DNA from: Nonomuraea sp. NBC_00507 | Lineage (GTDB): Bacteria > Actinomycetota > Actinomycetes > Streptosporangiales > Streptosporangiaceae | NCBI RefSeq assembly: GCF_036013525.1 | Contig: NZ_CP107853.1 | Location: 992,001-1,056,000, forward strand | Direction: 5' to 3' | DNA: 64,000 bases | Part shown: piece by piece, positions 1 to 64,000 of the stretch | How positions within the stretch are numbered: the stretch's first letter is position 1 | Layout: each line of letters begins with the position of its first letter | The notes under the pieces: generated by a model | The model's database searches: none | What the model was told of the DNA's origin: nothing | The model's input: the letters and a program-made list of their open reading frames with translations, nothing else | Translations under genes and position numbers: made by a program

Positions 1-2
1 CG

Positions 3-797
3 TGGAGCTATCCCGAGGATGCCTATACCAAGGTGGGCGGGGTGCCGCTGTACAGCGGGTTCCTCTACGCCGCCGTGGGCAGCTACGTCTGCTCGGCCTG
101 GCGGATCTTCTCGTTGCGCCTGGTGGCCTACCGAACGGTGCCGGTGACCCTGGTGGCGCTGGCGATCTACGTCAACTTCGTCAGTCAGCACTGGTGGATC
201 GACCTGCGGATCCCGCTGGCCCTCGCGCTCGTCCTGGTCACGTGGGGGACGGTGGTGCACTTCACCGTGGGCGAGCACCGATACCAGATGCCGCTGGCGC
301 TGTCGTTCACGCTCATCGGGTTCTTCTTGTGGGTGGCCGAGAACATCGCGACCTACCTCGGCGCCTGGCAGTACCCGTACCAGCGGGAGACCTGGCAGCT
401 GGTCCACCCCGCCAAGTTCGGGGCCTGGGCGCTGCTGGTCAGCGTCACGTTCGTGATGGTTGCCTCCTGGCAGGCGAGCCAGGGACGGCTGCACCTGCCG
501 ACGGCCTCCCGGGACTGCTACGGCGGCTGGGCGCTGCCGCTGCGCCGCGTCCCTCTACTCCAAGGGAAGCAGCCCGCGTTGGAAGGCGACGGCGACGGCG
601 GCCGCGCGGTCGTTGACGCCGAGCTTGGCGTAAATGTGCAGCACGTGGGTCTTGACCGTGGCCTCGCTGATGAACAGGCGGGCGGCCGCCTCGCGGTTGG
701 TGGTGCCCTGGGCGATCAGCTTCAGGATCTCCAGCTCCCGGGTGCTCAGCGGGTCGACCGGAGTGCGTACCTGACCGAGCAGGCGGGTGGCGACTGA
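3..797 (+). CDS. DUF817 family integral membrane protein (5' truncated by window edge)
   Basis: The reading frame is open from the left edge (W-S-Y-P-E-D..., before the first internal Met) so the N-terminus lies outside the window. The visible part has four to five hydrophobic helices and a conserved tail (V-H-P-A-K-F-G-A-W-A-L-L) that I associate with the DUF817 family, whose function is unknown. The membrane part ends near position 500. The last ~80 codons, up to the stop at 797, run antisense through the 3' end of the LuxR-type regulator gene and do not look like protein, being basic and low in hydrophobicity. Either the true stop codon was lost or there is a frameshift near 480-550. Family call is by recognition only. 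Confidence 0.7.
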   Translation, partial: WSYPEDAYTKVGGVPLYSGFLYAAVGSYVCSAWRIFSLRLVAYRTVPVTLVALAIYVNFVSQHWWIDLRIPLALALVLVTWGTVVHFTVGEHRYQMPLALSFTLIGFFLWVAENIATYLGAWQYPYQRETWQLVHPAKFGAWALLVSVTFVMVASWQASQGRLHLPTASRDCYGGWALPLRRVPLLQGKQPALEGDGDGGRAVVDAELGVNVQHVGLDRGLADEQAGGRLAVGGALGDQLQDLQLPGAQRVDRSAYLTEQAGGD

Positions 798-1190
798 TGG
801 GGCGAGTGCGGCCTCGCCGCGCGCCGCCGCGGCCACGGCCCGCACGAGCTCGTCGCGAAGGGCGTCCTTGAGGAGGTAGCCCGTGGCGCCGGCCTCGATC
901 GCGGGCAGCACGTCGCTGTCGGTGTCGTACGTGGTCAAGACGAGCACGCGGGCCTTGAGGCCCAGCCTGGCCAGCTCCCTGATGGCCGTCACCCCGTCCA
1001 TCCTGGGCATACGCAGGTCCATGAGGATGACATCGGGGTCCAGTGCCCGGGCGAGCTCGACTGCTTGGGCGCCGTCGCCGGCCTCGGCCAGCACCTCGAA
1101 GCCGGGATCGCCGGTGAACATGCCGCGCAGGCCGTCACGGACGATGGGGTGATCGTCGGCGATCAGCAGCCGGATGGGGGCCTCAGACAC
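555..1190 (-). CDS. NarL/LuxR-family two-component response regulator
   Basis: A 211-residue cytoplasmic DNA-binding response regulator. The REC domain occupies about residues 5-122 with the acidic pair D12-D13, the phospho-acceptor D58 (V-I-L-M-D-L-R-M-P) and the conserved K of Y-L-L-K-D. A GerE-type helix-turn-helix follows at about 145-210 (L-S-T-R-E-L-E-I-L, then S-E-A-T-V-K-T-H-V). The start is GTG at 1188-1190, and the gene overlaps the 3' end of the upstream histidine kinase by 8 bp, so the two are translationally coupled. It is the last gene of a minus-strand operon of ABC ATPase, ABC permease, kinase and regulator. By analogy with such operons it probably controls the exporter in response to a membrane or drug signal; that is inference. 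Confidence 0.95.
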   Translation of the reverse strand: MSEAPIRLLIADDHPIVRDGLRGMFTGDPGFEVLAEAGDGAQAVELARALDPDVILMDLRMPRMDGVTAIRELARLGLKARVLVLTTYDTDSDVLPAIEAGATGYLLKDALRDELVRAVAAAARGEAALAPSVATRLLGQVRTPVDPLSTRELEILKLIAQGTTNREAAARLFISEATVKTHVLHIYAKLGVNDRAAAVAVAFQRGLLPLE

Positions 1191-2424
1191 TCCGGGTCTC
1201 CTCGAACGTCTCCTTGAAGGGCTCCTTGAGTATGGCCGGGACCGCAGCGGAGATCGCGGTGCCCGCGCCCGGCTCGGACTCCACCTCGAAGCGGCCGGCC
1301 AGGCGGGTGACCCGGTTACGCATCGACGCCAGGCCGAAGCCGCCCCCGTCCACGGCGCGGGCCGGGTCGAAGCCGGCGCCGTCGTCGCGTACGTCCAGGG
1401 TGATCACGTCCTCCATGTACGACAGTGTGACCCCCACCCGGGACGCCCTGGCGTGCTTGGCGATGTTGGCGAGGGCCTCCTGTGCGATGCGGAGCAGGGT
1501 GGCCTCCACCTCCGGATGCAGCGCGCGGACCGTGCCGATCGTGGTCGCTTCCGCGCGTACACCGTTCAACTCCGACCACCCGGCGGTGATCTCCGCGAGG
1601 GCGTCGGGCAGCGGCGTCGTCTCCAGCTTCCCGGGCCCTACGGCATGTACGGATCTGCGGGCCTCGGCGAGGCTCTCGCGGGCCAGCCGGGTCGCGTTGT
1701 CGAGGTGCCGCCGCCATGCGGAGGGATCGGCCTCGGCACGCACGGCAGCCTGGAGCTGGGTGATGATGCCGGTCAGGCCCTGGGCGAGAGTGTCGTGGAT
1801 CTCCCCCGCCATGCGCTGGCGCTCGTCCAGCACACCCGCCTCGCGGGCCTGGACGAGGAGCTGAGCGTGCAGGCCGGCGTTCTCCCGCATCGTCTCCTCC
1901 AGCCGCGCCACCATGCTCTTGCGCTCGGCGCTGCGCTCGGCCGTGACCTCGCCGACGAAGCTGAACAGGCTGACCACGGCCACGATCGCGGCGGTGAAGA
2001 GCACGTGGGTGAGGATTCCGGCCGGGGTGGGTTCAGGCAGCCCGCCGTTGTAAGCCGTGATGCTGATGGCCGCCGTGGCCGCCACCCCGGCGAACCGCCA
2101 TTTCCCCTTCAGCAGCTGCCAGGAGTGGAGGTAGCCGGTGAAGGAGAAGAAGCCGGCGAACCAGATCCCCCGTGTGCACAGAACCGCGATCAGGATGACC
2201 AGGCCGGCGACGTAGATCGCCGGCCGGCGGGCCGCCATCAGCCGGATCCAGGCCGCGGCGAGCGCGGCCAGGCCGAGCGTGACCAGATGGTCCATCCACG
2301 CGCGGTCGTCGGTGAGCCAGGACAGCACCGTGGAGATCGCCAGCAGCAGGTACGGAACGCCGCCCATGAGCCGCTCGAGGAGCCGCTCCCACCGGTCCAG
2401 GCGCGTGTCCGTCACCGTCGGCAC
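1183..2424 (-). CDS. sensor histidine kinase, HisKA_3/HPK7 type
   Basis: A 413-residue membrane kinase partnering the downstream NarL-type regulator. Residues about 20-160 contain five to six hydrophobic helices with very short loops and no extracellular sensor domain, typical of intramembrane-sensing kinases. The dimerisation/phosphotransfer helix contains E-I-H-D-T-L-A-Q-G-L with phospho-acceptor H210. An HATPase_c domain with N-box (A-L-A-N-I-A-K-H-A) and G boxes (D-D-G-A-G-F-D, G-G-F-G-L-A-S-M) fills the C-terminus. The start is GTG at 2424, three bases after the permease stop. Being coupled on both sides to exporter and regulator genes, it likely senses the state of the membrane or the exporter (inference). 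Confidence 0.94.
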   Translation of the reverse strand: MPTVTDTRLDRWERLLERLMGGVPYLLLAISTVLSWLTDDRAWMDHLVTLGLAALAAAWIRLMAARRPAIYVAGLVILIAVLCTRGIWFAGFFSFTGYLHSWQLLKGKWRFAGVAATAAISITAYNGGLPEPTPAGILTHVLFTAAIVAVVSLFSFVGEVTAERSAERKSMVARLEETMRENAGLHAQLLVQAREAGVLDERQRMAGEIHDTLAQGLTGIITQLQAAVRAEADPSAWRRHLDNATRLARESLAEARRSVHAVGPGKLETTPLPDALAEITAGWSELNGVRAEATTIGTVRALHPEVEATLLRIAQEALANIAKHARASRVGVTLSYMEDVITLDVRDDGAGFDPARAVDGGGFGLASMRNRVTRLAGRFEVESEPGAGTAISAAVPAILKEPFKETFEETRSV

Positions 2425-2427
2425 CCT

Positions 2428-3132
2428 TCACTCCCAGCGGAAGAACTTGGCTGCGGCGAGGCTGACGAGCACCGCGTACGCGGCCATGACACCCAGCAGC
2501 AGGGGATCAGGCGACACACCCGCCCAGACGTCCTGAAGAGTCTGCCGAAAAGCGCCCAAGGGAGTGAATTCACCGATACGGGCCAGGATAACGGGCATCT
2601 TCTCGGCGGGCTGAATCAGTCCGGCGAGGTACGCCATCGGGAAGTACAGCATCACCCCCACCCCGTTGGCTGTGCGCCCGTTCGCCGCGACGGCGGCGAT
2701 CAGCAGGCCGATCGAGAACATCGCGGCCGTGCCCAGCAGGAAGACAACGGCGAGCGGCATCACCTGGGAGGGCACATGCGCGCTCAAGACGGTCCCCGCG
2801 ACGCCGAGCAGCAGGGCGCAGGCGGTCAAGGCGAGGACGAACTGGAGGATGAGCTGAACCCCCAGCATGCTCCCCGGGCGGACCGGAGTGGTGGACAGGC
2901 GCCGCAGGATGCCCCGCTCCCGGTACGTGGCCAGGGTCGTCGGCAACTGGTACAGGCCCACGAGGCCCACGGCGATCGCCAGCGTCATCGGCAGGAGCAC
3001 CGTGTCGCCCGGCGAGATCGAGCTGCCGAAGACGACCAGGATGAACAGGGGGATGAGGATCGTGAAGATCGAGCCGGGCTCGCGTGCCAGCAGCTTGAGC
3101 TCGACGGTGGTGAGCTTGGCGATGACGGTCAT
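2428..3132 (-). CDS. ABC-2 type transporter permease
   Basis: A 234-residue inner-membrane permease with about six hydrophobic segments: residues 22-40, 48-70, 92-118, 125-150, 158-175 and 208-228. The first ~20 residues are cytoplasmic (K-L-T-T-V-E-L-K-L-L-A-R-E-P-G), the usual ABC-2 lead-in. It follows the ATPase gene by 12 bp and precedes the kinase by 3 bp, so this is the membrane half of an exporter of unknown substrate. It lacks the large periplasmic loop of DrrB-like or lipoprotein exporters. An ATG start at 3132 is preceded by a GGAG Shine-Dalgarno sequence. Confidence 0.92.
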   Translation of the reverse strand: MTVIAKLTTVELKLLAREPGSIFTILIPLFILVVFGSSISPGDTVLLPMTLAIAVGLVGLYQLPTTLATYRERGILRRLSTTPVRPGSMLGVQLILQFVLALTACALLLGVAGTVLSAHVPSQVMPLAVVFLLGTAAMFSIGLLIAAVAANGRTANGVGVMLYFPMAYLAGLIQPAEKMPVILARIGEFTPLGAFRQTLQDVWAGVSPDPLLLGVMAAYAVLVSLAAAKFFRWE

Positions 3133-3144
3133 GTCGGGATCTCC

Positions 3145-4062
3145 TCAGAGGTGGAACGAGCGGCCGGTCAGGGCGAGGAAGGCGTCGTCGAGCGTGCGCT
3201 TGTCGATGCGCAGGTCGGCGACGGGGATGAGGTCGCGGGCCAGGGCCGAGGTGACGGCGGTGGCGAAGTCGCCCCGGCCGGTGACGGTCACCTGGTCGCC
3301 GTCGCGGGTCACGCTCGACACGCCGGGCAGGCCACTCAGCAGGGCGGCCGGATCGCTGCGGTCCCCGGCCATCAGCGTGAACCGCATCTGGTGCTCGGCG
3401 TCGATCCCGTCGATCAGCTCCTCCGGCGTCCCGGTGGCCACGATGCGGCCCCGGTCGAAGACCGCGACGCGGTCGCAGAGCTCCTCCACCTCGTCCATGA
3501 AGTGGCTGACCAGGACCACGGTCACGCCGGACGCCCGGACCTTCTTGATCAGCTCCCACGTGGCCCGGCGGGCCTGCGGGTCGAGCCCGGTGGTGAGCTC
3601 GTCGAGGAACGCCACCCGCGGGTTGCCCACCAGCGCGAGTGCGATGAACAGCCGCTGCTTCTGGCCGCCGGACAACTTGCCGAAGCGGGCGTTCCGCTTG
3701 TCGGCCAGGCCCCACTCCTCCAGCAGCTCGCGCCAGTCGCGCGGCTTGGCGTAGAAGGAGGCGTACAGGTCGAGCGCCTCCCAGACCTTGATGTTCTCCG
3801 GCAGTTGGGTGTGCTGCAGCTGCACCCCGATGCGCTCGCGCAGCTCGCGGCCGTCCCTGACCGGGTCGAGGCCGAGCACCCGGATCGAACCGCCGTCGGC
3901 GCGTCGCAAGCCCTCCACACACTCGACGGTGGTGGTCTTGCCGGTGCCGTTGGGGCCGAGAAGGCCGAAGATCTCGCCTTCTTCGACGGAGAACGAGATG
4001 CCGTTCAGTACGGTGTGGTCCGCGTACCTCTTGGTGAGGTCGGTGACGTCGATGACTGCCAT
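3145..4062 (-). CDS. ABC transporter ATP-binding protein (DrrA/CcmA-type exporter ATPase)
   Basis: A 305-residue cytoplasmic ATPase. Walker A is G-P-N-G-T-G-K-T-T (residues 36-44), the signature is L-S-G-G-Q-K-Q-R, Walker B is V-A-F-L-D-E-L-T-T-G-L-D and the H-loop is L-V-S-H-F. Walker B ends in D-E, as needed for hydrolysis. About 90 residues follow the nucleotide-binding domain, containing the DUF4162-like tail common in DrrA-type exporters (T-L-D-D-A-F-L-A-L-T-G). It is the first gene of a four-gene operon with permease, histidine kinase and regulator. The upstream region carries clustered GGTGGAT/ATCCACC heptamers that could be the operon's control site. Confidence 0.95.
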   Translation of the reverse strand: MAVIDVTDLTKRYADHTVLNGISFSVEEGEIFGLLGPNGTGKTTTVECVEGLRRADGGSIRVLGLDPVRDGRELRERIGVQLQHTQLPENIKVWEALDLYASFYAKPRDWRELLEEWGLADKRNARFGKLSGGQKQRLFIALALVGNPRVAFLDELTTGLDPQARRATWELIKKVRASGVTVVLVSHFMDEVEELCDRVAVFDRGRIVATGTPEELIDGIDAEHQMRFTLMAGDRSDPAALLSGLPGVSSVTRDGDQVTVTGRGDFATAVTSALARDLIPVADLRIDKRTLDDAFLALTGRSFHL

Positions 4063-4119
4063 GGATCAATCATGATTTTCCAGGTCACGGCGGGGATCGC
4101 CCGGTGGGCCGGGATTCGC

Positions 4120-4159
4120 GGTGGATGTGGTGGATCCGAAAATCCACCGAATGGTGGAT
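4120..4159. promoter_or_regulatory. cluster of four GGTGGAT heptamers (three direct, one inverted)
   Basis: GGTGGAT occurs at 4120-4126, 4129-4135 and 4153-4159, and its exact reverse complement ATCCACC at 4142-4148. The pair 4129-4135/4142-4148 forms an inverted repeat with a 6-bp spacer. The cluster lies 58-98 bp upstream of the ABC exporter ATPase start and 126 bp upstream of the divergent secreted dehydrogenase. Its position fits an operator for the NarL-type regulator at the end of the exporter operon, but that link is inference. Confidence 0.5.
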
Positions 4160-4284
4160 GGCGTGAAAGTTTCAGGCGTCGCCGCAGATCACCGGACCGC
4201 GCCCGGCACGATGATTGAGCCCGGGCCGTCCGCATGCCTACGGTGCTGACATCCGCACACGGCGAAACGGTCAGGAGTCCCGTC

Positions 4285-5970
4285 ATGCGCGCCCGTGTCG
4301 TTCCGGTCATGGTCTTGGCGCTGCTCGCGCTGTTCATCAACGTTCCCGAGGCACGCGCCCAGGTGGTGGGCGGTTTCGACTTCTCCCGGGCGGAGGTCTC
4401 CGTCACGGGCCTGCAGGTTCCTTGGGCGCTGGCGTTCCTGCCGGACGGCAGCGCGCTGGTCTCCGAGCGCAACACCGGGCGCATCCTCCAGGTACGCCCC
4501 GGCCAGACGCCCACCACGGTGGCCACGATCAGCGGGGTGAGCGCCTCGGGTGAGAGCGGCCTGCTCGGCATCGCCGTGTCGCCTTCCTACGCCCAGGACG
4601 GCTGGGTGTACGCGTACTTCACCAGCACCAGCGGTGACAACCGCCTGGTCAGGCTCCAGCTGAGCGCCCCGCAGACCCAGACGGTGATCTTCTCCGGAGT
4701 CCCGCGCGCCGCCATCCACGACGGCGGCCGCATCGCCTTCGGCCCGGACGGCATGCTGTACGTGGCGACCGGCGACGCGGGCAACACCGCCAACGCCCAA
4801 AACCTCAACAGCCCGGCAGGAAAGATCCTGCGCATGACGCCCACCGGCGGAATACCGTCGGGCAACCCGTTCTCCGGCTCCCGCGTCTGGAGCTACGGCC
4901 ACCGCAACGTGCAGGGCCTGGCCTGGGACTCCCAAGGCAGGATGTACGCCACCGAGTTCGGCCAGAACACCTGGGACGAGATCAACCAGATCGTCGCGGG
5001 CGGCAACTACGGCTGGCCCACGTGCGAGGGCGCCTGCGGCAACACGTCCTTCCGCAACCCGATCCTTACGTGGACGACCGCGGAGGCGTCACCGAGCGGG
5101 CTGGCGTACGCCAACAACACGCTCTTCGCGGCGGCGCTGCAGGGCCGGCGGCTGTGGACGGTGCCGCTGACCAGTAGCGGCGGCGCGGGCACACCGCTGG
5201 CAGAGCTCCAGTCCACCTACGGTCGGCTGCGCGCGGTCGCGGTCGGCGGGGACGGCTGGCTCTGGGTGGCGACCAGCAACCGCGACGGCCGCGGCACTCC
5301 GGTGGCCCAGGACGACCGCATCATCCGCATCCCGCCGGCCACGAGCGGAACCGACACCACCGCGCCGACCGCGCCGGGCAACCTGGCCGCGTCAGGGACG
5401 ACCGGCACGAGCACCGCCCTGTCGTGGACCGCCTCGACCGACAACGTCGGCGTGACCGGCTACGACATCCTGCGTGCGCCAGGTTCGTCCGGCGGCGCCT
5501 TCTCCCAGGCAGGCACCTCGGCGACCACGTCGTTCACCGACACCGGGCTGACCGCCAACACCACCTACCGCTACCAGGTCCGCGCCCGCGACGCGGCCGG
5601 CAACCTCTCCCCCGTGTCCAACACGATCACGGTCACCACCTCGGGGGGCACCACCACAGGCGGATGCACGGCGACGCCGGCCACCCAATCCCAGTGGGGC
5701 ACCGGCTACGTGATCCAGCCCGTCACGGTCGCCAACACCGGCACGTCCACGATCAACGGCTGGACGGTGACGTTCACGCTGCCTGCCGGCCACACCATCA
5801 CGGGATCGTGGAACGCCACGCTCACCGTCAACGGGCAGACCGTCACGGCCAGGAACGCCGGGCACAACAGCACGCTCGCGGCGAGCCAGAGCACCACGTT
5901 CGGCTTCCAGGCCACTCGTCCCAACGGGAACACGCAACTGCCCACCGGCTACCAGTGCGCGAGCCCGTGA
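4285..5970 (+). CDS. secreted PQQ-dependent sugar dehydrogenase with FnIII and CBM2 modules
   Basis: A 561-residue exported protein. I chose the ATG at 4285 because AGGAG lies 7 bp upstream and translation starts directly into a Sec signal peptide (M-R-A-R, hydrophobic core, A-R-A cleavage near residue 25). Residues about 30-355 form a six-bladed beta-propeller of the glucose/sorbosone dehydrogenase (GSDH) family, with the usual W-A-L-A-F-L-P-D-G, I-H-D-G-G and G-H-R-N-V-Q-G-L blocks. A fibronectin type III domain follows at about 362-455 and a family 2 carbohydrate-binding module at about 460-561 with a Cys near each end. The enzyme would oxidise aldoses or pyranoses at a polysaccharide surface and could feed electrons to lytic oxygenases (inference from the family). 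Confidence 0.93.
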   Translation: MRARVVPVMVLALLALFINVPEARAQVVGGFDFSRAEVSVTGLQVPWALAFLPDGSALVSERNTGRILQVRPGQTPTTVATISGVSASGESGLLGIAVSPSYAQDGWVYAYFTSTSGDNRLVRLQLSAPQTQTVIFSGVPRAAIHDGGRIAFGPDGMLYVATGDAGNTANAQNLNSPAGKILRMTPTGGIPSGNPFSGSRVWSYGHRNVQGLAWDSQGRMYATEFGQNTWDEINQIVAGGNYGWPTCEGACGNTSFRNPILTWTTAEASPSGLAYANNTLFAAALQGRRLWTVPLTSSGGAGTPLAELQSTYGRLRAVAVGGDGWLWVATSNRDGRGTPVAQDDRIIRIPPATSGTDTTAPTAPGNLAASGTTGTSTALSWTASTDNVGVTGYDILRAPGSSGGAFSQAGTSATTSFTDTGLTANTTYRYQVRARDAAGNLSPVSNTITVTTSGGTTTGGCTATPATQSQWGTGYVIQPVTVANTGTSTINGWTVTFTLPAGHTITGSWNATLTVNGQTVTARNAGHNSTLAASQSTTFGFQATRPNGNTQLPTGYQCASP

Positions 5971-5998
5971 CAGCGGCCCGCCCGCGTGCCGCTGTCAC
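5967..5998. terminator. inverted-repeat terminator between convergent genes
   Basis: GTGACAGCGG at 5967-5976 is exactly repeated in reverse complement at 5989-5998 with a 12-bp loop. The left arm overlaps the stop codon of the dehydrogenase gene. There is no U-tract, as is common for actinobacterial hairpin terminators. It lies 30 bp from the end of the convergent hemerythrin gene and may serve both. Confidence 0.6.
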
Positions 5999-6027
5999 GC
6001 GGGCGAGCTGGACGACGCCGGTGGGCG

Positions 6028-6663
6028 TCACACCGCGCCGAAGATCAGCTTCTGGCGGCGCCGGTGCCCGCGGTTCAGCAGCGCGAGCAGGAGCGCCAGC
6101 ACCGGCCCCGCCACCCTTCGGAGCTCGGCCAGCTCGTCGGGGCGCGCGTACTGGCCGATCCGCGGCAGCTCGAAGCCGAGGTCGCCGTCCTTGCTCACGG
6201 CGTTCTCGACCGTGTTCCAGTCCGGCCCGGACACGTATTTGGCGATGATCGGGAAGAGCAGGCGTTCCTCCTGCTCGATGTGCTCGTCCAGCAGGTCGGC
6301 GAGGGTGCCGAGGGCCACGGCCATCCGCTTGGCGGCCACCGGGTCCTTGCCGAGCCGGGTGGCGAACCAGCTGATCTCCTCCAGCAGCCGCTCCAGCTGG
6401 GCGTGGTCGTCGCTCAGCTCGCTCAGGTCCACCTCGGCGCCGGCGGAACGCACGATGACCGGCCACAACACGGCGTCCTCGGCCTGGTGGTGATGGTGGA
6501 TGCCGTCGCACAGCTTGGTGGCGAACGTGGCGATCGCGGTGAGCCTGGCCGCGTCGGCCGGCTCGTCGCCGGTCGCGAGCCGGTCCATCAACCTGGCCAG
6601 ACGGCGGGCGTCGTGGCGCATGGCGCGGTGGGCGAGACGGATTCCGAGCAGGTTGGGCGCCAT
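6028..6663 (-). CDS. hemerythrin-domain (HHE) protein
   Basis: A 211-residue cytoplasmic protein with a non-heme di-iron hemerythrin-like four-helix bundle. Ligand candidates are visible in the expected order: H in R-A-M-R-H-D, H-H-H-H-Q-A-E-D (H-x3-E), D-H-A-Q-L, and D-E-H-I-E-Q-E-E. Proteins of this group bind O2 or NO, or act in iron/redox stress; the substrate here is unknown. The C-terminal ~60 residues are Leu-rich and basic and may sit against the membrane. The ATG at 6663 is preceded by AAGAGGAGGAG. An upstream in-frame extension lacks a comparable ribosome-binding site and overlaps the HxlR gene. Confidence 0.88.
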   Translation of the reverse strand: MAPNLLGIRLAHRAMRHDARRLARLMDRLATGDEPADAARLTAIATFATKLCDGIHHHHQAEDAVLWPVIVRSAGAEVDLSELSDDHAQLERLLEEISWFATRLGKDPVAAKRMAVALGTLADLLDEHIEQEERLLFPIIAKYVSGPDWNTVENAVSKDGDLGFELPRIGQYARPDELAELRRVAGPVLALLLALLNRGHRRRQKLIFGAV

Positions 6664-6751
6664 CGTGATGCTCCTCCTCTTGGGTAGGGCACCAGCGTGC
6701 GCCGCCGCTCTGGCTCTTCTCTTGGTACCGGCTTGGTATGTGCTGGGACTC

Positions 6752-7105
6752 CTAGTGAGCCACCCTGTCCGCGCCGATCCGCCGCATGCGTTCGGCGCCC
6801 CATTCTCCCAAGGGGGCAAGGGCGGCGTTGAGCGAGACGCCCTGCTCTGTCAGGGAATACTCCACCTTCGGCGGCACCTCGCGATAGACCTCACGATGGA
6901 CGAGCCCGTCTTCTTCCATCTCCCGCAGATGCTGAATCAGCATCTTCTCGCTGACGCCCGGCAGGCCGCGCCGGAGCTCGGCGAAGCGACGGGTCCCGTA
7001 GTTGTGCAGCTCCCAGAGGATCAGCGACTTCCACTTGCCGGCGACCACGTCCATCGCCGCGTCGATGCCGCAGAAGTAGGGACCACTCCGTGCTGATGTC
7101 GCCAT
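6752..7105 (-). CDS. HxlR-family winged-helix transcriptional regulator
   Basis: A 117-residue MarR-like homodimeric regulator of the HxlR family. It has the diagnostic N-terminal block (C-G-I-D-A-A-M-D-V-V-A-G-K-W-K) with a single Cys, followed by the winged helix (R-F-A-E-L-R-R-G-L-P-G-V-S-E-K-M-L) and the wing (D-G-L-V-H-R-E-V-Y-R-E-V-P-P-K-V-E-Y). I prefer the ATG at 7105 with GGAGGG upstream; an in-frame ATG at 7123 would add six residues. It is divergent from an imine-reductase-like gene, and a palindrome lies between them, so it most likely represses both. The Cys suggests thiol or electrophile sensing (inference). Confidence 0.93.
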   Translation of the reverse strand: MATSARSGPYFCGIDAAMDVVAGKWKSLILWELHNYGTRRFAELRRGLPGVSEKMLIQHLREMEEDGLVHREVYREVPPKVEYSLTEQGVSLNAALAPLGEWGAERMRRIGADRVAH

Positions 7106-7136
7106 CCGCCCTCCAAGATGCACTTACCAGAAGGTG

Positions 7137-7161
7137 AGTACCTGACTAAATAGTCCGTACT
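7137..7161. promoter_or_regulatory. palindromic operator candidate for the HxlR regulator
   Basis: AGTAC at 7137-7141 and GTACT at 7157-7161 flank GACTA (7144-7148) and TAGTC (7151-7155), giving two nested inverted repeats centred near 7149. The layout, outer AGTAC/GTACT and inner GACTA/TAGTC, resembles published HxlR-family operators in general form. It sits in the only intergenic space between the divergent regulator and oxidoreductase genes. Confidence 0.7.
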
Positions 7162-7224
7162 GGTCAACTCTACCGGTAGCGGAGAGGATCTAGCCGAACG
7201 ACGAATCACGAGGGGAATCCGTAC

Positions 7225-8100
7225 ATGACGACCAACGACAGCGTCCAGGTGAGTGTTCTCGGGCTGGGCGCGATGGGCGGCGCTCTCGCGGGCGCCTTGG
7301 TGAAGGCCGGATACGCGACAACGGTCTGGAACCGTTCGGCGGGGAAGGCGGATGATCTCGTCGCGCAGGGCGCGAAGGCCGCCGCCACGGCCGGCGACGC
7401 GGTTCGGGCCAGTCGGCTGGTGATCGCATGCCTGCTGGACCACGCGTCGGTCCACGAGGTGCTTGATCCGCTCTCCGATGACCTGGCCGGACGAACCTTG
7501 ATCAACGTCACCACGACGTCGCCGGCTCAGTCACGGGAATTGGCCGCCTGGGCCGCCGCTGCCGGCGTCGCGTATCTGGACGGCGGCATCATGGCGGTCC
7601 CACACATGATCGGCCAGGCTGGGTCATCGATCCTCTACAGCGGGTCGGCCGATGTCTTCCAGCAGTACAAGCCGCTGCTCGACCTGTGGGGAACCAGCAC
7701 CTATTTCGGGGAGGACGCCGGGCTGGCGTCCCTGTACGACCTGGCGCTCCTTGCGGGCATGTACGTCATGTTCGCCGGATTCATGCACGGCGCCGCCATG
7801 GTGGCGCCGGCCGGAGTGACGGCGGGCGAGTTCGCCGGCATGGCCGCACCTTGGCTGACCGCCATGACCGGCGGGTTCCAAGGGTTCGCCGCGGTCATCG
7901 ACGGCGGGGACTACACCGTCGAAGGGCTGCAGAGCCTCGAGTTCTCCGATCTCGGCCACATCCTGGCCGCCAGCTCCGACCAGGGCATCAGCACCGAGGT
8001 GGTCGCCATGGTCCAGCGGCTCATCCAACGCCAGATCGACGCGGGCCACGGCAGGGAGGGCTTCGCCCGGATCTTCGAGAGCATCAAGCAACCGGTCTGA
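7225..8100 (+). CDS. NAD(P)-dependent oxidoreductase, imine-reductase-like
   Basis: A 291-residue member of the beta-hydroxyacid dehydrogenase superfamily. The N-terminal Rossmann fold has V-L-G-L-G-A-M-G-G-A and a W-N-R-S segment after strand 2, which favours NADPH. The family-typical blocks D-G-G-I-M-A-V-P-H-M-I-G and Y-D-L-A-L-L-A-G-M-Y-V-M-F-A-G match bacterial imine reductases better than hydroxyisobutyrate dehydrogenases; the Asp of Y-D-L-A-L-L is at the usual IRED catalytic position. Such enzymes reduce cyclic imines or perform reductive amination, but natural substrates are mostly unknown. It is divergent from the HxlR regulator and probably its main target. Confidence 0.88.
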   Translation: MTTNDSVQVSVLGLGAMGGALAGALVKAGYATTVWNRSAGKADDLVAQGAKAAATAGDAVRASRLVIACLLDHASVHEVLDPLSDDLAGRTLINVTTTSPAQSRELAAWAAAAGVAYLDGGIMAVPHMIGQAGSSILYSGSADVFQQYKPLLDLWGTSTYFGEDAGLASLYDLALLAGMYVMFAGFMHGAAMVAPAGVTAGEFAGMAAPWLTAMTGGFQGFAAVIDGGDYTVEGLQSLEFSDLGHILAASSDQGISTEVVAMVQRLIQRQIDAGHGREGFARIFESIKQPV

Positions 8101-8112
8101 TTGGGCCTGGCG

Positions 8113-8556
8113 TCACGCTCGAGCCAGCGCCTTCTGGTAGCAGCGGGTCAGGGGCGCGTCCACGTACTTGCCGTAGGGCTCGGTGAGCGTGTACGCGCAC
8201 CGCTCGTAGAGCGCGATGGCCTCGGGTTGCCGCACGCCGGTGGCCAGGCGCAGCCGCCGGTAACCCAGCTCGCGGGCCAGGTCCTCCAGCGCCGACAGCA
8301 GTGACGTGGCGATGCCCCGGCCGCGATGGCCGGGAACCACGTACATCCGCTTGAGCTCCCCGGTGACGGCGTCCACGGGCTGGACGGCGCCGCAGGCGAC
8401 GGCCTGGCCGGCCACGGACGCCACGAGATATCTGGCCCCTTCCTTGACCTGCGAACGCCCGTCGGGCCCGTAACGGGCGACCAGCTCCGCGAACGCCGCG
8501 TCCAGCAACGTGGCCAGCTCGCCGTCGTCGGCGGTGCGCTCCTCGATCACCAGCAT
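8113..8556 (-). CDS. GNAT-family N-acetyltransferase
   Basis: A 147-residue cytoplasmic acetyltransferase. Motif A (M-Y-V-V-P-G-H-R-G-R-G-I-A-T-S-L-L) carries the R-G-x-G-x-A pyrophosphate loop that binds acetyl-CoA, and the C-terminal motif B region has E-A-I-A-L-Y-E-R-C-A-Y. The arrangement resembles YafP/small-molecule GNATs. The substrate cannot be read from sequence. The gene converges on the imine-reductase-like gene with a 12-bp gap and ends the minus-strand unit begun by the ROK gene, 9 bp upstream. Confidence 0.9.
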   Translation of the reverse strand: MLVIEERTADDGELATLLDAAFAELVARYGPDGRSQVKEGARYLVASVAGQAVACGAVQPVDAVTGELKRMYVVPGHRGRGIATSLLSALEDLARELGYRRLRLATGVRQPEAIALYERCAYTLTEPYGKYVDAPLTRCYQKALARA

Positions 8557-8565
8557 GGCGACATG

Positions 8566-9693
8566 TTAGAGGCCGAGGACCTCGGCGGGGTCGGCGAGGA
8601 CCCGCTGGATGACCAGCCCGGCCGCGCCCAGCACCGCCGCGTCCGCGCCGATCCCCGAGACGACGAGGGGCGGCGGCGTGCCGCGCATGTGACCGAGCCG
8701 GGTCCCGAGCCCGTCCGCCACCGGACCTTCCAGCCAGGGGAACAGCGGGGCGAAGATCCCGCCGAGCACGATCCTGCCGGGGTCGAGCAGGTGCACCGCA
8801 GAGGTGAGCGCCACACCGAGGGCGTGCCCGGCGTGCTCGCACGACTCCAGCGCGCGCCGATCACCCGACTCCAGGCGGGCCACCAGCGCGGCCACCGAGT
8901 CCAGGGGGCCGAGCAGAGCGTCCTGTCCCGCGTACACCTCCAGGCAGCCGCGCCCGCCGCACCGGCACGCGGGCCCGTCGGGCACGACGACGACGTGGCC
9001 CAGCTCGCCGGCCTGCCCGAACGTGCCGCGGAACACCGTGTCGCCGACGACGAGCCCCGCTCCGATGCCGATCTCGCCGGAGACGTACAGGAAGTCCGTG
9101 GCCCGCGAGCCGAACCACAGCTCGCCCAGCGCCGCCAGGTTGGCCTCGTTGTCGATGGTGAGGTCGTCCACCCGCACGTCGCGCCAGCCCAGGTGTGGGG
9201 CGTGACGCAGCACCCCGCCTTCCACGGTCCCCGGCACGGCCAGGGCGGCGCCGATGACCCGCAACCCGGCCGACTCGGCCTCGACGGTGGTCTCCTTCAC
9301 CAGGTCGCGCAGCCGCTCCAGGATCTCCGCCGGGTTCGAGTTGCGGTTGTCGGCCGGCTGGGTGCGGCGCAGCCGTACGGTGCGGGTGAGGTCGACGACG
9401 CAGGCGGCCAGGTAGTCGATGTTGATCTCCAGCCCGAGCGTGGCCACCCGATGGCCGCTCAGGCTCACCGCCACGCCGGGGCGACCGCGCTCGCCGCCGC
9501 GCACCGCGCCGCTCTCGGTCACCACCCCCGCCTCCAGCAGGTCCGCGACCAGGCTCGACACGGTGGTCTTGGTCAATCCGGTCATCTCAGCGAGCGCGGC
9601 CCGGGTGTGAGGTCCTGTTCCGTGGATGGCGCCGAGTACTACGGCCAAGTTACGGGCACGCATGGAATCATGCCGGACACCTCTTGACGACAC
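8566..9693 (-). CDS. ROK-family transcriptional repressor (XylR-like)
   Basis: A 375-residue regulator with an N-terminal winged helix (about 15-75; [11 protein letters not shown] recognition helix) and a ROK sugar-kinase-like domain. The ROK zinc motif [12 protein letters not shown] is complete, and the sugar-site block [10 protein letters not shown] is present. I placed the start at GTG 9693 because AGGAGG lies 8 bp upstream; an in-frame GTG at 9702 overlaps that site. It is divergent from xylA, so it is most likely the xylose-responsive repressor of that operon. The ROK domain itself probably does not phosphorylate sugar, since ROK repressors usually lost that activity (family knowledge). 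Confidence 0.92.
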
Positions 9694-9711
9694 CCCATCC
9701 ACCTCCTCAGG

Positions 9712-9737
9712 ATTATGTACAGATTATGGACTAATAT
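9712..9737. promoter_or_regulatory. ROK operator/xylA promoter candidate
   Basis: An AT-rich patch in the 60-bp divergent gap carries ATTATG twice, at 9712-9717 and 9723-9728, spaced by 11 bp (one helical turn), followed by TAATAT at 9732-9737, a possible -10 element 16 bp before the xylA start. The placement suits a repressor site overlapping the xylA promoter. Confidence 0.45.
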
Positions 9738-9753
9738 CAGGGAGCGCACGCAA

Positions 9754-10905
9754 ATGACCGCATTCACCCCGACCCCGGACGACCGCTTCTCCTTCGGCCT
9801 GTGGACCGTGGGCTGGCAGGCGCGCGACCCGTTCGGCGACGCCTCCCGCCCCGCGCTCGACCCGGTGGAGACCGTGCACCGCCTGGCCGAGCTGGGCGCC
9901 TACGGCGTCAGCTTCCACGACGACGACCTGCTCGCCGTCGAGCCCGACCGGGACAAGGCCATCGCCGCCTTCAGGAAGGCCCTGGACGAGACCGGCATGA
10001 AGGTCCCGGCGGCCACCACGAACCTGTTCACCCACCCGGTGTTCAAGGACGGCGCCTTCACCAGCAACGACCGCGACGTGCGCCGCTACGCCCTGCGCAA
10101 GGTCATGCGCAACCTCGACCTGGCCGCCTCGCTCGGCGCGAAGACGTACGTGTGCTGGGGCGGGCGCGAGGGCGCCGAGTCCGACGCCGCCAAGGACGTC
10201 AAGGCCGCCATGGACCGCTACAAGGAGGGCCTGGACCTCATCTGCCAGTACGTCATCGACAAGGGCTACGACATCCGCTTCGCCATCGAGCCCAAGCCGA
10301 ACGAGCCCCGCGGCGACATCCTCCTGCCCACGATCGGCCACGCCCTGGCCCTGATCAACGAGCTGGAGCACCCCGAGATGGTGGGCGTGAACCCCGAGGT
10401 CGGCCACGAGCAGATGGCCGGGCTCAACTTCGTGCACGGCATCGCCCAGGCCCTGTGGCGCGGCAAGCTCTTCCACATCGACCTCAATGGCCAGCACGGC
10501 CCGAAGTACGACCAGGACCTGATCTTCGGGCACGGCGATCTGAAGAGCGCGTTCTTCCTGGTGGACCTGCTGGAGTCGCACGGCTACGACGGCCCGCTGG
10601 TCTTCGACTACAAGCCGCTGCGTACCGATGACCCCGAGGACGTGTGGGTCTCGGCCGCGGCGAACATGCGCACCTACCTGATCCTCAAGGACAAGGCCGC
10701 CAAGTTCCGCCAGGACCCCGAGGTCCAGGAGGCCATCCGCGCCTCGCGCGTGGACGAGCTGGCCCAGCCCACGCTGGCGGCGGGTGAGACCTGGCAGGAC
10801 CTGGCCAAGGACGACTTCGACGTCGAGGCGGCGGCCCTGCGCGGCTTCCACTTCACCCGGCTCAACCAGCTCGCGCTCGAGCACCTCATGGGGGTCCGCG
10901 GATGA
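9754..10905 (+). CDS. xylA: xylose isomerase
   Basis: A 383-residue TIM-barrel metalloenzyme interconverting D-xylose and D-xylulose (also D-glucose/D-fructose). The group I (actinobacterial) signature [16 protein letters not shown] opens the protein. The catalytic H55 is in S-F-H-D-D-D-L, and the metal-site blocks [17 protein letters not shown] and D-L-N-G-Q-H-G are intact. The ATG at 9754 has GGGAG about 9 bp upstream and gives the length usual for Streptomyces-type XylA. It heads a tightly coupled operon with two more sugar enzymes, and no xylB kinase is adjacent. Confidence 0.98.
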
Positions 10906-11645
10906 GCAAACCGGTCAGCGTCCAGCTGTACACGGTCAGGGAGGCGATGGCCGCCGACCGCGATGCCGTCTTACGGCGCATCGCGGAGCTCGGCTACCAG
11001 GCGGTGGAGCCTTACGACCCGACGGCCGACCCCAAGGGCTTCCGCCAGATGGCCGACGACCTGGGGCTGAGCGTGTCGAGCACGCACGCCTACGCGCTGC
11101 TCAGCCAGGAGCCCGCGAAGGTCTTCGACGCCATCGCCACGGTCGGCACCGACCTGGTGATCCTCCCCGGCGGCATCGCCGAGGAGGAGTTCACCACCCG
11201 CGACGGCCTCCAGCGCACCGCCGACCTGCTGAACGGCCTGGCCGAGCAGGCGGCGGGGCACGGCATGCGAATGGGCTACCACAACCACTGGTGGGAGATC
11301 GAGCCGCAGGTCGAGGGCCGGCACGCCATCGAGGTGCTGGCCGACCTGCTCGCCCCCGAGGTCTTCCTGGAGATCGACACCTACTGGGCGGCCGTGGGCG
11401 GCGCCGACGTGCCCGCCCTGCTCGGCCGCCTGGCCGAGCGCACGCTGGCGCTGCACGTCAAGGACGGGCCGGTGGTCAAGGGCGAGCCGCACGTCGCGGT
11501 GGGCCAGGGCGTCATGCCCGTGCCCGGCATCCTGGCCGCCGCGCCCGCTGCCTGGCGCATCGTCGAGCTCGACGAGTGCGCGACCGACATCTTCGCCGCT
11601 CTCGCGGACAGTCACGCCTATCTCACCTCCTTGGAGGGCTCTTGA
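10902..11645 (+). CDS. TIM-barrel sugar phosphate isomerase/epimerase
   Basis: A 247-residue AP-endonuclease-2-type TIM barrel (IolE/IolI/hydroxypyruvate isomerase group). The metal-site segments Y-H-N-H-W-W-E, L-E-I-D-T-Y-W, L-H-V-K-D-G and V-E-L-D-E-C are present. It overlaps the xylA stop by ATGA, so it is translated from the same message. The group includes keto-sugar epimerases and 3-keto-glycoside processing enzymes; partnered with the downstream Gfo/Idh/MocA dehydrogenase it may act on a 3-keto sugar or on xylulose-related intermediates. The exact substrate is not deducible. Confidence 0.85.
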
Positions 11646-12745
11646 GTCATGGCCCCGTCGGCGTCGCCCTGGTCGGCGCCGGAAACATCAGTGGCCAGTA
11701 CCTCCGCAACCTCACCGCCTTCCCCGACGTGCGCGTGCTCGGCGTCGGGGACCTCGACGCCGAGCGTGCCGCCGAGGTCGCGCGGGAGTACGACGTCCCC
11801 GTGTCGGGCCACCTCGGGACGGTGCTCGCCGTGCCCGAGGTCGAGATCGTCGTCAACCTCACCATCCCGTCCGCGCACGCGGCCGTCGCGCTGGAGTCGC
11901 TGCGCGCGGGCAAGCACGTGTACGGCGAGAAGCCCTTCGCCATGAACACCGACGACGGAACGAAGATCATGACCGAGGCCGCCAACCTCGGCCTGCGGGT
12001 CGGTGGCGCCCCCGACACCTTCCTCGGCGCCGGGCTCCAGTCCACGGTGCACGCCCTGCGCTCGGGCGTCATCGGCGAGCCGGTCGCCGTCACGGCGGCC
12101 ACGCAGAGCCTCGGCCCGGAGTCCTGGCATCCCAACCCCGAGTTCTTCTACCAGCCCGGCGGCGGGCCGCTGTTCGACCTCGGCCCCTACTACCTGACCG
12201 CCCTGGTGTCCCTGCTCGGCCCCGTCGCCCGGGTGGCGGCGGACAGCCGCAGGGCCCGTGACCAGCGGGTTGTCGGCTCGGGGCCGAAGGCAGGGAAGAT
12301 CTTCCCGGTGGACGTGCCGACCCACGTCAACGCCCTGCTCGACTTCCCGGGCACGGCCACGGCGGCGGCCACGTTCAGCTTCGACTCGGCCGTCAACCGC
12401 AGGATGATCGAGATCATCGGCACCGAGGGCGCGCTGTCGCTCCCCGACCCGAACACCTTCGAGGGGCCGCTGCTGGCCCGCGGCCTGCACGACACCGACT
12501 GGCGGGAACTGCCCCTGTCCGGCACCACGGCCGGGCGCGGCATCGGCGTCCTGGACATGGCCAGGTCGATCCGCGCGGGCACGGCGCATCGGGCGTCCGG
12601 TGAGCTGGCGTACCACGTGCTGGAGCTCATGGTCGCCATCGCCGATTCCGGCGAACGATCGGAGTTCCGCCCGATCGCCTCGAGCCTGACCGCGCCGGAG
12701 CCGCTTCCCGCCGCGTGGGACCCGTACGCGCGCACGCTGCCCTGA
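11642..12745 (+). CDS. Gfo/Idh/MocA-family oxidoreductase
   Basis: A 367-residue NAD(P)-dependent sugar or inositol dehydrogenase. The Rossmann motif V-G-A-G-N-I-S-G lies at about residues 10-17 and the catalytic-lysine motif is G-E-K-P-F-A. The start is best read as TTG at 11642, which overlaps the preceding stop (TTGA) and has GGAGGG 3 bp upstream; no ATG or GTG is suitably placed before the dinucleotide-binding strand. This makes the third coupled gene of the xylA operon. The C-terminal beta-sheet domain contains G-G-G-P-L-F-D-L-G-P-Y, usual for the family. The substrate is unknown. Confidence 0.88.
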   Translation: MSHGPVGVALVGAGNISGQYLRNLTAFPDVRVLGVGDLDAERAAEVAREYDVPVSGHLGTVLAVPEVEIVVNLTIPSAHAAVALESLRAGKHVYGEKPFAMNTDDGTKIMTEAANLGLRVGGAPDTFLGAGLQSTVHALRSGVIGEPVAVTAATQSLGPESWHPNPEFFYQPGGGPLFDLGPYYLTALVSLLGPVARVAADSRRARDQRVVGSGPKAGKIFPVDVPTHVNALLDFPGTATAAATFSFDSAVNRRMIEIIGTEGALSLPDPNTFEGPLLARGLHDTDWRELPLSGTTAGRGIGVLDMARSIRAGTAHRASGELAYHVLELMVAIADSGERSEFRPIASSLTAPEPLPAAWDPYARTLP

Positions 12746-12795
12746 GCTTCGCGAATACGTTGGCCTGAGCCACCGGGAACCGCGAGAATGGCCCG

Positions 12796-14397
12796 ATGGC
12801 TACGAGTGGCGAGACCGACTGGGTGTCCAGGTTCGCGGACCAGGTGATCTCCGAAGCGGAGAAACGCGCGCCTGGCACCCCCATCGTCTGCGCCTCCGGC
12901 CTGAGCCCGTCCGGGCCAGTCCACCTGGGCAACCTGCGCGAGATCATGACGCCCCACCTCGTCGCCGACGAGATCAGGCGGCGTGGGGTCGCGTGCACGC
13001 ACCTGCTGTCCTGGGATGACTACGACCGGTTCCGCAGGGTGCCCGCGGGCATCGACCCGTCGTGGGCCGAGCACATCGGCAAGCCGCTGACGTCGGTGCC
13101 CGCCCCGCCGGGCAGCGCACACGCCAACTGGGCCGAGCACTTCAAGGCACCCATGATCGAGGCCATGGCCGAGCTGGGCGTGCAGTGCCGGACGATCAGC
13201 CAGACCGAGCAATACACCTCGGGCGCCTACCGGGAGCAGATCCTGCTGGCGGTGCGCGAGCGGGCAGCGATCGACGCCGTGTTGTCGCGGCACCGGTCGA
13301 AGCAGGTGGAGGACTACTTCCCCTACAAGCCCTACTGCGACCTGTGCGGGCGCGACCTCACGACCGTCACGGCCTACGACGATGCGACCACCGAGCTGGC
13401 CTACACCTGCGAGTGCGGCTTCGGCGAGACCGTGCGGCTGGCCGAGCACGACCGCGGCAAGCTGGTGTGGAAGGTCGACTGGCCGATGCGGTGGGCGTAC
13501 GAGGGCGTGATCTTCGAGCCGTCCGGCGTCGACCACCACTCTCCGGGCTCGGCGTGGATCGTCGGCGGCCGGATCGTGTCCGAGGTGTTCGGCGGGCAGC
13601 AGCCGATCGGCCCCATGTACGCGTTCGTCGGCATCACCGGCATGGCCAAGATGAGCAGCTCCAAGGGAGACGTGCCGACCGCGGCCGACGCCCTGGAGAT
13701 CATGGAGGCGCCGGTGCTGCGCTGGCTGTACGCCCGCCGCAAGCCGGCCCAGTCCTTCAAGATCGCCTTCGACCAGGAGATCCACCGGCTCTACGACGAG
13801 TGGGACGCCCTGGGCCGCAAGGTGGCCGCGGGCCAGGCCCAGCCCGCCGAGCTGGCCGCCTACGACCGCGCGGTGCACACGGCCGAGGGCCCGCTGCCCG
13901 TCACCCCGCGCCCCGTCCCCTACCGGACTCTGGCCTCCATCGTGGATATCACGACCGGCCACAGCGAGCAGACCCTGCGCATCCTGCGCGACCTCGACGG
14001 GATCGGCGACCTCGACGCCGCCCGCCCCCGCCTGGACCGGGCACAGCGCTGGGTCGACGCCCACCTGCCCGCCGACCAGCGCACCCGGGTGCGGGAGTCG
14101 CCGGACGAGGAGCTGCTCGACTCGCTCGGCGCGAGCGAGCGGGAGTCGCTGCGGCTTCTGGCCGACGGCCTCGACGACTGGTCACTCGACGGGCTGACCA
14201 CGCTCGTGTACGGGGTGCCGAAGCTCCAGGCGGGCCTGCCCGCCGACGCCGACCCCACCCCTGAGCTCAAGGCCGCACAACGGGCCTTCTTCGCCCTGCT
14301 CTACAAGCTGCTCGTCGGCCGCGACACCGGCCCACGGCTTCCCACACTCCTGCTCGCCGTGGGCGCCGACCGGGTCAGGAAACTCGTGGGCGCGTGA
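12796..14397 (+). CDS. lysS: lysyl-tRNA synthetase, class I
   Basis: A 533-residue class I aminoacyl-tRNA synthetase charging tRNA-Lys. The HIGH-type motif is H-L-G-N (residues 43-46, after G-L-S-P-S-G-P-V) and the KMSKS-type motif is K-M-S-S-S (285-289). A zinc-binding pair C-D-L-C-G ... C-E-C-G lies between them. The helical C-terminal anticodon-binding cage is present. Class I LysRS is characteristic of archaea and of some bacteria, including a number of actinomycetes; whether a class II enzyme is also encoded elsewhere cannot be seen here. The next gene starts within its stop codon. Confidence 0.96.
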   Translation: MATSGETDWVSRFADQVISEAEKRAPGTPIVCASGLSPSGPVHLGNLREIMTPHLVADEIRRRGVACTHLLSWDDYDRFRRVPAGIDPSWAEHIGKPLTSVPAPPGSAHANWAEHFKAPMIEAMAELGVQCRTISQTEQYTSGAYREQILLAVRERAAIDAVLSRHRSKQVEDYFPYKPYCDLCGRDLTTVTAYDDATTELAYTCECGFGETVRLAEHDRGKLVWKVDWPMRWAYEGVIFEPSGVDHHSPGSAWIVGGRIVSEVFGGQQPIGPMYAFVGITGMAKMSSSKGDVPTAADALEIMEAPVLRWLYARRKPAQSFKIAFDQEIHRLYDEWDALGRKVAAGQAQPAELAAYDRAVHTAEGPLPVTPRPVPYRTLASIVDITTGHSEQTLRILRDLDGIGDLDAARPRLDRAQRWVDAHLPADQRTRVRESPDEELLDSLGASERESLRLLADGLDDWSLDGLTTLVYGVPKLQAGLPADADPTPELKAAQRAFFALLYKLLVGRDTGPRLPTLLLAVGADRVRKLVGA

Positions 14398-14936
14398 ACG
14401 GCGCGGTCCTCATCACCGGCGTCTCGGCCGCAGGCAAGTCCACCGTGGCGCAGGCCCTGGCCGAGCGCCTGCCTCGCGCGGCCCACGTCCGCGGCGACAC
14501 CTTCCGCCGCATGGTGGTCTCCGGCCGCGCCGAGATGACGCCCGAGCCGATCGACGAGGCGGTCCGCCAACTCCACCTCCGTTACCGGATCGCGGCGACC
14601 ACGGCCGACCTGTACGCCGAAGCCGGGTTCACACCGATCGTCCAGGACGTCATCCTCGGAACGGACCTGGAGCGCTTCACGAAGCTCATCCGCACCCGCC
14701 CGTTGCACGTGATCGTGCTCGCTCCGGACCCGGCCGCGGTGGAGGCTCGGGAGCGGGCCAGGGCCAAGGACGGCTACGGCGGCGGCTGGACGGTGACCCT
14801 GCTCGACCAGGTGCTCCACCGCGAGACCCCGCGCATCGGCCTGTGGCTGGACACCTCGCGACAGAGCCCGGAGGAGACGGTGGAGGAGATCCTTTCAAGG
14901 ATCGGCGAAGCGAGAGTCGACGACGATCTTCCTTAG
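14394..14936 (+). CDS. P-loop kinase/phosphotransferase (CPT-like)
   Basis: A 180-residue P-loop NTPase. Walker A is G-V-S-A-A-G-K-S-T (residues 9-17), followed by R-G-D-T-F-R-R, resembling chloramphenicol phosphotransferase and shikimate-kinase-like small-molecule kinases. A possible lid region with R-E-R-A-R-A-K-D-G-Y-G-G-G-W follows. The GTG start at 14394 overlaps the lysS stop (GTGA), so translation is coupled. The substrate is unknown; chloramphenicol resistance should not be assumed. Linkage to lysS may be incidental, or may indicate a role in tRNA or lysine metabolism. Confidence 0.8.
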   Translation: MNGAVLITGVSAAGKSTVAQALAERLPRAAHVRGDTFRRMVVSGRAEMTPEPIDEAVRQLHLRYRIAATTADLYAEAGFTPIVQDVILGTDLERFTKLIRTRPLHVIVLAPDPAAVEARERARAKDGYGGGWTVTLLDQVLHRETPRIGLWLDTSRQSPEETVEEILSRIGEARVDDDLP

Positions 14937-14966
14937 ACAGGACCAATGCAAGGCAGAGTCAAGTCG

Positions 14967-14982
14967 CCTGCATGTGTGCAGG
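14967..14982 (+). promoter_or_regulatory. hairpin overlapping the ribosome-binding site of the GT2 gene
   Basis: CCTGCA at 14967-14972 and TGCAGG at 14977-14982 form a 6-bp stem with a 4-base loop. The right arm overlaps the GGAGG Shine-Dalgarno sequence at 14981-14985. It could modulate translation of the downstream glycosyltransferase; short stems like this also occur by chance. Confidence 0.3.
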
Positions 14983-14996
14983 AGGACCTTGTTTCC

Positions 14997-15725
14997 ATGA
15001 ACAAGCAGCATTCCGCCGCCAGCGTCAGTGTCATCGTTCCCGCGATGAACGAGGCCGAGAACCTTCCCCACGTCTTCGCCACGCTGCCCGACTGGATCGA
15101 CGAGGTGATCCTGGTCGACGGCAACTCGACCGACGACACCATCGCCGTGGCGCGGAGGCTGCGCCCGGACCTGCGGGTCGTCGTGCAGACCCGGCGCGGC
15201 AAGGGCAACGCGCTCATCGAAGGCTTCCAGGCCGCCAAGGGCGACATCATCGTGATGATCGACGCTGACGGCTCCACGGACGGCCGTGAGATCCGCTCCT
15301 TCGTCGACACCTTGCTCACCGGCGCCGACTTCGCCAAGGGCTCCAGATACGCGCCCGGCGGCGGCTCCGACGACCTCAGCCCGTGGCGCTCGCTCGGCAA
15401 CAAGGTCCTCACCGGGCTGACCAACCTGCTCTACGGCACCCGCTACACCGACCTCTGTTACGGCTACAACGCCTTCTGGGCGCGCCACCTGGACGCCCTT
15501 GACCTCGATTGCGACGGTTTCGAAATCGAGACGCTGATGAACGTCCGCGCCGCCCAGGCCGGGCTCGTCATCCGCGAGGTCCCCAGCCACGAGCGCTCCC
15601 GCATCCACGGCACCAGCAACCTGAACGCCGTCCGCGACGGCTGGCGCGTCCTCAAGACGATCATGCGGGAACGTGGGCGCGGCACCGCCGTGACGACGCA
15701 GACCCAAGTAGCGCTCGCGAAATGA
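14997..15725 (+). CDS. family 2 glycosyltransferase (polyprenyl-phosphate sugar transferase type)
   Basis: A 242-residue GT-A fold glycosyltransferase. The N-terminal strand V-I-V-P-A-M-N-E-A-E-N and D-G-N-S-T-D-D-T bind the nucleotide, and the DXD-type metal motif is I-D-A-D-G-S. There are no transmembrane segments, unlike many dolichol-phosphate mannosyltransferase homologues. The ATG at 14997 is preceded by GGAGG; an ATG at 14946 would add 17 poorly conserved residues. Members transfer GlcNAc, mannose or glucose to a polyprenyl phosphate or sugar acceptor. It is followed by a ketopantoate-reductase family gene after 19 bp. Confidence 0.88.
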   Translation: MNKQHSAASVSVIVPAMNEAENLPHVFATLPDWIDEVILVDGNSTDDTIAVARRLRPDLRVVVQTRRGKGNALIEGFQAAKGDIIVMIDADGSTDGREIRSFVDTLLTGADFAKGSRYAPGGGSDDLSPWRSLGNKVLTGLTNLLYGTRYTDLCYGYNAFWARHLDALDLDCDGFEIETLMNVRAAQAGLVIREVPSHERSRIHGTSNLNAVRDGWRVLKTIMRERGRGTAVTTQTQVALAK

Positions 15726-15744
15726 GGAATGACATCCTCTGACA

Positions 15745-16716
15745 ATGCGCTACATAGTGATCGGAGCAGGAGCCGTTGGTGGAACCATTGGTGCCCGCCT
15801 GTACCAAGGCGGGCACAACGTTCTGCTCATCGCGAGAGGCGCCCACTACGAAGCGCTGAAGCGGGACGGCCTGCGCCTGATCACCCCTGAGACCACCGAG
15901 ACCCTCGACATCCCCGCCGCCGACGGCCCCGTGCCGGCCCGCGACGACGACGTGCTGATCCTGGCCACCAAGTCCCAGGACACGATCGCCGCGCTGGCCG
16001 ACTGGCCGACGGACCTGCCCGTGGTGTGCGCCCAGAACGGCGTCGCCAACGAGCGCATGGTCCTGCGGCGGTTTTCGCGCGTTTACGGCATGTGCGTCTG
16101 GCTGCCCGCCCAGCACCTGGAGCCCGGCGTGGTGGCCGCCCACGGCTACCCGTACTCGGGCATGCTGCACGTCGGGCGCTATCCACAAGGTGTGGACGAC
16201 CTCGCCCCGCGCATCGCCACCGACCTCGCCAAGCGGGGCCTCGTGGCCCGCGCGCTCCCCGATGTGATGCGCTGGAAGCACGGCAAACTCCTCGGCAACC
16301 TCGCCAACGCCGTGGAAGCCCTCGTCGGCCATGCCGACGGCATGGCGGCGGTCGTGGACCGGGCCCGGGCCGAGGCCATGGACGTGCTGGACAAGGCCGG
16401 CATCGCGTACTCCACCCCTGAGGACGAACGCCAGATGCGTGGCCACCAGGTGGACATGCGCCCCATCGAGGGCGTCGACCGCGGCGGCGGCTCATCGTGG
16501 CAGAGCCTGGCCAGGGCCAGCGGCTCCATCGAGGCCGACTACCTCAACGGCGAGATCGTCCTGCTCGGCCGCCTGCACGGCGTGCCCACGCCGGTCAACG
16601 AGGTGCTGCGGCGCGAGGCGAACCGGCATGCCCGCGAGAAGCTCCCGCCCGCCTCGATGCCGCTGGAGACGCTGGTCGCGCTCATCGACGAGCGTTGCGC
16701 AGCCGAATCCCGCTGA
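15745..16716 (+). CDS. ketopantoate reductase (PanE/ApbA) family protein
   Basis: A 323-residue NADPH-dependent reductase of the ApbA/PanE family. The Rossmann motif is G-A-G-A-V-G-G (residues 6-12), followed by the C-terminal helical domain with K-H-G-K-L-L-G-N-L-A-N (the catalytic Lys region) and a S-S-W-Q-S-L-A-R substrate-loop block, close to the family S-S-M-x-x-D. The family makes pantoate for coenzyme A, but many members act on other 2-keto acids, and the relaxed motif here argues against certainty. Its 3' end overlaps the convergent DUF6886 gene by 35 bp. Confidence 0.82.
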   Translation: MRYIVIGAGAVGGTIGARLYQGGHNVLLIARGAHYEALKRDGLRLITPETTETLDIPAADGPVPARDDDVLILATKSQDTIAALADWPTDLPVVCAQNGVANERMVLRRFSRVYGMCVWLPAQHLEPGVVAAHGYPYSGMLHVGRYPQGVDDLAPRIATDLAKRGLVARALPDVMRWKHGKLLGNLANAVEALVGHADGMAAVVDRARAEAMDVLDKAGIAYSTPEDERQMRGHQVDMRPIEGVDRGGGSSWQSLARASGSIEADYLNGEIVLLGRLHGVPTPVNEVLRREANRHAREKLPPASMPLETLVALIDERCAAESR

Positions 16717-17221
16717 ACTCCAGCGTGCTCTCGATCACCTCGTGCCAGAACGCCCACAGGTTGGGCAGCACCCGCAACTGAATCCCCGCCTCTTCGTGCA
16801 GCTCGAACAGGTCACCCACGCGCTCGGGCGGACCGAGCGGCTCGACCGGCACCTTCGCGACCACCGCACTCGGCGGGTCGCCGATGGGCGCGAAGTCGTC
16901 GGCCGGCAGGCGGTAGGCGTACAGCTTGACATCCCTGAGGGCGTCGAGCCAGCCGTATTCGATGGCGTGCACACGCTCACCGCAGCCAGGGCCGATGATG
17001 CGGACCTTGTCCTCCTCTGTGGTGCGCGGCCCCACCCACGCCATCGCCCGCGGGCAGGCGCGCGGGAACCAGTAGTCGGGGCAACGGTCATGGTCGACCG
17101 CCCACACGTACGCCTCGCTCAGCGCGCTCGTGGGCGCCACGTGCGGGACGAACCGCTCGATCGTCGGGTCCTCGGAGAAGTGGAGCACCTGTCCGGGCTC
17201 GGGTCTCATGAACGTCATCAT
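16682..17221 (-). CDS. DUF6886-like conserved protein
   Basis: A 179-residue soluble protein without signal or membrane segments. The conserved opening L-H-F-S-E-D-P-T-I-E-R-F-V-P-H-V-A-P-T and Y-V-W-A-V-D, C-P-D-Y-W-F-P-R blocks match a family I remember as DUF6886; function unknown. Three in-frame ATGs (17221, 17218, 17209) are possible. It converges on, and overlaps, the ketopantoate-reductase gene, and is divergent from a small membrane protein. The several conserved Cys, His and Trp residues suggest an enzyme rather than a structural protein, but nothing more can be said. Confidence 0.72.
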   Translation of the reverse strand: MMTFMRPEPGQVLHFSEDPTIERFVPHVAPTSALSEAYVWAVDHDRCPDYWFPRACPRAMAWVGPRTTEEDKVRIIGPGCGERVHAIEYGWLDALRDVKLYAYRLPADDFAPIGDPPSAVVAKVPVEPLGPPERVGDLFELHEEAGIQLRVLPNLWAFWHEVIESTLEFSGIRLRNARR

Positions 17222-17283
17222 CGCGCATACCCCGACGCCATCGGGGAAGGAGAACCGCGCTCTGACGACAAGGGGTGAGTTGG

Positions 17284-17634
17284 ATGATTCTTTTGGGTCT
17301 TCTCCTGGTCCTGCTCGCCGGCGGCGCCGTGGCCCTGGTCCTCACTGAGGAGAGCTCGAGGTACATCCTGTTCGGATACACCTTTGAGCTCAACCACCTG
17401 GAGATGTTCCTGGCGGGCGCGGTCACCATGGCCGTCCTGGCGCTGGGTCTCTGGATGCTGGGCTCGGGTTCGCGCCGGACGGCCAGGCACCGCCGCAAGC
17501 TGCGCAGTGCCAGGGCCGAGGCCTCCGACCAAGTGGCCCGGTTGGAGGACGAGAAACGCGATCTGGAGCGGCGGCTGGAACGCGAGCACAGGGCCGGCGA
17601 CCGCCTCGTGGCCGGCGGCTCCGACAATCCGTGA
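17284..17634 (+). CDS. small two-helix membrane protein with C-terminal coiled coil (LapA-like)
   Basis: A 116-residue protein with two transmembrane helices (residues 1-20 and about 38-58) and a cytoplasmic basic/acidic helix (R-R-K-L-R-S-A-R-A-E-A-S-D-Q-V-A) that should form a coiled coil. The arrangement matches LapA/YciS-type lipopolysaccharide-assembly-like domains seen widely in actinobacteria; role unknown. I prefer the ATG at 17284 with AAGGGG 8 bp upstream over the GTG at 17275. Its stop codon directly abuts the stop of the convergent membrane protein gene. Confidence 0.68.
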   Translation: MILLGLLLVLLAGGAVALVLTEESSRYILFGYTFELNHLEMFLAGAVTMAVLALGLWMLGSGSRRTARHRRKLRSARAEASDQVARLEDEKRDLERRLEREHRAGDRLVAGGSDNP

Positions 17635-18054
17635 TCAGGCCGCCTGGCGCGAGGGCATCAGCTTGCCCTCGCGCCAGAGCGCGAACCCCGTGACCGCCGC
17701 CCCCAGCCCCTCCCACAACCCGACGCCGAAGAACCCGGACGGCGCCGTCCCGGTCACCACAAGCGCGGTGAAGACGGTGAACGTCACGAGCCTGAACGGC
17801 ACGGTCCAGCGGAAGAACGGCGTGTAATCCGCCGACGCCGCGAACACGTAGTAGACGCCCATGTTCACCGCCGCCATCGACGATGCCGCCATGAAAACCG
17901 CCGTATAGTCGCCGGCCGGCCGTTCGTCGAGCACCTCGAAACCCAGCATGGACAGCTGCGTGCCGGGCGAGACCAGCCCGAGCAGCCCCAGGGCGAAGGC
18001 CAGGAATCCGAAGACCGCGATGGTCCAGCCGGAGAAAGAACGCGGAAGACGCAC
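17635..18054 (-). CDS. four-helix membrane protein, uncharacterised
   Basis: A 139-residue protein with four hydrophobic segments (roughly residues 10-30, 50-72, 85-105 and 112-130). The GTG at 18054 has GGAAGG seven bases upstream and places the first residues (V-R-L-P-R-S-F-S-G-W) just before helix 1; an in-frame ATG at 18105 lacks a site and would add a polar tail. The pattern recalls small DoxX/DUF4345-like membrane proteins but I do not recognise the family. It is divergent from the NIT-domain kinase gene. Confidence 0.65.
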   Translation of the reverse strand: MRLPRSFSGWTIAVFGFLAFALGLLGLVSPGTQLSMLGFEVLDERPAGDYTAVFMAASSMAAVNMGVYYVFAASADYTPFFRWTVPFRLVTFTVFTALVVTGTAPSGFFGVGLWEGLGAAVTGFALWREGKLMPSRQAA

Positions 18055-18116
18055 AGAAATCCTTCCAAAGGGGGGTGTAATCTGCGAGGCGATCTCATCA
18101 TGCACCCGGAGGTCGC

Positions 18117-20018
18117 ATGCCCCCCAAGCGTGGCCGTCCCATTGCTGTGAAGCTCCTCATCCTGCTGCTCGTCCCGCTGCTGTCCCTCGTCGGGCTGTGG
18201 GCGTTCGCGGCGGGCCTGACCGGCGCGGACGGTGTCCGCCTGCTCGCGATCAACGATTTGGTCACGAACCTGGCCACGCCGTCGGAGCAGGTCAACATCG
18301 CGCTGCAGGAGGAGCGGCTGGCCTCCGTGGAGGTCCTGGTCAGCGGGCGGGGCGCGGACGCCCTCGCCAAGCGGCGCGGCCAGACCGACCAGGCCGTGGC
18401 GACGTTCCGCCGCCTGGTCAAGAACGTCCGCGACCTGTCGCCCGAGATGATCGCGCAGCTCAACACCCTGAACGGCAAGCTCGACCAGCTCGCTCAGGTC
18501 CGCAAGGACGTGGACGGCGCGAGCGTCGCGCCGCTCGACGTCATCGACGGCTACAGCCAGATCGTGGACGCGTCCTTCCGCATGTACGACGCCATGGTGC
18601 TGGTGCCCGAGATGACGCTCTACCGGCAGGCCAAGGCCATCACCATGCTGGGCGAGGCCAAGGACCTGCTGTCCAGGGAACGGGCGATGATCGCCGTGGT
18701 GCTGGCCAAGGGCCAGGTGGAGCCCCGGGATCGGGAGGCGTTCACGGGGATGGCCGCGACCAGGCGGCTGCTGTTCGCGCAGGCGCTCTCGCACCTGGAC
18801 GCCGATCTGCGGGGGCCGTACGAGACGTTGTCCACCTCGCCCGTCTACCAGGAGTTCCTGAAGGCCGAGGACGCCATCAGGGGGCAGGCGGCCACGAACG
18901 GCCTGCCCGCGACGGCCGCCACCTGGCCCGTGGACGGCGAGAACCTGTGGCGGGCCGTCGAGCGCAACCAGGCCGCGGCCGTGACTGGCATCACGCAGCG
19001 GGTCACCCCGACGGCCATCGGCATGCTGGTCAAGATCGGCGTGGCGGGCGGCGTGGGCCTCGTCGCCGTCATCGCCTCGATCATGCTCTCGCTGCGCTTC
19101 CGCAAGCGCCTGGTGCGCGAGCTGGCCGGGCTCCGCGACGCCGCCACCGAGCTGGCCGAGGTACGGCTGCCCGGGCTGGTCAGGCGGCTGCGGACGAACA
19201 CGGCCACGCCCACGCCGGCCGAGATCGCGCCGCTGGAGGTCAGGACGCACAGCGCCGAGGTGGACGACATCGTCGAGGCCTTCAACCAGGTGCAGTCCAC
19301 GGCCGTCGAGGCCGCGGTGGACCAGGCCAGGCTGCGGCACGGCGTCAGCCAGGTCTTCGTCAACCTGGCCAGGCGCAACCAGTCGCTGCTGCACCGGCAG
19401 CTGCTCCAGCTCGACAGCATGGAACGAGCGACCGAGCAGCCGGAGCTCCTGGCGGACCTGTTCAAGCTGGACCACCTCACGACCCGCATGCGCCGGCACG
19501 CCGAGAGCCTGATCATCCTGTCCGGCCAGACCCCGGGCCGCGGCTGGCGCAATCCGGTGCCGATCCACGACGTGCTGCGCGCCGCGGTGGCCGAGGTGGA
19601 GGAGTACGAGCGGGTCGAGGTGCTCCAGACGCCGCCGGTCGCGCTGCTGGGCTCGGCGGTCACAGACGTGGCCCACCTGGTGGCCGAGCTGGTCGAGAAC
19701 GCCACGCTGTTCTCGCCGCCCCAGACCAGGGTGGACGTGCGGAGCATGGCGACCCCGAACGGCCTGGTGGTCGAGGTCGAGGACCGAGGGCTCGGCCTGC
19801 CCCGCATCGAGCTCGACGAGCTCAACGACCGGCTGACGACGACGCCGGAGTTCGACCTGGCGCAGAGCGACCGGCTCGGCTTGTTCGTGGTCAGCAGGCT
19901 GGCGGCCCGGCACGACATCAAGGTCACCCTGTCGCCCTCGCCGTACGGCGGCCTGACCGCGATGGTGGCCCTGCCCGCCTCGCTACTGGCCGACCAGCCC
20001 GTCCTGAGCAGGCGATAG
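18117..20018 (+). CDS. NIT-domain sensor histidine kinase (CvnA/nitrate-nitrite-sensor-like)
   Basis: A 633-residue membrane sensor. TM1 is at about residues 11-33 and TM2 at about 300-325, enclosing an all-helical extracytoplasmic nitrate/nitrite-sensing (NIT) domain. A cytoplasmic linker leads to N-L-A-R-R-N-Q-S-L-L-H-R-Q-L, the actinobacterial CvnA-type dimerisation helix, and a C-terminal HATPase_c with N-box H-L-V-A-E-L-V-E-N-A-T and D-R-G-L-G-L. CvnA proteins normally sit with roadblock, DUF742 and Ras-like GTPase genes (a conservon); none is adjacent, so this is an orphan. The ligand is unknown. Confidence 0.9.
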   Translation: MPPKRGRPIAVKLLILLLVPLLSLVGLWAFAAGLTGADGVRLLAINDLVTNLATPSEQVNIALQEERLASVEVLVSGRGADALAKRRGQTDQAVATFRRLVKNVRDLSPEMIAQLNTLNGKLDQLAQVRKDVDGASVAPLDVIDGYSQIVDASFRMYDAMVLVPEMTLYRQAKAITMLGEAKDLLSRERAMIAVVLAKGQVEPRDREAFTGMAATRRLLFAQALSHLDADLRGPYETLSTSPVYQEFLKAEDAIRGQAATNGLPATAATWPVDGENLWRAVERNQAAAVTGITQRVTPTAIGMLVKIGVAGGVGLVAVIASIMLSLRFRKRLVRELAGLRDAATELAEVRLPGLVRRLRTNTATPTPAEIAPLEVRTHSAEVDDIVEAFNQVQSTAVEAAVDQARLRHGVSQVFVNLARRNQSLLHRQLLQLDSMERATEQPELLADLFKLDHLTTRMRRHAESLIILSGQTPGRGWRNPVPIHDVLRAAVAEVEEYERVEVLQTPPVALLGSAVTDVAHLVAELVENATLFSPPQTRVDVRSMATPNGLVVEVEDRGLGLPRIELDELNDRLTTTPEFDLAQSDRLGLFVVSRLAARHDIKVTLSPSPYGGLTAMVALPASLLADQPVLSRR

Positions 20019-20456
20019 GTAGCGCATCTCGCCGGACTCCCGGGCGGCAGCCGCGGCCAGCAGCCGCTGGTAGACGTGGCTCGGCAGCAGCCGCTCGGCC
20101 TCCTCGACCGTGAAGAACCCGTAGTCGTCCAGCTCCTCGGCCTGCAGGGTGATGGGCGTGTCAGAGGCGATCTCGCCGCAGTCGAACAGGAAGTTGACCA
20201 GCGGATAGGGGATGTACGACAGCTCACCCCAGTGCACGGTCAGCAGCCTGCCGACCTCCACCTCCAGCCCGACCTCCTCGGCCACTTCCCTGGCGCACGC
20301 CTGCGCGGGATGCTCCCCGGCGTCGACGATGCCGCCGGGGAAGTTCCAGTGCTCGCGGTAGTTCGGGTCGACCAGCAGGACCCGCCCTTTCTCGTCAGTG
20401 ATGTACGCCGCCGCCCCTGCGATCACCCGGTTGACCGTCGCCCAGAAATCGTTCAC
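19983..20456 (-). CDS. Nudix hydrolase
   Basis: A 157-residue Nudix protein. The Nudix box is complete: G-x5-E-x7-R-E-x2-E-E-x-G in the stretch beginning G-I-V-D-A-G-E-H-P-A, with R-E-V-A-E-E-V-G as the Mg2+-binding helix. Upstream residues V-L-L-V-D-P-N-Y-R-E-H-W-N-F-P-G-G are typical of ADP-ribose/NTP-sanitising members. GTG at 20456 is taken as the start because homology begins there (V-N-D-F-W-A-T-V-N-R-V-I-A-G); the longer upstream frame is Arg/Thr-rich and overlaps the next gene. It overlaps the 3' end of the NIT kinase gene by 36 bp on the opposite strand. Confidence 0.9.
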   Translation of the reverse strand: MNDFWATVNRVIAGAAAYITDEKGRVLLVDPNYREHWNFPGGIVDAGEHPAQACAREVAEEVGLEVEVGRLLTVHWGELSYIPYPLVNFLFDCGEIASDTPITLQAEELDDYGFFTVEEAERLLPSHVYQRLLAAAAARESGEMRYLSPAQDGLVGQ

Positions 20457-20484
20457 ACCAGCACTATGGCAGACCCGGACGTGC

Positions 20485-21228
20485 TCAAAGACGCAGGAAA
20501 GGCTCGCTGAAGTGGGCGGTGGCGAGAATCGCCCGCTCGGCCCTGAGCGCGTCGAGCACCTCGGCGCGGGTGCGTGCGGCCGCCTCCTGGTCGTCGTCGT
20601 AGAGGTAACGCACGCCGGGGTCGTCGAGCTGCACGGGATGGACAACGAGGTCGCCGGTCATGGCAACGTCGCCGACCCGGACGATCTGATGGCCGGGCGT
20701 GTGCCCCGCCGCGAGGTGCACGTGAACGCCGGGGGCGACCTCGGCCCGGCCCTCCACCACGTGCAGTTGGCCCTTGATCGGAGCGAGCAGCCGGTCGAGC
20801 ACGGGCCCCGCCGCGGCGTCCAGCTCGGCCTGCTGGAGCACATGGCGCGCGTTCTCGAACGCCGGCCTGCCGTCGTCGGTCACCACGCCGCTGGCGTGGT
20901 CGCTGTGCAGGTGGGTGAGGACGACGGTGTCGATGTCAGCGGGCGCGACGCCGGCTGCGGCCAGCTCGCCGGCCAGCGTTCCCGGAACCGGCGCCCAACT
21001 GGACGCCGGCGAGCTGGCTCCGCCGATGCCGGTGTCGACCAGGGTGAGGCGGCCTGCCGCCGAACGCAGCAGATAGCAGTGGAAGTGCAGGACCCACGGC
21101 TCGTCCCGGAGCCCCGAATCGGGGAACATCTCGGCGAGCGGGCGGCGGATCGCCGACCCCATCGGACCCACGGCGTCGCAGAGTGGTGTCACCTCGACGC
21201 CGGACACGGTTATCGGTTGATGCGGCAC
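20485..21228 (-). CDS. metallo-beta-lactamase-fold hydrolase
   Basis: A 247-residue MBL-fold protein with the full metal-site set: T-H-L-H-S-D-H (HxHxDH), G-H-T-P-G-H, and T-G-D, plus a final H near the C-terminus (T-A-H-F-S-E). The overall pattern resembles AttM/quorum-quenching lactonase-like or generic MBL hydrolases. No signal peptide is present, so it acts in the cytoplasm; substrate unknown. It lies 9 bp after a small zinc-ribbon gene and 28 bp before the Nudix gene, forming a probable three-gene minus-strand operon. Confidence 0.9.
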   Translation of the reverse strand: MPHQPITVSGVEVTPLCDAVGPMGSAIRRPLAEMFPDSGLRDEPWVLHFHCYLLRSAAGRLTLVDTGIGGASSPASSWAPVPGTLAGELAAAGVAPADIDTVVLTHLHSDHASGVVTDDGRPAFENARHVLQQAELDAAAGPVLDRLLAPIKGQLHVVEGRAEVAPGVHVHLAAGHTPGHQIVRVGDVAMTGDLVVHPVQLDDPGVRYLYDDDQEAAARTRAEVLDALRAERAILATAHFSEPFLRL

Positions 21229-21237
21229 GCGCCAAGA

Positions 21238-21390
21238 CTAGGCGGCGACAGGCTCGGCGTGGAGATGCGGAACGTACTCGTTCTCGAGGTCGGCGGCGTA
21301 GACGGCGCGGCGGCAGTTCGCGCACCGGTACATGATCGGGCCCTCGTCGAGCTCGTGGTGGCACCGCGGGCAGTGGTTGACGGTCATCAT
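21238..21390 (-). CDS. 50-residue zinc-ribbon protein
   Basis: A very short gene, ATG at 21390 with GGGGGAGC immediately upstream, stop TAG at 21238-21240. The product begins M-M-T-V-N-H and has two CxxC knuckles (C-P-R-C and C-A-N-C) separated by 15 residues, a rubredoxin/zinc-ribbon pattern, then an acidic His-containing tail. It ends 9 bp before the MBL-fold gene, so it is probably co-transcribed. Similar mini zinc ribbons bind nucleic acid or act as metal-handling partners; the role here is unknown. The strong ribosome-binding site and spaced Cys pairs support it being real despite its size. Confidence 0.7.
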   Translation of the reverse strand: MMTVNHCPRCHHELDEGPIMYRCANCRRAVYAADLENEYVPHLHAEPVAA

Positions 21391-21784
21391 GGTGCTCCCC
21401 CAAGGAGGTTCTGTTGGTCCTATGGAACCCTCACCGAGTTGCAGGGGTCCTGCATGTCACTTGACACGATGACGCTGCGCTGATGGGGGCTCTGTGTCCT
21501 TCGATACACCGGCCGCGGTAATTTTCCTCGGAGTACGGTGTCGAGAAGAAGATTGTCACGCGGCGTGTCCCGTGCGTGTGCGCGAAGACCCGAGAATCGC
21601 CCGGGAATAGCCCAAGAGGGCTAGGCGTTTGGTAGGTCAGATCGTGTGGTATGTTCCAACCAGCGTTGAGCTACAGCTCCGCTGATCTTCGATCTCAGCC
21701 TCGCCCCGCGTTACGGGGCCCGGCTTCCTTTCATCACTCGCCGGCCTTCACGGGTCCGGCGCATTCCCCCAAAGGGGTTTCACC
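21391..21784 (+). promoter_or_regulatory. 394-bp intergenic region: promoter and structured leader of the short rho gene
   Basis: No gene was found. A promoter candidate is TTGGTA (21629-21634) with TATGTT (21650-21655). The following ~130 bases contain several short hairpins: GAGCT/AGCTC near 21668-21679, GCCCCG/CGGGGC (21703-21708/21714-21719), GCCGG/CCGGC (21740-21744/21756-21760), and CCCC-AAA-GGGG (21767-21777). The last one buries the AAAGGGG ribosome-binding site of rho 7 bp before its ATG. The layout suggests post-transcriptional control of rho, possibly autoregulatory termination in the leader; this is inference from structure only. Confidence 0.45.
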
Positions 21785-22894
21785 ATGTCTGTGCACACCA
21801 TTCCTGAACAGCGTGCGGACGTGCCCGTGCGGCAGGTGAGCGGCCTCCTGGACATACGCGAAAAATCCGCGTTCATCCGGGCCGAGCACCTGCCGGGACC
21901 GGGTGACGTGCGCGTGCTTCCCGAGAAAATCAAGCAGTTCGACCTGCGGCAGGGCGACCACGTCGTCGCCTCCTTCGCAGGCAACAAGCTCGCCCGCGTC
22001 GAGTCGGTCAACGGCGACACGCAGTGGCGCAGGCGGCCCACGTTCGCTGACCTGACGCCCGTACACCCGACCGAACGGCTCACCATCGAGACCGAGTCGC
22101 TCAGCACGCGCGTCATCGACTTGTTCGCACCCATCGGCAAGGGACAGCGCGGCCTCATCGTCGCGCCGCCCAAGGCCGGCAAGACCATGGTCCTGCAGGC
22201 GCTGGCCGCCGGGATCACCCGCAACCATCCCGAGGTGCACCTCATGGTCGTGCTCGTGGGCGAGCGGCCCGAGGAGGTCACCGAGATGCGGGCCACCATC
22301 GCGGGCGAGGTCTACTCCTCGACCTTCGACCACCCCGACCACGACCACACCACCGTCGCCGAGCTGGCCATCGAGCGGGCCAAGCGGCTCGTCGAGTCCG
22401 GACGGGACGTGGTGGTGCTGCTCGACTCGCTCACCCGGCTGGGGCGGGCGTACAACAACCTGGCGCCCGGCGGCGGGCGCGTGCTCACCGGCGGCATCGA
22501 CGCCCGCGCGCTCTACCCGCCCAAACGCTTCTTCGGCGCCGCACGCAACGTCGAGGGCGGCGGCTCCCTCACCATCCTCGCCACCGCGCTCGTCGACACG
22601 GGGTCGCGGATGGACAACAACCTGTACGAGGAGTTCAAGGGGACGGGCAACATGGAGCTGCACCTCACCCGAGAGCTGGCCGAGCGGCGGCTGTTCCCGG
22701 CCGTGGACCTGGAGAGCTCGGGGACGCGGCGGGAGGAGATCCTGCTGCACGCGGAGGAGCGGAAGGTGGTCTGGCGCTTGCGGCGGATGCTCACCGGGCT
22801 CGAGAAGCAGCAAGGACTCCAGGTCCTCGTCGACAAGCTCCGCGCCACGTCGTCCAACGCCGCCTTCCTCCTCGAAGCCGCAACCGCCGCCTGA
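21785..22894 (+). CDS. rho: short transcription termination factor Rho
   Basis: A 369-residue hexameric RNA helicase/terminator. The cold-shock-like primary RNA-binding domain is at about residues 17-75 (L-P-G-P-G-D-V-R-V-L-P-E-K-I-K-Q-F), the P-loop A-P-P-K-A-G-K-T at 127-134, then L-V-G-E-R-P-E-E-V, L-L-D-S-L-T-R-L-G-R-A-Y-N (Q-loop side), and G-T-G-N-M-E-L-H-L. Unlike the ~600-700-residue actinobacterial Rho it lacks the N-terminal Rho_N/SAP domain and the long Arg/Asp/Gly-rich insertion, and goes nearly straight into the RNA-binding fold. It stands alone, away from prfA. It is probably a second, streamlined Rho paralogue. Confidence 0.93.
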   Translation: MSVHTIPEQRADVPVRQVSGLLDIREKSAFIRAEHLPGPGDVRVLPEKIKQFDLRQGDHVVASFAGNKLARVESVNGDTQWRRRPTFADLTPVHPTERLTIETESLSTRVIDLFAPIGKGQRGLIVAPPKAGKTMVLQALAAGITRNHPEVHLMVVLVGERPEEVTEMRATIAGEVYSSTFDHPDHDHTTVAELAIERAKRLVESGRDVVVLLDSLTRLGRAYNNLAPGGGRVLTGGIDARALYPPKRFFGAARNVEGGGSLTILATALVDTGSRMDNNLYEEFKGTGNMELHLTRELAERRLFPAVDLESSGTRREEILLHAEERKVVWRLRRMLTGLEKQQGLQVLVDKLRATSSNAAFLLEAATAA

Positions 22895-22934
22895 CCCGCC
22901 TCCCATCCCCCACGGGCGCCACCGCGCCATACCT

Positions 22935-24470
22935 CTAGGGGAGCGGAGCCTGACGTGAAGTTTTCTCGCGGTGTACGGCTATCGCCGCCCCGAGGGCGAG
23001 GGCCGCGTACCCGAAGGTCACGGTCAAACCCGCCCATGGCGGGAGCGGGTAATAGCCCCCGAGCAGTGACTGGTCCACGTCCACATGCGCGAACGTGGGG
23101 ATGCTCTGCGTGATCGCGAACCCGGCGGCAGGAGTGATCATCAGCAGCCATGGCGCCAGCCCCGCGCTCGCCAGCAGGTGAGGCACGACGACCAGCGCGA
23201 TGGCCAGCCCGATGGCGACGATCCCCCGCTTGACCAGCGCGGCGAGGCCCAGAGCCAGCACGGCGGCGACCGCGGTCAGCGCCGCGTAGCCGACGATTAC
23301 CCGGAGCTCGGTACCCAAGGTGATCGGCTGAATCGGGTTCTGATTGGCGCGCAACATCGCCAGGCCGACGGGGACCACGACCCCCGAGGTCACCAGCCCC
23401 GCCACGAACGCGACCGCGCCGACCACCAGGGCCTTGGCCGCCAGCTGCCGCGCGGGATGCGACTCGGCCGGCAGACCGGTCCCGATCAGCCCCCGCCGGT
23501 GTTCCGCGGTGAAGAACAAGACCGCGGCCACGAGCACCGGGATCAGCCCCACCGCCCCGCCGATCAGCATGAGGTCAGCGCGCAGACCGCCCTCCACCGT
23601 GGCGGGCCCGATGTCACCAACCCCGGTCACGATGAGCTTGTCACCGGACTCGACCACCCCGCCCGGGTGATGCGGGGTCTTGCCGTCGGACTCCATGACG
23701 ACGCCGACGTCGTCACGCCGCCACGAACCGTTCGCGCCCTCCAGCGTGATCTGGTCGAAAGTGGCGGTGGCCTGGGCGAAGGCTTTCGCCATGTCCCACA
23801 AGGCGCCTGGTGAGGTGGCGAACAGCCCGATCTCGACCGTCTCCGGCAGCCCGGACAACTTGACCGTGGCGACCTCGGTCCACGTCTTGCCGTCGTCGGA
23901 CTCGTAGCCGGTGACGGTGTCGCCCGACCTGGTCAGCCGCAGCCACTGCGGGCCATTGTGAGGACCGCCGGCCACGTCGTGGATGTAGTTGTGCTGCATC
24001 CGCACGCCGTGATCTCCGGTGAGCATGACGGCGGCGTACGGTGTGCCCTGCTTGAGGCTCTGCCTGAGGAGGAGCCCGGCCTTCGCCCACGGCACCACTC
24101 CCTCCTTGACGTTGCGCGCTCCGGGCACGACGTCCGGCACCCGCATCTGCCCGGTCATGTCCGACACACGGGCGGTGATGCTGCCGTCCCCCGTGAGCGG
24201 CTGGTGCACGAAGTAGTACTTGTCCCTCACCGCCGTACCATCGGGACCCACCAAAGGCGCGGGGCAGGGGCCCTCCCCCTTCCCGGTCACGCAGGCGCTG
24301 CGGGCACCCCCGGCGATCAGCAGTCCGAGCGACACGGTGACCACCACGGAAGCCATGAGGAGCACCCAGCCCAGACCGGAGCGGAACCTGGTCCACTCCG
24401 CGCGCAGCAACTGAGGGAAACGATCCCGCCCAGCCCGCGGACTGGATCGGTGAGGCGTGAATGAACTCAT
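22935..24470 (-). CDS. ABC-2-like membrane protein with large DUF1349/concanavalin-like ectodomain
   Basis: A 511-residue protein. The ATG at 24470 begins M-S-S-F-T-P-H-R, then a cytoplasmic L-L-R-A-E-W-T-R-F-R-S-G lead-in typical of ABC-2 permeases and TM1 (about residues 33-53). About 220 residues outside the membrane follow, with M-T-G-Q-M-R, W-A-K-A-G-L-L-L-R and L-R-L-T-R-S-G-D-T-V-T-G-Y-E-S blocks like DUF1349/laminin-G jelly rolls. Five to six more hydrophobic helices end the protein. Only one half of an exporter is present and no ATPase gene lies beside it. It is divergent from an OmpR-type two-component system across a perfect 41-bp palindrome, and is a likely target of that system. 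Confidence 0.75.
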   Translation of the reverse strand: MSSFTPHRSSPRAGRDRFPQLLRAEWTRFRSGLGWVLLMASVVVTVSLGLLIAGGARSACVTGKGEGPCPAPLVGPDGTAVRDKYYFVHQPLTGDGSITARVSDMTGQMRVPDVVPGARNVKEGVVPWAKAGLLLRQSLKQGTPYAAVMLTGDHGVRMQHNYIHDVAGGPHNGPQWLRLTRSGDTVTGYESDDGKTWTEVATVKLSGLPETVEIGLFATSPGALWDMAKAFAQATATFDQITLEGANGSWRRDDVGVVMESDGKTPHHPGGVVESGDKLIVTGVGDIGPATVEGGLRADLMLIGGAVGLIPVLVAAVLFFTAEHRRGLIGTGLPAESHPARQLAAKALVVGAVAFVAGLVTSGVVVPVGLAMLRANQNPIQPITLGTELRVIVGYAALTAVAAVLALGLAALVKRGIVAIGLAIALVVVPHLLASAGLAPWLLMITPAAGFAITQSIPTFAHVDVDQSLLGGYYPLPPWAGLTVTFGYAALALGAAIAVHREKTSRQAPLP

Positions 24471-24493
24471 GCCGACGGTTGTACGCGGTACCC

Positions 24494-24534
24494 GGTTCCA
24501 GCCCGGTCGCAGCGGCTGCGACCGGGCTGGAACC
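24494..24534. promoter_or_regulatory. perfect 41-bp palindrome in divergent promoter region
   Basis: The 20 bases 24494-24513 are the exact reverse complement of 24515-24534, with a single G at the centre (24514); flanking CCC/GGG extends the symmetry after one mismatch. It starts 23 bp upstream of the DUF1349-permease ATG (minus strand) and ends 78 bp before the response-regulator start. In RNA it would form an extremely stable stem; in DNA it is large for a single operator. It may be a bidirectional terminator/insulator, an operator pair, or a decayed mobile-element end. Confidence 0.65.
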
Positions 24535-24612
24535 TGGGATCTGGCATCGTCGAAGCATGGCACCTCGACCCGGCGGCAGATTCGGCCACACGATGACTGG
24601 CGGTGAGGGGCG

Positions 24613-25275
24613 GTGAGGGTCCTCGTCGTCGAGGACTTCGAGGTCCTCGCCCGCTCCATCGGAACCGGGCTGCGCCGCGAGGGCATGGCCGTCGACGTCG
24701 TCCTGGATGGAACCGCCGCCCTCGACCGCCTGGCCGCCACCCGCTACGACGTGGTGATCCTCGATCGCGACCTGCCCGGCGTCCACGGAGACGAGATCTG
24801 CGGGCGACTCGCCCACGGCCGCTGTGAGACCCGCGTACTGATGCTCACCGCCTCCGGCACGATCGAGGACCGCGTCGACGGGCTCAGCCTCGGCGCCGAC
24901 GACTACCTGCCCAAGCCGTTCGCGTTCGCCGAACTGGTCGCGCGCGTTCGTGCCCTGGCCCGCCGCGCCACCCCGCCGCTACCGCCCACCCTGACATGCG
25001 GGGACATCACCCTCGATCCGGCCCGCCGTGTCGCGTTCCGGGCCGGCCGGCGCCTTGAGCTGAGCCCCAGGGAGTTCGGCCTGCTCGAATGCCTACTCGC
25101 CGTACCCGGGCTGGTCATCTCCGCCGAGGAACTGCTCGAACGCGTCTGGGACGAGGCCGCCGACCCCTTCAGCAGCGCCGTGAAGCACACCATGCACCGG
25201 CTACGGGCCAAGCTCGGCGACCCGCCCGTGATCGAGACCATCCGCGAAGGCGGCTACCGCATCGGACCGTCATGA
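24613..25275 (+). CDS. OmpR/PhoB-family response regulator
   Basis: A 220-residue two-component regulator. The REC domain spans residues 1-115 with phospho-acceptor D51 (V-V-I-L-D-R-D-L-P-G) and K in L-P-K-P-F-A-F; the winged-helix Trans_reg_C domain spans about 125-218 (L-E-L-S-P-R-E-F-G-L-L-E, then V-K-H-T-M-H-R-L-R-A-K-L). The start is GTG at 24613 with GAGGGG just upstream. It overlaps the histidine kinase by ATGA. The nearest divergent gene is the DUF1349-type permease, a plausible regulon member. Confidence 0.95.
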   Translation: MRVLVVEDFEVLARSIGTGLRREGMAVDVVLDGTAALDRLAATRYDVVILDRDLPGVHGDEICGRLAHGRCETRVLMLTASGTIEDRVDGLSLGADDYLPKPFAFAELVARVRALARRATPPLPPTLTCGDITLDPARRVAFRAGRRLELSPREFGLLECLLAVPGLVISAEELLERVWDEAADPFSSAVKHTMHRLRAKLGDPPVIETIREGGYRIGPS

Positions 25276-26387
25276 CCTCCCAGTCGCTCACCAGAAGGTC
25301 CCTGCAGACGCGGCTCGCGCTCGCCTACGCGGCGGGCATCTACGCCGCCGGGACCTTCGTGCTCATATTCGTCAACGTCCCGCTGGCCAGCATCCACATG
25401 GCCACGCCCAAAGGCCCCTCCTCATCCGGCACGATCGCCGAAGCAGGGCCCGGGATCAGCCTGCCCCAACTCCTCACCGGATCCGCCGTCGCCCTGGTCA
25501 TACTGATTCCCGTCGCCCTGGCTCTCGGCTGGTACGTCGCCGGCCGGTTCCTGCACCCGCTGCGCGCCATCACCACCACCGCCAAAATCATCTCCGCCGG
25601 AAACCTCCACCAGCGCCTCGACCTCGGCGAGCCTGCGGACGAGCTGACCGAACTCGGCAACACCCTCGACGACCTGTTCGCCCGCCTTCAAGCCTCCTTC
25701 GACGCCCAACGCCACTTCGTCGCCAACGCCTCCCACGAGCTGCGCACCCCGCTCGCCGGCCTGCGTACCCTCCTCGAAGTCGCCCTCGCCGACCCCGACG
25801 CCGACGCCGAGGCCCTGCGCTCGGTCTGCCGGGAGGCCCTCGCTCTGGGCGAACACCAGGAGCGACTCCTCCAAGCGCTGCTCGCTCTGGCCACCAGCGA
25901 GTGCGGCGTCACCCGGTGGGACGCCCTCGACCTCACCCAGATCGTCGCAGGAGTGCTCGCCTCCCGCCGCGACCAAGCCACGGAGACAGGCATTGACCTC
26001 GCCGAACACCTCACGCCCGCAGTGACGGCCGGGGACCCCAGACTGATCGAAAGCCTCGTCGCCAACCTCATCGACAACGCCATCCGCCACAACCGCCCGG
26101 ACGGGCACGTAAAGGTCACCACTCAGACCTCCGGCACGGAGGTGGCCCTGACGGTCACCAACAGCGGGCCGGTCATCCCCGGCAACCAGATCCAGCGGCT
26201 CTTCCAACCCTTCCAGAAACTGGCGCCCCATCGTCACGGCCACCGCGACGGCTACGGCCTCGGCCTCGCCATCGTCAATGCCGTCACCCAAGCCCACCAC
26301 GCCACCCTCACCACCAGCGCGCGTCCCGAAGGCGGCCTGTCCATCACCGTGCGGTTCGCCCACGGAGCTCACCCGAACCATCCCTGA
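25272..26387 (+). CDS. sensor histidine kinase (HAMP, HisKA, HATPase_c)
   Basis: A 371-residue membrane kinase paired with the preceding OmpR-type regulator. TM1 is at about 15-36 and TM2 at about 68-90, enclosing only ~30 extracellular residues. HAMP follows (A-G-R-F-L-H-P-L-R-A-I), then HisKA with F-V-A-N-A-S-H-E-L-R-T-P (phospho-acceptor H155) and HATPase_c with N-box (L-V-A-N-L-I-D-N-A-I-R-H-N) and G-Y-G-L-G-L-A-I-V. The ATG overlaps the regulator's stop. The short sensor loop suggests membrane-associated or peptide-like signals (inference). Confidence 0.95.
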   Translation: MTSQSLTRRSLQTRLALAYAAGIYAAGTFVLIFVNVPLASIHMATPKGPSSSGTIAEAGPGISLPQLLTGSAVALVILIPVALALGWYVAGRFLHPLRAITTTAKIISAGNLHQRLDLGEPADELTELGNTLDDLFARLQASFDAQRHFVANASHELRTPLAGLRTLLEVALADPDADAEALRSVCREALALGEHQERLLQALLALATSECGVTRWDALDLTQIVAGVLASRRDQATETGIDLAEHLTPAVTAGDPRLIESLVANLIDNAIRHNRPDGHVKVTTQTSGTEVALTVTNSGPVIPGNQIQRLFQPFQKLAPHRHGHRDGYGLGLAIVNAVTQAHHATLTTSARPEGGLSITVRFAHGAHPNHP

Positions 26388-26444
26388 CGTCTGGGGACGG
26401 CTGCTCCCCTTCGGCACCGCTCTCCAGCCCCGATAGGTAACTCC

Positions 26445-27539
26445 GTGGCGGTGGACCAGAATGGGCACATGCTGGCTGACATCGTCGAATACCTCGTCTG
26501 CCCCGTATGCCGCGCCGGCGTGCGACTGGAGGAGCAGGCGCTGCGGTGTGCCGACGGGCACGCGTTCGACGTGGCCAAGCAGGGATACGTCAGCCTCCTC
26601 GTCGGCTCCAGACCGCCGGGCACCGCCGACAGCGCGGCGATGGTGGCAGCCAGGGCCGAGTTCCTCGACGCGGGGCACTACGCCCCGCTCGCCGCCGCCG
26701 TGGCCGACAGCGTGCTGGAGCACACATCAGGGCAGAACGGTCCACTAGAACGCGAGTCGTCCACCGAAACGAATGACGGCAGCGTGCTGAAGGCGTACCG
26801 TGGGGCGGGAATGGAGGCCGGTTACGGCGTGGGACCAGCAGGAGGTCCTGTGTCAGACCGGGACAACGTCGAGGGTCGCCGCGCGGAGGGCAGGACCGCA
26901 CCGGTGATCGTCGACGCCGGCACGGGAACCGGACACTATCTGGCGACCGTGCTCAATGCCGTGAGCGATGGCATCGGGATGGCGTTCGATGTGTCGAAGC
27001 ACGCTGTACGCCGGGCGGCGCGGGTGCATCCGAGGGCGGGAGCCTTTGTGGCCGACGTGTGGCGGCCTCTCCCCATCCGGGATGGGGTGGCCGATGTGGT
27101 GATCGACGTTTTCGCGCCCAGAAACGGGCCCGAGTTCAGAAGGATCCTGCGGCCGGACGGCGTCGTGGTGGTCGTCACGCCCGCGCGGACACATCTGAGC
27201 CCGCTGGTCGAGGAGTTGGGACTGCTTTCCGTGGACGAGGAGAAGGAGCGCAGGGTCGCGCGCAGCATGGAGGGCTTCGCGGAGACCGGGCGGCGCTCGA
27301 TCGAGTTCGACATGGAGCTGAGCCCCGAGGACATCGCCCAGGTGGTCGGGATGGGCCCGAGTGCCTGGCACGCCGACGTGGCCGACCTTGAGCAACGCAT
27401 CGCGGGATATGTCTCCCGAAATGCCGCGAAAGTCACGGAAGCCGCAGAAGTCGCGAAAAGTCGGCAGAAAGTAGTGACGCACGCGGCATTTCACCTATCT
27501 ACCTTCGAGCCCGCACCCCGATCAAGTCCTGTTCCTTGA
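26445..27539 (+). CDS. RlmA-type 23S rRNA (guanine-N1-) methyltransferase family protein
   Basis: A 364-residue SAM-dependent methyltransferase related to RlmA(I)/RlmA(II)/TlrB. The N-terminal zinc finger is complete (C-P-V-C ... C-A-D-G-H), followed by the K-Q-G-Y-V-S-L-L block that marks this family. The Rossmann motif I V-D-A-G-T-G-T-G-H-Y starts near residue 155, and the D-V-F-A-P-R-N block is present. Between finger and catalytic domain there is a hydrophilic ~50-residue stretch (about 95-148) that the family usually lacks. GTG at 26445 or ATG at 26469 may be the start. Members methylate G745 or G748 and can give macrolide resistance; the site here is not predictable. Confidence 0.85.
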   Translation: MAVDQNGHMLADIVEYLVCPVCRAGVRLEEQALRCADGHAFDVAKQGYVSLLVGSRPPGTADSAAMVAARAEFLDAGHYAPLAAAVADSVLEHTSGQNGPLERESSTETNDGSVLKAYRGAGMEAGYGVGPAGGPVSDRDNVEGRRAEGRTAPVIVDAGTGTGHYLATVLNAVSDGIGMAFDVSKHAVRRAARVHPRAGAFVADVWRPLPIRDGVADVVIDVFAPRNGPEFRRILRPDGVVVVVTPARTHLSPLVEELGLLSVDEEKERRVARSMEGFAETGRRSIEFDMELSPEDIAQVVGMGPSAWHADVADLEQRIAGYVSRNAAKVTEAAEVAKSRQKVVTHAAFHLSTFEPAPRSSPVP

Positions 27540-27683
27540 CGGACGTGTGCGACTGGTGTTACTGATGGGGTATTTAGACCGAAATTCCCCCACATTCCTG
27601 ACGTATTTCCCCGGCGTAGGCGCAATACTGGACGGCATCCCGAGCCGGGACACGCGGGACAGCAATGGGAGGGGGCGCGCCGG

Positions 27684-29450
27684 ATGAAGGCGGAGGAACG
27701 CTGGCAGGCCAGGTTCCGGGCCTCGCGCATGACGCTGCCCTCCTGGGCACGTCAGGCTCCGAACCGCTCCATCTACCGCTCCAACGCCACGGGAACGTGG
27801 GAGGTCTACGCCTGGGATCGCGTGACGGGCGCCATCCGGCAGGTGACCGACCGGCCCAAGGGCACCGCGTACGCCGCCATCGACCCCACCGGCCAGTGGA
27901 TCTACTGGTTCGCCGACACCGACGGCGACGAGTTCGGCGGATGGTGGCGCCAGCCGTTCACCGGCGGCCCCGACGAGCCGGTGGCCCCGAGCCTGCCGCC
28001 CGGCCAGCCCGGCGGCATCGCGCTGTCCACGACCGGCGTCGCGGCGATCAGCCTGGCCAGCGACAGCACCTTCCGCATCCACCTGGTACGCGAGGGCGAG
28101 CCGGACCGGTTGCTCTACGAGCACACCGAGGCCGCCTGGGTGTGCGACATGTCCCTCGACGGCTCGCTCATAGCGATAAATCACGGTGAGTACGGCGATT
28201 TCCGTCACCCCGCGCTCCGCGTCGTCCGTGCCAACGGCGAGACCGTCAGCGAGTTGTACGACGGCCCCGGCAAGGGCGTGCTCGGGCTCCACTTCGCCCC
28301 TGTCGTGGGCGACCGCCGCCTGCTCGCCCTGCACGAGCGCCGCCAGCGCCACGAGCCCCTGGTCTGGGACCCGGTGACCGGCGAACAGCGCGAGATCTGG
28401 CTGAAGGACTCCGGCGACCTGGACGCCGAGTGGTACGACGACGGCCGCGGCCTGCTGATCCTGCGCGAGGACCGGGCCCGCAGCTACCTGCACCGCTACG
28501 ACCTGGCCGGCGGCGGCCTGACCCTCATCGACACGCCGCACGGCGTGATCGACGAGGCGGCTCCCCGGCCCGGCGGCCACGTCGAATACTCCTGGTCCAG
28601 TGCCTCCCGCCCGCCGGTCATCCGCTCCAGCACCGGACAGGTCGTGATCAACCCCGGTGGGCCGCCGGCGCCGCCGAGTGTGCCCCTCGAGGACATCGAC
28701 GTCGAGGGCGAGGGCGGCCGCATCCACGCGCTGATCTCCCAACCGGAGACCGGCACCGCGCCCCACCCCACGGTCTTCCTGCTGCACCATGGGCCGGCGG
28801 CACACGACCGCGACGCGTTCTCGCCCACCGTCGCGGCCTGGGTGGACGCGGGCTTCGCCGTGGTGCGGGTCAACTACCGCGGCTCTACCGGCTACGGCTC
28901 GGCCTGGCGCGACGCGCTGCACGGCGACGTGGGGCACATCGAGCTGGCCGACGTGGCCGCCGTACGCCACTGCGTGATCGAGCGCGGCATCGCCGACCCG
29001 GACCGTCTGGTGCTGGCCGGCTCGGCGTGGGGCGGCTATCTCACGTTGCTCGGCCTCGGCACCCAACCCGAGTTGTGGGCGGCCGGCATCGCGGCGGTCC
29101 CGATCGCCTGCCACCAGACCTCGTACGAGGACGAGGCCGAGAGCCTGCGCGCCTACCACCGCGCGCTGCTCGGCGGCTCACCCGACGAGCAGCCCGAGCG
29201 GTATGCCACCAGCTCCCCGATCACGTACGCCGACCAGGTGAAGGCCCCTCTGCTGATCCTCGCCGGCGAGAACGACACGCGCTGCCCGCTCCGCCAGATC
29301 GAGAAGTACGTGGCCACGCTTGCCGAGCACGGCCGCGAGCATGAGGTCTACACCTACGACGCCATTCGCGGCTCGCTCGTGGTGTCGGAGCGGATCGCGC
29401 AGATCGCGGTGCAGCTCGAATTCGCGCGAAAGCACGTGAATGCACACTGA
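27684..29450 (+). CDS. S9-family (prolyl oligopeptidase-like) protein lacking catalytic Ser and His
   Basis: A 588-residue two-domain protein: an N-terminal seven-bladed-type beta-propeller (about 1-320) and a C-terminal alpha/beta-hydrolase (about 340-585), as in acylaminoacyl peptidases. The nucleophile elbow, normally G-x-S-x-G-G, reads G-S-A-W-G-G-Y, with Ala448 at the nucleophile position. The acid is intact in G-E-N-D-T-R, but the catalytic-His segment reads D-A-I-R-G-S with Arg562 where His is expected. The oxyanion/substrate block V-N-Y-R-G-S-T-G-Y-G is kept. The frame is intact and the ribosome-binding site strong (GGGAGGGGG), so it is expressed, probably as a binding or scaffolding pseudoenzyme. 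No signal peptide. Confidence 0.88.
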   Translation: MKAEERWQARFRASRMTLPSWARQAPNRSIYRSNATGTWEVYAWDRVTGAIRQVTDRPKGTAYAAIDPTGQWIYWFADTDGDEFGGWWRQPFTGGPDEPVAPSLPPGQPGGIALSTTGVAAISLASDSTFRIHLVREGEPDRLLYEHTEAAWVCDMSLDGSLIAINHGEYGDFRHPALRVVRANGETVSELYDGPGKGVLGLHFAPVVGDRRLLALHERRQRHEPLVWDPVTGEQREIWLKDSGDLDAEWYDDGRGLLILREDRARSYLHRYDLAGGGLTLIDTPHGVIDEAAPRPGGHVEYSWSSASRPPVIRSSTGQVVINPGGPPAPPSVPLEDIDVEGEGGRIHALISQPETGTAPHPTVFLLHHGPAAHDRDAFSPTVAAWVDAGFAVVRVNYRGSTGYGSAWRDALHGDVGHIELADVAAVRHCVIERGIADPDRLVLAGSAWGGYLTLLGLGTQPELWAAGIAAVPIACHQTSYEDEAESLRAYHRALLGGSPDEQPERYATSSPITYADQVKAPLLILAGENDTRCPLRQIEKYVATLAEHGREHEVYTYDAIRGSLVVSERIAQIAVQLEFARKHVNAH

Positions 29451-29474
29451 GGTTGACAGGTTGTAAGGACTTGC

Positions 29475-29502
29475 AGGCCCGACAGTCTTGACCGTCGGGC
29501 CT
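29475..29502. terminator. terminator hairpin between convergent genes
   Basis: AGGCCCGAC (29475-29483) and GTCGGGCCT (29494-29502) form a perfect 9-bp stem with a 10-base loop. It lies 25 bp after the S9-like gene and 71 bp from the end of the convergent phosphatase gene, and could terminate both transcripts. No U-tract. Confidence 0.65.
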
Positions 29503-29572
29503 GACCGCTGTCACGATCGCGCGCACCGCCGTACATCGGGAGGTCCTCATCGAGCACCACGCCGCCCACGCG

Positions 29573-31117
29573 TCAGCGTGCGCGCAGCACCACGATGGCG
29601 AGGTCGTCGGCGCTCGGCTCGGAGGCGAACTCGGCCGCGCCCCTGCGGATGCGCTCGGCCACCGCCCTGGCCGACAGCCCGGCGCACTCGGCGAGCAGCT
29701 TGGCCAGGCCGCCGTCGTCGTCGAGCAGGCGACCGCCGGAGCGCCGCTCGGTCACCCCGTCCGTGACGGCCAGCAGCACGTCGCCGTGGTCGAGATGGAG
29801 GGTGTCGGCCTCGAACACGACCTCATGGAAGACCCCGAGCAACGACTGCGGCGTAGTGACGGTCTCGACCTTGCCGTTCGGTTTGAGCCGCAGCGCCTCG
29901 GGATGCCCCGCCGACACCAGGCGGACCTCCAGACCGGTCTCCACGGGGGTGATGTCGCCGTGCAGCAGCGTGAGGAACCTGGCCCGCTCCCCCTCCTCCA
30001 GGATCGCCTGGTTGAGCCGGCCGAGCACGGCGGCCACCCCATATCCCTCCCGCGCCAGCAGCCGCAGCGTGTGCCGGGCGAGGCCGGTCACGGCCGCGGC
30101 CTCCGGGCCGGTGCCGCAGACGTCACCGATCGCGAAGCGCCACGAGTCGTCGCCCGCCTTGAACAGGTCGTAGAAGTCGCCGCCGACCTCGTTGACCTCG
30201 CCGGCGGGCTCGTAGATGACACCGTAGTCGAGCCCCGGCACGTCGGGTTCGTTGGGCGGGAGCAGGCTGCGCTGCAGCGCCCGGTTGGCGGCGGCCTGCT
30301 GGGCGTAGAGCCTGGCGTTGTCCATGGCAAGCGCGGCGCGCCTGCCGATGTCGTCGGCGAACTGGATGACGTCGTCACGGAACCGGTCGGGCCGCCCCAG
30401 GCACATCATGCCGAGACTGCGCCCGCGCGCCGTCAGCGGCACCGCCAGCACCTGCGAGTCGGCCAGGTGAAGGGTGGAGGTGACGCTGGTGCCGGCGGCC
30501 CCGACGTCCATGTCCGCCAGCTGCTCGCGCAGCCCGTCGATCCTGGCTTCGTCGGCATGCCACAGATAGACCAGCCGCAGCGGTCCGGCGGCGCCGTCGG
30601 AGGTGTAGACGGCGCACCAACTCGCCAACCTCGGCACCACAATCTGGGCGATGATCGCCGGCACCATGTCGGGGTCGAGAGTGCCTGCCAGCAAGTCGCT
30701 CGCGTCAGCCAGGAACCCCAGCCAATGAGGTCCGGTGGACCTCTCCTCCAGCCATTCGGCTGCCACCCTGTCCACGGAGCCAGGTAGCGTGAGCCTAGCC
30801 CAATGGACACGGGAATCGCCCGCGAAGGTGACTCCCCACTCTTCCACGTTCGAGGAAGGAGCTTTCGGATCACTCTGGGAGACGCTTCGTTGCCGGAATT
30901 CGATCTGTACAGCGTTCCCGAAATGCTTCCAAATGACCTCAAATGGCTCGTCAGCGACCTGCTCGGCCAAGTCCCCTGCGACTTGCTCGGCAGTATGGAG
31001 CACGCCACCAGTGGCCCACGCGGTCATCACCTCACGCGTGAACCTCATCGCAGCCGTCACAGCGGTCTCGCCGGGCGCGAACGTCGCGGCCAGCACCGCA
31101 TGGGGAGAAGCAGTCAT
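29573..31117 (-). CDS. GAF-domain SpoIIE/PP2C-type serine phosphatase
   Basis: A 514-residue cytoplasmic phosphatase. The first ~115 residues are an unrecognised domain; a GAF domain follows (about 130-280, ending R-R-A-A-L-A-M-D-N-A-R-L-Y), then a short helix and the SpoIIE/PP2C domain (about 300-512). Metal-site blocks are seen: V-G-G-D-F-Y-D, I-G-D-V-C-G-T-G-P, L-L-A-V-T-D-G-V-T-E and S-A-D-D-L-A-I-V-V. Such RsbU-like enzymes dephosphorylate anti-anti-sigma factors in partner-switching networks. ATG at 31117 is preferred over a TTG at 31162. It is divergent from the poly-HAMP hybrid kinase, and both may belong to one stress-signalling module (inference). Confidence 0.92.
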   Translation of the reverse strand: MTASPHAVLAATFAPGETAVTAAMRFTREVMTAWATGGVLHTAEQVAGDLAEQVADEPFEVIWKHFGNAVQIEFRQRSVSQSDPKAPSSNVEEWGVTFAGDSRVHWARLTLPGSVDRVAAEWLEERSTGPHWLGFLADASDLLAGTLDPDMVPAIIAQIVVPRLASWCAVYTSDGAAGPLRLVYLWHADEARIDGLREQLADMDVGAAGTSVTSTLHLADSQVLAVPLTARGRSLGMMCLGRPDRFRDDVIQFADDIGRRAALAMDNARLYAQQAAANRALQRSLLPPNEPDVPGLDYGVIYEPAGEVNEVGGDFYDLFKAGDDSWRFAIGDVCGTGPEAAAVTGLARHTLRLLAREGYGVAAVLGRLNQAILEEGERARFLTLLHGDITPVETGLEVRLVSAGHPEALRLKPNGKVETVTTPQSLLGVFHEVVFEADTLHLDHGDVLLAVTDGVTERRSGGRLLDDDGGLAKLLAECAGLSARAVAERIRRGAAEFASEPSADDLAIVVLRAR

Positions 31118-31237
31118 CCCACCGTGCCTACCACACTTCCCACTGACTTGGGGTAAATCCAAGGACAGGACTACGAGCTACTCATCGTGACAGACTTGAA
31201 TCACTCGCCGAGGCAGGCAGCGAGTGAAGGAGGCCCC

Positions 31238-35416
<4,179 letters not shown>

Positions 35417-35419
35417 TCG

Positions 35420-36049
35420 ATGGCGGAGCGAGCGAAGATCCTCCTGGTAGACGACCGCGAGGAAAACCTCATCGCGCTTGAAGCCATCCTCAGCTCGCTC
35501 GACCTGGTGCCGGTACGCGCCCGGTCGGGCGAGGAGGCGCTGAAAGCACTGCTCAACACCGAGTTCGCGCTCATCCTGCTCGACGTGCGGATGCCGGGCA
35601 TGGATGGGTTCGAGACGGCTGCGCACATCAAGCGGCGCGAGCGGACCAGGAACATTCCGATCATCTTCCTGACCGTGGTGGACAGCGCGCCCGACTACGC
35701 CTTCCGCGGCTACGCGGCAGGTGCGGTGGACTATCTGACCAAGCCGTTCGACCCGTGGGTGTTGCGGGCGAAGGTGTCGGTGTTCACCGAGCTCTACAAC
35801 ATGAACAAGCGGCTGGCCGAGCAGGCGTCCCTGCTCCGCGACCGGCTCACCGGCGAGCTGCCGGCCGGGGCCGGTGATCAGGCGTCGGTGCTGCCGGAGC
35901 TGTCGCGGCGGCTGACGGCCGTGGAGGATGAGCTGGCCCGGATTCGGGAGCTGGCCCGCAAGTCCCAGGACCCGGCGCTGGCCGCGCCGCTCTCGGACCT
36001 CACCGACCGCCTGACGCATTTGCGCGCCGGCTTCGACGCCCTGTCCTGA
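35420..36049 (+). CDS. REC-domain response regulator with C-terminal coiled coil
   Basis: A 209-residue regulator starting 3 bp after the hybrid kinase. The REC domain (1-125) has D11-D12, phospho-acceptor D55 (L-I-L-L-D-V-R-M-P-G) and K of L-T-K-P-F. There is no DNA-binding or catalytic output domain; residues 130-209 are predicted helical with heptad-like Leu spacing, so output is probably by protein contact. Given the adjacent hybrid kinase's own REC domain, the pair forms a phosphorelay-like branch whose target may be the divergent SpoIIE phosphatase (inference). Confidence 0.9.
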   Translation: MAERAKILLVDDREENLIALEAILSSLDLVPVRARSGEEALKALLNTEFALILLDVRMPGMDGFETAAHIKRRERTRNIPIIFLTVVDSAPDYAFRGYAAGAVDYLTKPFDPWVLRAKVSVFTELYNMNKRLAEQASLLRDRLTGELPAGAGDQASVLPELSRRLTAVEDELARIRELARKSQDPALAAPLSDLTDRLTHLRAGFDALS

Positions 36050-36152
36050 CCCGGCACACTCCCGGGACGCCGCAGCGCAGGCCAGCAGCGCGTCGCCCAG
36101 GCGACACGGGCGCACCCTCATGACGCCGGGGCGGCGGGATAGGGCACGGCCC

Positions 36153-36194
36153 GCGCAACACGGCACGCGCAACACGGCACGCGCAACACGGCAC
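36153..36194. repeat. three tandem copies of a 14-bp repeat
   Basis: GCGCAACACGGCAC occurs three times head to tail at 36153-36166, 36167-36180 and 36181-36194. It lies in the 221-bp gap between the convergent response-regulator and NYN-domain genes. No function is evident; it is most likely a slippage product. Confidence 0.85.
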
Positions 36195-36270
36195 GGCGCA
36201 GGCGAGGGGTGGCCGGAAGGCGGCGGAGCGCGGCCGGAGGAAGACGTGCCGACGGGACAGAAGGGGTGGG

Positions 36271-37515
36271 TCAGTGGCGGGCGCGTTCGAGGGCGTCCCA
36301 GAAGCCGCGCCGCAACGCGTGCCGTACCTCATCATGCAGCAGGAAATCGATCGGCAACGACGACCCCTGAAGCAGCCGTGCCTCCAGGTCGGACGGCATG
36401 CGCGGCTTGCGGGCCAGCACCGCCTCCAGCCACAGCGCCGGCGCGTCCCTGGCCACGGACTCGCCGAAGTCGTGCCCTTCCCGGTGGGCGGCCTTGACCG
36501 CGTCGGACAGCGTGGTGGCGCCCGCGGTCGCGGCGGGTGGCGGCGTGACGGGCGCGGGCTGCGGCCCGGTGTACGGCCCCAGCTGCGACGGCTGGTAAGT
36601 GCCCCCACTCGACGGCGAGGCGAACTGCCCGGTGCTGGGCGACTGGGCTGACTGCTGGGCCTGCATGGGCCCGGTCGCCGGGGCCGACGGCTGCTCCGCC
36701 TGCTGGTAGCTGGCATAGGTGGGCAACGAGGGCGGCGTCGACGACGCGTGCCCGCGCCCCGACGACACCGGCCCGTTGGAGGACGGCTGGCTGCTCGACG
36801 TGGAAGAGGATGACGAGCCCGCGGCATGGCTGCCGGTGGACGGCGTGGCCGGGGGCAGTGACGACGGCAACGAGGACGGAGGCAGGGAGGAGGACGGCGA
36901 AGGCGGCAGCGAGTGCGTGGCCTGACCGTTGCTGAGCGGCTGGTGGTGCCCGTTGGAGGCCGACTCGGTGACACCGGTCACCAGGGAGACGTAAGGCCGC
37001 AGGTGGGCGGAGCCCACCTCGACCAGATCGTCGCACTCCTGCCGGAGCGAGCGGGAGACGGCCCAGCCGCCGTCGGCCGCGATGTGGATGACGCTCACCC
37101 TGATGCCGAGGTCCTGCGCGTCGCACACGACCTGCGCCAGGTCCTCGTCCCCGCTCACGACCACCGCGTCGCAGATGGCGTTGTTGCGGGCGAGCGTCAT
37201 GAGATCACGGTGGACCTGGGCGTCGACGCCCTCGCGACGGCCCGGCCTGATCCGTGACAGCCTGAGCTTGAGTCCGGGTATGTCGGCCAACGCGTCGTGC
37301 TCCGGCGTGCGGCGGCCTTCGACCGTCGCCTCGTACCAATAGCACCGAAGCAGCGGCAGGCCGGTGCGCTCGCGCGACAGGCTGGTCATCAGCTGGAGCA
37401 GGCCCGGGTAATCCCAGGCGACCGCTTCGCGATGACGCGTGCCGTGCACGGCCATCGCGCCATCAGCCAGCAGATAGCCGGCGTCTACGAACAGCGCACA
37501 GCGATCCACTGACAC
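36271..37515 (-). CDS. NYN/PIN-like nuclease-domain protein with long disordered linker
   Basis: A 414-residue cytoplasmic protein. The NYN domain (about 1-190) has the acidic residues expected of PIN-like metal-dependent RNases: F-V-D-A-G-Y near the start, D-A-Q-V-H-R-D, and V-V-V-S-G-D-E-D-L-A. A Ser/Pro/Gln-rich segment of ~140 residues (about 205-340) is disordered, and a conserved C-terminal helical domain follows (about 345-414; H-R-E-G-H-D-F-G-E, R-R-G-F-W-D-A-L). GTG at 37515, after AAAGGGG, is the best start; GTG at 37509 is possible. Related actinobacterial proteins are thought to act on RNA; no target is known. Confidence 0.85.
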   Translation of the reverse strand: MSVDRCALFVDAGYLLADGAMAVHGTRHREAVAWDYPGLLQLMTSLSRERTGLPLLRCYWYEATVEGRRTPEHDALADIPGLKLRLSRIRPGRREGVDAQVHRDLMTLARNNAICDAVVVSGDEDLAQVVCDAQDLGIRVSVIHIAADGGWAVSRSLRQECDDLVEVGSAHLRPYVSLVTGVTESASNGHHQPLSNGQATHSLPPSPSSSLPPSSLPSSLPPATPSTGSHAAGSSSSSTSSSQPSSNGPVSSGRGHASSTPPSLPTYASYQQAEQPSAPATGPMQAQQSAQSPSTGQFASPSSGGTYQPSQLGPYTGPQPAPVTPPPAATAGATTLSDAVKAAHREGHDFGESVARDAPALWLEAVLARKPRMPSDLEARLLQGSSLPIDFLLHDEVRHALRRGFWDALERARH

Positions 37516-37695
37516 CGCCCCTTTCCTGGTGGTCCGACCTTGCTGGCTCTGCACCGTCAGAGACCGGACTCGGCGGCCCTCTCTCAGGGTAATGAAAGCT
37601 GGTGATCGTGCGAGGGTTAATGCCGACGATTCGACGCCTGCCCGCCGATGCACCAGACCGTCTAGGCAGACCGTACCAGTTTGTCCCGTTCGCGG

Positions 37696-40026
37696 TCACG
37701 AGCGCGCACGCACGCTCAATGCGGCGACCCCGAACAGGACGACGTCCTTGTCCGTGGCGATCGTCAGTCCCGGATCCACTCCGAGCTCGGCGCCGACCGT
37801 GTCGACGTCGACCCCGAACGCCATGTCCGCGGCACCGCTCGACGAGCCGTCGAAGACGTTGGCGGGATCGCGGTCGCCGCCCGCGGGGGTGAGGGCGCCG
37901 GAGCCGAGCGAGACCTTGTCGCCCGCGAGGTCGGCGTCGCCCTCCCAGGTGACCAGTTCGAGCCTGGCCGGAGCGGCCGCGGGGGTCAGGCCCCCGAGCG
38001 GTAGGCGTACACGCCCTGCCCGGCCGCCGATCACGGTGGCCGTGTCGAGCACAACGGCCTGGCTGTACGGCTCCGACGGGTCGGCGACGATCAGCACCAG
38101 GCTCCAGCCGGCATACCGCGCCACCCCCTCCTCCATCGGCGCGTCGGCCGCCCACCATGTGCCGCTCCTGCGTACGCCGGCGACCAGCCGGCTCACGTCG
38201 GCGAACGCCTGGTAGACGGGGCCGGCGGGGAGCTCGCGGACGGCCACGTGAGAGGGCCGGACCGGCACGTAATCCGGCCGCCCGGGCGGGCGGACCTTGA
38301 TGGGCCCGGCCCGCTCGCCGCTCGCCGACCAGTAGAGCCCGGCCCACACGACCCGGCTGCCCTTCGGCAGCGACAGCTCGGCCGCGCTGGAGGAGGTGGT
38401 GTCCGCCGCGCCGTCCCGGTCGAGCGCGGTCATCGGCCACAGGTCGTTGTCGCGCTGGTCGCCCTCGCGCCGCCGGGCGGGCACGCAGCCCGCCAGCTCC
38501 TCGGGGCAGGTCAGCAGCGAGTTGCCGATCGCCCTGACGGTCACCTTGCCCTCGGTGGCGAACCTGGCCGGCGCCCCGGACGCGCGTACGCCTTCCTCGG
38601 CCCGCGCCGTGACCCGCAGCGCGCCGGCCTCGACGCGCACGGCGGGCCCCGCGCCCTCCGGCGCCTCGCCGGCGACGAGGACCCGCAGGAACACCGCCGT
38701 GCCCTGGCCTGCCGCGAGCGACTCCCTGGTGCACCGCGCGCCGCCGCCGGCCGGGCGGCAGGCCCAGCCGTCAACCGTGCCCACGGGCCCGGCGAGGGAG
38801 GCGGTCTGGTGACGGCGTGCCGCCGGGATGAGCCGCACGCCCCGCGGCAGGTCCACGGTCGCCGCCAAGGCCTGGCTGGGCGCGTCGCCGTCGTTGCGCA
38901 GGCGGATGCCGACGATGCCGGGCTGAGCGCGTACGAGTGCGCCGAGCGGGTCGATCGTGGCCCGCAGCCTCGCCTTGCCCGGCTGCCGCTCGGTCTTGGC
39001 CGGCGGCGGGACCCGCGCGGGCTCCTCTCTGGGCTCGGGCCGCGCCTGCAGCGCCGATGGCGGCGGCTGGGCGATCGGCGCGGGCTCGGGCGTGTCGATC
39101 GGCCGTGCCTCGGATATCAGCAGAAGCGCGATGGCTGCGGCGAGGACGACGGCCATGCCACCGGCCAGCGCGGCCTGCTGGTGCTTGGGCGCCCGCCACA
39201 GCCACGCCGAGACCCGCAGCAACCCGCCCACGCGCCCGCCGACCGCCGGCTTGGCGAGGGCGGCAGCGTAGCCGCCGAAGAGCGGCCCGGCGATCAGCGG
39301 TCCGACGATGACCCGCAGCCCGCGGTTGACATCGCCCAGCTCCAGCAGGACCCCGTGGCACTCCTCACAGCCGCTCACATGCTCGTCGACCGCCTTGGCG
39401 TCGCGCCTGGTCAGCCCGCCCCTGACGTAGGAGCCCAGCTTGCCGAGAACGGGACGGCACTCGGGCCGCGGCTGCGTGCCCAGATGCAGCTGCAGGTAAG
39501 CCTGCCGAAGCCCCTCCCTGGCCCGGTACGTCAGCGCCGCCACGCCGTTGGCCGACAGCCCCAGCAGCGGCGCCACCTCGGCCTGCTTGCTCCGCTCCAC
39601 CTCGATGTGCCAGAGCACCGCCCGCCACCGCTCGGGCAACGACAGGTATGCCCTGGCGATCGGCGACGTCTCCAGCCCCATGAGCGCGGGATCCACGAAC
39701 GGCATCCCGGGGTCGTAGTCCTCGATCTCCTCCGTGCTCAGTGGGCGGCCCTCGATCCTGGACCGGTCGCGGACCGTGCGCCGCACCACGGTCAGCAGGT
39801 AGGTGCGGAAGCCGGCCTCGGGACCCGCGCCCCTGCCGACCAGGTCGAGGATCTTGGTGAACGCCTCGGCGATCACGTCCTCGGCCTCGGTGCTCTTGAC
39901 GAGCTGCCGGGCCAGCGCACGGGCCGCGGCGACGTGGCGCTCGTAGAGCTGCCCGTAAGCGGATGCGTTGCCCTCCCTGACGGCCTGCAGGAGCTCTGCG
40001 TCGCTTTGTGGCGATTCGACACCCAT
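37696..40026 (-). CDS. membrane-tethered ECF sigma factor fused to anti-sigma zinc finger and extracytoplasmic domain
   Basis: A 776-residue single polypeptide. Residues about 5-170 are an ECF sigma factor: region 2 (A-Y-G-Q-L-Y-E-R-H, A-E-D-V-I-A-E-A-F-T-K-I) and region 4 (L-P-E-R-W-R-A-V-L-W, A-P-L-L-G-L-S-A-N-G-V-A). A ZAS-type anti-sigma motif follows (H-V-S-G-C-E-E-C, H-x3-C-x2-C), then a hydrophobic stretch near 235-260 and a clear TM helix near 285-307. A Pro-rich linker leads to ~430 extracytoplasmic residues with two beta-rich regions. This architecture matches the ECF52/ECF53-type actinobacterial sigma factors, but I cannot assign the group without comparison. ATG at 40026 with GAGG 7 bp upstream. 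Confidence 0.9.
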   Translation of the reverse strand: MGVESPQSDAELLQAVREGNASAYGQLYERHVAAARALARQLVKSTEAEDVIAEAFTKILDLVGRGAGPEAGFRTYLLTVVRRTVRDRSRIEGRPLSTEEIEDYDPGMPFVDPALMGLETSPIARAYLSLPERWRAVLWHIEVERSKQAEVAPLLGLSANGVAALTYRAREGLRQAYLQLHLGTQPRPECRPVLGKLGSYVRGGLTRRDAKAVDEHVSGCEECHGVLLELGDVNRGLRVIVGPLIAGPLFGGYAAALAKPAVGGRVGGLLRVSAWLWRAPKHQQAALAGGMAVVLAAAIALLLISEARPIDTPEPAPIAQPPPSALQARPEPREEPARVPPPAKTERQPGKARLRATIDPLGALVRAQPGIVGIRLRNDGDAPSQALAATVDLPRGVRLIPAARRHQTASLAGPVGTVDGWACRPAGGGARCTRESLAAGQGTAVFLRVLVAGEAPEGAGPAVRVEAGALRVTARAEEGVRASGAPARFATEGKVTVRAIGNSLLTCPEELAGCVPARRREGDQRDNDLWPMTALDRDGAADTTSSSAAELSLPKGSRVVWAGLYWSASGERAGPIKVRPPGRPDYVPVRPSHVAVRELPAGPVYQAFADVSRLVAGVRRSGTWWAADAPMEEGVARYAGWSLVLIVADPSEPYSQAVVLDTATVIGGRAGRVRLPLGGLTPAAAPARLELVTWEGDADLAGDKVSLGSGALTPAGGDRDPANVFDGSSSGAADMAFGVDVDTVGAELGVDPGLTIATDKDVVLFGVAALSVRARS

Positions 40027-40169
40027 AGTGACCTCACGATTACGCGGGGTTGCCCGGCGCAATCATTCCGCATAACCCGTCACGACTAAACCGCGACGCG
40101 GTCTTTACCGCCCGGCGAGCGTCCCCCACGGCAAGCTCGCACCCTGGTCAGGACCCTAAGCTTGGACGC

Positions 40170-40703
40170 ATGACAGATCGCGACAACCTGGTGGCCGAGA
40201 TCAAGAAGAAGGCCGTCGTCCACGGCAAGGTCACGCTCTCCTCCGGCATAGAGGCCGACTACTATCTCGACCTGCGGCGGATCACGCTCGACGGCGTGGC
40301 CGCGCCCCTCGTCGGCAAGGTGATGCTCGACCTGACCGAGGATCTCGACTACGACGCGGTGGGCGGGCTCACGCTGGGGGCCGATCCCATTGCGGCCGCG
40401 ATGCTGCATGCCGCGGCGGCGCGGGGACGCGTGCTGGACGCGTTCGTGGTGCGCAAGGCGATGAAGGAGCACGGCCTGCAGCGCAGAATCGAGGGGCCCG
40501 AGGTGAAGGGGCGGCGGGTGCTCGCGCTCGAGGACACCTCCACGACCGGCGCGTCGGTGCTGACCGCCGTGGAGGCGCTGCGGGAGGCCGGGGCCGAGGT
40601 GGTGGCCGTGGCCACGATCGTGGACCGCGGAGCGCACGAGCGCATCGTCGGCGCGGGACTCGAATACCGCACCGCCTTCACCCCGCAGGAGCTGGGCCTC
40701 TAG
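40170..40703 (+). CDS. pyrE: orotate phosphoribosyltransferase
   Basis: A 177-residue PRTase making orotidine 5'-phosphate from orotate and PRPP in de novo pyrimidine synthesis. The PRPP-binding motif V-L-A-L-E-D-T-S-T-T-G-A-S is intact, as are the flexible-loop K-E-H-G region and L-S-S-G-I-E-A-D-Y-Y-L-D-L-R near the N-terminus. ATG at 40170 gives the usual length; an upstream in-frame extension has no homology. It stands apart from other pyr genes, as is common in actinomycetes. The convergent hypothetical gene overlaps its stop by 4 bp. Confidence 0.97.
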   Translation: MTDRDNLVAEIKKKAVVHGKVTLSSGIEADYYLDLRRITLDGVAAPLVGKVMLDLTEDLDYDAVGGLTLGADPIAAAMLHAAAARGRVLDAFVVRKAMKEHGLQRRIEGPEVKGRRVLALEDTSTTGASVLTAVEALREAGAEVVAVATIVDRGAHERIVGAGLEYRTAFTPQELGL

Positions 40704-41146
40704 CCGGGCGCGCGGGCGGTGAACGCCTGCCTGGCGCCCTGCTCCCCCTGCTCGCGCCGCTTGCCGTTCTCGGTGACGCGGACCGTGCCCGCGTCGCTGA
40801 GCACCACGTCCAGCTCGGGCTCGAAGTAGCTGACCTCCTCGCCCTTGCTCATCTCACGGTGCTGGAGCACGTCGCCGCCCGGCACCCGTACGGTGACGGT
40901 GGGGCAGGTTTGGGCCAGGCACTCGATGTGCACCGTCGGCACCTGGACGGTGTCCTCCCGGCCGGCGGTGCCGGCGGTGGCGAGGGCGGTCGCGGTGGCG
41001 CGCTCGCGCTCGGCCTGGGTCGGCGCGTCGAGCGAGGCGAGCAGCGCGCGACCGCCTATGACCAGGAGTGTCACCACGGCCACGACCGCCAGGACGGCGA
41101 GCGCCAGGCGGGCGAGGCCCATCGGATCTGACCTGTGGCGTCCCAC
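40700..41146 (-). CDS. single-pass membrane-anchored conserved protein
   Basis: A 148-residue protein with one N-terminal TM helix (about 10-34), an Ala/Thr/Glu-rich helical stem and a small extracytoplasmic beta-domain (V-H-I-E-C-L-A-Q-T-C-P-T-V-T-V-R-V-P) with two Cys that could form a disulfide. Family not recognised; such RodZ/DUF4115-like anchored domains are common next to housekeeping genes in actinomycetes. GTG 41146 or ATG 41122 may be the start. It is downstream of the DedA gene on the same strand (53-bp gap). Confidence 0.65.
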   Translation of the reverse strand: MGRHRSDPMGLARLALAVLAVVAVVTLLVIGGRALLASLDAPTQAERERATATALATAGTAGREDTVQVPTVHIECLAQTCPTVTVRVPGGDVLQHREMSKGEEVSYFEPELDVVLSDAGTVRVTENGKRREQGEQGARQAFTARAPG

Positions 41147-41199
41147 AGTGGGCAGCGTACCGTGACGTATGCCACTCCTACCGGTAGTCGCCTACGCCG

Positions 41200-41901
41200 T
41201 CAGGACGGATCGCCCACGCGGTGGTGTTTGCCGTTGGGCACGGGGAGCCGCTTGGCCTCGCGGCGCTTCTTGACGACCTCGACGAAGATCGGGATCAGCG
41301 AGATGAGCACGATGAGGAAGACGCCCGGCAGGATGTATTTGTCGATCTCCTTGGGGTCGACCTGGCCGCCGAGGAAGTGGCCGACCAGGAGCAGGCTCTC
41401 GACCCAGAAGACGCCGCCGATGACGTTCCACAGGAAGAACCGTTTGGGCGGCATCTCCAGCACGCCGGCCACGGGATTCATGAACGTGCGGACGATCGGC
41501 ACGAACCTGGCCAGAATCACCGCCTTGGCCGGACCGAACTTCTCGAAGAACTCCTCGGCCCTGAGCACGTGCTCCCGCTTGAACAAGCGTGAATCCGGCT
41601 TGTCAAAGAGTTTGCGGCCGAATCGGAGACCCAGGAAATGCCCGAGCTGGGCTCCCGCGATCGCGCACAGCGGGGTGCCGATCAACAGGACCGGCAGCGA
41701 GAGCGGCTCGATGCCCATTCCCGCGGCCACCGAGGCCGAGCTGAAAATCCCCGCGGCCACCAGCAGCGAGTCGCCGGGCAAGAAGAACCCGAGCAGCAGA
41801 CCCGTTTCAGCGAAGATGATGGCCAGGACGCCGACCGTGGCGAAAGCGCCAAGAATCGTGAGCCACCACGTCGGGTCGAGGAGATTCAAAAGCCAGTCCA
41901 C
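41200..41901 (-). CDS. DedA/SNARE-associated (VTT) family membrane protein
   Basis: A 233-residue polytopic membrane protein of the DedA/VTT family. Diagnostic segments are E-T-G-L-L-L-G-F-F-L-P-G-D-S-L-L (re-entrant loop), G-A-Q-L-G-H-F-L-G-L-R-F-G, and F-V-P-I-V-R-T-F-M-N-P-V-A-G with the conserved Arg. Members recycle undecaprenyl phosphate or flip phospholipids. The start is GTG at 41901. The C-terminus is basic and cytoplasmic. It is divergent from fba. Confidence 0.93.
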   Translation of the reverse strand: MDWLLNLLDPTWWLTILGAFATVGVLAIIFAETGLLLGFFLPGDSLLVAAGIFSSASVAAGMGIEPLSLPVLLIGTPLCAIAGAQLGHFLGLRFGRKLFDKPDSRLFKREHVLRAEEFFEKFGPAKAVILARFVPIVRTFMNPVAGVLEMPPKRFFLWNVIGGVFWVESLLLVGHFLGGQVDPKEIDKYILPGVFLIVLISLIPIFVEVVKKRREAKRLPVPNGKHHRVGDPS

Positions 41902-41958
41902 GCCGAGAGCCTACCCGGAGCGGGCATGCCTGGCGTGACCATCGAGCGCGCGCCTTCA

Positions 41959-41988
41959 ACAACGCGTTGTATCTACCACACGGGGTAG
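41959..41988. promoter_or_regulatory. palindromes upstream of fba
   Basis: A perfect 12-bp palindrome, ACAACGCGTTGT, lies at 41959-41970, followed by CTACC (41973-41977) and GGTAG (41984-41988) as a second inverted repeat. Both sit 56-85 bp before the fba start in the divergent fba/DedA gap and are candidate operator sites. Confidence 0.4.
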
Positions 41989-42043
41989 TGAGCCGGGATA
42001 CTGGGCCCTGGCGCGAAGCCGTAACTTCTCAGGGAGATGAATC

Positions 42044-43066
42044 ATGCCTATTGCGACTCCAGAGGTCTACGCTGAGATGCTCGACCGGGCCAAGGCCGGC
42101 GGATTCGCCTACCCGGCGATCAACGTGACCTCGTCTCAGACGCTGAATGCCGCTCTGCGCGGCTTCGCCGAGGCCGAGAGCGACGGCATCGTTCAGGTCT
42201 CCACCGGCGGCGCCGAGTTCCTGTCCGGCGCCACCGTCAAGGACATGGTCGCCGGGGCGACGGCACTGGCCGAGTACGCCCGGATCGTGGCCGCGAAATA
42301 CCCCGTCACGGTGGCGTTGCACACCGACCACTGCCCCAAGGACAAGCTCGACGGCTTCATGCGGCCGCTGATCGACATCTCCCTGGAGCGGGTCTCCAAG
42401 GGCCTGGACCCGCTCTTCCAGTCCCACATGTGGGACGGCTCGGCCGTGCTGCTGGAGGAAAACCTGGAGATCGCCAAGGAGCTCCTGGACAAGTGCGCGC
42501 GGGCCCGGATCATCATGGAGATGGAGATCGGCGTCGTCGGCGGCGAGGAAGACGGCGTCGTCGGCGAGATCAACGAGAAGCTCTACACGACCGCCGAGGA
42601 CGCGCTGGCGACCGCCGAGGCCGTCGGCATCGGGGAGCAGGGCCGCTACATGCTGGCCGCCACGTTCGGCAACGTGCACGGCGTCTACAAGCCGGGCCAC
42701 GTCAAGCTGCGGCCGAGCGTGCTTAAGGAGATCCAGGACGCGGTCGGCGCCAAATACGGCAAGGACAAGCCGTTCGACCTGGTCTTCCACGGCGGCTCCG
42801 GCTCGCTGCTCTCGGAGATCCACGAGGCGATCTCCTACGGCGTCGTCAAGATGAACGTCGACACCGACACCCAATACGCCTTCACCAGGCCGATCGCGGA
42901 CCACATGTTCCGCAACTACGACGGCGTGCTCAAGGTGGACGGCGACGTGGGCAACAAGAAGTCCTACGACCCGCGCGCGTACGGCAAGGCCGCGGAGGCC
43001 GGGATGGCCGCGCGTGTCGTGGAGGCGTGCGAGAGCCTGAAGAGCGCTGGGACGAAGATCTCCTAG
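42044..43066 (+). CDS. fba: class II fructose-bisphosphate aldolase
   Basis: A 340-residue zinc-dependent aldolase of glycolysis/gluconeogenesis cleaving fructose 1,6-bisphosphate. The class II motifs are complete: V-A-L-H-T-D-H-C-P-K (catalytic Asp and zinc His), M-E-M-E-I-G-V-V-G-G, F-G-N-V-H-G-V-Y and F-H-G-G-S-G-S, and K-M-N-V-D-T-D-T for the phosphate site. Length and start match actinobacterial Fba (class IIA). The ATG is preceded by AGGGAGATGA. It is followed by the DUF3151 gene after 34 bp. Confidence 0.97.
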   Translation: MPIATPEVYAEMLDRAKAGGFAYPAINVTSSQTLNAALRGFAEAESDGIVQVSTGGAEFLSGATVKDMVAGATALAEYARIVAAKYPVTVALHTDHCPKDKLDGFMRPLIDISLERVSKGLDPLFQSHMWDGSAVLLEENLEIAKELLDKCARARIIMEMEIGVVGGEEDGVVGEINEKLYTTAEDALATAEAVGIGEQGRYMLAATFGNVHGVYKPGHVKLRPSVLKEIQDAVGAKYGKDKPFDLVFHGGSGSLLSEIHEAISYGVVKMNVDTDTQYAFTRPIADHMFRNYDGVLKVDGDVGNKKSYDPRAYGKAAEAGMAARVVEACESLKSAGTKIS

Positions 43067-43100
43067 CCATCACGGCGGCCCGGCGGGTATGACTTGTCCT

Positions 43101-43511
43101 ATGGATAACCTTCTCGCCGGGCCGCCCCCGACTCACCTGCCGGATCAGCCCGAGGCCAGAGAGGCGCTGGAGTCCGGTGCCAAGCCCGCCGACGTGGCGG
43201 CCCGCTTCCCCGCCCACCCGGCGGCGTGGGCCGCGCTCGCGGAGGAATACTTCGCCCAAGGGCACGCCGTGACCTCCTACGCCTTCGCGCGCACGGGCTA
43301 CCATCGCGGGCTCGACCACCTGCGCCGCAGCGGCTGGAAGGGCCACGGGCCCATTCCGTGGGAGCACGAGCCCAACCGCGGCTTCCTGCGGTGCCTGTAC
43401 GCGCTGTCGCGAGCCGCCCAGGCGATCGGCGAGAAAGACGAGGCCGAGCGGTGCCTGCAGTTCCTTAAGGACAGCACGGAATCTGGTTACGACGCGCTGA
43501 CCAAGGGTTAG
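43101..43511 (+). CDS. DUF3151 family protein
   Basis: A 136-residue soluble protein of the actinobacteria-specific DUF3151 family: opening L-L-A-G-P-P-P-T-H-L-P, then F-A-R-T-G-Y-H-R-G-L-D-H-L-R, G-W-K-G-H-G-P-I-P-W-E-H-E-P-N-R-G-F. Its place between fba and purA is widely conserved in actinomycetes as I recall. The helical, TPR-like character suggests protein binding; function unknown. ATG at 43101 is preferred to the ATG at 43089 because conservation begins there. Confidence 0.88.
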   Translation: MDNLLAGPPPTHLPDQPEAREALESGAKPADVAARFPAHPAAWAALAEEYFAQGHAVTSYAFARTGYHRGLDHLRRSGWKGHGPIPWEHEPNRGFLRCLYALSRAAQAIGEKDEAERCLQFLKDSTESGYDALTKG

Positions 43512-43514
43512 CCC

Positions 43515-43544
43515 TTGGGGTGTTTAGGCGTGTTCGGGTAGTCT
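43515..43544 (+). promoter_or_regulatory. purA promoter candidate
   Basis: TTGGGG (43515-43520) and TAGTCT (43539-43544) are spaced by 18 bp and would start transcription near 43551, exactly at the beginning of the leader hairpins before purA. Confidence 0.4.
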
Positions 43545-43549
43545 CACTA

Positions 43550-43590
43550 CGCAAGAGCCCCTGTCGCGCTTGCGTCAGGGGTTTCGTTTT
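43550..43590 (+). terminator. intrinsic terminator with overlapping alternative stem before purA
   Basis: CCCCTG (43558-43563) and CAGGGG (43576-43581), extended inwards by CGC/GCG, form a hairpin followed by TTTCGTTTT (43582-43590), a classic intrinsic terminator and rare in GC-rich genomes. CGCAAG (43550-43555) pairs exactly with CTTGCG (43569-43574), a stem that cannot coexist with the terminator. It ends 20 bp before the purA ATG, so it either terminates fba-DUF3151 transcripts or attenuates purA. Confidence 0.6.
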
Positions 43591-43609
43591 GTGCTCAGGA
43601 GACTGAACC

Positions 43610-44893
43610 ATGCCGGCTGCCGTTCTCGTTGGTGCCCAGTGGGGCGATGAGGGCAAGGGCAAGGCCACCGACCTGCTCGGTGGCGACGTCGATTACGTCG
43701 TCCGCTATCAGGGTGGCAACAACGCGGGGCACACGGTCGTCATCGGCGACCAGAAATACGCCCTCCACCTGCTTCCCACCGGAATCCTCTCGCCAGAAGT
43801 CGTGCCGGTGATCGGCAACGGTGTGGTGATCGACCCGGGTGTCCTGCTGAGCGAGATCGACGGGCTGGCCGCGCGGGGCATCTCCGCCGAGCGGCTGCTG
43901 ATCTCCTCGAACGCGCACTTGATCATGCCCCACCACAAGGCGCTCGACAAGGTCACCGAGCGCTACCTCGGCAAGGCCAGGATCGGCACGACCGGGCGCG
44001 GGATCGGGCCCGCGTACGGCGACAAGATCGCACGCATGGGCGTGCGCGTGCAGGACCTGCTCGACCCGGGCATCCTGGCGAAGAAGATCGAAGTCGCGCT
44101 GACCGAGAAGAACCAGGTGCTGACCAAGGTCTACAACCGGCGCGGCATCGACCACGAAGCCGTGCTGGAGGAATACCTCGCCTACGCCGAGCGGCTCAAG
44201 CCGCACATCGCCGACACCACGCTGGTGCTCTCGAAGGCGCTGGACGAGGGCAAGTTCGTGCTGCTGGAGGGCGGGCAGGGGACGCTGCTCGACATCGACC
44301 ACGGCACATACCCGTTCGTCACGTCGTCGTCTCCCACGTCGGGCGGCGCGTGCGCCGGAGCCGGGATCCCGCCGAACCGGCTCACTAAGATCATCGGCAT
44401 CCTGAAGGCGTACACGACCCGGGTCGGCTCCGGGCCCTTCCCGACCGAGCTGACGGACGAGATGGGCGAGTGGCTGCGCCAGACCGGCGGCGAGTACGGC
44501 GTCACCACCGGCCGCAATCGCCGCTGCGGCTGGTTCGACGCGGTGATCGCCCGCTACGCGACCCGCATCAACGGGATCACCGACTACTTCCTCACCAAGC
44601 TGGATGTGTTGTCGGGGCTGGAGCGGATCCCGGTGTGCGTGGCCTACGACGTGGACGGGGTGCGGCACGACGAGATCCCGATGACGCAGACCGAGTTCCA
44701 CCACGCGACGCCGATCTACGAGGAGTTCCCGGGGTGGCAGGAGGACATCACCAGCGCCAAGTCGTTCGATGACCTGCCGCCGACGGCGCAGTCCTATGTG
44801 CGGGCGCTGGAGGAGATGGCCGGGGCGCCGGTCTCCGCCATCGGCGTCGGCCCGGGCCGCGACCAGACCGTGGTGGTGCGCTCGCTCGTCTGA
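43610..44893 (+). CDS. purA: adenylosuccinate synthetase
   Basis: A 427-residue GTP-dependent enzyme joining IMP and aspartate in AMP synthesis. The N-terminal [12 protein letters not shown]-binding/catalytic motif, G-N-N-A-G-H-T, the second signature ([11 protein letters not shown]) and [10 protein letters not shown] are intact. AGGAG sits 10 bp upstream of ATG 43610. It follows an unusual terminator-like leader. A strong hairpin lies just after its stop. Confidence 0.98.
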
Positions 44894-45201
44894 CCGGCTC
44901 TGACGTGGCCGGCGGGTCGCCGGCCACGTCGCCTGATGGCTTCATGCACGCTTCCCACGACAGCTGCGAAGGGATGGCCCGGCAGCCGGCCCGACCGGCT
45001 CGCCCACACCCCAAGTGGGTGACGTGAAGCCAAAGCCGCACAACTCCATAAAGATCGTCCAGGCCGAGCGGAACTTGGACCAACGCCCGTGCCCTCCACC
45101 GGAGCATCAACGTCATCCGATCTTGATCGCGTGTCGTGGGTGGGTAGGACCCGCCCAGGCCGGGTGATGCCTCATCATGCGACGTCTTTTAAGGTAAGGA
45201 C
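44894..45201. other. 308-bp intergenic region without a supported gene
   Basis: It contains the purA terminator hairpin at 44902-44930 and otherwise shows no ribosome-binding site/ORF pair, tRNA-like cloverleaf or repeat. A short antisense frame here runs back into purA and has no protein-like character. The last 30 bases (TTTTAAGGTAAGGAC) serve as the ribosome-binding region of the aminotransferase gene. Confidence 0.5.
44902..44930 (+). terminator. purA terminator hairpin
   Basis: GACGTGGCCGGC (44902-44913) and GCCGGCCACGTC (44919-44930) form a perfect 12-bp GC-rich stem with a 5-base loop, nine bases after the purA stop. No U-tract follows. Confidence 0.75.
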
Positions 45202-46260
45202 ATGCCTCGTTTCCGCCGGATCCTGGACACCATGGCCCCCTACAAGCCGGGTAAGGCCGTCGCGGCTCCCGATGGGCGGTCGTACAAGCTGTCGTCCAAC
45301 GAGTCCCCGTTCGACCCGCTGCCGTCCGTGGTGCAGGCGATCGCCGATGGGGCGCGTCAGATCAACCGCTACCCGGACCCCGGCGCGATCAAGCTGACCG
45401 AGGCCGTCGCGGAGCGATACGGGGTGCCGTTCGACCACGTCGCGCTCGGCCCGGGCTCGGTCACGGTGCAGCAGCAGCTGCTGGAGGCGGTGGGCGACCC
45501 CGGGGCGGAAGTCGTCTACGCGTGGCGGTCGTTCGAGGCGTATCCGCTGCTCTGCGACCTGGCCGGCGTCACGTCCGTGCGGGTGCCGCTGGCGGGCGAG
45601 GATCATGACCTGGACGCCATGGCGGAGGCGATCAACGACGACACCCGCCTGGTCTTCGTGTGCAACCCGAACAACCCGACGAGCACCGCGATCCGGCGCG
45701 CCGAGCTGGAGGCGTTCCTCGACCGGGTGCCCGAGCACGTGCTGGTGGTCCTGGACGAGGCCTACCGCGAGTACGTCCGCGACGAGGACGTCCCCGACGG
45801 CCTCACGCTCTACCGCGACCGGCCCAACGTGTGCGTCGTACGCACGTTCTCGAAGGCCTACGGGCTGGCCGGGCTGCGGGTCGGCTACATGATCGCGCAC
45901 GAGCCCGTGGCCGCGGCCGTCCGCAAGACGATCGTGCCGTTCGCGATCAACCACCTCGCCCAGGTGGCCGCCATCGCGTCGCTGAAGGCCGAGGACGAGC
46001 TCATGGAGCGCGTCGAAACCGTGGTCAAGGAGCGCACCCGCGTCCGCGAGGCGCTCATCGCCCAGGGTTGGGAGGTGCCGCCGACCGAGGCCAACTTCGT
46101 CTGGCTCCGGCTCGGCGAGCGTACCCTCGACTTCGCCGCCGCCTGCGCCGTCGAGGGGGTCGCCGTCCGCCCCTTCGCGGGCGAGGGCGCCCGCGTATCG
46201 ATCGGCGACCCCGAGGCGAACGACGCCTTTCTCAAGGCCGCCGCCGAATTCCGCATGTGA
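45202..46260 (+). CDS. HisC-family PLP aminotransferase (histidinol-phosphate/aromatic)
   Basis: A 352-residue fold-type I PLP enzyme. The opening [17 protein letters not shown] is typical of actinobacterial HisC2/Pat proteins. The cofactor sites [16 protein letters not shown] and [10 protein letters not shown] (Schiff-base Lys) are intact. It could act in histidine synthesis or as an aromatic amino acid aminotransferase; isolation from other his genes favours the latter weakly. The gene converges on the secreted-protein operon with a 7-bp gap. Confidence 0.9.
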
Positions 46261-46267
46261 GTGTTCG

Positions 46268-47782
46268 CTACTCCCACGTCAGCAGGCGGGACAGCGTGAT
46301 GAGGTGGGAGGAGTTGGTCGCTGTGAAGTTCGCGTACTTCGTACCGACCAGCGCCTTCACCTGGGGATCCCACTCGGTGAGCTCCAGCCACGAGTGCAGG
46401 TAGTAGTCGACCCCGTTGGCCGCGGTCCCGGTGCCGTCGACATACAGGCTGAAGACGGGAGCTGTCGTGGAGTCGTTCCACATCTTCGCCAGCAGCGTGT
46501 TCTTCAGCGCCGTCATGTCGGCGGCCGTGAAGACCTGGGAGCTCCGGTAGAACTCCAAGAACGCCGAGAGATCCACGTTGGCGTGGGAGAGATCCTCCTT
46601 CGTGGTCGTGTAGGTCGCGTAGTTCCAGATGTAGGCCCCGCCCGAGCTGGTCAGGTCGTTGCGGGTCCAGCGCGCCAGGCGGGTCGCCCGGTCCAGGTAG
46701 GTCGGGTTCCCGTTGACGGCGTGCAGCACCATGAGCATGTTCCCGAAGGCCAGTGCCTGGTTGTACGGCAGGTCGCTGGAGACCCTGGTGTGGCTGAATG
46801 CGTCGAAGTTCGGCGATTGCGTGTAGAGGCCCTCGGTGGTCCCGATCGGTTGCCACGTGTTGCCGATGTACGAGCTCGACTCCCACCGCGGGACGATCTC
46901 GTTCTCCAGGAAGGCCCGGTAAGTGGCTGCCTTGGCGGCGTACCCGGAAAGGGCCGGGGTCTGGGCGACGAGGCGGACGAACTCGGCGATGGGGATGCCG
47001 ATCATCCCGTCGTGCACGATGTACGGCAGGACCGCGCTCAGCTTGACGTCGTCGAAGGAGGCCGACCCGCTGACCGTGTAGGACTTGTGCTCCAGCCACA
47101 CCTCCAGCGATCGTCCCGCCGGCAGCGAGCACGTGACCTCCTTGTAGGTCCACGTGCTGGTCGTGTACTCCAGCATGCACAGCGTCGTGGAGCCCTCGCG
47201 CAGCACGATGCGCCCCACGACGGAGCCGGTGCGCTTGCCCCAGCCGCGCAACACGTGCTGGGTGCCGCCCTCATAGGTGCTCGCCACGGGCTGGCGGAGC
47301 TTCTTCCACCTGGTCAGGTCGGAGACGACGCGCACCGACCGGCTGCCCGTGCCGCTCGGGACGTCGGTGGTCCGGTAGATGTGGCTGCCGGTGTCCTGGA
47401 ACCTGGTCCAGTTGGCGGGCAGTGTGGTGTCGCCGCTCGCGGCCGTCTCGAAGCTGGGGTTGCCCAGCTCGACCGGCGAATAGCGGCTGGTGCTCCAGCC
47501 GAGGTAGCCGTCGCCGTCGATGTCGTCGGCATGGGCCAGGATGGTGTCGGTGTGGGTGACCAGCTTGTCGAGCCAATGGGTGTCCTGGGTGGCACCGTAG
47601 ACGTCGAGATAGCTGCGCAGGATGTAGCTCTCGCCCCACGCCAGGTTCGCGCTGCTCTTGTTCGTGTAGAGCGAGTCGCCGATCTGGCTCTCCAAAGCTT
47701 TGTACTTCGTCAGCCACACGCTCTCGGCCGGGACGACGGTGGTGGTCAGGGCCAGGACGGCCGCCACCAGGCTGCGTAACAT
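46268..47782 (-). CDS. secreted alpha/alpha-barrel-like carbohydrate-active protein with inserted CBM-like domain
   Basis: A 504-residue exported protein with a Sec signal peptide (M-L-R-S-L-V-A-A-V-L-A-L, cleavage near A19). Helical-repeat segments (W-G-E-S-Y-I-L-R-S-Y-L-D, D-G-M-I-G-I-P-I-A-E-F-V-R-L-V, N-Q-A-L-A-F-G-N-M-L) resemble glucuronyl C5-epimerase/six-hairpin folds. A beta-rich insertion at about 105-240 (G-N-P-S-F-E-T ... F-D-D-V-K-L-S) is like a CBM4/9 jelly roll. The motif E-D-L-S-H-A-N-V-D is shared with its two neighbours. It is the last gene of the permease operon, overlapping the previous stop by 1 bp. Activity (lyase, epimerase or hydrolase) is not deducible. Confidence 0.7.
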   Translation of the reverse strand: MLRSLVAAVLALTTTVVPAESVWLTKYKALESQIGDSLYTNKSSANLAWGESYILRSYLDVYGATQDTHWLDKLVTHTDTILAHADDIDGDGYLGWSTSRYSPVELGNPSFETAASGDTTLPANWTRFQDTGSHIYRTTDVPSGTGSRSVRVVSDLTRWKKLRQPVASTYEGGTQHVLRGWGKRTGSVVGRIVLREGSTTLCMLEYTTSTWTYKEVTCSLPAGRSLEVWLEHKSYTVSGSASFDDVKLSAVLPYIVHDGMIGIPIAEFVRLVAQTPALSGYAAKAATYRAFLENEIVPRWESSSYIGNTWQPIGTTEGLYTQSPNFDAFSHTRVSSDLPYNQALAFGNMLMVLHAVNGNPTYLDRATRLARWTRNDLTSSGGAYIWNYATYTTTKEDLSHANVDLSAFLEFYRSSQVFTAADMTALKNTLLAKMWNDSTTAPVFSLYVDGTGTAANGVDYYLHSWLELTEWDPQVKALVGTKYANFTATNSSHLITLSRLLTWE

Positions 47783-49305
47783 CAGGCACCCCTGCGCGCG
47801 TGCCAGTTGAGGTAGGCGACGCAGAGCAGGTAGGAGCCCTGCTGCGGCTGGGTCGCCCGGCCGTCGTAGATCGCCCGCGAGTGGGTGAAGACCGTCTCGT
47901 CCCAGGGGGCCACGGCCATCCAGCGCGGTGCCTGCATGTACTGCCCGGCGCTGTTGGTGGCGCCCGAGCCGTTGACGCGCGCGTACGCCGTGGCGATCCC
48001 GTCGGCGCCGGTCGGCGCGACCAGGTTCTTGCTGTAGGTGCGCGCGAAGCGGGCCATGTCGTCGCCGATGAAGGAGAGCTTGTGGCGGAAGGCGGCCACA
48101 GCGAACTCCACGTCGATGGCGCCGTGGCTGAGATCCTCGATCTGCCGGGCGCCGGCGGTGTAGGACGGCGTGAACTCCGAGACGTTGTCCGTCTTGGCGA
48201 AGCCCTGGTAGAGCTTGCCGAACTTCGGCCAGTACGGCCAGACGTAGGCGTCGTCGGCGTCGACGGTGAGGTCCAGGGAGAAGGTGTGGCCCATCCGGCG
48301 TACCCGGTCGCGGTAACGGTGGTCGCCGGTGGCGGCGGCGAGCTCGGCGAAGGTCTGGCCGAGTGAGACGCTCTGGTTGATGGGCTGCTCGGCGCCGTCA
48401 TAGGCGAGCGGCGTCCCCTTGTTCCAGACGTAGTAGCCGCGGCCGTCCTCCGTCTGGCGCCACTCCTCGTCGTGCACGGCGGCGGCGTCCTTGGCCGCCT
48501 TGAGGAACTCCAGCGCCTTGCTCTTGTATCGCGACCAGAGCGAGGGGTTGGCCAGCACCGTCCTGGCGAACGTGGCCATCGGATAGGTGATCATGCCGGT
48601 GTGCACGCTGAAGATGACCGGCTGCGAGACGAAGGAGGTTGGTCCTTGGGCGGGCGTCGCGTTGCCGGAGGGGGACTCCCGCAGGTCGCGCGCCGTTACC
48701 ATGGTCGGGGTCGGGTAGGCGTCGTAGATGCGCTTGACGGCGTAATTCGCCGACGCCGGGTCCAGCGAGAGGTCGGCGAATCTCGCCACCGTGTTGTTCC
48801 AGTTGTTCTTGACCTCCAGCGAGAAGCTGCCCTCGGCGCTGCCGGTCGTGACCGTCGCGACCGCTTGGTCGGCGTAGGCCAGCGCGGTGCGTACCTGCAG
48901 CAGCGGCGTGCCGTCGGCGTCCTTGAGCGTGGCGAAGCCCACCGTGTAGGGGTGCAGGGCGCGCCAGGCGGGCAGCGACTTGCCTCGATGGTCGGTGACG
49001 CCACGGGCGGAGTCGCGGTTGGCCAGCACCTGCTCGACGTTCTCGACCAACCGGTCGAGGTAGTGGGTGTCCTTGTAGGCCTCCCACATGCGCATGAAGC
49101 CCATCAGGACGTACGACTGGCCCCAGGCCAGCGCGCCGTGCTCGTTGTTGTCGGTGGGCTTGCCGATGCCGGTACCGCTGTGGAAGAGCCGGTCGAACAG
49201 GTCGAAGGTCTCCCTGGAGGTGTAGTCGTAGGCCGATGAGCTGGAGAAGCCGAGCGCGCCCACGGCGAGCGCGCCCAGGCCGAACTGCCGTCGGGACAGG
49301 TGCAT
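47782..49305 (-). CDS. Tat-secreted alpha/alpha-barrel-like protein, paralogue A
   Basis: A 507-residue protein with a twin-arginine-type signal (S-R-R-Q-F-G-L-G-A-L-A-V-G-A-L-G-F). The mature part has the helical segments L-A-W-G-Q-S-Y-V-L-M-G-F-M-R-M, H-T-G-M-I-T-Y-P-M-A-T-F-A-R and Y-V-W-P-Y-W-P-K-F-G-K, and the shared motif E-D-L-S-H-G-A-I-D-V-E-F. Many Trp, His, Asp and Glu residues suit a carbohydrate-active site. A beta-sandwich-like region may lie at about 115-215. It sits 2 bp after paralogue B in the operon. I do not recognise a named family; a polysaccharide lyase or uronyl epimerase is the most likely class. Confidence 0.7.
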   Translation of the reverse strand: MHLSRRQFGLGALAVGALGFSSSSAYDYTSRETFDLFDRLFHSGTGIGKPTDNNEHGALAWGQSYVLMGFMRMWEAYKDTHYLDRLVENVEQVLANRDSARGVTDHRGKSLPAWRALHPYTVGFATLKDADGTPLLQVRTALAYADQAVATVTTGSAEGSFSLEVKNNWNNTVARFADLSLDPASANYAVKRIYDAYPTPTMVTARDLRESPSGNATPAQGPTSFVSQPVIFSVHTGMITYPMATFARTVLANPSLWSRYKSKALEFLKAAKDAAAVHDEEWRQTEDGRGYYVWNKGTPLAYDGAEQPINQSVSLGQTFAELAAATGDHRYRDRVRRMGHTFSLDLTVDADDAYVWPYWPKFGKLYQGFAKTDNVSEFTPSYTAGARQIEDLSHGAIDVEFAVAAFRHKLSFIGDDMARFARTYSKNLVAPTGADGIATAYARVNGSGATNSAGQYMQAPRWMAVAPWDETVFTHSRAIYDGRATQPQQGSYLLCVAYLNWHARRGA

Positions 49306-49307
49306 GG

Positions 49308-50687
49308 TCAGGACCTCCGGGCGAACCAGTTGAGATAGGCCATGTTGGCGAGGTAAGAGGCGGGATAGGCGCCCTGGGCGGGTTGCACGGCCCGGGCGTC
49401 ATAGATCGAGCGGGAGTGCGTGAACACGCCGGCGTCCCAGGGGGCGACGGCCATCCAGCGCCCCGCCTGGAGCGAACCCTCGGCGTTCAGCGGCCCGCCG
49501 GTGCCGTCGAGCCGCGCGTTGGTGGTCGGCAGGCCGTCGGGGCCGGTGGTGGCCAGGTTCCTGGTGTACGTCCGGGCGATCCTGGCCAGGTCGATGCCCC
49601 GGTAGTAGATCTTGTGCCGGAAGGCCAGCGCGGCGAACTCCACGTCGATGCCGCCGTGGCTGAGGTCCTCGATCTGCCGCGCTCCGGCGATGGAGGGCGT
49701 GTACTCGGAGACGTTCTGGTCGGCCGTGTAGCCGTTGTAGGTCTTGCCGAAGGAGGGCCAGTAGGACCAGACATAGGCGTCACCGGCATCCGGCTTGAGC
49801 TCGCCTCCGAAGGAGCGCGCCATCCGGAGCGCCCGGTCCCGGTAGAAGGGGTCGCCCGTGGCCGCGGTCAGCTCCGCGTAGGTCAGCCCGAGCGCCAGCC
49901 ACTGGTTGGTGGGCTGTTCCGTGCCGTCGTAGGGCAGCGGCATGCCCTTGACCCAGATCAGGTGCCCCTCAGGCCGCCATTCCCGTTCGTGAACGGCCAC
50001 CGCCTCCTTGACCGCCTGGAGGTATTCCAGCGCCTTGCCCCGATATTTCGTCAGGTGGCCGTCGTGCAGCACGATCCTGGCGAAGGCCGCCATCGGGTAG
50101 GTGATCATGCCGGTGTGCACCGCGAAGATCATCGGCTTCACGCTGAGCCGCGTCTCGCCCAGGACGGGCACGGTGCCGCCGGCGGGCGCCGGACGCGGAT
50201 CGCGCGCTGTGACCATGGTCGGGGTGGGGTAGGCGTCGTGGATGCGCTTGACGGCGTAGTCGGGCGAGGCCGGGTCCAGCGACAGGTCGGGGAAGGTCGC
50301 CACCCGCCCGTACCTGGTGTTGCGCACCTCCAGGGTGAAGCGGCTGGCCGAGGTGCCCGCGCTGACTCTGGCGGTGGCCTCGTCGGCGTAGCTGAGCGCG
50401 CTGCGCACTTCGAGGAGGGGCTGCCCGCTCGCGTCCGTCAGCGTGGCGAAGCCCACCGTGTAGGCGCCGGCGGCCTGCCAGGCGGGCAGCGAGAGGCCGC
50501 GGTAGTCCTTGAAGCCGCGCTCGGAGTCGCGGCCGGCCAGCACCTGGTCGGCGTCGCCGGCCTCGCGGAAGACCCGTTCGAAGTGGTCGAACGTCTGTCT
50601 CGATGCGTAGTCGTGTGCCGTCGAACTGCTGAAGCCGAGCGCGCCTACGGCGAGCGCGCCCAACCCTAACTGCCTGCGCGTCAACAT
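49308..50687 (-). CDS. Tat-secreted alpha/alpha-barrel-like protein, paralogue B (N-terminally shortened)
   Basis: A 459-residue paralogue of the next gene, sharing the signal (T-R-R-Q-L-G-L-G-A-L-A-V-G-A), H-T-G-M-I-T-Y-P-M-A-A-F-A-R, Y-V-W-S-Y-W-P-S-F-G-K and E-D-L-S-H-G-G-I-D-V-E-F. After Q-T-F-D-H-F-E-R-V-F it jumps straight to D-Q-V-L-A-G-R-D-S-E-R-G, so the ~45 residues containing W-G-Q-S-Y-V-L-M-G-F in paralogue A are missing, with the frame kept. A barrel lacking its first helical hairpin may be inactive or have another role. It starts 3 bp after the permease stop. Confidence 0.7.
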   Translation of the reverse strand: MLTRRQLGLGALAVGALGFSSSTAHDYASRQTFDHFERVFREAGDADQVLAGRDSERGFKDYRGLSLPAWQAAGAYTVGFATLTDASGQPLLEVRSALSYADEATARVSAGTSASRFTLEVRNTRYGRVATFPDLSLDPASPDYAVKRIHDAYPTPTMVTARDPRPAPAGGTVPVLGETRLSVKPMIFAVHTGMITYPMAAFARIVLHDGHLTKYRGKALEYLQAVKEAVAVHEREWRPEGHLIWVKGMPLPYDGTEQPTNQWLALGLTYAELTAATGDPFYRDRALRMARSFGGELKPDAGDAYVWSYWPSFGKTYNGYTADQNVSEYTPSIAGARQIEDLSHGGIDVEFAALAFRHKIYYRGIDLARIARTYTRNLATTGPDGLPTTNARLDGTGGPLNAEGSLQAGRWMAVAPWDAGVFTHSRSIYDARAVQPAQGAYPASYLANMAYLNWFARRS

Positions 50688-50690
50688 GAA

Positions 50691-51506
50691 CTAGCCCTTC
50701 ACTGCGCCTCGCATGCCGTCGAGGACGTGGCGTTGCATGAGCATGAAAACGATGACGACCGGGATGATCGACATGATCGTTCCGGCGGCGAGTGTGCGGA
50801 CATCCGTGCCCGTGATCCCGGCGAGGTAGGAGATCCCGAGCGCGAGCGGGTACTTCGCGGAGTCCTTCAGCACGACCAGCGGCCAGATGAAGCTGTTCCA
50901 GACCGAGATGAAGCCGAAGATGCTCAGGATGGCCAGTGTCGGGCGGGCGGCCGGCAGCATGACGTGCCAGAAGATGCGCAGCTCGTGGCAGCCGTCGGTG
51001 CGCGCGGCGTCCACGACGTCGCGCGGCACGCCCGCGAAGGTCTGGCGGAGCAGGAAGATCCCGAAGGCGGACAGCAGGCCGGGCAGGATGACGCCGGCGA
51101 ACGTGTCGGCCATGCCGAGCTGGGTGACCACCAGGAACCGCGGGATGAGCATGAGCTCGCCCGGCAGGAACATCGTGGACAGGATGGCGAAGAAGACGAC
51201 GGTGCGCCCGCGGAAGTGCATCTGGGCCAGCGGGTAGGCGCACAGCGCCGAGACGATGACGTAGGCGGGCACCGTCAGTCCGACGTAGATGACGGAGTTG
51301 AGCAAGTAGGTGGGGTAGGGGATGGAGGTCCACGCCTCGATCACCCAGTTCAGCACCGGCGGCCGGGGGATGATGTCCGGCGGGAAGGAGTAGACGGCCT
51401 GGTCGGCGGGCTTGAGCCCGGCCGACAGCAGGATGAGGAACGGCCCCACGAAGACCAGCGCGATCGCGGTCAGCAGGATGTACATCCCCGCGCGCCGAAG
51501 GATCAT
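50691..51506 (-). CDS. ABC sugar transporter permease, MalG/UgpE type
   Basis: A 271-residue carbohydrate-importer (CUT1) inner-membrane permease with six TM helices. The cytoplasmic EAA loop V-D-A-A-R-T-D-G-C-H-E-L-R-I-F-W lies at about residues 180-195, and P-L-A-R-x-type residues typical of MalG end the protein near V-L-D-G-M-R-G-A-V-K-G. ATG at 51506 overlaps the stop of the MalF-type gene (ATGA). It pairs with that permease and with the divergently encoded binding lipoprotein. No transporter ATPase is in the window, so a shared MsiK-type ATPase is likely. Confidence 0.94.
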   Translation of the reverse strand: MILRRAGMYILLTAIALVFVGPFLILLSAGLKPADQAVYSFPPDIIPRPPVLNWVIEAWTSIPYPTYLLNSVIYVGLTVPAYVIVSALCAYPLAQMHFRGRTVVFFAILSTMFLPGELMLIPRFLVVTQLGMADTFAGVILPGLLSAFGIFLLRQTFAGVPRDVVDAARTDGCHELRIFWHVMLPAARPTLAILSIFGFISVWNSFIWPLVVLKDSAKYPLALGISYLAGITGTDVRTLAAGTIMSIIPVVIVFMLMQRHVLDGMRGAVKG

Positions 51507-52384
51507 GCGATGACCGTCCTTCCGCGGGTGATCCGGTAGTTGAGGATGGCCAGGCCGATCATCAGCACCCACAGGACCAGCCCCATGGCGCTCGCGTAGC
51601 CCATCTCGTAGCGCTCGAAGGCCGCCGACCAGATGTAGTAGCCCAGCGTGAGCGTCGCGTCCTGAGGCCCGCCCTTGGTCATCACGTAGATCGAGGTGAA
51701 GGCCTGCATCGCGTCGAGCATCTCCACGGTGATCGCGACCGCGATGTAGGGAATGAGCAGCGGAACGGTGATGCTCCGCAGGCGGTGCCAGGCGTTGGCG
51801 CCGTCCACCCGCGCGGCCTCGTAGATGCTCGCCGGGATGGTCTGCAGGCCGGCGAGGTAGATCATCATGTAGAAGCCCATGTTCTTCCAGCCTTCGACCA
51901 GGATGACCGCGGGCAGAGCCCAGGCCGGGTCGAGGAGGTACTGGATCGGCTCGTCGAGCAGGCCGGCGCCGGTGAGCATCCAGTTGAGGACGCCCTGCTG
52001 GTGGAAGACGTACTCCCAGGCGATGCCGACCGCGACCATCGACGTCACGACCGGCAGGTAGTAGAGCATCCGGAAGGTCTTGACGCCGGGCAGCTTCTGG
52101 TTGACCAGTACGGCCAGCAGCAACGGCACCACGACCAGCAGCGGGAACATCCCGACGAGGAACAGGACCGAGTTGAGCAGCGCGGTCCAGAACCGGCCGT
52201 CGCCGAGCATGCGGACGAAGTTGTCCACGCCCACGAAGACGGGTGGCGGGGAGATCATGTCGTACTTGAAGAACGACAGCTGGATCGCCGTCACCGCAGG
52301 CCAGGCGAAGAAGACGCCGAACAACACGAGCGCCGGCGCGGCGAAGAGATAGGGCGTGTACCAGCGCTGTCCGGGTATGCGCAT
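51503..52384 (-). CDS. ABC sugar transporter permease, MalF/UgpA type
   Basis: A 293-residue CUT1 permease with six TM helices and the EAA loop Y-E-A-A-R-V-D-G-A-N-A-W-H-R-L at about 185-200. The opening P-Y-L-F-A-A-P-A-L-V-L-F-G-V-F and the short periplasmic loop before TM3 mark it as a sugar-importer subunit. It is the first gene of the five-gene minus-strand operon that includes the three secreted proteins, which ties uptake to extracellular processing. Confidence 0.94.
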   Translation of the reverse strand: MRIPGQRWYTPYLFAAPALVLFGVFFAWPAVTAIQLSFFKYDMISPPPVFVGVDNFVRMLGDGRFWTALLNSVLFLVGMFPLLVVVPLLLAVLVNQKLPGVKTFRMLYYLPVVTSMVAVGIAWEYVFHQQGVLNWMLTGAGLLDEPIQYLLDPAWALPAVILVEGWKNMGFYMMIYLAGLQTIPASIYEAARVDGANAWHRLRSITVPLLIPYIAVAITVEMLDAMQAFTSIYVMTKGGPQDATLTLGYYIWSAAFERYEMGYASAMGLVLWVLMIGLAILNYRITRGRTVIA

Positions 52385-52432
52385 GGCTTCACACCCTTCC
52401 TTGATGATTGTGACGGCCGTAGATCAGATAAT

Positions 52433-52542
52433 GGATGGCCAGAAGTTATACAGACTTGATACAGACGGTCAATAGCTGGACCTTGACCGGCAAAATCTGA
52501 GCTGTCATTCTGCCGAAAGAAGAGATTAAGGACGGCCAGAAT
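52433..52542. promoter_or_regulatory. divergent control region with repeated GGAYGGCCAGAA and ATACAGAC motifs
   Basis: GGATGGCCAGAAG (52433-52445) recurs as GGACGGCCAGAAT (52530-52542), and ATACAGAC occurs twice, at 52448-52455 and 52459-52466, one helical turn apart. They lie in the 173-bp gap between the permease operon and the binding-protein operon, so one regulator could control both. The second GGACGGCC copy is just upstream of the binding-protein gene start. Confidence 0.5.
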
Positions 52543-52557
52543 CGAGGACCCCCCGCG

Positions 52558-53841
52558 ATGTCCCGTAGGTTTGCCTTAGTGACAGGCGCGCTGGCGCTGT
52601 CGCTCCTCACCACCGGCTGCGTGGCCGGCACGTCCACCAACGCCCCGGCTGCCGTCGACGACCAGCCCTTCGAGGGCGAGGTCGAGTTCTGGACGATCAA
52701 CCTCAAGAAGAACTACAGCGACTACATCGACGGGCTCATCGCCGGCTACCAGAAGCAGCACCCGAAGGTCACGATCAAGTGGGTCGACGTGCCCGGCCAG
52801 GAGAGCGCGACCAAGCTGCTGGCCGCCGTGGCCAGCGGCGACGTGCCGGACGTCGTCAACGTCAGCTCTGTGGAGCTCGGCCGCTTCGTCCCGTCGCTGA
52901 CCCCGCTCGACGAGCTGCTCAAGGCGGAAGACCTGGCGGACTTCCAGCCCAACCTGGTGGAACCGCTGCGCACCGACGGCAAGCTCTACGCCGTGCCCTG
53001 GTACAACGGCGGCGCTCCGGTGGCGATGTACCGCAAGTCCGTGGTGAGCAAGGCCGGCTTCGACGAGGCCGCCCCGCCGAAGTCCTACGACGAGGCGCTG
53101 GAGTTGGGCGACAAGGTCTACAAGGAGACCAAGGTCTACGGCTCCAACATCATCCCGGACCACAACGTGCTCCGCTACTACGGCATCAGCCTGCTGTCGG
53201 CGGACAAGAAGAAGGCCGAGTTCAACACACCACAGGCCGTGGAGATCCTGGAGAAGTTCAAGAAGAGCTACAAGAGCGGCATCGCGCCGGGCGCGATCTC
53301 CAAGGACATCCGCAACCTGCCCCAGAGCCTGGAGAACGAGCAGGTCGCCTTCAAGCCGACGGCCAACGCCGCCGAGCTGCTCAACATCCAGAAGAACTCG
53401 CCCGACGTCTACAAGGACCTGGTCATCACCGAGCCGGTCCAGATGAACACCGGCAACTACCTCCTCCTGGCCCAGCAGGCCTTCTCCATCCCCAAGGCCT
53501 CCAAGCACAAGAAGGCGGCCGCCGAGTTCCTCAAGTACGTCACCAACGGCGCCAACCAGCTGGCCTTCTGCAAGATCGTGCCGATCTACCCGTCCACGAT
53601 CTCCTCCACCAAGGACGCCTTCTTCACCCAGGCCGAGAGCGGCGACGCGATGGGCGCGGCCCGCCAGGTCATCGTGAAGGGGCTGGCCAAGCTCGAGTAC
53701 AAGCCCATCGGCACCAGCAAGGACGCCGAGCTCGGTGAGTACCTCTCCGAGGAGGTCAGGGCATTCCTGTCGGGGACCAAGAGCGCCAAGGAGGCGCTCG
53801 ACACAGCAGAGAAGCAATGGAATGACGCACTTGCCTCCTAA
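52558..53841 (+). CDS. sugar ABC transporter substrate-binding lipoprotein
   Basis: A 427-residue extracellular binding protein of the CUT1 family. The lipobox is L-T-T-G-C (Cys at residue 21), after a short n-region with S-R-R. The fold has the usual type 1 SBP blocks (V-E-F-W-T-I-N, G-D-V-P-D-V-V-N-V, Y-A-V-P-W-Y-N-G-G-A-P-V-A-M-Y-R-K). It partners the two divergently transcribed permeases. The ligand is probably an oligosaccharide released by the secreted proteins. Its 3' end overlaps the next gene by 20 bp. Confidence 0.94.
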   Translation: MSRRFALVTGALALSLLTTGCVAGTSTNAPAAVDDQPFEGEVEFWTINLKKNYSDYIDGLIAGYQKQHPKVTIKWVDVPGQESATKLLAAVASGDVPDVVNVSSVELGRFVPSLTPLDELLKAEDLADFQPNLVEPLRTDGKLYAVPWYNGGAPVAMYRKSVVSKAGFDEAAPPKSYDEALELGDKVYKETKVYGSNIIPDHNVLRYYGISLLSADKKKAEFNTPQAVEILEKFKKSYKSGIAPGAISKDIRNLPQSLENEQVAFKPTANAAELLNIQKNSPDVYKDLVITEPVQMNTGNYLLLAQQAFSIPKASKHKKAAAEFLKYVTNGANQLAFCKIVPIYPSTISSTKDAFFTQAESGDAMGAARQVIVKGLAKLEYKPIGTSKDAELGEYLSEEVRAFLSGTKSAKEALDTAEKQWNDALAS

Positions 53842-54817
53842 GCTCAGAGTCGGGATCATCGGCACCGGCATCATGGGACGCGGCCACGCCGAGGTGCTGG
53901 CCGCGCACCCCGACGCCGAGATCACCGCCGTCTGCCGCAAGCCGCTGGCCGAAGCGCCGGTGTTCCCGACGTACCGCGAACTGATCGGGTCGGGGCTCGT
54001 CGACGCGGTGTCGATCACTACGCCGGACCACCTGCACGCGGACATGATGGTGGCCGCGGCCGAGGCCGGTCTGCACATCCTGGTCGAGAAGCCCTTCACG
54101 ACCACGGTGGAGGACGCCGACCGGGCCGTGCGGGCCATCCGGCAGGCGGGCGTGGTCGCCATGTGCCTGTTCAACCACCGCTGGGTGCCTGCCTACGCGC
54201 AGGCCAAGGACCAGATGGGGGTGATCGGCGAGCCGGTCGTCGGCTACGCGCGCAAGGACGACACGATCTACGTGCCGACCGAGATGATCGGCTGGGCCGA
54301 CCAGACGACGTGTGCGTGGTTCCTGTCCAGCCACGACATCGACCTGCTGACGTGGCTCTACGACGATCACGTCGTGGAGGTCTTCGCCACCGCCCGGTAC
54401 GGCAAGCTGCGCGACCGCGGCATCGACACGCCCGACGCCGTGCAGATCCAGGCCCGTTTCAGCCGCGGCGCAGTGGCCACGTTCGAGTCGGCGTGGATCT
54501 ACCCCAACACGTTCCCGACGATGGTCGACAGCTACGTCACCGTCGTCGGCGAGGACGGGGTGATCCAGCTGGACCGGCAGAAGGAGAACATCCAGCTGGC
54601 CACCGACAAGGCCTACACGTACCCGCGCAACATGCTGCAGCGGGTCGTGCACGGCGTGCCCGCCGGCGCGTACCGGGATGCGATCCATCACTTCGTGGCG
54701 TGCGCGCGCACCGGCACCGAGCCGCTGATCACGGTGGAGAGCTCGCGCCACGTCACTGCGGTGCTGGCGGCGGCGCACGAGTCCGTCCGGTCGGGTCTGC
54801 CGGTGAAGGTCTCATGA
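53822..54817 (+). CDS. Gfo/Idh/MocA-family dehydrogenase
   Basis: A 331-residue NAD(P)-dependent sugar dehydrogenase. The Rossmann motif is I-I-G-T-G-I-M-G-R-G-H, then the catalytic V-E-K-P-F and the substrate-side H-R-W-V-P-A-Y and S-S-H-D-I-D-L-L blocks. The start (ATG 53822) lies inside the binding-protein gene, so it is coupled. It is the second gene of a plus-strand operon that continues with heparinase-like and amidohydrolase genes, and probably oxidises or epimerises the imported sugar. Substrate unknown. Confidence 0.9.
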   Translation: MTHLPPKLRVGIIGTGIMGRGHAEVLAAHPDAEITAVCRKPLAEAPVFPTYRELIGSGLVDAVSITTPDHLHADMMVAAAEAGLHILVEKPFTTTVEDADRAVRAIRQAGVVAMCLFNHRWVPAYAQAKDQMGVIGEPVVGYARKDDTIYVPTEMIGWADQTTCAWFLSSHDIDLLTWLYDDHVVEVFATARYGKLRDRGIDTPDAVQIQARFSRGAVATFESAWIYPNTFPTMVDSYVTVVGEDGVIQLDRQKENIQLATDKAYTYPRNMLQRVVHGVPAGAYRDAIHHFVACARTGTEPLITVESSRHVTAVLAAAHESVRSGLPVKVS

Positions 54818-56439
54818 AATATGTGGAGAAGGCGCCGCATGTGGACCCGGTGCGCATGCGGCACATCGCCGACGAGGCGCTCCTGGCCGAGCTGGGCGTT
54901 ACGTCGATCGCCGAGGCCAGGCCGTGGCGCCGCCCCGACCCCGCCTGGGACGGCCCCGCGACGATCGAGGAAGCCGACGCGCTCATCGGCGCGGAGGTCG
55001 ACTTCCTCGACAAGCGGCGCGGGCGCTCGCAGCTGTACGGCTTCCACTATCTGCGGTGGATGACGCCGCTGGTGCACGCCTACCGCGAGACCGGCGACGC
55101 GCGTTACGCCGCAGAGTGGGATCGGCTGTTCCGGCAGTGGTACGGCACGCGCGACCAGGTCGAAGGTGACTGGCCGGGCCTCGACGTCATCTGGTACTCG
55201 CTGGGCGTCTGGGCCAGGTCGATGCACGTCACCCGTGCCATGGCGGAGCTGGCGGACGAGCCCGCGCTCAGCGACGAGTGCTGGGCGATGATGATGAAGA
55301 CCGTCCTCGGCGGCGCCCGCTGGTCGGCGGAGGAGCACGACGAGTTCCGGCACGGCAACTGGCAGTTCGTCTGCGCCGCCGAGCTCCTGCACGTCGCCAC
55401 GCTCTTCCCGGAGCTCCCCGAGGCGGCGCGGTGGGCCGAGATCGGCCGGGCGCGCGTCCTGGAGCACCTGGAGCTCGACGTGCGGGCCGACGGCGGGCAC
55501 CACGAGCGCTCGCCCGGCTACCACGCCATGGTCCTGGACGCCGTGCACCGCGTGCTGGCGCTGGACCCGACCTTCGCCGAGCACCCCAGGGTGCGGGCCA
55601 TGCACTCCTGGTTCGCCTCCCTGGTCACCTCCGGCGGCTGGATCCCGCACCTGCAGGACAGCGGCGTGGTCTGGCCCGCCGACGCGCTCCGGCGTGGCGC
55701 GGAGCTGGGCGTGCGGCCCGAGCCCGGGTCGCATCTGCTGGACGCGAGCGGCTACGCGATCTTTCGCGCCGGGCACCTGCACACTGTGATCAACTACGGG
55801 CCCTACGTGGGGCACGAGCTCGAGCCGCACAGCCACCACGCGGCGCTCGACTTCGTGCTGTCGGGCTGGGGCGTGCCGCTGGCCTGGGAAGGGGGCGGTC
55901 CGCCGTCCTACGACGACCCCGGCTACTACGACTGGTACCAGGCGACCAGGGCGCACAACACGCTGCTCGTGCCCGGGGAGGAATACACCGAGGACCGCCG
56001 CGCCGCCTGCGACCTGTTCTCCGTGTCCGCAGAGGCCGACGTCTTCGCCGGGCACCACCACGGCTTCAGCGCCCGGCACGACCGCACGATCGTCTTCGTC
56101 AAGGGCGATGACCCGTACTGGGTCGTCACCGACCGGATCGACGCGGCGGCGGTCTGGCAGATCCACGGCCTGTCGCCGTGGGTGGAGCACGACGGTGGAT
56201 TCGTGGGCACCCGCGGCCCGGGAATCCTCGTGGTGCCTCTGGAGCCGCCCGACGAGGTGCTGTACGGGACGGGTCCGGCCAGGATCCCCGACCCCGCCAC
56301 CAGGACCGCCGAGTACGGCGAGATCCACTCGCTCGGCCTGAGGCGAAGCGACGGCAGGTTCACCGTCGGCATCTTCCCCTACCACGACGAGCCACCCTCA
56401 ATCCCGGAAGATTGGACGGTTCATGCTGATCGACGCTGA
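54814..56439 (+). CDS. heparinase II/III-like protein (putative polysaccharide/oligosaccharide lyase)
   Basis: A 541-residue protein with an alpha/alpha-barrel N-terminal part (about 40-310; H-G-N-W-Q-F-V-C-A-A-E-L-L, G-G-H-H-E-R-S-P-G-Y-H) and a beta-sandwich heparinase II/III C-terminal part (H-S-H-H-A-A-L-D-F-V-L-S-G-W-G-V-P-L, then T-R-A-H-N-T-L-L-V). The His and Tyr residues typical of PL12/15/17/21-type lyases are present. There is no signal peptide, so it probably cleaves imported uronic-acid-containing oligosaccharides in the cytoplasm. The ATG overlaps the preceding stop (ATGA). Confidence 0.85.
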   Translation: MKYVEKAPHVDPVRMRHIADEALLAELGVTSIAEARPWRRPDPAWDGPATIEEADALIGAEVDFLDKRRGRSQLYGFHYLRWMTPLVHAYRETGDARYAAEWDRLFRQWYGTRDQVEGDWPGLDVIWYSLGVWARSMHVTRAMAELADEPALSDECWAMMMKTVLGGARWSAEEHDEFRHGNWQFVCAAELLHVATLFPELPEAARWAEIGRARVLEHLELDVRADGGHHERSPGYHAMVLDAVHRVLALDPTFAEHPRVRAMHSWFASLVTSGGWIPHLQDSGVVWPADALRRGAELGVRPEPGSHLLDASGYAIFRAGHLHTVINYGPYVGHELEPHSHHAALDFVLSGWGVPLAWEGGGPPSYDDPGYYDWYQATRAHNTLLVPGEEYTEDRRAACDLFSVSAEADVFAGHHHGFSARHDRTIVFVKGDDPYWVVTDRIDAAAVWQIHGLSPWVEHDGGFVGTRGPGILVVPLEPPDEVLYGTGPARIPDPATRTAEYGEIHSLGLRRSDGRFTVGIFPYHDEPPSIPEDWTVHADRR

Positions 56440-57160
56440 CGCGATGCTCGGGCGCCACCCCCGCAGGGACGTGGGCACGGGCTCGATCACGGAGGCGCTG
56501 GACAGGATGGACCGCTTCGGCATCGCGGAGGCCGTGGTCAGCCACACCCTGTCATGGCTGCACGACCCCGCGACGGGCAACAGGGAACTGCTCGGCCTGG
56601 TCGCCGATCAGCCCAGGCTGCGCCCCTGCTGGGTGCTGCTGCCCGCCACCTGCGGCGAGACCGGCACCCCGGACGAGTTCGTGACCGCCGCGCTGGAGTC
56701 CGGGGTATGCGCCGTCCGCGCCTACCCCGCCGACCACGGCTACGACCTCGCCGGCGGCGACTGCGCAGCCATGCTCGGCGCGATCGCGGAGGCCGGGCTG
56801 CCGCTGCTCGTGGACGCGGCCCAGACCGGCTGGCCCGCGGTGGAATCCGTCGCCGCCGAACACCCGAAACTGAGGACTGTGGTGGGCGCGCTCGGCTACC
56901 GCCAGCTAAGGCAGGCGGCCGGGGTGCTCTCGCGTACCAGTAACGTCTACCTGGGCCTGGCCAACTTGTCCTCGCACTGCGGACTCGAATGGCTCGTCGA
57001 GCGTTACGGCGAGCGCCGTCTCGTCTTCGGCACGGGCGCGCCGCTCAGAGACCCGGCCGAGGCGGTCACTCGGCTGCTGTGGTCGGAGCTCGACGACGGG
57101 GCCGTGGCGGCCATCGGCGCCGGCACCCTGCTGGACCTGCTACCCGTGAGGGCGGTGTGA
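56423..57160 (+). CDS. amidohydrolase_2-like protein lacking metal ligands
   Basis: A 245-residue TIM-barrel protein collinear with the next gene's product, but with every metal or catalytic position changed. The first-strand D-A-H-A-H of the paralogue is D-A-D-A-M; I-K-I-H-P becomes V-R-A-Y-P; the T-H-T strand becomes V-D-A; G-H-A-G becomes A-L-G-Y; and G-S-D-F-P becomes G-T-G-A-P. It is intact in frame, overlaps the heparinase gene by 17 bp and is itself overlapped by the intact amidohydrolase (GTGA). It probably acts as a non-catalytic partner subunit (inference). Confidence 0.8.
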   Translation: MLIDADAMLGRHPRRDVGTGSITEALDRMDRFGIAEAVVSHTLSWLHDPATGNRELLGLVADQPRLRPCWVLLPATCGETGTPDEFVTAALESGVCAVRAYPADHGYDLAGGDCAAMLGAIAEAGLPLLVDAAQTGWPAVESVAAEHPKLRTVVGALGYRQLRQAAGVLSRTSNVYLGLANLSSHCGLEWLVERYGERRLVFGTGAPLRDPAEAVTRLLWSELDDGAVAAIGAGTLLDLLPVRAV

Positions 57161-57963
57161 ACGCGATCACCTCCGCGCTGTGGCGGCGCCGCCCGCAGAC
57201 CAGCGTCAGGATCGTCGACGCACACGCGCACGCCGGCCCCTACAGCCTGTTCTTCATCCCCGATACGTCCCCGGACGCGATGGTCAGGGTGATGGACAGG
57301 TGCGGCGTGGCGCACGCCGTCCTCTCCAGCCACCTGGCGATCCAGCTCGACGCGGCGGCGGGGAACGCCGCGACCGCCGAGGCGGTGGACCGCGCGCCGG
57401 ACCGCTTCACCGGGTATCTGACGATCAACCCCTGGCAGGACCCCGACGGCGAGCTGGGCAAATGGGGGGCGGATCCGCGCTTCGGCGGCATCAAAATCCA
57501 CCCCGACCTGCACGATTACCCGCTCACCGGCAGACGCTACGCCGGTGTGTGGGAGTTCGCGCAGCGCACCGGCTGCCCTGTGCTCACCCACACCTACGAC
57601 GGCTCTCCCTACAACGACCTGGCGGAAGTGGACGCCGTCGCGTCGGAGCATCCCGACGTGGTGATCATCGCAGGGCACGCGGGCGCGACCCCGCTCGGTT
57701 TCGAGAAGGCCATAGAGGTGGCGCAGCGGCGCCCAGGTGTGATCCTGGAGGTGTGCGGGTCCTTCAACACCGGGCCCGACATCGCCAGGATGGTACGGGA
57801 GGTCGGGGTCGACCGAGTGGTCTACGGATCCGACTTCCCCTTCATCGATCTTCGGATCTCGCTGGGGAGGGTACTCTTCAGTGGCCTCGGGGAGAAGGAC
57901 CAGGCCGCGGTGCTCGGTGCGACGATGACCCGCTTGCTTCAGTGGAGATCCGGACTGGGGTGA
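57157..57963 (+). CDS. amidohydrolase family protein (PF04909-like)
   Basis: A 268-residue metal-dependent TIM-barrel hydrolase or decarboxylase. Ligands are all present: V-D-A-H-A-H-A (HxH), I-K-I-H-P, L-T-H-T-Y-D, I-A-G-H-A-G, and Y-G-S-D-F-P. Family members include sugar lactonases (for example L-rhamnono- or galactaro-lactone hydrolases) and decarboxylases; in a sugar-catabolic operon with a dehydrogenase, a lactonase role is attractive but unproven. The start is GTG at 57157, overlapping the previous stop. Confidence 0.88.
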   Translation: MNAITSALWRRRPQTSVRIVDAHAHAGPYSLFFIPDTSPDAMVRVMDRCGVAHAVLSSHLAIQLDAAAGNAATAEAVDRAPDRFTGYLTINPWQDPDGELGKWGADPRFGGIKIHPDLHDYPLTGRRYAGVWEFAQRTGCPVLTHTYDGSPYNDLAEVDAVASEHPDVVIIAGHAGATPLGFEKAIEVAQRRPGVILEVCGSFNTGPDIARMVREVGVDRVVYGSDFPFIDLRISLGRVLFSGLGEKDQAAVLGATMTRLLQWRSGLG

Positions 57964-57971
57964 TCAAGATC

Positions 57972-59285
57972 ATGGATCGGCTGCGTTCGGAGTCGAGGTC
58001 CAGAGTGGCGATCGGGATCGTAGGGCCGCACGATCTCGTCGAAGAGATCATGATGATCGGCGCCGACCTTCCTGCCGCGGCCGACTGGCGGCTGGTCGGC
58101 GCGCCGCATGCCGAGGAGCACGAGACATACGACAAATTCCTGCGGATCTCCGACAGCATCGACGTGGTGCTCTTCACCGGGCCGCTCCAGCACGACCTGG
58201 CCAGGCAGGCGGGCGAACTGCTGGTCCCTGCCACATTCGTGCCCATGAGCGGGGCCAGCCTGTACGCCAGCCTGCTGCGCGGGGTGCTCAGTCACGGGAT
58301 CGACCCGTCCAGGGTGAGCATCGACTCGCTGCCCGCCGCCGACGTGGACGAGGCGTACGGTGAGATCGGCGTGAGCACGGCCGGCGTGCACCTCTCCGAG
58401 TACGACCGGCCGGAGTCGGCGCGCGGCTTCAGCGCCTTCCACGAGCAGCTCTACCGCCAGGGGGAGACCACGGCGGCGCTCACCACGATAAGGAGCGTCG
58501 CCAACAAGCTGACCGCCGCCAGGGTGCCCGTGCTGCGCCTGCTGCCGACCTCCCACACGTTGCGCCTCGCACTCAACACCGCCGCCCTGCTCGGCACCGG
58601 CAGCAGGCTGGAGGACGCACAGATCGCCATCGTGGTCGTGGAGCTCGCCGCCTCCGCCAAGCCCAATTACTCCGGGCCGGGCAACTACTGGCAGCAGGAG
58701 CTGAAACTGTCGCTGCACCGCTCGCTGCTCGCCGACGCGCGGCTGATGGGCGCCACGGTGGTGCCCCGAGACGAGAACAGCTACGTCGTCACCGCCACCG
58801 TCGGTGCTCTCAATCAGGCCACCGACGGGTTCAGAGTGGCGCCGTTCATGGACCGGATCCACTCCGAGGCCGGGGTCGCCGTCGAGGTCGGCATCGGGCT
58901 CGGAAGCACGGCCCGCGACGCCGACGCCAACGCGCTGGCGGCCGTCGAGAAGGCGCGCCACGCAGGGGCCGCCGCCGCGTACCTGGTCGGGGGCGACGGC
59001 ACCGTGCTGTCTCTGCCGGTGCGCAGGCGCAAACGGCAGGAGAGCGAGCCCGCCGTCGCCACCAGAGCGGCCAAACTGCTCGAACGCCTGGTGGAAAGCC
59101 TCGACGACAGCGACACGATGGTGGTCGACGCCGAGATCGTCGCCGACGTGCTGTCTGTCTCTCCGCGTAGTGCTCGCCGGGTTCTTCAGAGCCTCGCGGA
59201 GGAGGGGCTGGCCTGGCCGATGCCCCCGGTCAAGGGCACCCAGGCGGGCCGGCCGCGCCAGCCGTACCGGCTCGTGCGAGCCTAG
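57972..59285 (+). CDS. putative transcriptional regulator with nucleotide-cyclase-like and winged-helix domains
   Basis: A 437-residue cytoplasmic protein. The N-terminal ~160 residues (A-I-G-I-V-G-P-H-D-L-V-E-E-I) look like a PrpR_N-type or Rossmann-like sensory domain. The middle (about 205-350), ending G-I-G-L-G-S-T-A-R-D-A-D-A-N-A-L-A-A-V, has the C-terminal pattern of GGDEF/nucleotide-cyclase folds without an obvious GGDEF motif. The C-terminal ~70 residues (V-L-S-V-S-P-R-S-A-R-R-V-L-Q-S-L) form a helix-turn-helix. ATG at 57972 has GGGGTGA 8 bp upstream; GTG at 57960 is possible. It ends the operon and is a likely regulator of it. Confidence 0.68.
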   Translation: MDRLRSESRSRVAIGIVGPHDLVEEIMMIGADLPAAADWRLVGAPHAEEHETYDKFLRISDSIDVVLFTGPLQHDLARQAGELLVPATFVPMSGASLYASLLRGVLSHGIDPSRVSIDSLPAADVDEAYGEIGVSTAGVHLSEYDRPESARGFSAFHEQLYRQGETTAALTTIRSVANKLTAARVPVLRLLPTSHTLRLALNTAALLGTGSRLEDAQIAIVVVELAASAKPNYSGPGNYWQQELKLSLHRSLLADARLMGATVVPRDENSYVVTATVGALNQATDGFRVAPFMDRIHSEAGVAVEVGIGLGSTARDADANALAAVEKARHAGAAAAYLVGGDGTVLSLPVRRRKRQESEPAVATRAAKLLERLVESLDDSDTMVVDAEIVADVLSVSPRSARRVLQSLAEEGLAWPMPPVKGTQAGRPRQPYRLVRA

Positions 59286-59724
59286 GCGTCGCCGAGGCGC
59301 ACACGCGAGCCGTACCTTTCCAGCAGCCGGGCGTTGTGTGCGTCCGGGGTGTTGGCCGACCGGAAGACGGGAGGCGCCTCGCCGGCGGCGAGGAAGCGGC
59401 CGCCAGTCGTTCGTCCACGACCAGTCCGGCGGTGTGCGCGCGAGAGGTGATGGCGACCACCTGGTGCCCGTGCCGCACCGCGAGGCGGGCCATCTCGACG
59501 ATCGCCGCATTGCCGCCCGAGTTCGAGATGATCACGAAAACATCCTCCGGCCGGATGTCGGCCAGCTCCCAGACGCGCGCGGCCAGGCCGGGCTCGCGCT
59601 CGATCTTCGGGTCGAGGATGTCACGCGGTGAGGCGTCACCGTAGTAGACGATGTCGCATTCGGCGGTGAGCAGCCGGTCCACGGCCGATCTGGCGATCTG
59701 CGCGTACGCGCTCTGGTCGATCAC
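59282..59724 (-). pseudogene. SIS-domain sugar isomerase gene, decayed by deletions and a frameshift
   Basis: The frame opens with GTG at 59724 overlapping the ceramidase-like stop (GTGA) and encodes clear SIS-domain sequence (L-D-P-K-I-E-R-E-P-G-L-A-A-R, then V-F-V-I-I-S-N-S-G-G-N). Two segments expected in intact homologues are missing: after L-L-T-A-E-C-D (the first sugar-binding G-T-G-H-S region) and after T-A-G-L-V-V-D-E-R-L. At the second point the frame also changes: the conserved C-terminus (F-L-A-A-G-E-A-P-P-V-F-R-S-A-N, then H-N-A-R-L-L-E-R-Y) is only read in another frame ending at TAG 59282-59284. About 147 codons remain of roughly 240. A working sugar isomerase is unlikely. Confidence 0.82.
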
Positions 59725-60932
59725 AAATCCTCCAGCAGCTGTCGTGCGGTCTCGGCGATCAGTTCGGCGCTGCCCGGAGCCACCTGGCTGGCCAGCACTT
59801 CGTACTCGGCGTGCTGGTAGGCGCCCGCCGTCGGCAGGTAGCCGGGATACCCGTTGACGTAGCCCAGGACCAGCGTCGGCTCGCCGGGCCGGTCGGCGAT
59901 GCGCTCGGCGACAGCGAGGAACGGCTCGCCGGGCAGCCCGGCGAGGGCGAGCCCGCCGAGGCGGGCGACGTTCACGTCGACGCCCGTCCGGACGGGCCGT
60001 GCGGTGCGGGCACGCAGTCCTTCGAGCCTGCTGCGGGCCAGACGGGTGGCGACCGGGTCGCCCGACGCCGCGGCCTGCTCGTACCCGGCGATGAGCGCCG
60101 CCTCGTCGGCCGTCGTGGAGGTGGGTTCGAGCGTCAGGCGTCGCGTGGCGCAGGAGATCCACCGGCCGGCCGCTCCGGCTCGCCAGAGGGGCATCCCCGG
60201 ACCTGCCAGCAGGTCGGCGCAGCGGTCCGCGACGAGCGCACCCAGGCGTTCCAGCTCCGCCGCGTCCTGGTCTCGCCTGGTGTGGCGGGTGCTGATGTCA
60301 CCGGCCGCGCCGGTGGCGACCACCACCCAGACGTCCTCGCCGAGCCGCTTCCTCAGACTCCTGCGTACGGCTCCGACCAGGTCGGCGCTGACCAGGCGGT
60401 TCGTCGCGGGCAGCACGGTGGGGTGCACGGGAAGGACCACCAGGATCCCGGCGAGCCCGCCGTCATACACGGCGATCAGGTCGAGCGGAACCACGGCGGG
60501 CGCTCGTGGTCTGCTCCGATCGGAGCCGACGCCCTGCAGTTCGCCGCGGTACACCGTGCCCTCGCACGGCCTCTCCCTGTCGATCGCCTGCCGTACAGCC
60601 GTGGCGACCGCCTCGGTGACCCGTTCGAGCCATGGCTCGGGCGTCGGCCCGCCGCCTGGTACGCAGCCGGTCTCGGGCCCTGCGTGGGTGTGGCTCGCCG
60701 CCAGCCACAGCTCGCATCCGGCCGCCTGCCTGGCCCGCCTGGCCAGGTCCTCGTTGACGCAGATGATGTCGGCGGTCGCCAGCGCGAACCGCCTCTCGCC
60801 GTCCGACCAGGTCAGCGCGCTCACCGACAGCGGGTCGGCCAGCCCCGTGGACGGCCCCGGCCGGTCGAGGTAACCGCCCATCGGCGTGCCGTCCGGTACG
60901 GGCAGATCGGTGGTGCCGTATCCCACTCTCAT
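59721..60932 (-). CDS. neutral/alkaline ceramidase-like domain protein
   Basis: A 403-residue cytoplasmic protein with the N-terminal fold of neutral ceramidases: R-V-G-Y-G-T-T-D-L, L-A-T-A-D-I-I-C-V-N, A-A-S-H-T-H-A-G-P-E-T-G, and V-V-A-T-G-A-A-G-D-I-S near the zinc-site region. It lacks a signal peptide and the C-terminal domain of true ceramidases. Such short homologues often occur in sugar-catabolic clusters and may be amidases or deacetylases acting on modified sugars. The ATG overlaps the BadF-kinase stop, so both are co-translated. Confidence 0.82.
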   Translation of the reverse strand: MRVGYGTTDLPVPDGTPMGGYLDRPGPSTGLADPLSVSALTWSDGERRFALATADIICVNEDLARRARQAAGCELWLAASHTHAGPETGCVPGGGPTPEPWLERVTEAVATAVRQAIDRERPCEGTVYRGELQGVGSDRSRPRAPAVVPLDLIAVYDGGLAGILVVLPVHPTVLPATNRLVSADLVGAVRRSLRKRLGEDVWVVVATGAAGDISTRHTRRDQDAAELERLGALVADRCADLLAGPGMPLWRAGAAGRWISCATRRLTLEPTSTTADEAALIAGYEQAAASGDPVATRLARSRLEGLRARTARPVRTGVDVNVARLGGLALAGLPGEPFLAVAERIADRPGEPTLVLGYVNGYPGYLPTAGAYQHAEYEVLASQVAPGSAELIAETARQLLEDL

Positions 60933-61810
60933 CGTTCCGCCGTTCTGATCATCGCCTGGTAGCGGCCGGGCCCTGCGGAGGCGGCCAGCAGGGCGGCGCC
61001 CGCGAGACTGTCACCCGCAGGGGGGTGGAGCCTCGCTCTGGGGAGCAGCCGGGCCAGCTCCGCCTCGAACCCGGTACGGAGCCCGGAGTCACGCAGCAGG
61101 CGGCCGGTCCACGCGACGGGCACCGCCGTTCCCTCCGCGAAGCAGCGGGCTGCCGCCGCCACCGTGCCCGCCAGTTCGCGGGCCGCCTCCTCGGCGATGG
61201 CCCGGGCCGTACGGTCTTCCGTCAGCTCCAGGACGTGGACCGCGAAGCGCGCGATCCGCGCCACCGCGTCGGGGGCGAGGTAAAGGCGTCCGGGCAGGCC
61301 GGCCAGGTCGCCGAACACGGCCTGGGCACGCTCGGTGAGCGGGCCCGGTTCCGCGCGCCCGTCGAAGCCCCGGCAGGCGGCGTCGAGGCCGCGGCGGCCG
61401 ATCCAGAAGCCGCTGCCCGCGTCGCCGTAGAGGTAACCCCAGCCGTCCGCCTGCCGGATGTCGTCACCCACGCCCAGTGCGATCGCTCCGGTGCCCGCGG
61501 CCAGCACCACGCCCTTGCCGCCCGAGAACGCGCCCGCGTGCGAGGTGACCACATCGGTCGTGATCATCACCCGGCGGGCGGTGGCGAGCAGGTGGCCGGC
61601 CAGTTTGCCGGGATCATCCAGGACCGTGGTCAGCCCGAGGCAGATGGTGCCGAGTTCCCCCCATCCCCTCCCGATCCGCTCCAGCACGGCCTTGACCGGG
61701 GAGCCCTCCGCGTACGACAGGCCGGGCAGCTCGCGGATCTCCTGGATCCGCCCCCGCTCGGCCAGACCGAGCCGCAGGCCCGTCTGCCCGCCGTCGATCG
61801 CCAAGTCCAT
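60929..61810 (-). CDS. BadF/BadG/BcrA/BcrD-type sugar kinase (N-acetylglucosamine kinase-like)
   Basis: A 293-residue ASKHA-fold ATPase. The phosphate-1 motif is A-I-D-G-G-Q-T-G-L-R, and A-A-G-T-G-A-I-A-L-G-V-G is the phosphate-2 block, followed by the family's D-A-G-S-G-F-W-I-G-R-R segment. Homologues phosphorylate N-acetylglucosamine or related amino sugars with ATP. Position next to a SIS-domain gene supports an amino-sugar phosphate route. It follows the AraC gene by 16 bp. Confidence 0.87.
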   Translation of the reverse strand: MDLAIDGGQTGLRLGLAERGRIQEIRELPGLSYAEGSPVKAVLERIGRGWGELGTICLGLTTVLDDPGKLAGHLLATARRVMITTDVVTSHAGAFSGGKGVVLAAGTGAIALGVGDDIRQADGWGYLYGDAGSGFWIGRRGLDAACRGFDGRAEPGPLTERAQAVFGDLAGLPGRLYLAPDAVARIARFAVHVLELTEDRTARAIAEEAARELAGTVAAAARCFAEGTAVPVAWTGRLLRDSGLRTGFEAELARLLPRARLHPPAGDSLAGAALLAASAGPGRYQAMIRTAER

Positions 61811-61826
61811 GAAAACACCGTCCTGG

Positions 61827-62909
61827 TCACGATCCGGGCCGGAATCCCGCCCGGCGGTACTCGGTGGGAGAGCAGCCGACGTGGCGGCTGAACGCGCTCC
61901 GCAGCGCCTTGGCGCTCGGGTAGCCCGTGTGCGCGGCGATCACGTCGACCGGCAGGGTGGTGGTGGACAGCAGCCGGCGCGCATGCCGCAGACGCAGGCC
62001 CGTCAGGTGGCGCAGGAACGTGGTGCGGCGCTCCTCCGCGAACAGGTGCGAGATGTAGAACGGGCTCGCGCCCACCGCCTGCGCCACCGTCGCCAGGCGC
62101 AGCCTCGGGTCGGTGTAGTTCTCGGCCAGGTACGCTTCCGCCAGCGCGAGCACATCTCTGCGTGGCGGCTCGGGCATCAGCCGCCCGAGCGTCTCGCGCA
62201 GCCACATGTGCAGGTAGGAGCGCTCGTGGATATCGCCGACCGCGACGATGTCCTCGATGGGCAGCCGGGCGCACGTCACGACCCAGTCGGTCGAACCGTC
62301 GGCCAGCCTGGCACGGTTGGCCACGTCCACGACGAACAGCAGCTGCCCGATGAGCCAGTCGCGCAGAGTCTGGGGGTCGGCGTCGCGAGCGCACCTGTTG
62401 ACCCAGCTCGCAAGCAGCCCTGCCGCGCCGTTGCTGTCGCCCGCGCGGACACGCCTGGTCAGCTCCCGCTCGATCCGTACGGGTGGCCCATCGACGGATA
62501 TCGCGGCCACTCTGCCACCGGCCTGCGGCTCGATCACCCGGTCGCCGCCGAGCACGAGCTTGTAGCCGTTGACCCGCCGGGCGTCCCGCTCGGTCGCGAT
62601 CGAGCCCACGCTGGGCGAGCCCAGGCTGACGGTGGCGGTGCACGCCGTCTCGCGGACGATCCTGGCGCGTACTTCCTCCGCCAGCGCGGTCGCGTCGGAC
62701 ATCAGCGCGTCGGGATCGGCTCCCGTCAGCAGGACGAGCCACTCCTCGGGCGGCTGTGCGCGGCAGGTCGCCCCCGGGCGGCCGCTGGTGGCCGCGCGCA
62801 CCGCCTGGTCGGCGTGCCGGAGCTGACGCTGTGCCCATGACCGCCCGCGAGCCTGCTCGGAGACCATGAAGTCGTCGATGTCCACCAGAGCAGCCACAGC
62901 GTAGGTCAT
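61827..62909 (-). CDS. AraC-family transcriptional regulator with degenerate GGDEF-like N-terminus
   Basis: A 360-residue regulator. Residues about 1-130 (A-A-L-V-D-I-D-D-F, then A-T-V-S-L-G-S-P-S-V-G) resemble a degenerate GGDEF/cyclase fold, the middle is helical, and residues about 255-355 carry the two AraC helix-turn-helix motifs (L-A-T-V-A-Q-A-V-G-A-S-P-F-Y-I-S-H-L-F, then V-D-V-I-A-A-H-T-G-Y-P-S). It is 9 bp downstream of the FAH-hydrolase gene and upstream of the kinase. A copy of the ACCGAAATTTG motif lies 18 bp before its start. Confidence 0.9.
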   Translation of the reverse strand: MTYAVAALVDIDDFMVSEQARGRSWAQRQLRHADQAVRAATSGRPGATCRAQPPEEWLVLLTGADPDALMSDATALAEEVRARIVRETACTATVSLGSPSVGSIATERDARRVNGYKLVLGGDRVIEPQAGGRVAAISVDGPPVRIERELTRRVRAGDSNGAAGLLASWVNRCARDADPQTLRDWLIGQLLFVVDVANRARLADGSTDWVVTCARLPIEDIVAVGDIHERSYLHMWLRETLGRLMPEPPRRDVLALAEAYLAENYTDPRLRLATVAQAVGASPFYISHLFAEERRTTFLRHLTGLRLRHARRLLSTTTLPVDVIAAHTGYPSAKALRSAFSRHVGCSPTEYRRAGFRPGS

Positions 62910-62918
62910 GTCTCTACT

Positions 62919-63776
62919 TTAGGCGGACCGAAATTTGACCGTATTTACCAGCGTTCCGATTCCCTCCACCGTCGCCCGCATGGTGTCGCCGTCTTCGAGC
63001 GGGGCGATCCCGGCGATGGTGCCGGTCGCGATGAGGTCGCCTGGCATCAGCGTCATCCCGTCGGACAGGTCGGCGATGAGCCGGGGGAGGCCGAAGACCA
63101 TCTGCCTGGTATTGGCCCGCTGCCTGACTTCGCCGTCCACTTCCAAGGTCAGCTCCAGCGCCTGTGGATCGGGCACTTCGTCCACCGTCGCCAGGTACGG
63201 CCCCGCAGGCGCGAAGGTGTCGAACCCCTTGGACTGGTCCCACGGCACGTTGCGGGCGATGTTGGCCAGTTGCAGGTCGCGCGCCGTCATATCGTTGATC
63301 ACGGTGTATCCGGCGACGGCCTCGCGCCACCGTTCGGCCGGCAGGTCCCTGGTCACCATGCCGATGACCACGGCCAGCTCGACTTCGTGCTCCAGATGAC
63401 GGGTACGGGCAGGGGCGAGCACCGGGTGGTTGTGGCCCACGAGCGCGGACGGCGGCTTGAAGAACAACACCGGCTCCGGCGGAACCTCCAGGCCGCTCTC
63501 GTCCGCGTGCTCCTGGTAGTTCAGCGCCAGACAGCAGATCTTCGTGCAGGTGGCCACGGGCGGCTCGAAGAGCACGGCGTCCTCGTCCAGCGTGGGGCCG
63601 TCGCGGTCGGCCACCAGGTCGGTCAGGCGGTCGAGCCCGTACGAGTCCAGGGCCGCGACTGGATCCGATCCGAGGTCCGGGCCGAGGTCGGCCAGGCTCA
63701 CCAGCTCGCCGGCCGTGCGCCGGGCCACCAGCTCGACAGGGCTGGAGGGGGTACGCCGAATACGTCCAAGAAACAT
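62919..63776 (-). CDS. fumarylacetoacetate hydrolase (FAH) family protein
   Basis: A 285-residue metal-dependent enzyme of the FAH superfamily. The C-terminal catalytic part shows L-N-Y-Q-E-H-A-D-E-S, L-F-F-K-P-P-S-A-L, the metal-site E-H-E-V-E-L-A-V-V-I-G and Y-T-V-I-N-D-M-T-A-R-D-L-Q. In sugar clusters such proteins hydrolyse or dehydrate 2-keto-3-deoxy acids or diketo sugar acids, which suits a uronate/aldonate pathway. I took ATG 63776 as start; a GTG 24 bp upstream (63800) with GGAGG close by is an alternative. Confidence 0.88.
   Translation of the reverse strand: MFLGRIRRTPSSPVELVARRTAGELVSLADLGPDLGSDPVAALDSYGLDRLTDLVADRDGPTLDEDAVLFEPPVATCTKICCLALNYQEHADESGLEVPPEPVLFFKPPSALVGHNHPVLAPARTRHLEHEVELAVVIGMVTRDLPAERWREAVAGYTVINDMTARDLQLANIARNVPWDQSKGFDTFAPAGPYLATVDEVPDPQALELTLEVDGEVRQRANTRQMVFGLPRLIADLSDGMTLMPGDLIATGTIAGIAPLEDGDTMRATVEGIGTLVNTVKFRSA
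62927..62937. promoter_or_regulatory. ACCGAAATTTG motif, copy 1
   Basis: ACCGAAATTTG at 62927-62937 lies 18 bp upstream of the AraC gene start, within the last codons of the FAH gene. An identical copy is at 63815-63825 upstream of the FAH gene. In a GC-rich genome an AT-rich 11-mer repeated before two adjacent genes suggests a regulator site, possibly AraC autoregulation. Confidence 0.35.
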
Positions 63777-63891
63777 GTCCGTAAGCCCATCAAGGCCCAC
63801 CGACCTCCACAAGCACCGAAATTTGCGCTTACGACCTGCTTCTTGCTCTCTTTCTTGTCGCCGGGCGAGGTGTCCCCGTTTTATGGTCGGC
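63777..63891. promoter_or_regulatory. divergent promoter region, FAH hydrolase versus aminotransferase, with motif copy 2
   Basis: This 115-bp gap separates two divergent genes and is less GC-rich than its surroundings. It contains the second ACCGAAATTTG copy at 63815-63825, 39 bp upstream of the FAH start. No clear -35/-10 pair was resolved. Confidence 0.4.
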
Positions 63892-64000
63892 ATGACCCGG
63901 ACTCTGGACCTCAGCCGCGACCTCTACACCACTGCCCAGCGTTACATCGCAGGCGGCGTCTCCAGCGACGCGCGCCGTACCGCGGGGGTGCCGCTCTACG
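63892..64000 (+). CDS. class III aminotransferase (glutamate-1-semialdehyde aminomutase-like), 3' truncated by window
   Basis: Only the first 36 codons are visible, starting at ATG 63892 (M-T-R-T-L-D-L-S-R-D) and running into R-Y-I-A-G-G-V-S-S-D-A-R-R-T-A-G-V-P-L-Y. The I-x-G-G-V-S-S-x-x-R pattern is the hallmark N-terminus of class III PLP aminotransferases of the glutamate-1-semialdehyde 2,1-aminomutase group. Divergent from the FAH gene, it is probably part of the same catabolic island, maybe handling an amino group of the substrate. Confidence 0.75.
   Translation, partial: MTRTLDLSRDLYTTAQRYIAGGVSSDARRTAGVPLY

Follow-up and report, generated by a model that had tools for sequence, protein, structure and literature searches.

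Organization of the locus

The original prediction had proposed a glycan-utilisation island at positions 46268..64000 of the 64,000-nucleotide stretch analysed here (the window). By Pfam, third-position GC and gene calls, the genes that it named lie where it had placed them and belong to the families given (Table 1). Third-position GC was ~0.8–1.0 across most of the region, in agreement with the reading frames, and Pfam recognised both CUT1 permeases, SBP_bac_1, GFO_IDH_MocA, Hepar_II_III_N/C, two Amidohydro_2, FAA_hydrolase, a BadF-type ATPase and SIS_2. Two divergent operons with a common promoter region were found as proposed, starting at 52384 (-) and 52558 (+), 173 bp apart. In the group facing them, the FAH gene, the BadF-type kinase and the aminotransferase at the edge are present as described, and the SIS gene is only a degraded remnant. 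This group also contains an AraC-type regulator, overlooked earlier. The family of AT3 was called from an 88%-identical relative in L059. The score of reg against PF05165 was 22.3 bits (cut-off 21.3), and a C-terminal helix-turn-helix was seen by eye.

Table 1. Features of the locus (window positions)
Feature	Positions	Strand	Basis or remark
g1, secreted protein, g2 paralogue with long insertion	46268..47782	-	Sec-type signal by eye
g2, secreted (alpha/alpha)-barrel protein, locus core member	47782..49305	-	twin-arginine-type N-terminus by eye
g3, g2 paralogue minus 43 residues	49308..50687	-	comparison with relatives L051, L052
permC, CUT1-type ABC permease	50691..51512	-	PF00528; start is a choice
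permB, CUT1-type ABC permease	51503..52384	-	PF00528
divergent promoter region common to both operons	52385..52557	.	two exact GGNYGGCCANAA copies
sbp, solute-binding lipoprotein	52558..53841	+	PF01547; lipobox LLTTGC by eye
gfo, Gfo/Idh/MocA oxidoreductase	53822..54817	+	PF01408
hep, heparinase II/III-type polysaccharide lyase	54814..56439	+	signal peptide absent by eye
amh1, amidohydrolase-2 fold protein, metal ligands replaced	56423..57160	+	Pfam, alignment
amh2, amidohydrolase-2, metal ligands intact	57154..57963	+	Pfam, alignment
reg, regulator, GTP-cyclohydrolase-III-like domain	57942..59285	+	PF05165; start is a choice
sis, degraded SIS-domain phosphosugar-isomerase gene	59230..59724	-	PF13580 partial
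cer, short neutral-ceramidase-like putative zinc amidase	59721..60932	-	profile comparison, alignment
bad, BadF-type ATPase, NagK-like amino-sugar kinase	60929..61810	-	PF01869
araC, AraC-type regulator	61827..62909	-	PF12833
FAH, fumarylacetoacetate-hydrolase-family enzyme	62919..63776	-	PF01557, 222 bits; start picked by comparison with relatives
AT3, class III aminotransferase, glutamate-1-semialdehyde aminomutase type	63883..65193	+	window ends at 64000

The transport genes comprise the binding protein and two permeases by which a CUT1 importer is recognised, and the locus has no ATPase gene. There are actinomycete CUT1 sugar loci that use a shared ATPase. Elsewhere in the genome we found six OB_MalK matches, four of them over the cut-off, as candidates for this role.

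Exact copies of GGNYGGCCANAA occur at 52433-52444 and 52530-52541; across the 64 kb these two matches compare with 0.25 expected, and two were reached in 2 of 100 shuffles. The promoter motif, picked out by eye in the sequences that also served for its count, was present in 17 of 32 regions (two pairs of which come from the same genome) with 22 copies, against a maximum of 2 in 500 single-base shuffles. Because the Kribbella, Microlunatus, Phytoactinopolyspora and Rhizohabitans regions lack it, as do two of the three Streptosporangium regions and L075, we regard it only as a lead.

Conservation of the gene set

All 25 loci found with hep retained permB, sbp, gfo, hep and amh1, and 24 of the 25 retained each of g2, permC, amh2 and reg; the loci missing a core member (L067, L055) lie at the ends of the available sequence. 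As far as that sequence extends, the order of the core genes was held in 25/25 loci from six genera. As these loci were gathered through hep, they cannot show how frequent the other genes are where hep is missing. Genome samples were also considered, with the proviso that the number of candidates scored per genome was limited (2–3 in the class and phylum samples, up to 51 for amh1, 32 for AT3 and 34 in a further search), which makes absences uncertain. The hep gene was found in 7 of 394 genomes of the class sample, adjoining permeases, sbp, gfo and amh1 in all seven, and in one of 396 genomes sampled across the phylum, namely the window's own. Among 54 same-genus genomes, 22 carried hep. Close amh1 relatives (at least 57% identity) occurred in 23, including all 22 hep-positive ones, the single case without hep being genome G423. 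AT3 occurred in 20, all within the 22 (Fisher p 7e-13, the genomes not being independent).

The core order in 25 loci, together with the co-occurrence of hep, amh1 and AT3, rules out an accidental neighbourhood. The island had been predicted to be one co-inherited unit joining secretion, uptake and degradation, and a co-occurrence check had been proposed, with genes not travelling together as the contrary outcome; the core does travel together and is kept in the loci found with hep. These results confirm that the island is real and exceeds a chance neighbourhood. The genes, which soil actinomycetes keep as a set, have the look of a largely complete system, so far uncharacterised, for the digestion, import and breakdown of an acidic polysaccharide that probably contains amino sugars.

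The SIS–ceramidase–BadF group, which had been included in the island, proved to be accessory only: cer was present in 7/25 hep loci and bad in 5/25, and the SIS gene is damaged here. In 8 of the 20 same-genus genomes with AT3, this gene lies on another contig than hep (three genomes) or 13.8–46 kb from it (five), and cer stays 3.5–4.8 kb from AT3 in 11/11, so that the facing group can form a separate block. A neighbouring locus of its own, comprising sis, cer, bad, araC, FAH and AT3, is nevertheless quite improbable, given that AT3 is confined to the hep-positive genomes of the genus and directly follows reg in all four Kribbella loci.

A paralogous family of secreted proteins

The three secreted proteins had been predicted to be alpha/alpha-barrel-like. 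The structure prediction that had been called for gave an (alpha/alpha)-barrel for g2, as in GH76 alpha-mannanase. The prediction has to be corrected in that g1, g2 and g3 are not three unrelated proteins, a possibility now ruled out, but members of one paralogous family (hhalign probability of 99.8 for the g1 profile against the g2 family). A long insertion in g1 resembles, by eye, a carbohydrate-binding beta domain. Comparison with the relatives in L051 and L052 showed that g3 lacks, in frame, 129 bp coding for 43 residues present in both; g3 is probably impaired in this strain.

None of the three matched a Pfam family at E 0.001. Relaxing the threshold to E 5 yielded a weak GH88 match for g2 (0.017) and a DUF6475 match for g3 (0.18), and the family reached none of the Pfam and NCBIfam thresholds applied. 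Against the PDB, g1 weakly matched a GH76 mannanase (E 7.6e-4), the match being confined to residues 330-384, the g2 sequence alone was uninformative, and the best rows for the g2 profile were antibody chains (E 0.017). We did not find g2 within the available sequence around hep in L041 and L042. Genes of its family also lie in other places, accompanied by an SBP_bac_5 transporter and a DegT aminotransferase (L046) or by a GH123-like gene (L044). The family fits no curated family well and is unnamed.

The lyase and the amidohydrolase pair

The hep product has the fold of PL12 heparinase III, an (alpha/alpha) toroid with an antiparallel beta-sheet. The PL12 triad is given for 4MMH as Asn240, Tyr294 and His424 (PMC12088678). 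In a profile comparison the Asn and Tyr of hep align directly with it, and the His falls within HELE[PS]HSH after a 2-residue gap placed by eye; the three motifs are kept in 32/32 sequences. The NCBIfam HepC models gave 61.9 bits (cut-off 700) and 42 bits (cut-off 600).

Downstream, amh2 retains in 30/30 sequences the residues HxH, His, His and Asp, which we take to be the metal ligands of PF04909. These are absent from amh1 in 31 of 32 rows. We read the remaining row as the amh1–amh2 fusion of Microlunatus (L071:12190-13803), lined up via its amh2 half; the amh1 half of this fusion, inspected by eye, keeps one His (DAHV) and lacks the other ligands. The pair is a clear case of a conserved metal-less and metal-bearing amidohydrolase couple.

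Genes for a probable amino-sugar branch

The protein described as ceramidase-like falls below the Pfam ceramidase cut-off (25.2 bits, gathering cut-off 32.1), and a single-sequence search gave 0 matches; a profile of seven relatives did match neutral ceramidase in the PDB (E 3.9e-11). Its HTH, VH, PGE and GY motifs align, counted by eye, with H97/H99, H204, E411 and Y448 of 2zws, and the positions presumed to be the zinc ligands of neutral ceramidases are invariant in 7/7. The NagK score of bad was 48.6 bits (cut-off 370), and relatives of sis in L060, L063 and L064 are intact, with 242–246 aa.

In Kribbella L069, NagB-like, SIS and NagA-like genes adjoin FAH (NagA-like 148.7 against a cut-off of 225.65, NagB-like 124.5 against 326). 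Relatives of these genes occur in L072 and L074; the group is absent from the available flank of L068. We found no NagB in the present genome, where the single Glucosamine_iso match is a 6-phosphogluconolactonase, which weakens the standard NagK–NagA–NagB route here.

A polymer of uronic and amino sugars had been proposed. The uronate-type lyase speaks for the former, and the latter is supported by the three Kribbella loci, out of four, that carry genes of the NagA, NagB and SIS types; the substrate may be a glycosaminoglycan, a bacterial polysaccharide or alginate. We consider it unlikely, though worth keeping in mind, that the substrate is purely uronic (alginate- or pectate-like), in which case hep would act on oligouronates and the genes for amino sugars would be unrelated neighbours.

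A proposed uronate branch

The best matches of FAH are isomerase/decarboxylases of the HpaG type, not sugar-acid hydrolases. FAH also matches L-2,4-diketo-3-deoxyrhamnonate hydrolase (8gsr, E 3.7e-44; NF053535, 189.9 bits), and lactonases occur in the superfamily of amh2. Both would suit a non-phosphorylating sugar-acid pathway of the L-fucose/L-rhamnose type, in which Gfo would form a lactone, amh2 would open it, FAH would cleave a 2,4-diketo-3-deoxy acid and hep would be incidental. We consider such a pathway very doubtful: FAH scores higher with the HpaG-type entries and lies far under the NF053535 cut-off of 500, the hep triad motifs are kept throughout, and no sugar-acid dehydratase was seen in the island or among 20 genes that flank it in relatives and were run on Pfam, a part of these flanks. 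Much of the flank annotation in relatives was uninformative.

No GH88-family enzyme above threshold is encoded in the island, which would therefore be unable to open a disaccharide carrying an unsaturated end. Of the genome's two KduI-family matches, one is IolB; the second (L083, at 10.37 Mb) lies beside L081, a gene that the GH88 family model picked up and whose best NCBIfam match is BglB (144.2, cut-off 420). Unsaturated uronates may take another route through this pair.

Proposed function and comparison with known systems

We favour, with a probability of roughly 55%, a locus that serves to catabolise an acidic hetero-oligosaccharide, with cleavage outside the cell, CUT1 uptake and cytosolic beta-elimination of an oligosaccharide of uronate and HexNAc; the substrate and the uronate branch are inferred. 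The secreted g2-family barrel enzymes would cut the polymer, and sbp with the two permeases would import the oligosaccharide, powered, to judge from their class, by a shared ATPase encoded elsewhere. In the cytosol, hep is predicted from its fold and motifs to break the bond at uronate C4, yielding an N-acyl-hexosamine and an unsaturated uronate. The hexosamine could then be taken over by the BadF kinase together with SIS and the ceramidase-like amidase or, in three of the four Kribbella loci, by the NagA/NagB/SIS-type products; the uronate would be handled, in a presumed order, by the Gfo oxidoreductase, the amh1/amh2 pair, FAH and the aminotransferase. Both operons are probably controlled by reg through their common promoter region.

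A bolder version is speculative and rather unlikely: a new complete route in which a new secreted barrel family releases HexNAc–uronate oligosaccharides, Gfo oxidises the freed cytosolic unsaturated uronate to a 2,4-diketo-3-deoxy acid, FAH splits this into pyruvate and a C3 acid so that KduI/KduD are by-passed, the metal-less amidohydrolase is the obligate partner of the active one, and the GSA-type aminotransferase finishes the C3 unit.

The claim that no named pathway has this gene set is supported: no island protein, gfo with the equivalog models included, reached a substrate-specific NCBIfam cut-off, and the literature searched contained nothing on it. In the open-licence literature we found no report joining heparinase-type polysaccharide lyases with Nonomuraea, heparinase with Streptosporangium or glycosaminoglycan lyases with Kribbella, and nothing on the ceramidase among the matches listed; other papers listed appear to deal with different topics. 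The degradation of acidic polysaccharides that contain amino sugars is known best from Bacteroides-type bacteria, and there are few descriptions of it from soil actinomycetes. A locus that conserves an unnamed secreted family together with an intracellular PL12-like lyase and unexplained downstream enzymes offers a directly testable way into what may be a missing pathway.

Among known systems, the g2 family shares its barrel fold with GH76, GH105, GH88 and the N-acylglucosamine and cellobiose 2-epimerases, but at only 6–13% identity, with at most the weak GH88 profile match (E 0.017) and a conserved residue set of its own. The hep product has the fold and triad motifs of PL12 heparinase III (HepC, 4MMH; BT4657, 5JMF), but ~18% identity, no signal peptide and an actinomycete CUT1 locus as its setting. 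With GlcNAc catabolism (NagK/NagA/NagB) the island has in common the BadF kinase and, in three of four Kribbella loci, NagA- and NagB-like genes; it differs in that no NagB was found in this genome and that a ceramidase-like amidase occupies the place of the NagA-like gene of Kribbella. An FAH-family enzyme related to diketo-acid hydrolases recalls the non-phosphorylating L-fucose and L-rhamnose pathways, from which the island departs in having a lyase and no dehydratase that we could see. Finally, with its lipoprotein, two permeases and lack of an ATPase gene it resembles those CUT1 sugar loci of actinomycetes that use a shared ATPase, and adds to them a lyase, an amidohydrolase pair, an FAH-family enzyme and an aminotransferase as one conserved set.

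Gene content and conservation of the locus

The window (positions 992001–1056000) lies within a 12.7-Mb contig, and its features are collected in the table. Pfam recovered the gene types that the original prediction had listed for the island, and third-position GC backed the reading frames.

Coordinates of features in the window and, where prefixed with a locus number, in that locus
Feature	Coordinates	Strand	Remarks
Gap between divergent operons	52385–52557		173 bp
Facing group	 	minus	order sis-cer-bad-araC-FAH
SIS (phosphosugar isomerase) gene remnant	59230–59724		degraded
AT3, class III aminotransferase gene	to 65193		diverges from FAH; extends past window end
Class I/II aminotransferase gene	45202–46260		adjoins island; present in 8/25 loci
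Hybrid histidine kinase gene	31187–35416		1409 aa, seven HAMP matches
g3, secreted-barrel gene	49308–50687		129-bp in-frame deletion when compared with L051 and L052
Second reg-type regulator gene (GCH_III-like domain)	L007:7213–8622		downstream of island; adjoins genes resembling, by eye, murA, purC and purD
Fused amh1–amh2 frame	L071:12190–13803		Microlunatus speluncae
N-acylglucosamine 2-epimerase-family gene	L041:3703–4917		beside sbp in g2-less loci L041 and L042

We used hep, the heparinase II/III-type lyase gene, to scan titled genomes of bacteria and archaea. The closest match was that of Nonomuraea sp. G32 (97% identity), and 25 loci were obtained, spread over Nonomuraea, Rhizohabitans, Streptosporangium, Kribbella, Microlunatus and Phytoactinopolyspora. 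The permease gene permB, the binding-lipoprotein gene sbp, the oxidoreductase gene gfo, hep and the amidohydrolase gene amh1 were kept in all 25, with gfo and hep each split in two pieces in Phytoactinopolyspora (L073). The secreted-barrel gene g2, permC, amh2 and the regulator gene reg were kept in 24, the exceptions (L067 and L055) being ends of stored sequence. Lower-bound counts, taken at 60% query coverage within stored flanks, were 15 for FAH, 16 for AT3, 12 for araC, 7 for cer, 5 for bad, 5 for sis, 6 for g1 and 2 for g3; the sis query was itself truncated, and the SIS genes of L064, L065, L069, L072 and L074 fall outside its count. In Nonomuraea terrae and N. aridisoli (L061 and L070), g2 is separated from the class I/II aminotransferase gene by a second reg-type gene.

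As the loci were collected with hep, they are uninformative on hep-less relatives. Among 54 genomes of the genus, hep was present in 22 (E 1e-30). Matches to amh1 occurred in 41 (E 1e-20), their identities falling in two groups: at least 57% in 23 genomes, namely all 22 with hep plus G423, and 34–43% in the remainder. AT3 (query from L059, E 1e-100) was found in 20 genomes, every one of which also carries hep; hep stands without AT3 in G402 and G429, whose hep copies are the most divergent. Matches to the ceramidase-like gene cer (18 genomes, E 1e-40) comprised 11 with at least 60% identity, each in a genome with hep, and 7 with 44–47%. Fisher tests of co-occurrence with hep gave 3e-14 for amh1, 7e-13 for AT3 and 7e-6 for cer, values that are only indicative, as the identity lines were set after the tables had been seen and the genomes are related. 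AT3 and hep lie on different contigs in 3 of the 20 genomes and 13.8–46 kb apart in 5, so that their link is independent of adjacency. In the class sample, hep occurred in 7 and g2 in 9 of 394 genomes, both together in five (G000, G131, G200, G209 and G226); in the phylum sample, hep occurred in 1 of 396.

The amidohydrolase pair

The HxH, Lys, His, His and Asp residues of Amh2 were kept in 30 of 30 sequences. In 31 of 32 Amh1 rows the metal ligands were gone; the other row was read as that of Microlunatus L071, in which one reading frame joins an Amh1 half, with one His kept and the other ligands missing (by eye), to an intact Amh2 half. Since the metal-less partner is conserved and was fused once to the active one, their sequences suggest that the two proteins form a functional pair.

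Amino-sugar genes and a possible route

The BadF-type protein Bad is NagK-like (48.6 bits, under the model cut-off). The neutral-ceramidase-related protein Cer retains the residues at the zinc-ligand positions of 2zws. In Kribbella L069, NagB-like, SIS and NagA-like genes adjoin FAH; the SIS gene reaches its model cut-off, the other two score below theirs. Relatives of all three are present in L072 and L074 and were not found within the stored flank of Kribbella L068. The same core thus carries unlike amino-sugar genes in two lineages, a pattern that supports a substrate containing a hexosamine. On the other side, the window's SIS gene is degraded, and no NagB was found in a search of the window's genome. 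The SIS gene of the close relative L051 carries a different internal deletion, which suggests independent decay.

While gene set, conservation, folds, motifs and ligand pattern were established for the locus, its chemistry can be put conditionally. If a cytosolic lyase attacked HexNAc-(1->4)-uronate oligosaccharides, HexNAc and an unsaturated uronate would be released in a single step. Such a release would be consistent with an island that holds a NagK-type kinase and no GH88-family enzyme above threshold. FAH-family enzymes are described as hydrolases of 2,4-diketo acids in the breakdown of L-rhamnose and L-fucose (PDB name of 8gsr; PMC11199699), so Gfo might oxidise the keto-deoxy uronate and FAH act next; the window FAH, however, scores best with HpaG-type enzymes.

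The literature and database searches made returned no name for the locus. It is a genuine, conserved utilisation locus assembled from known superfamilies, and its interest lies in an unnamed secreted family, a metal-less amidohydrolase partner and an unusual downstream set.
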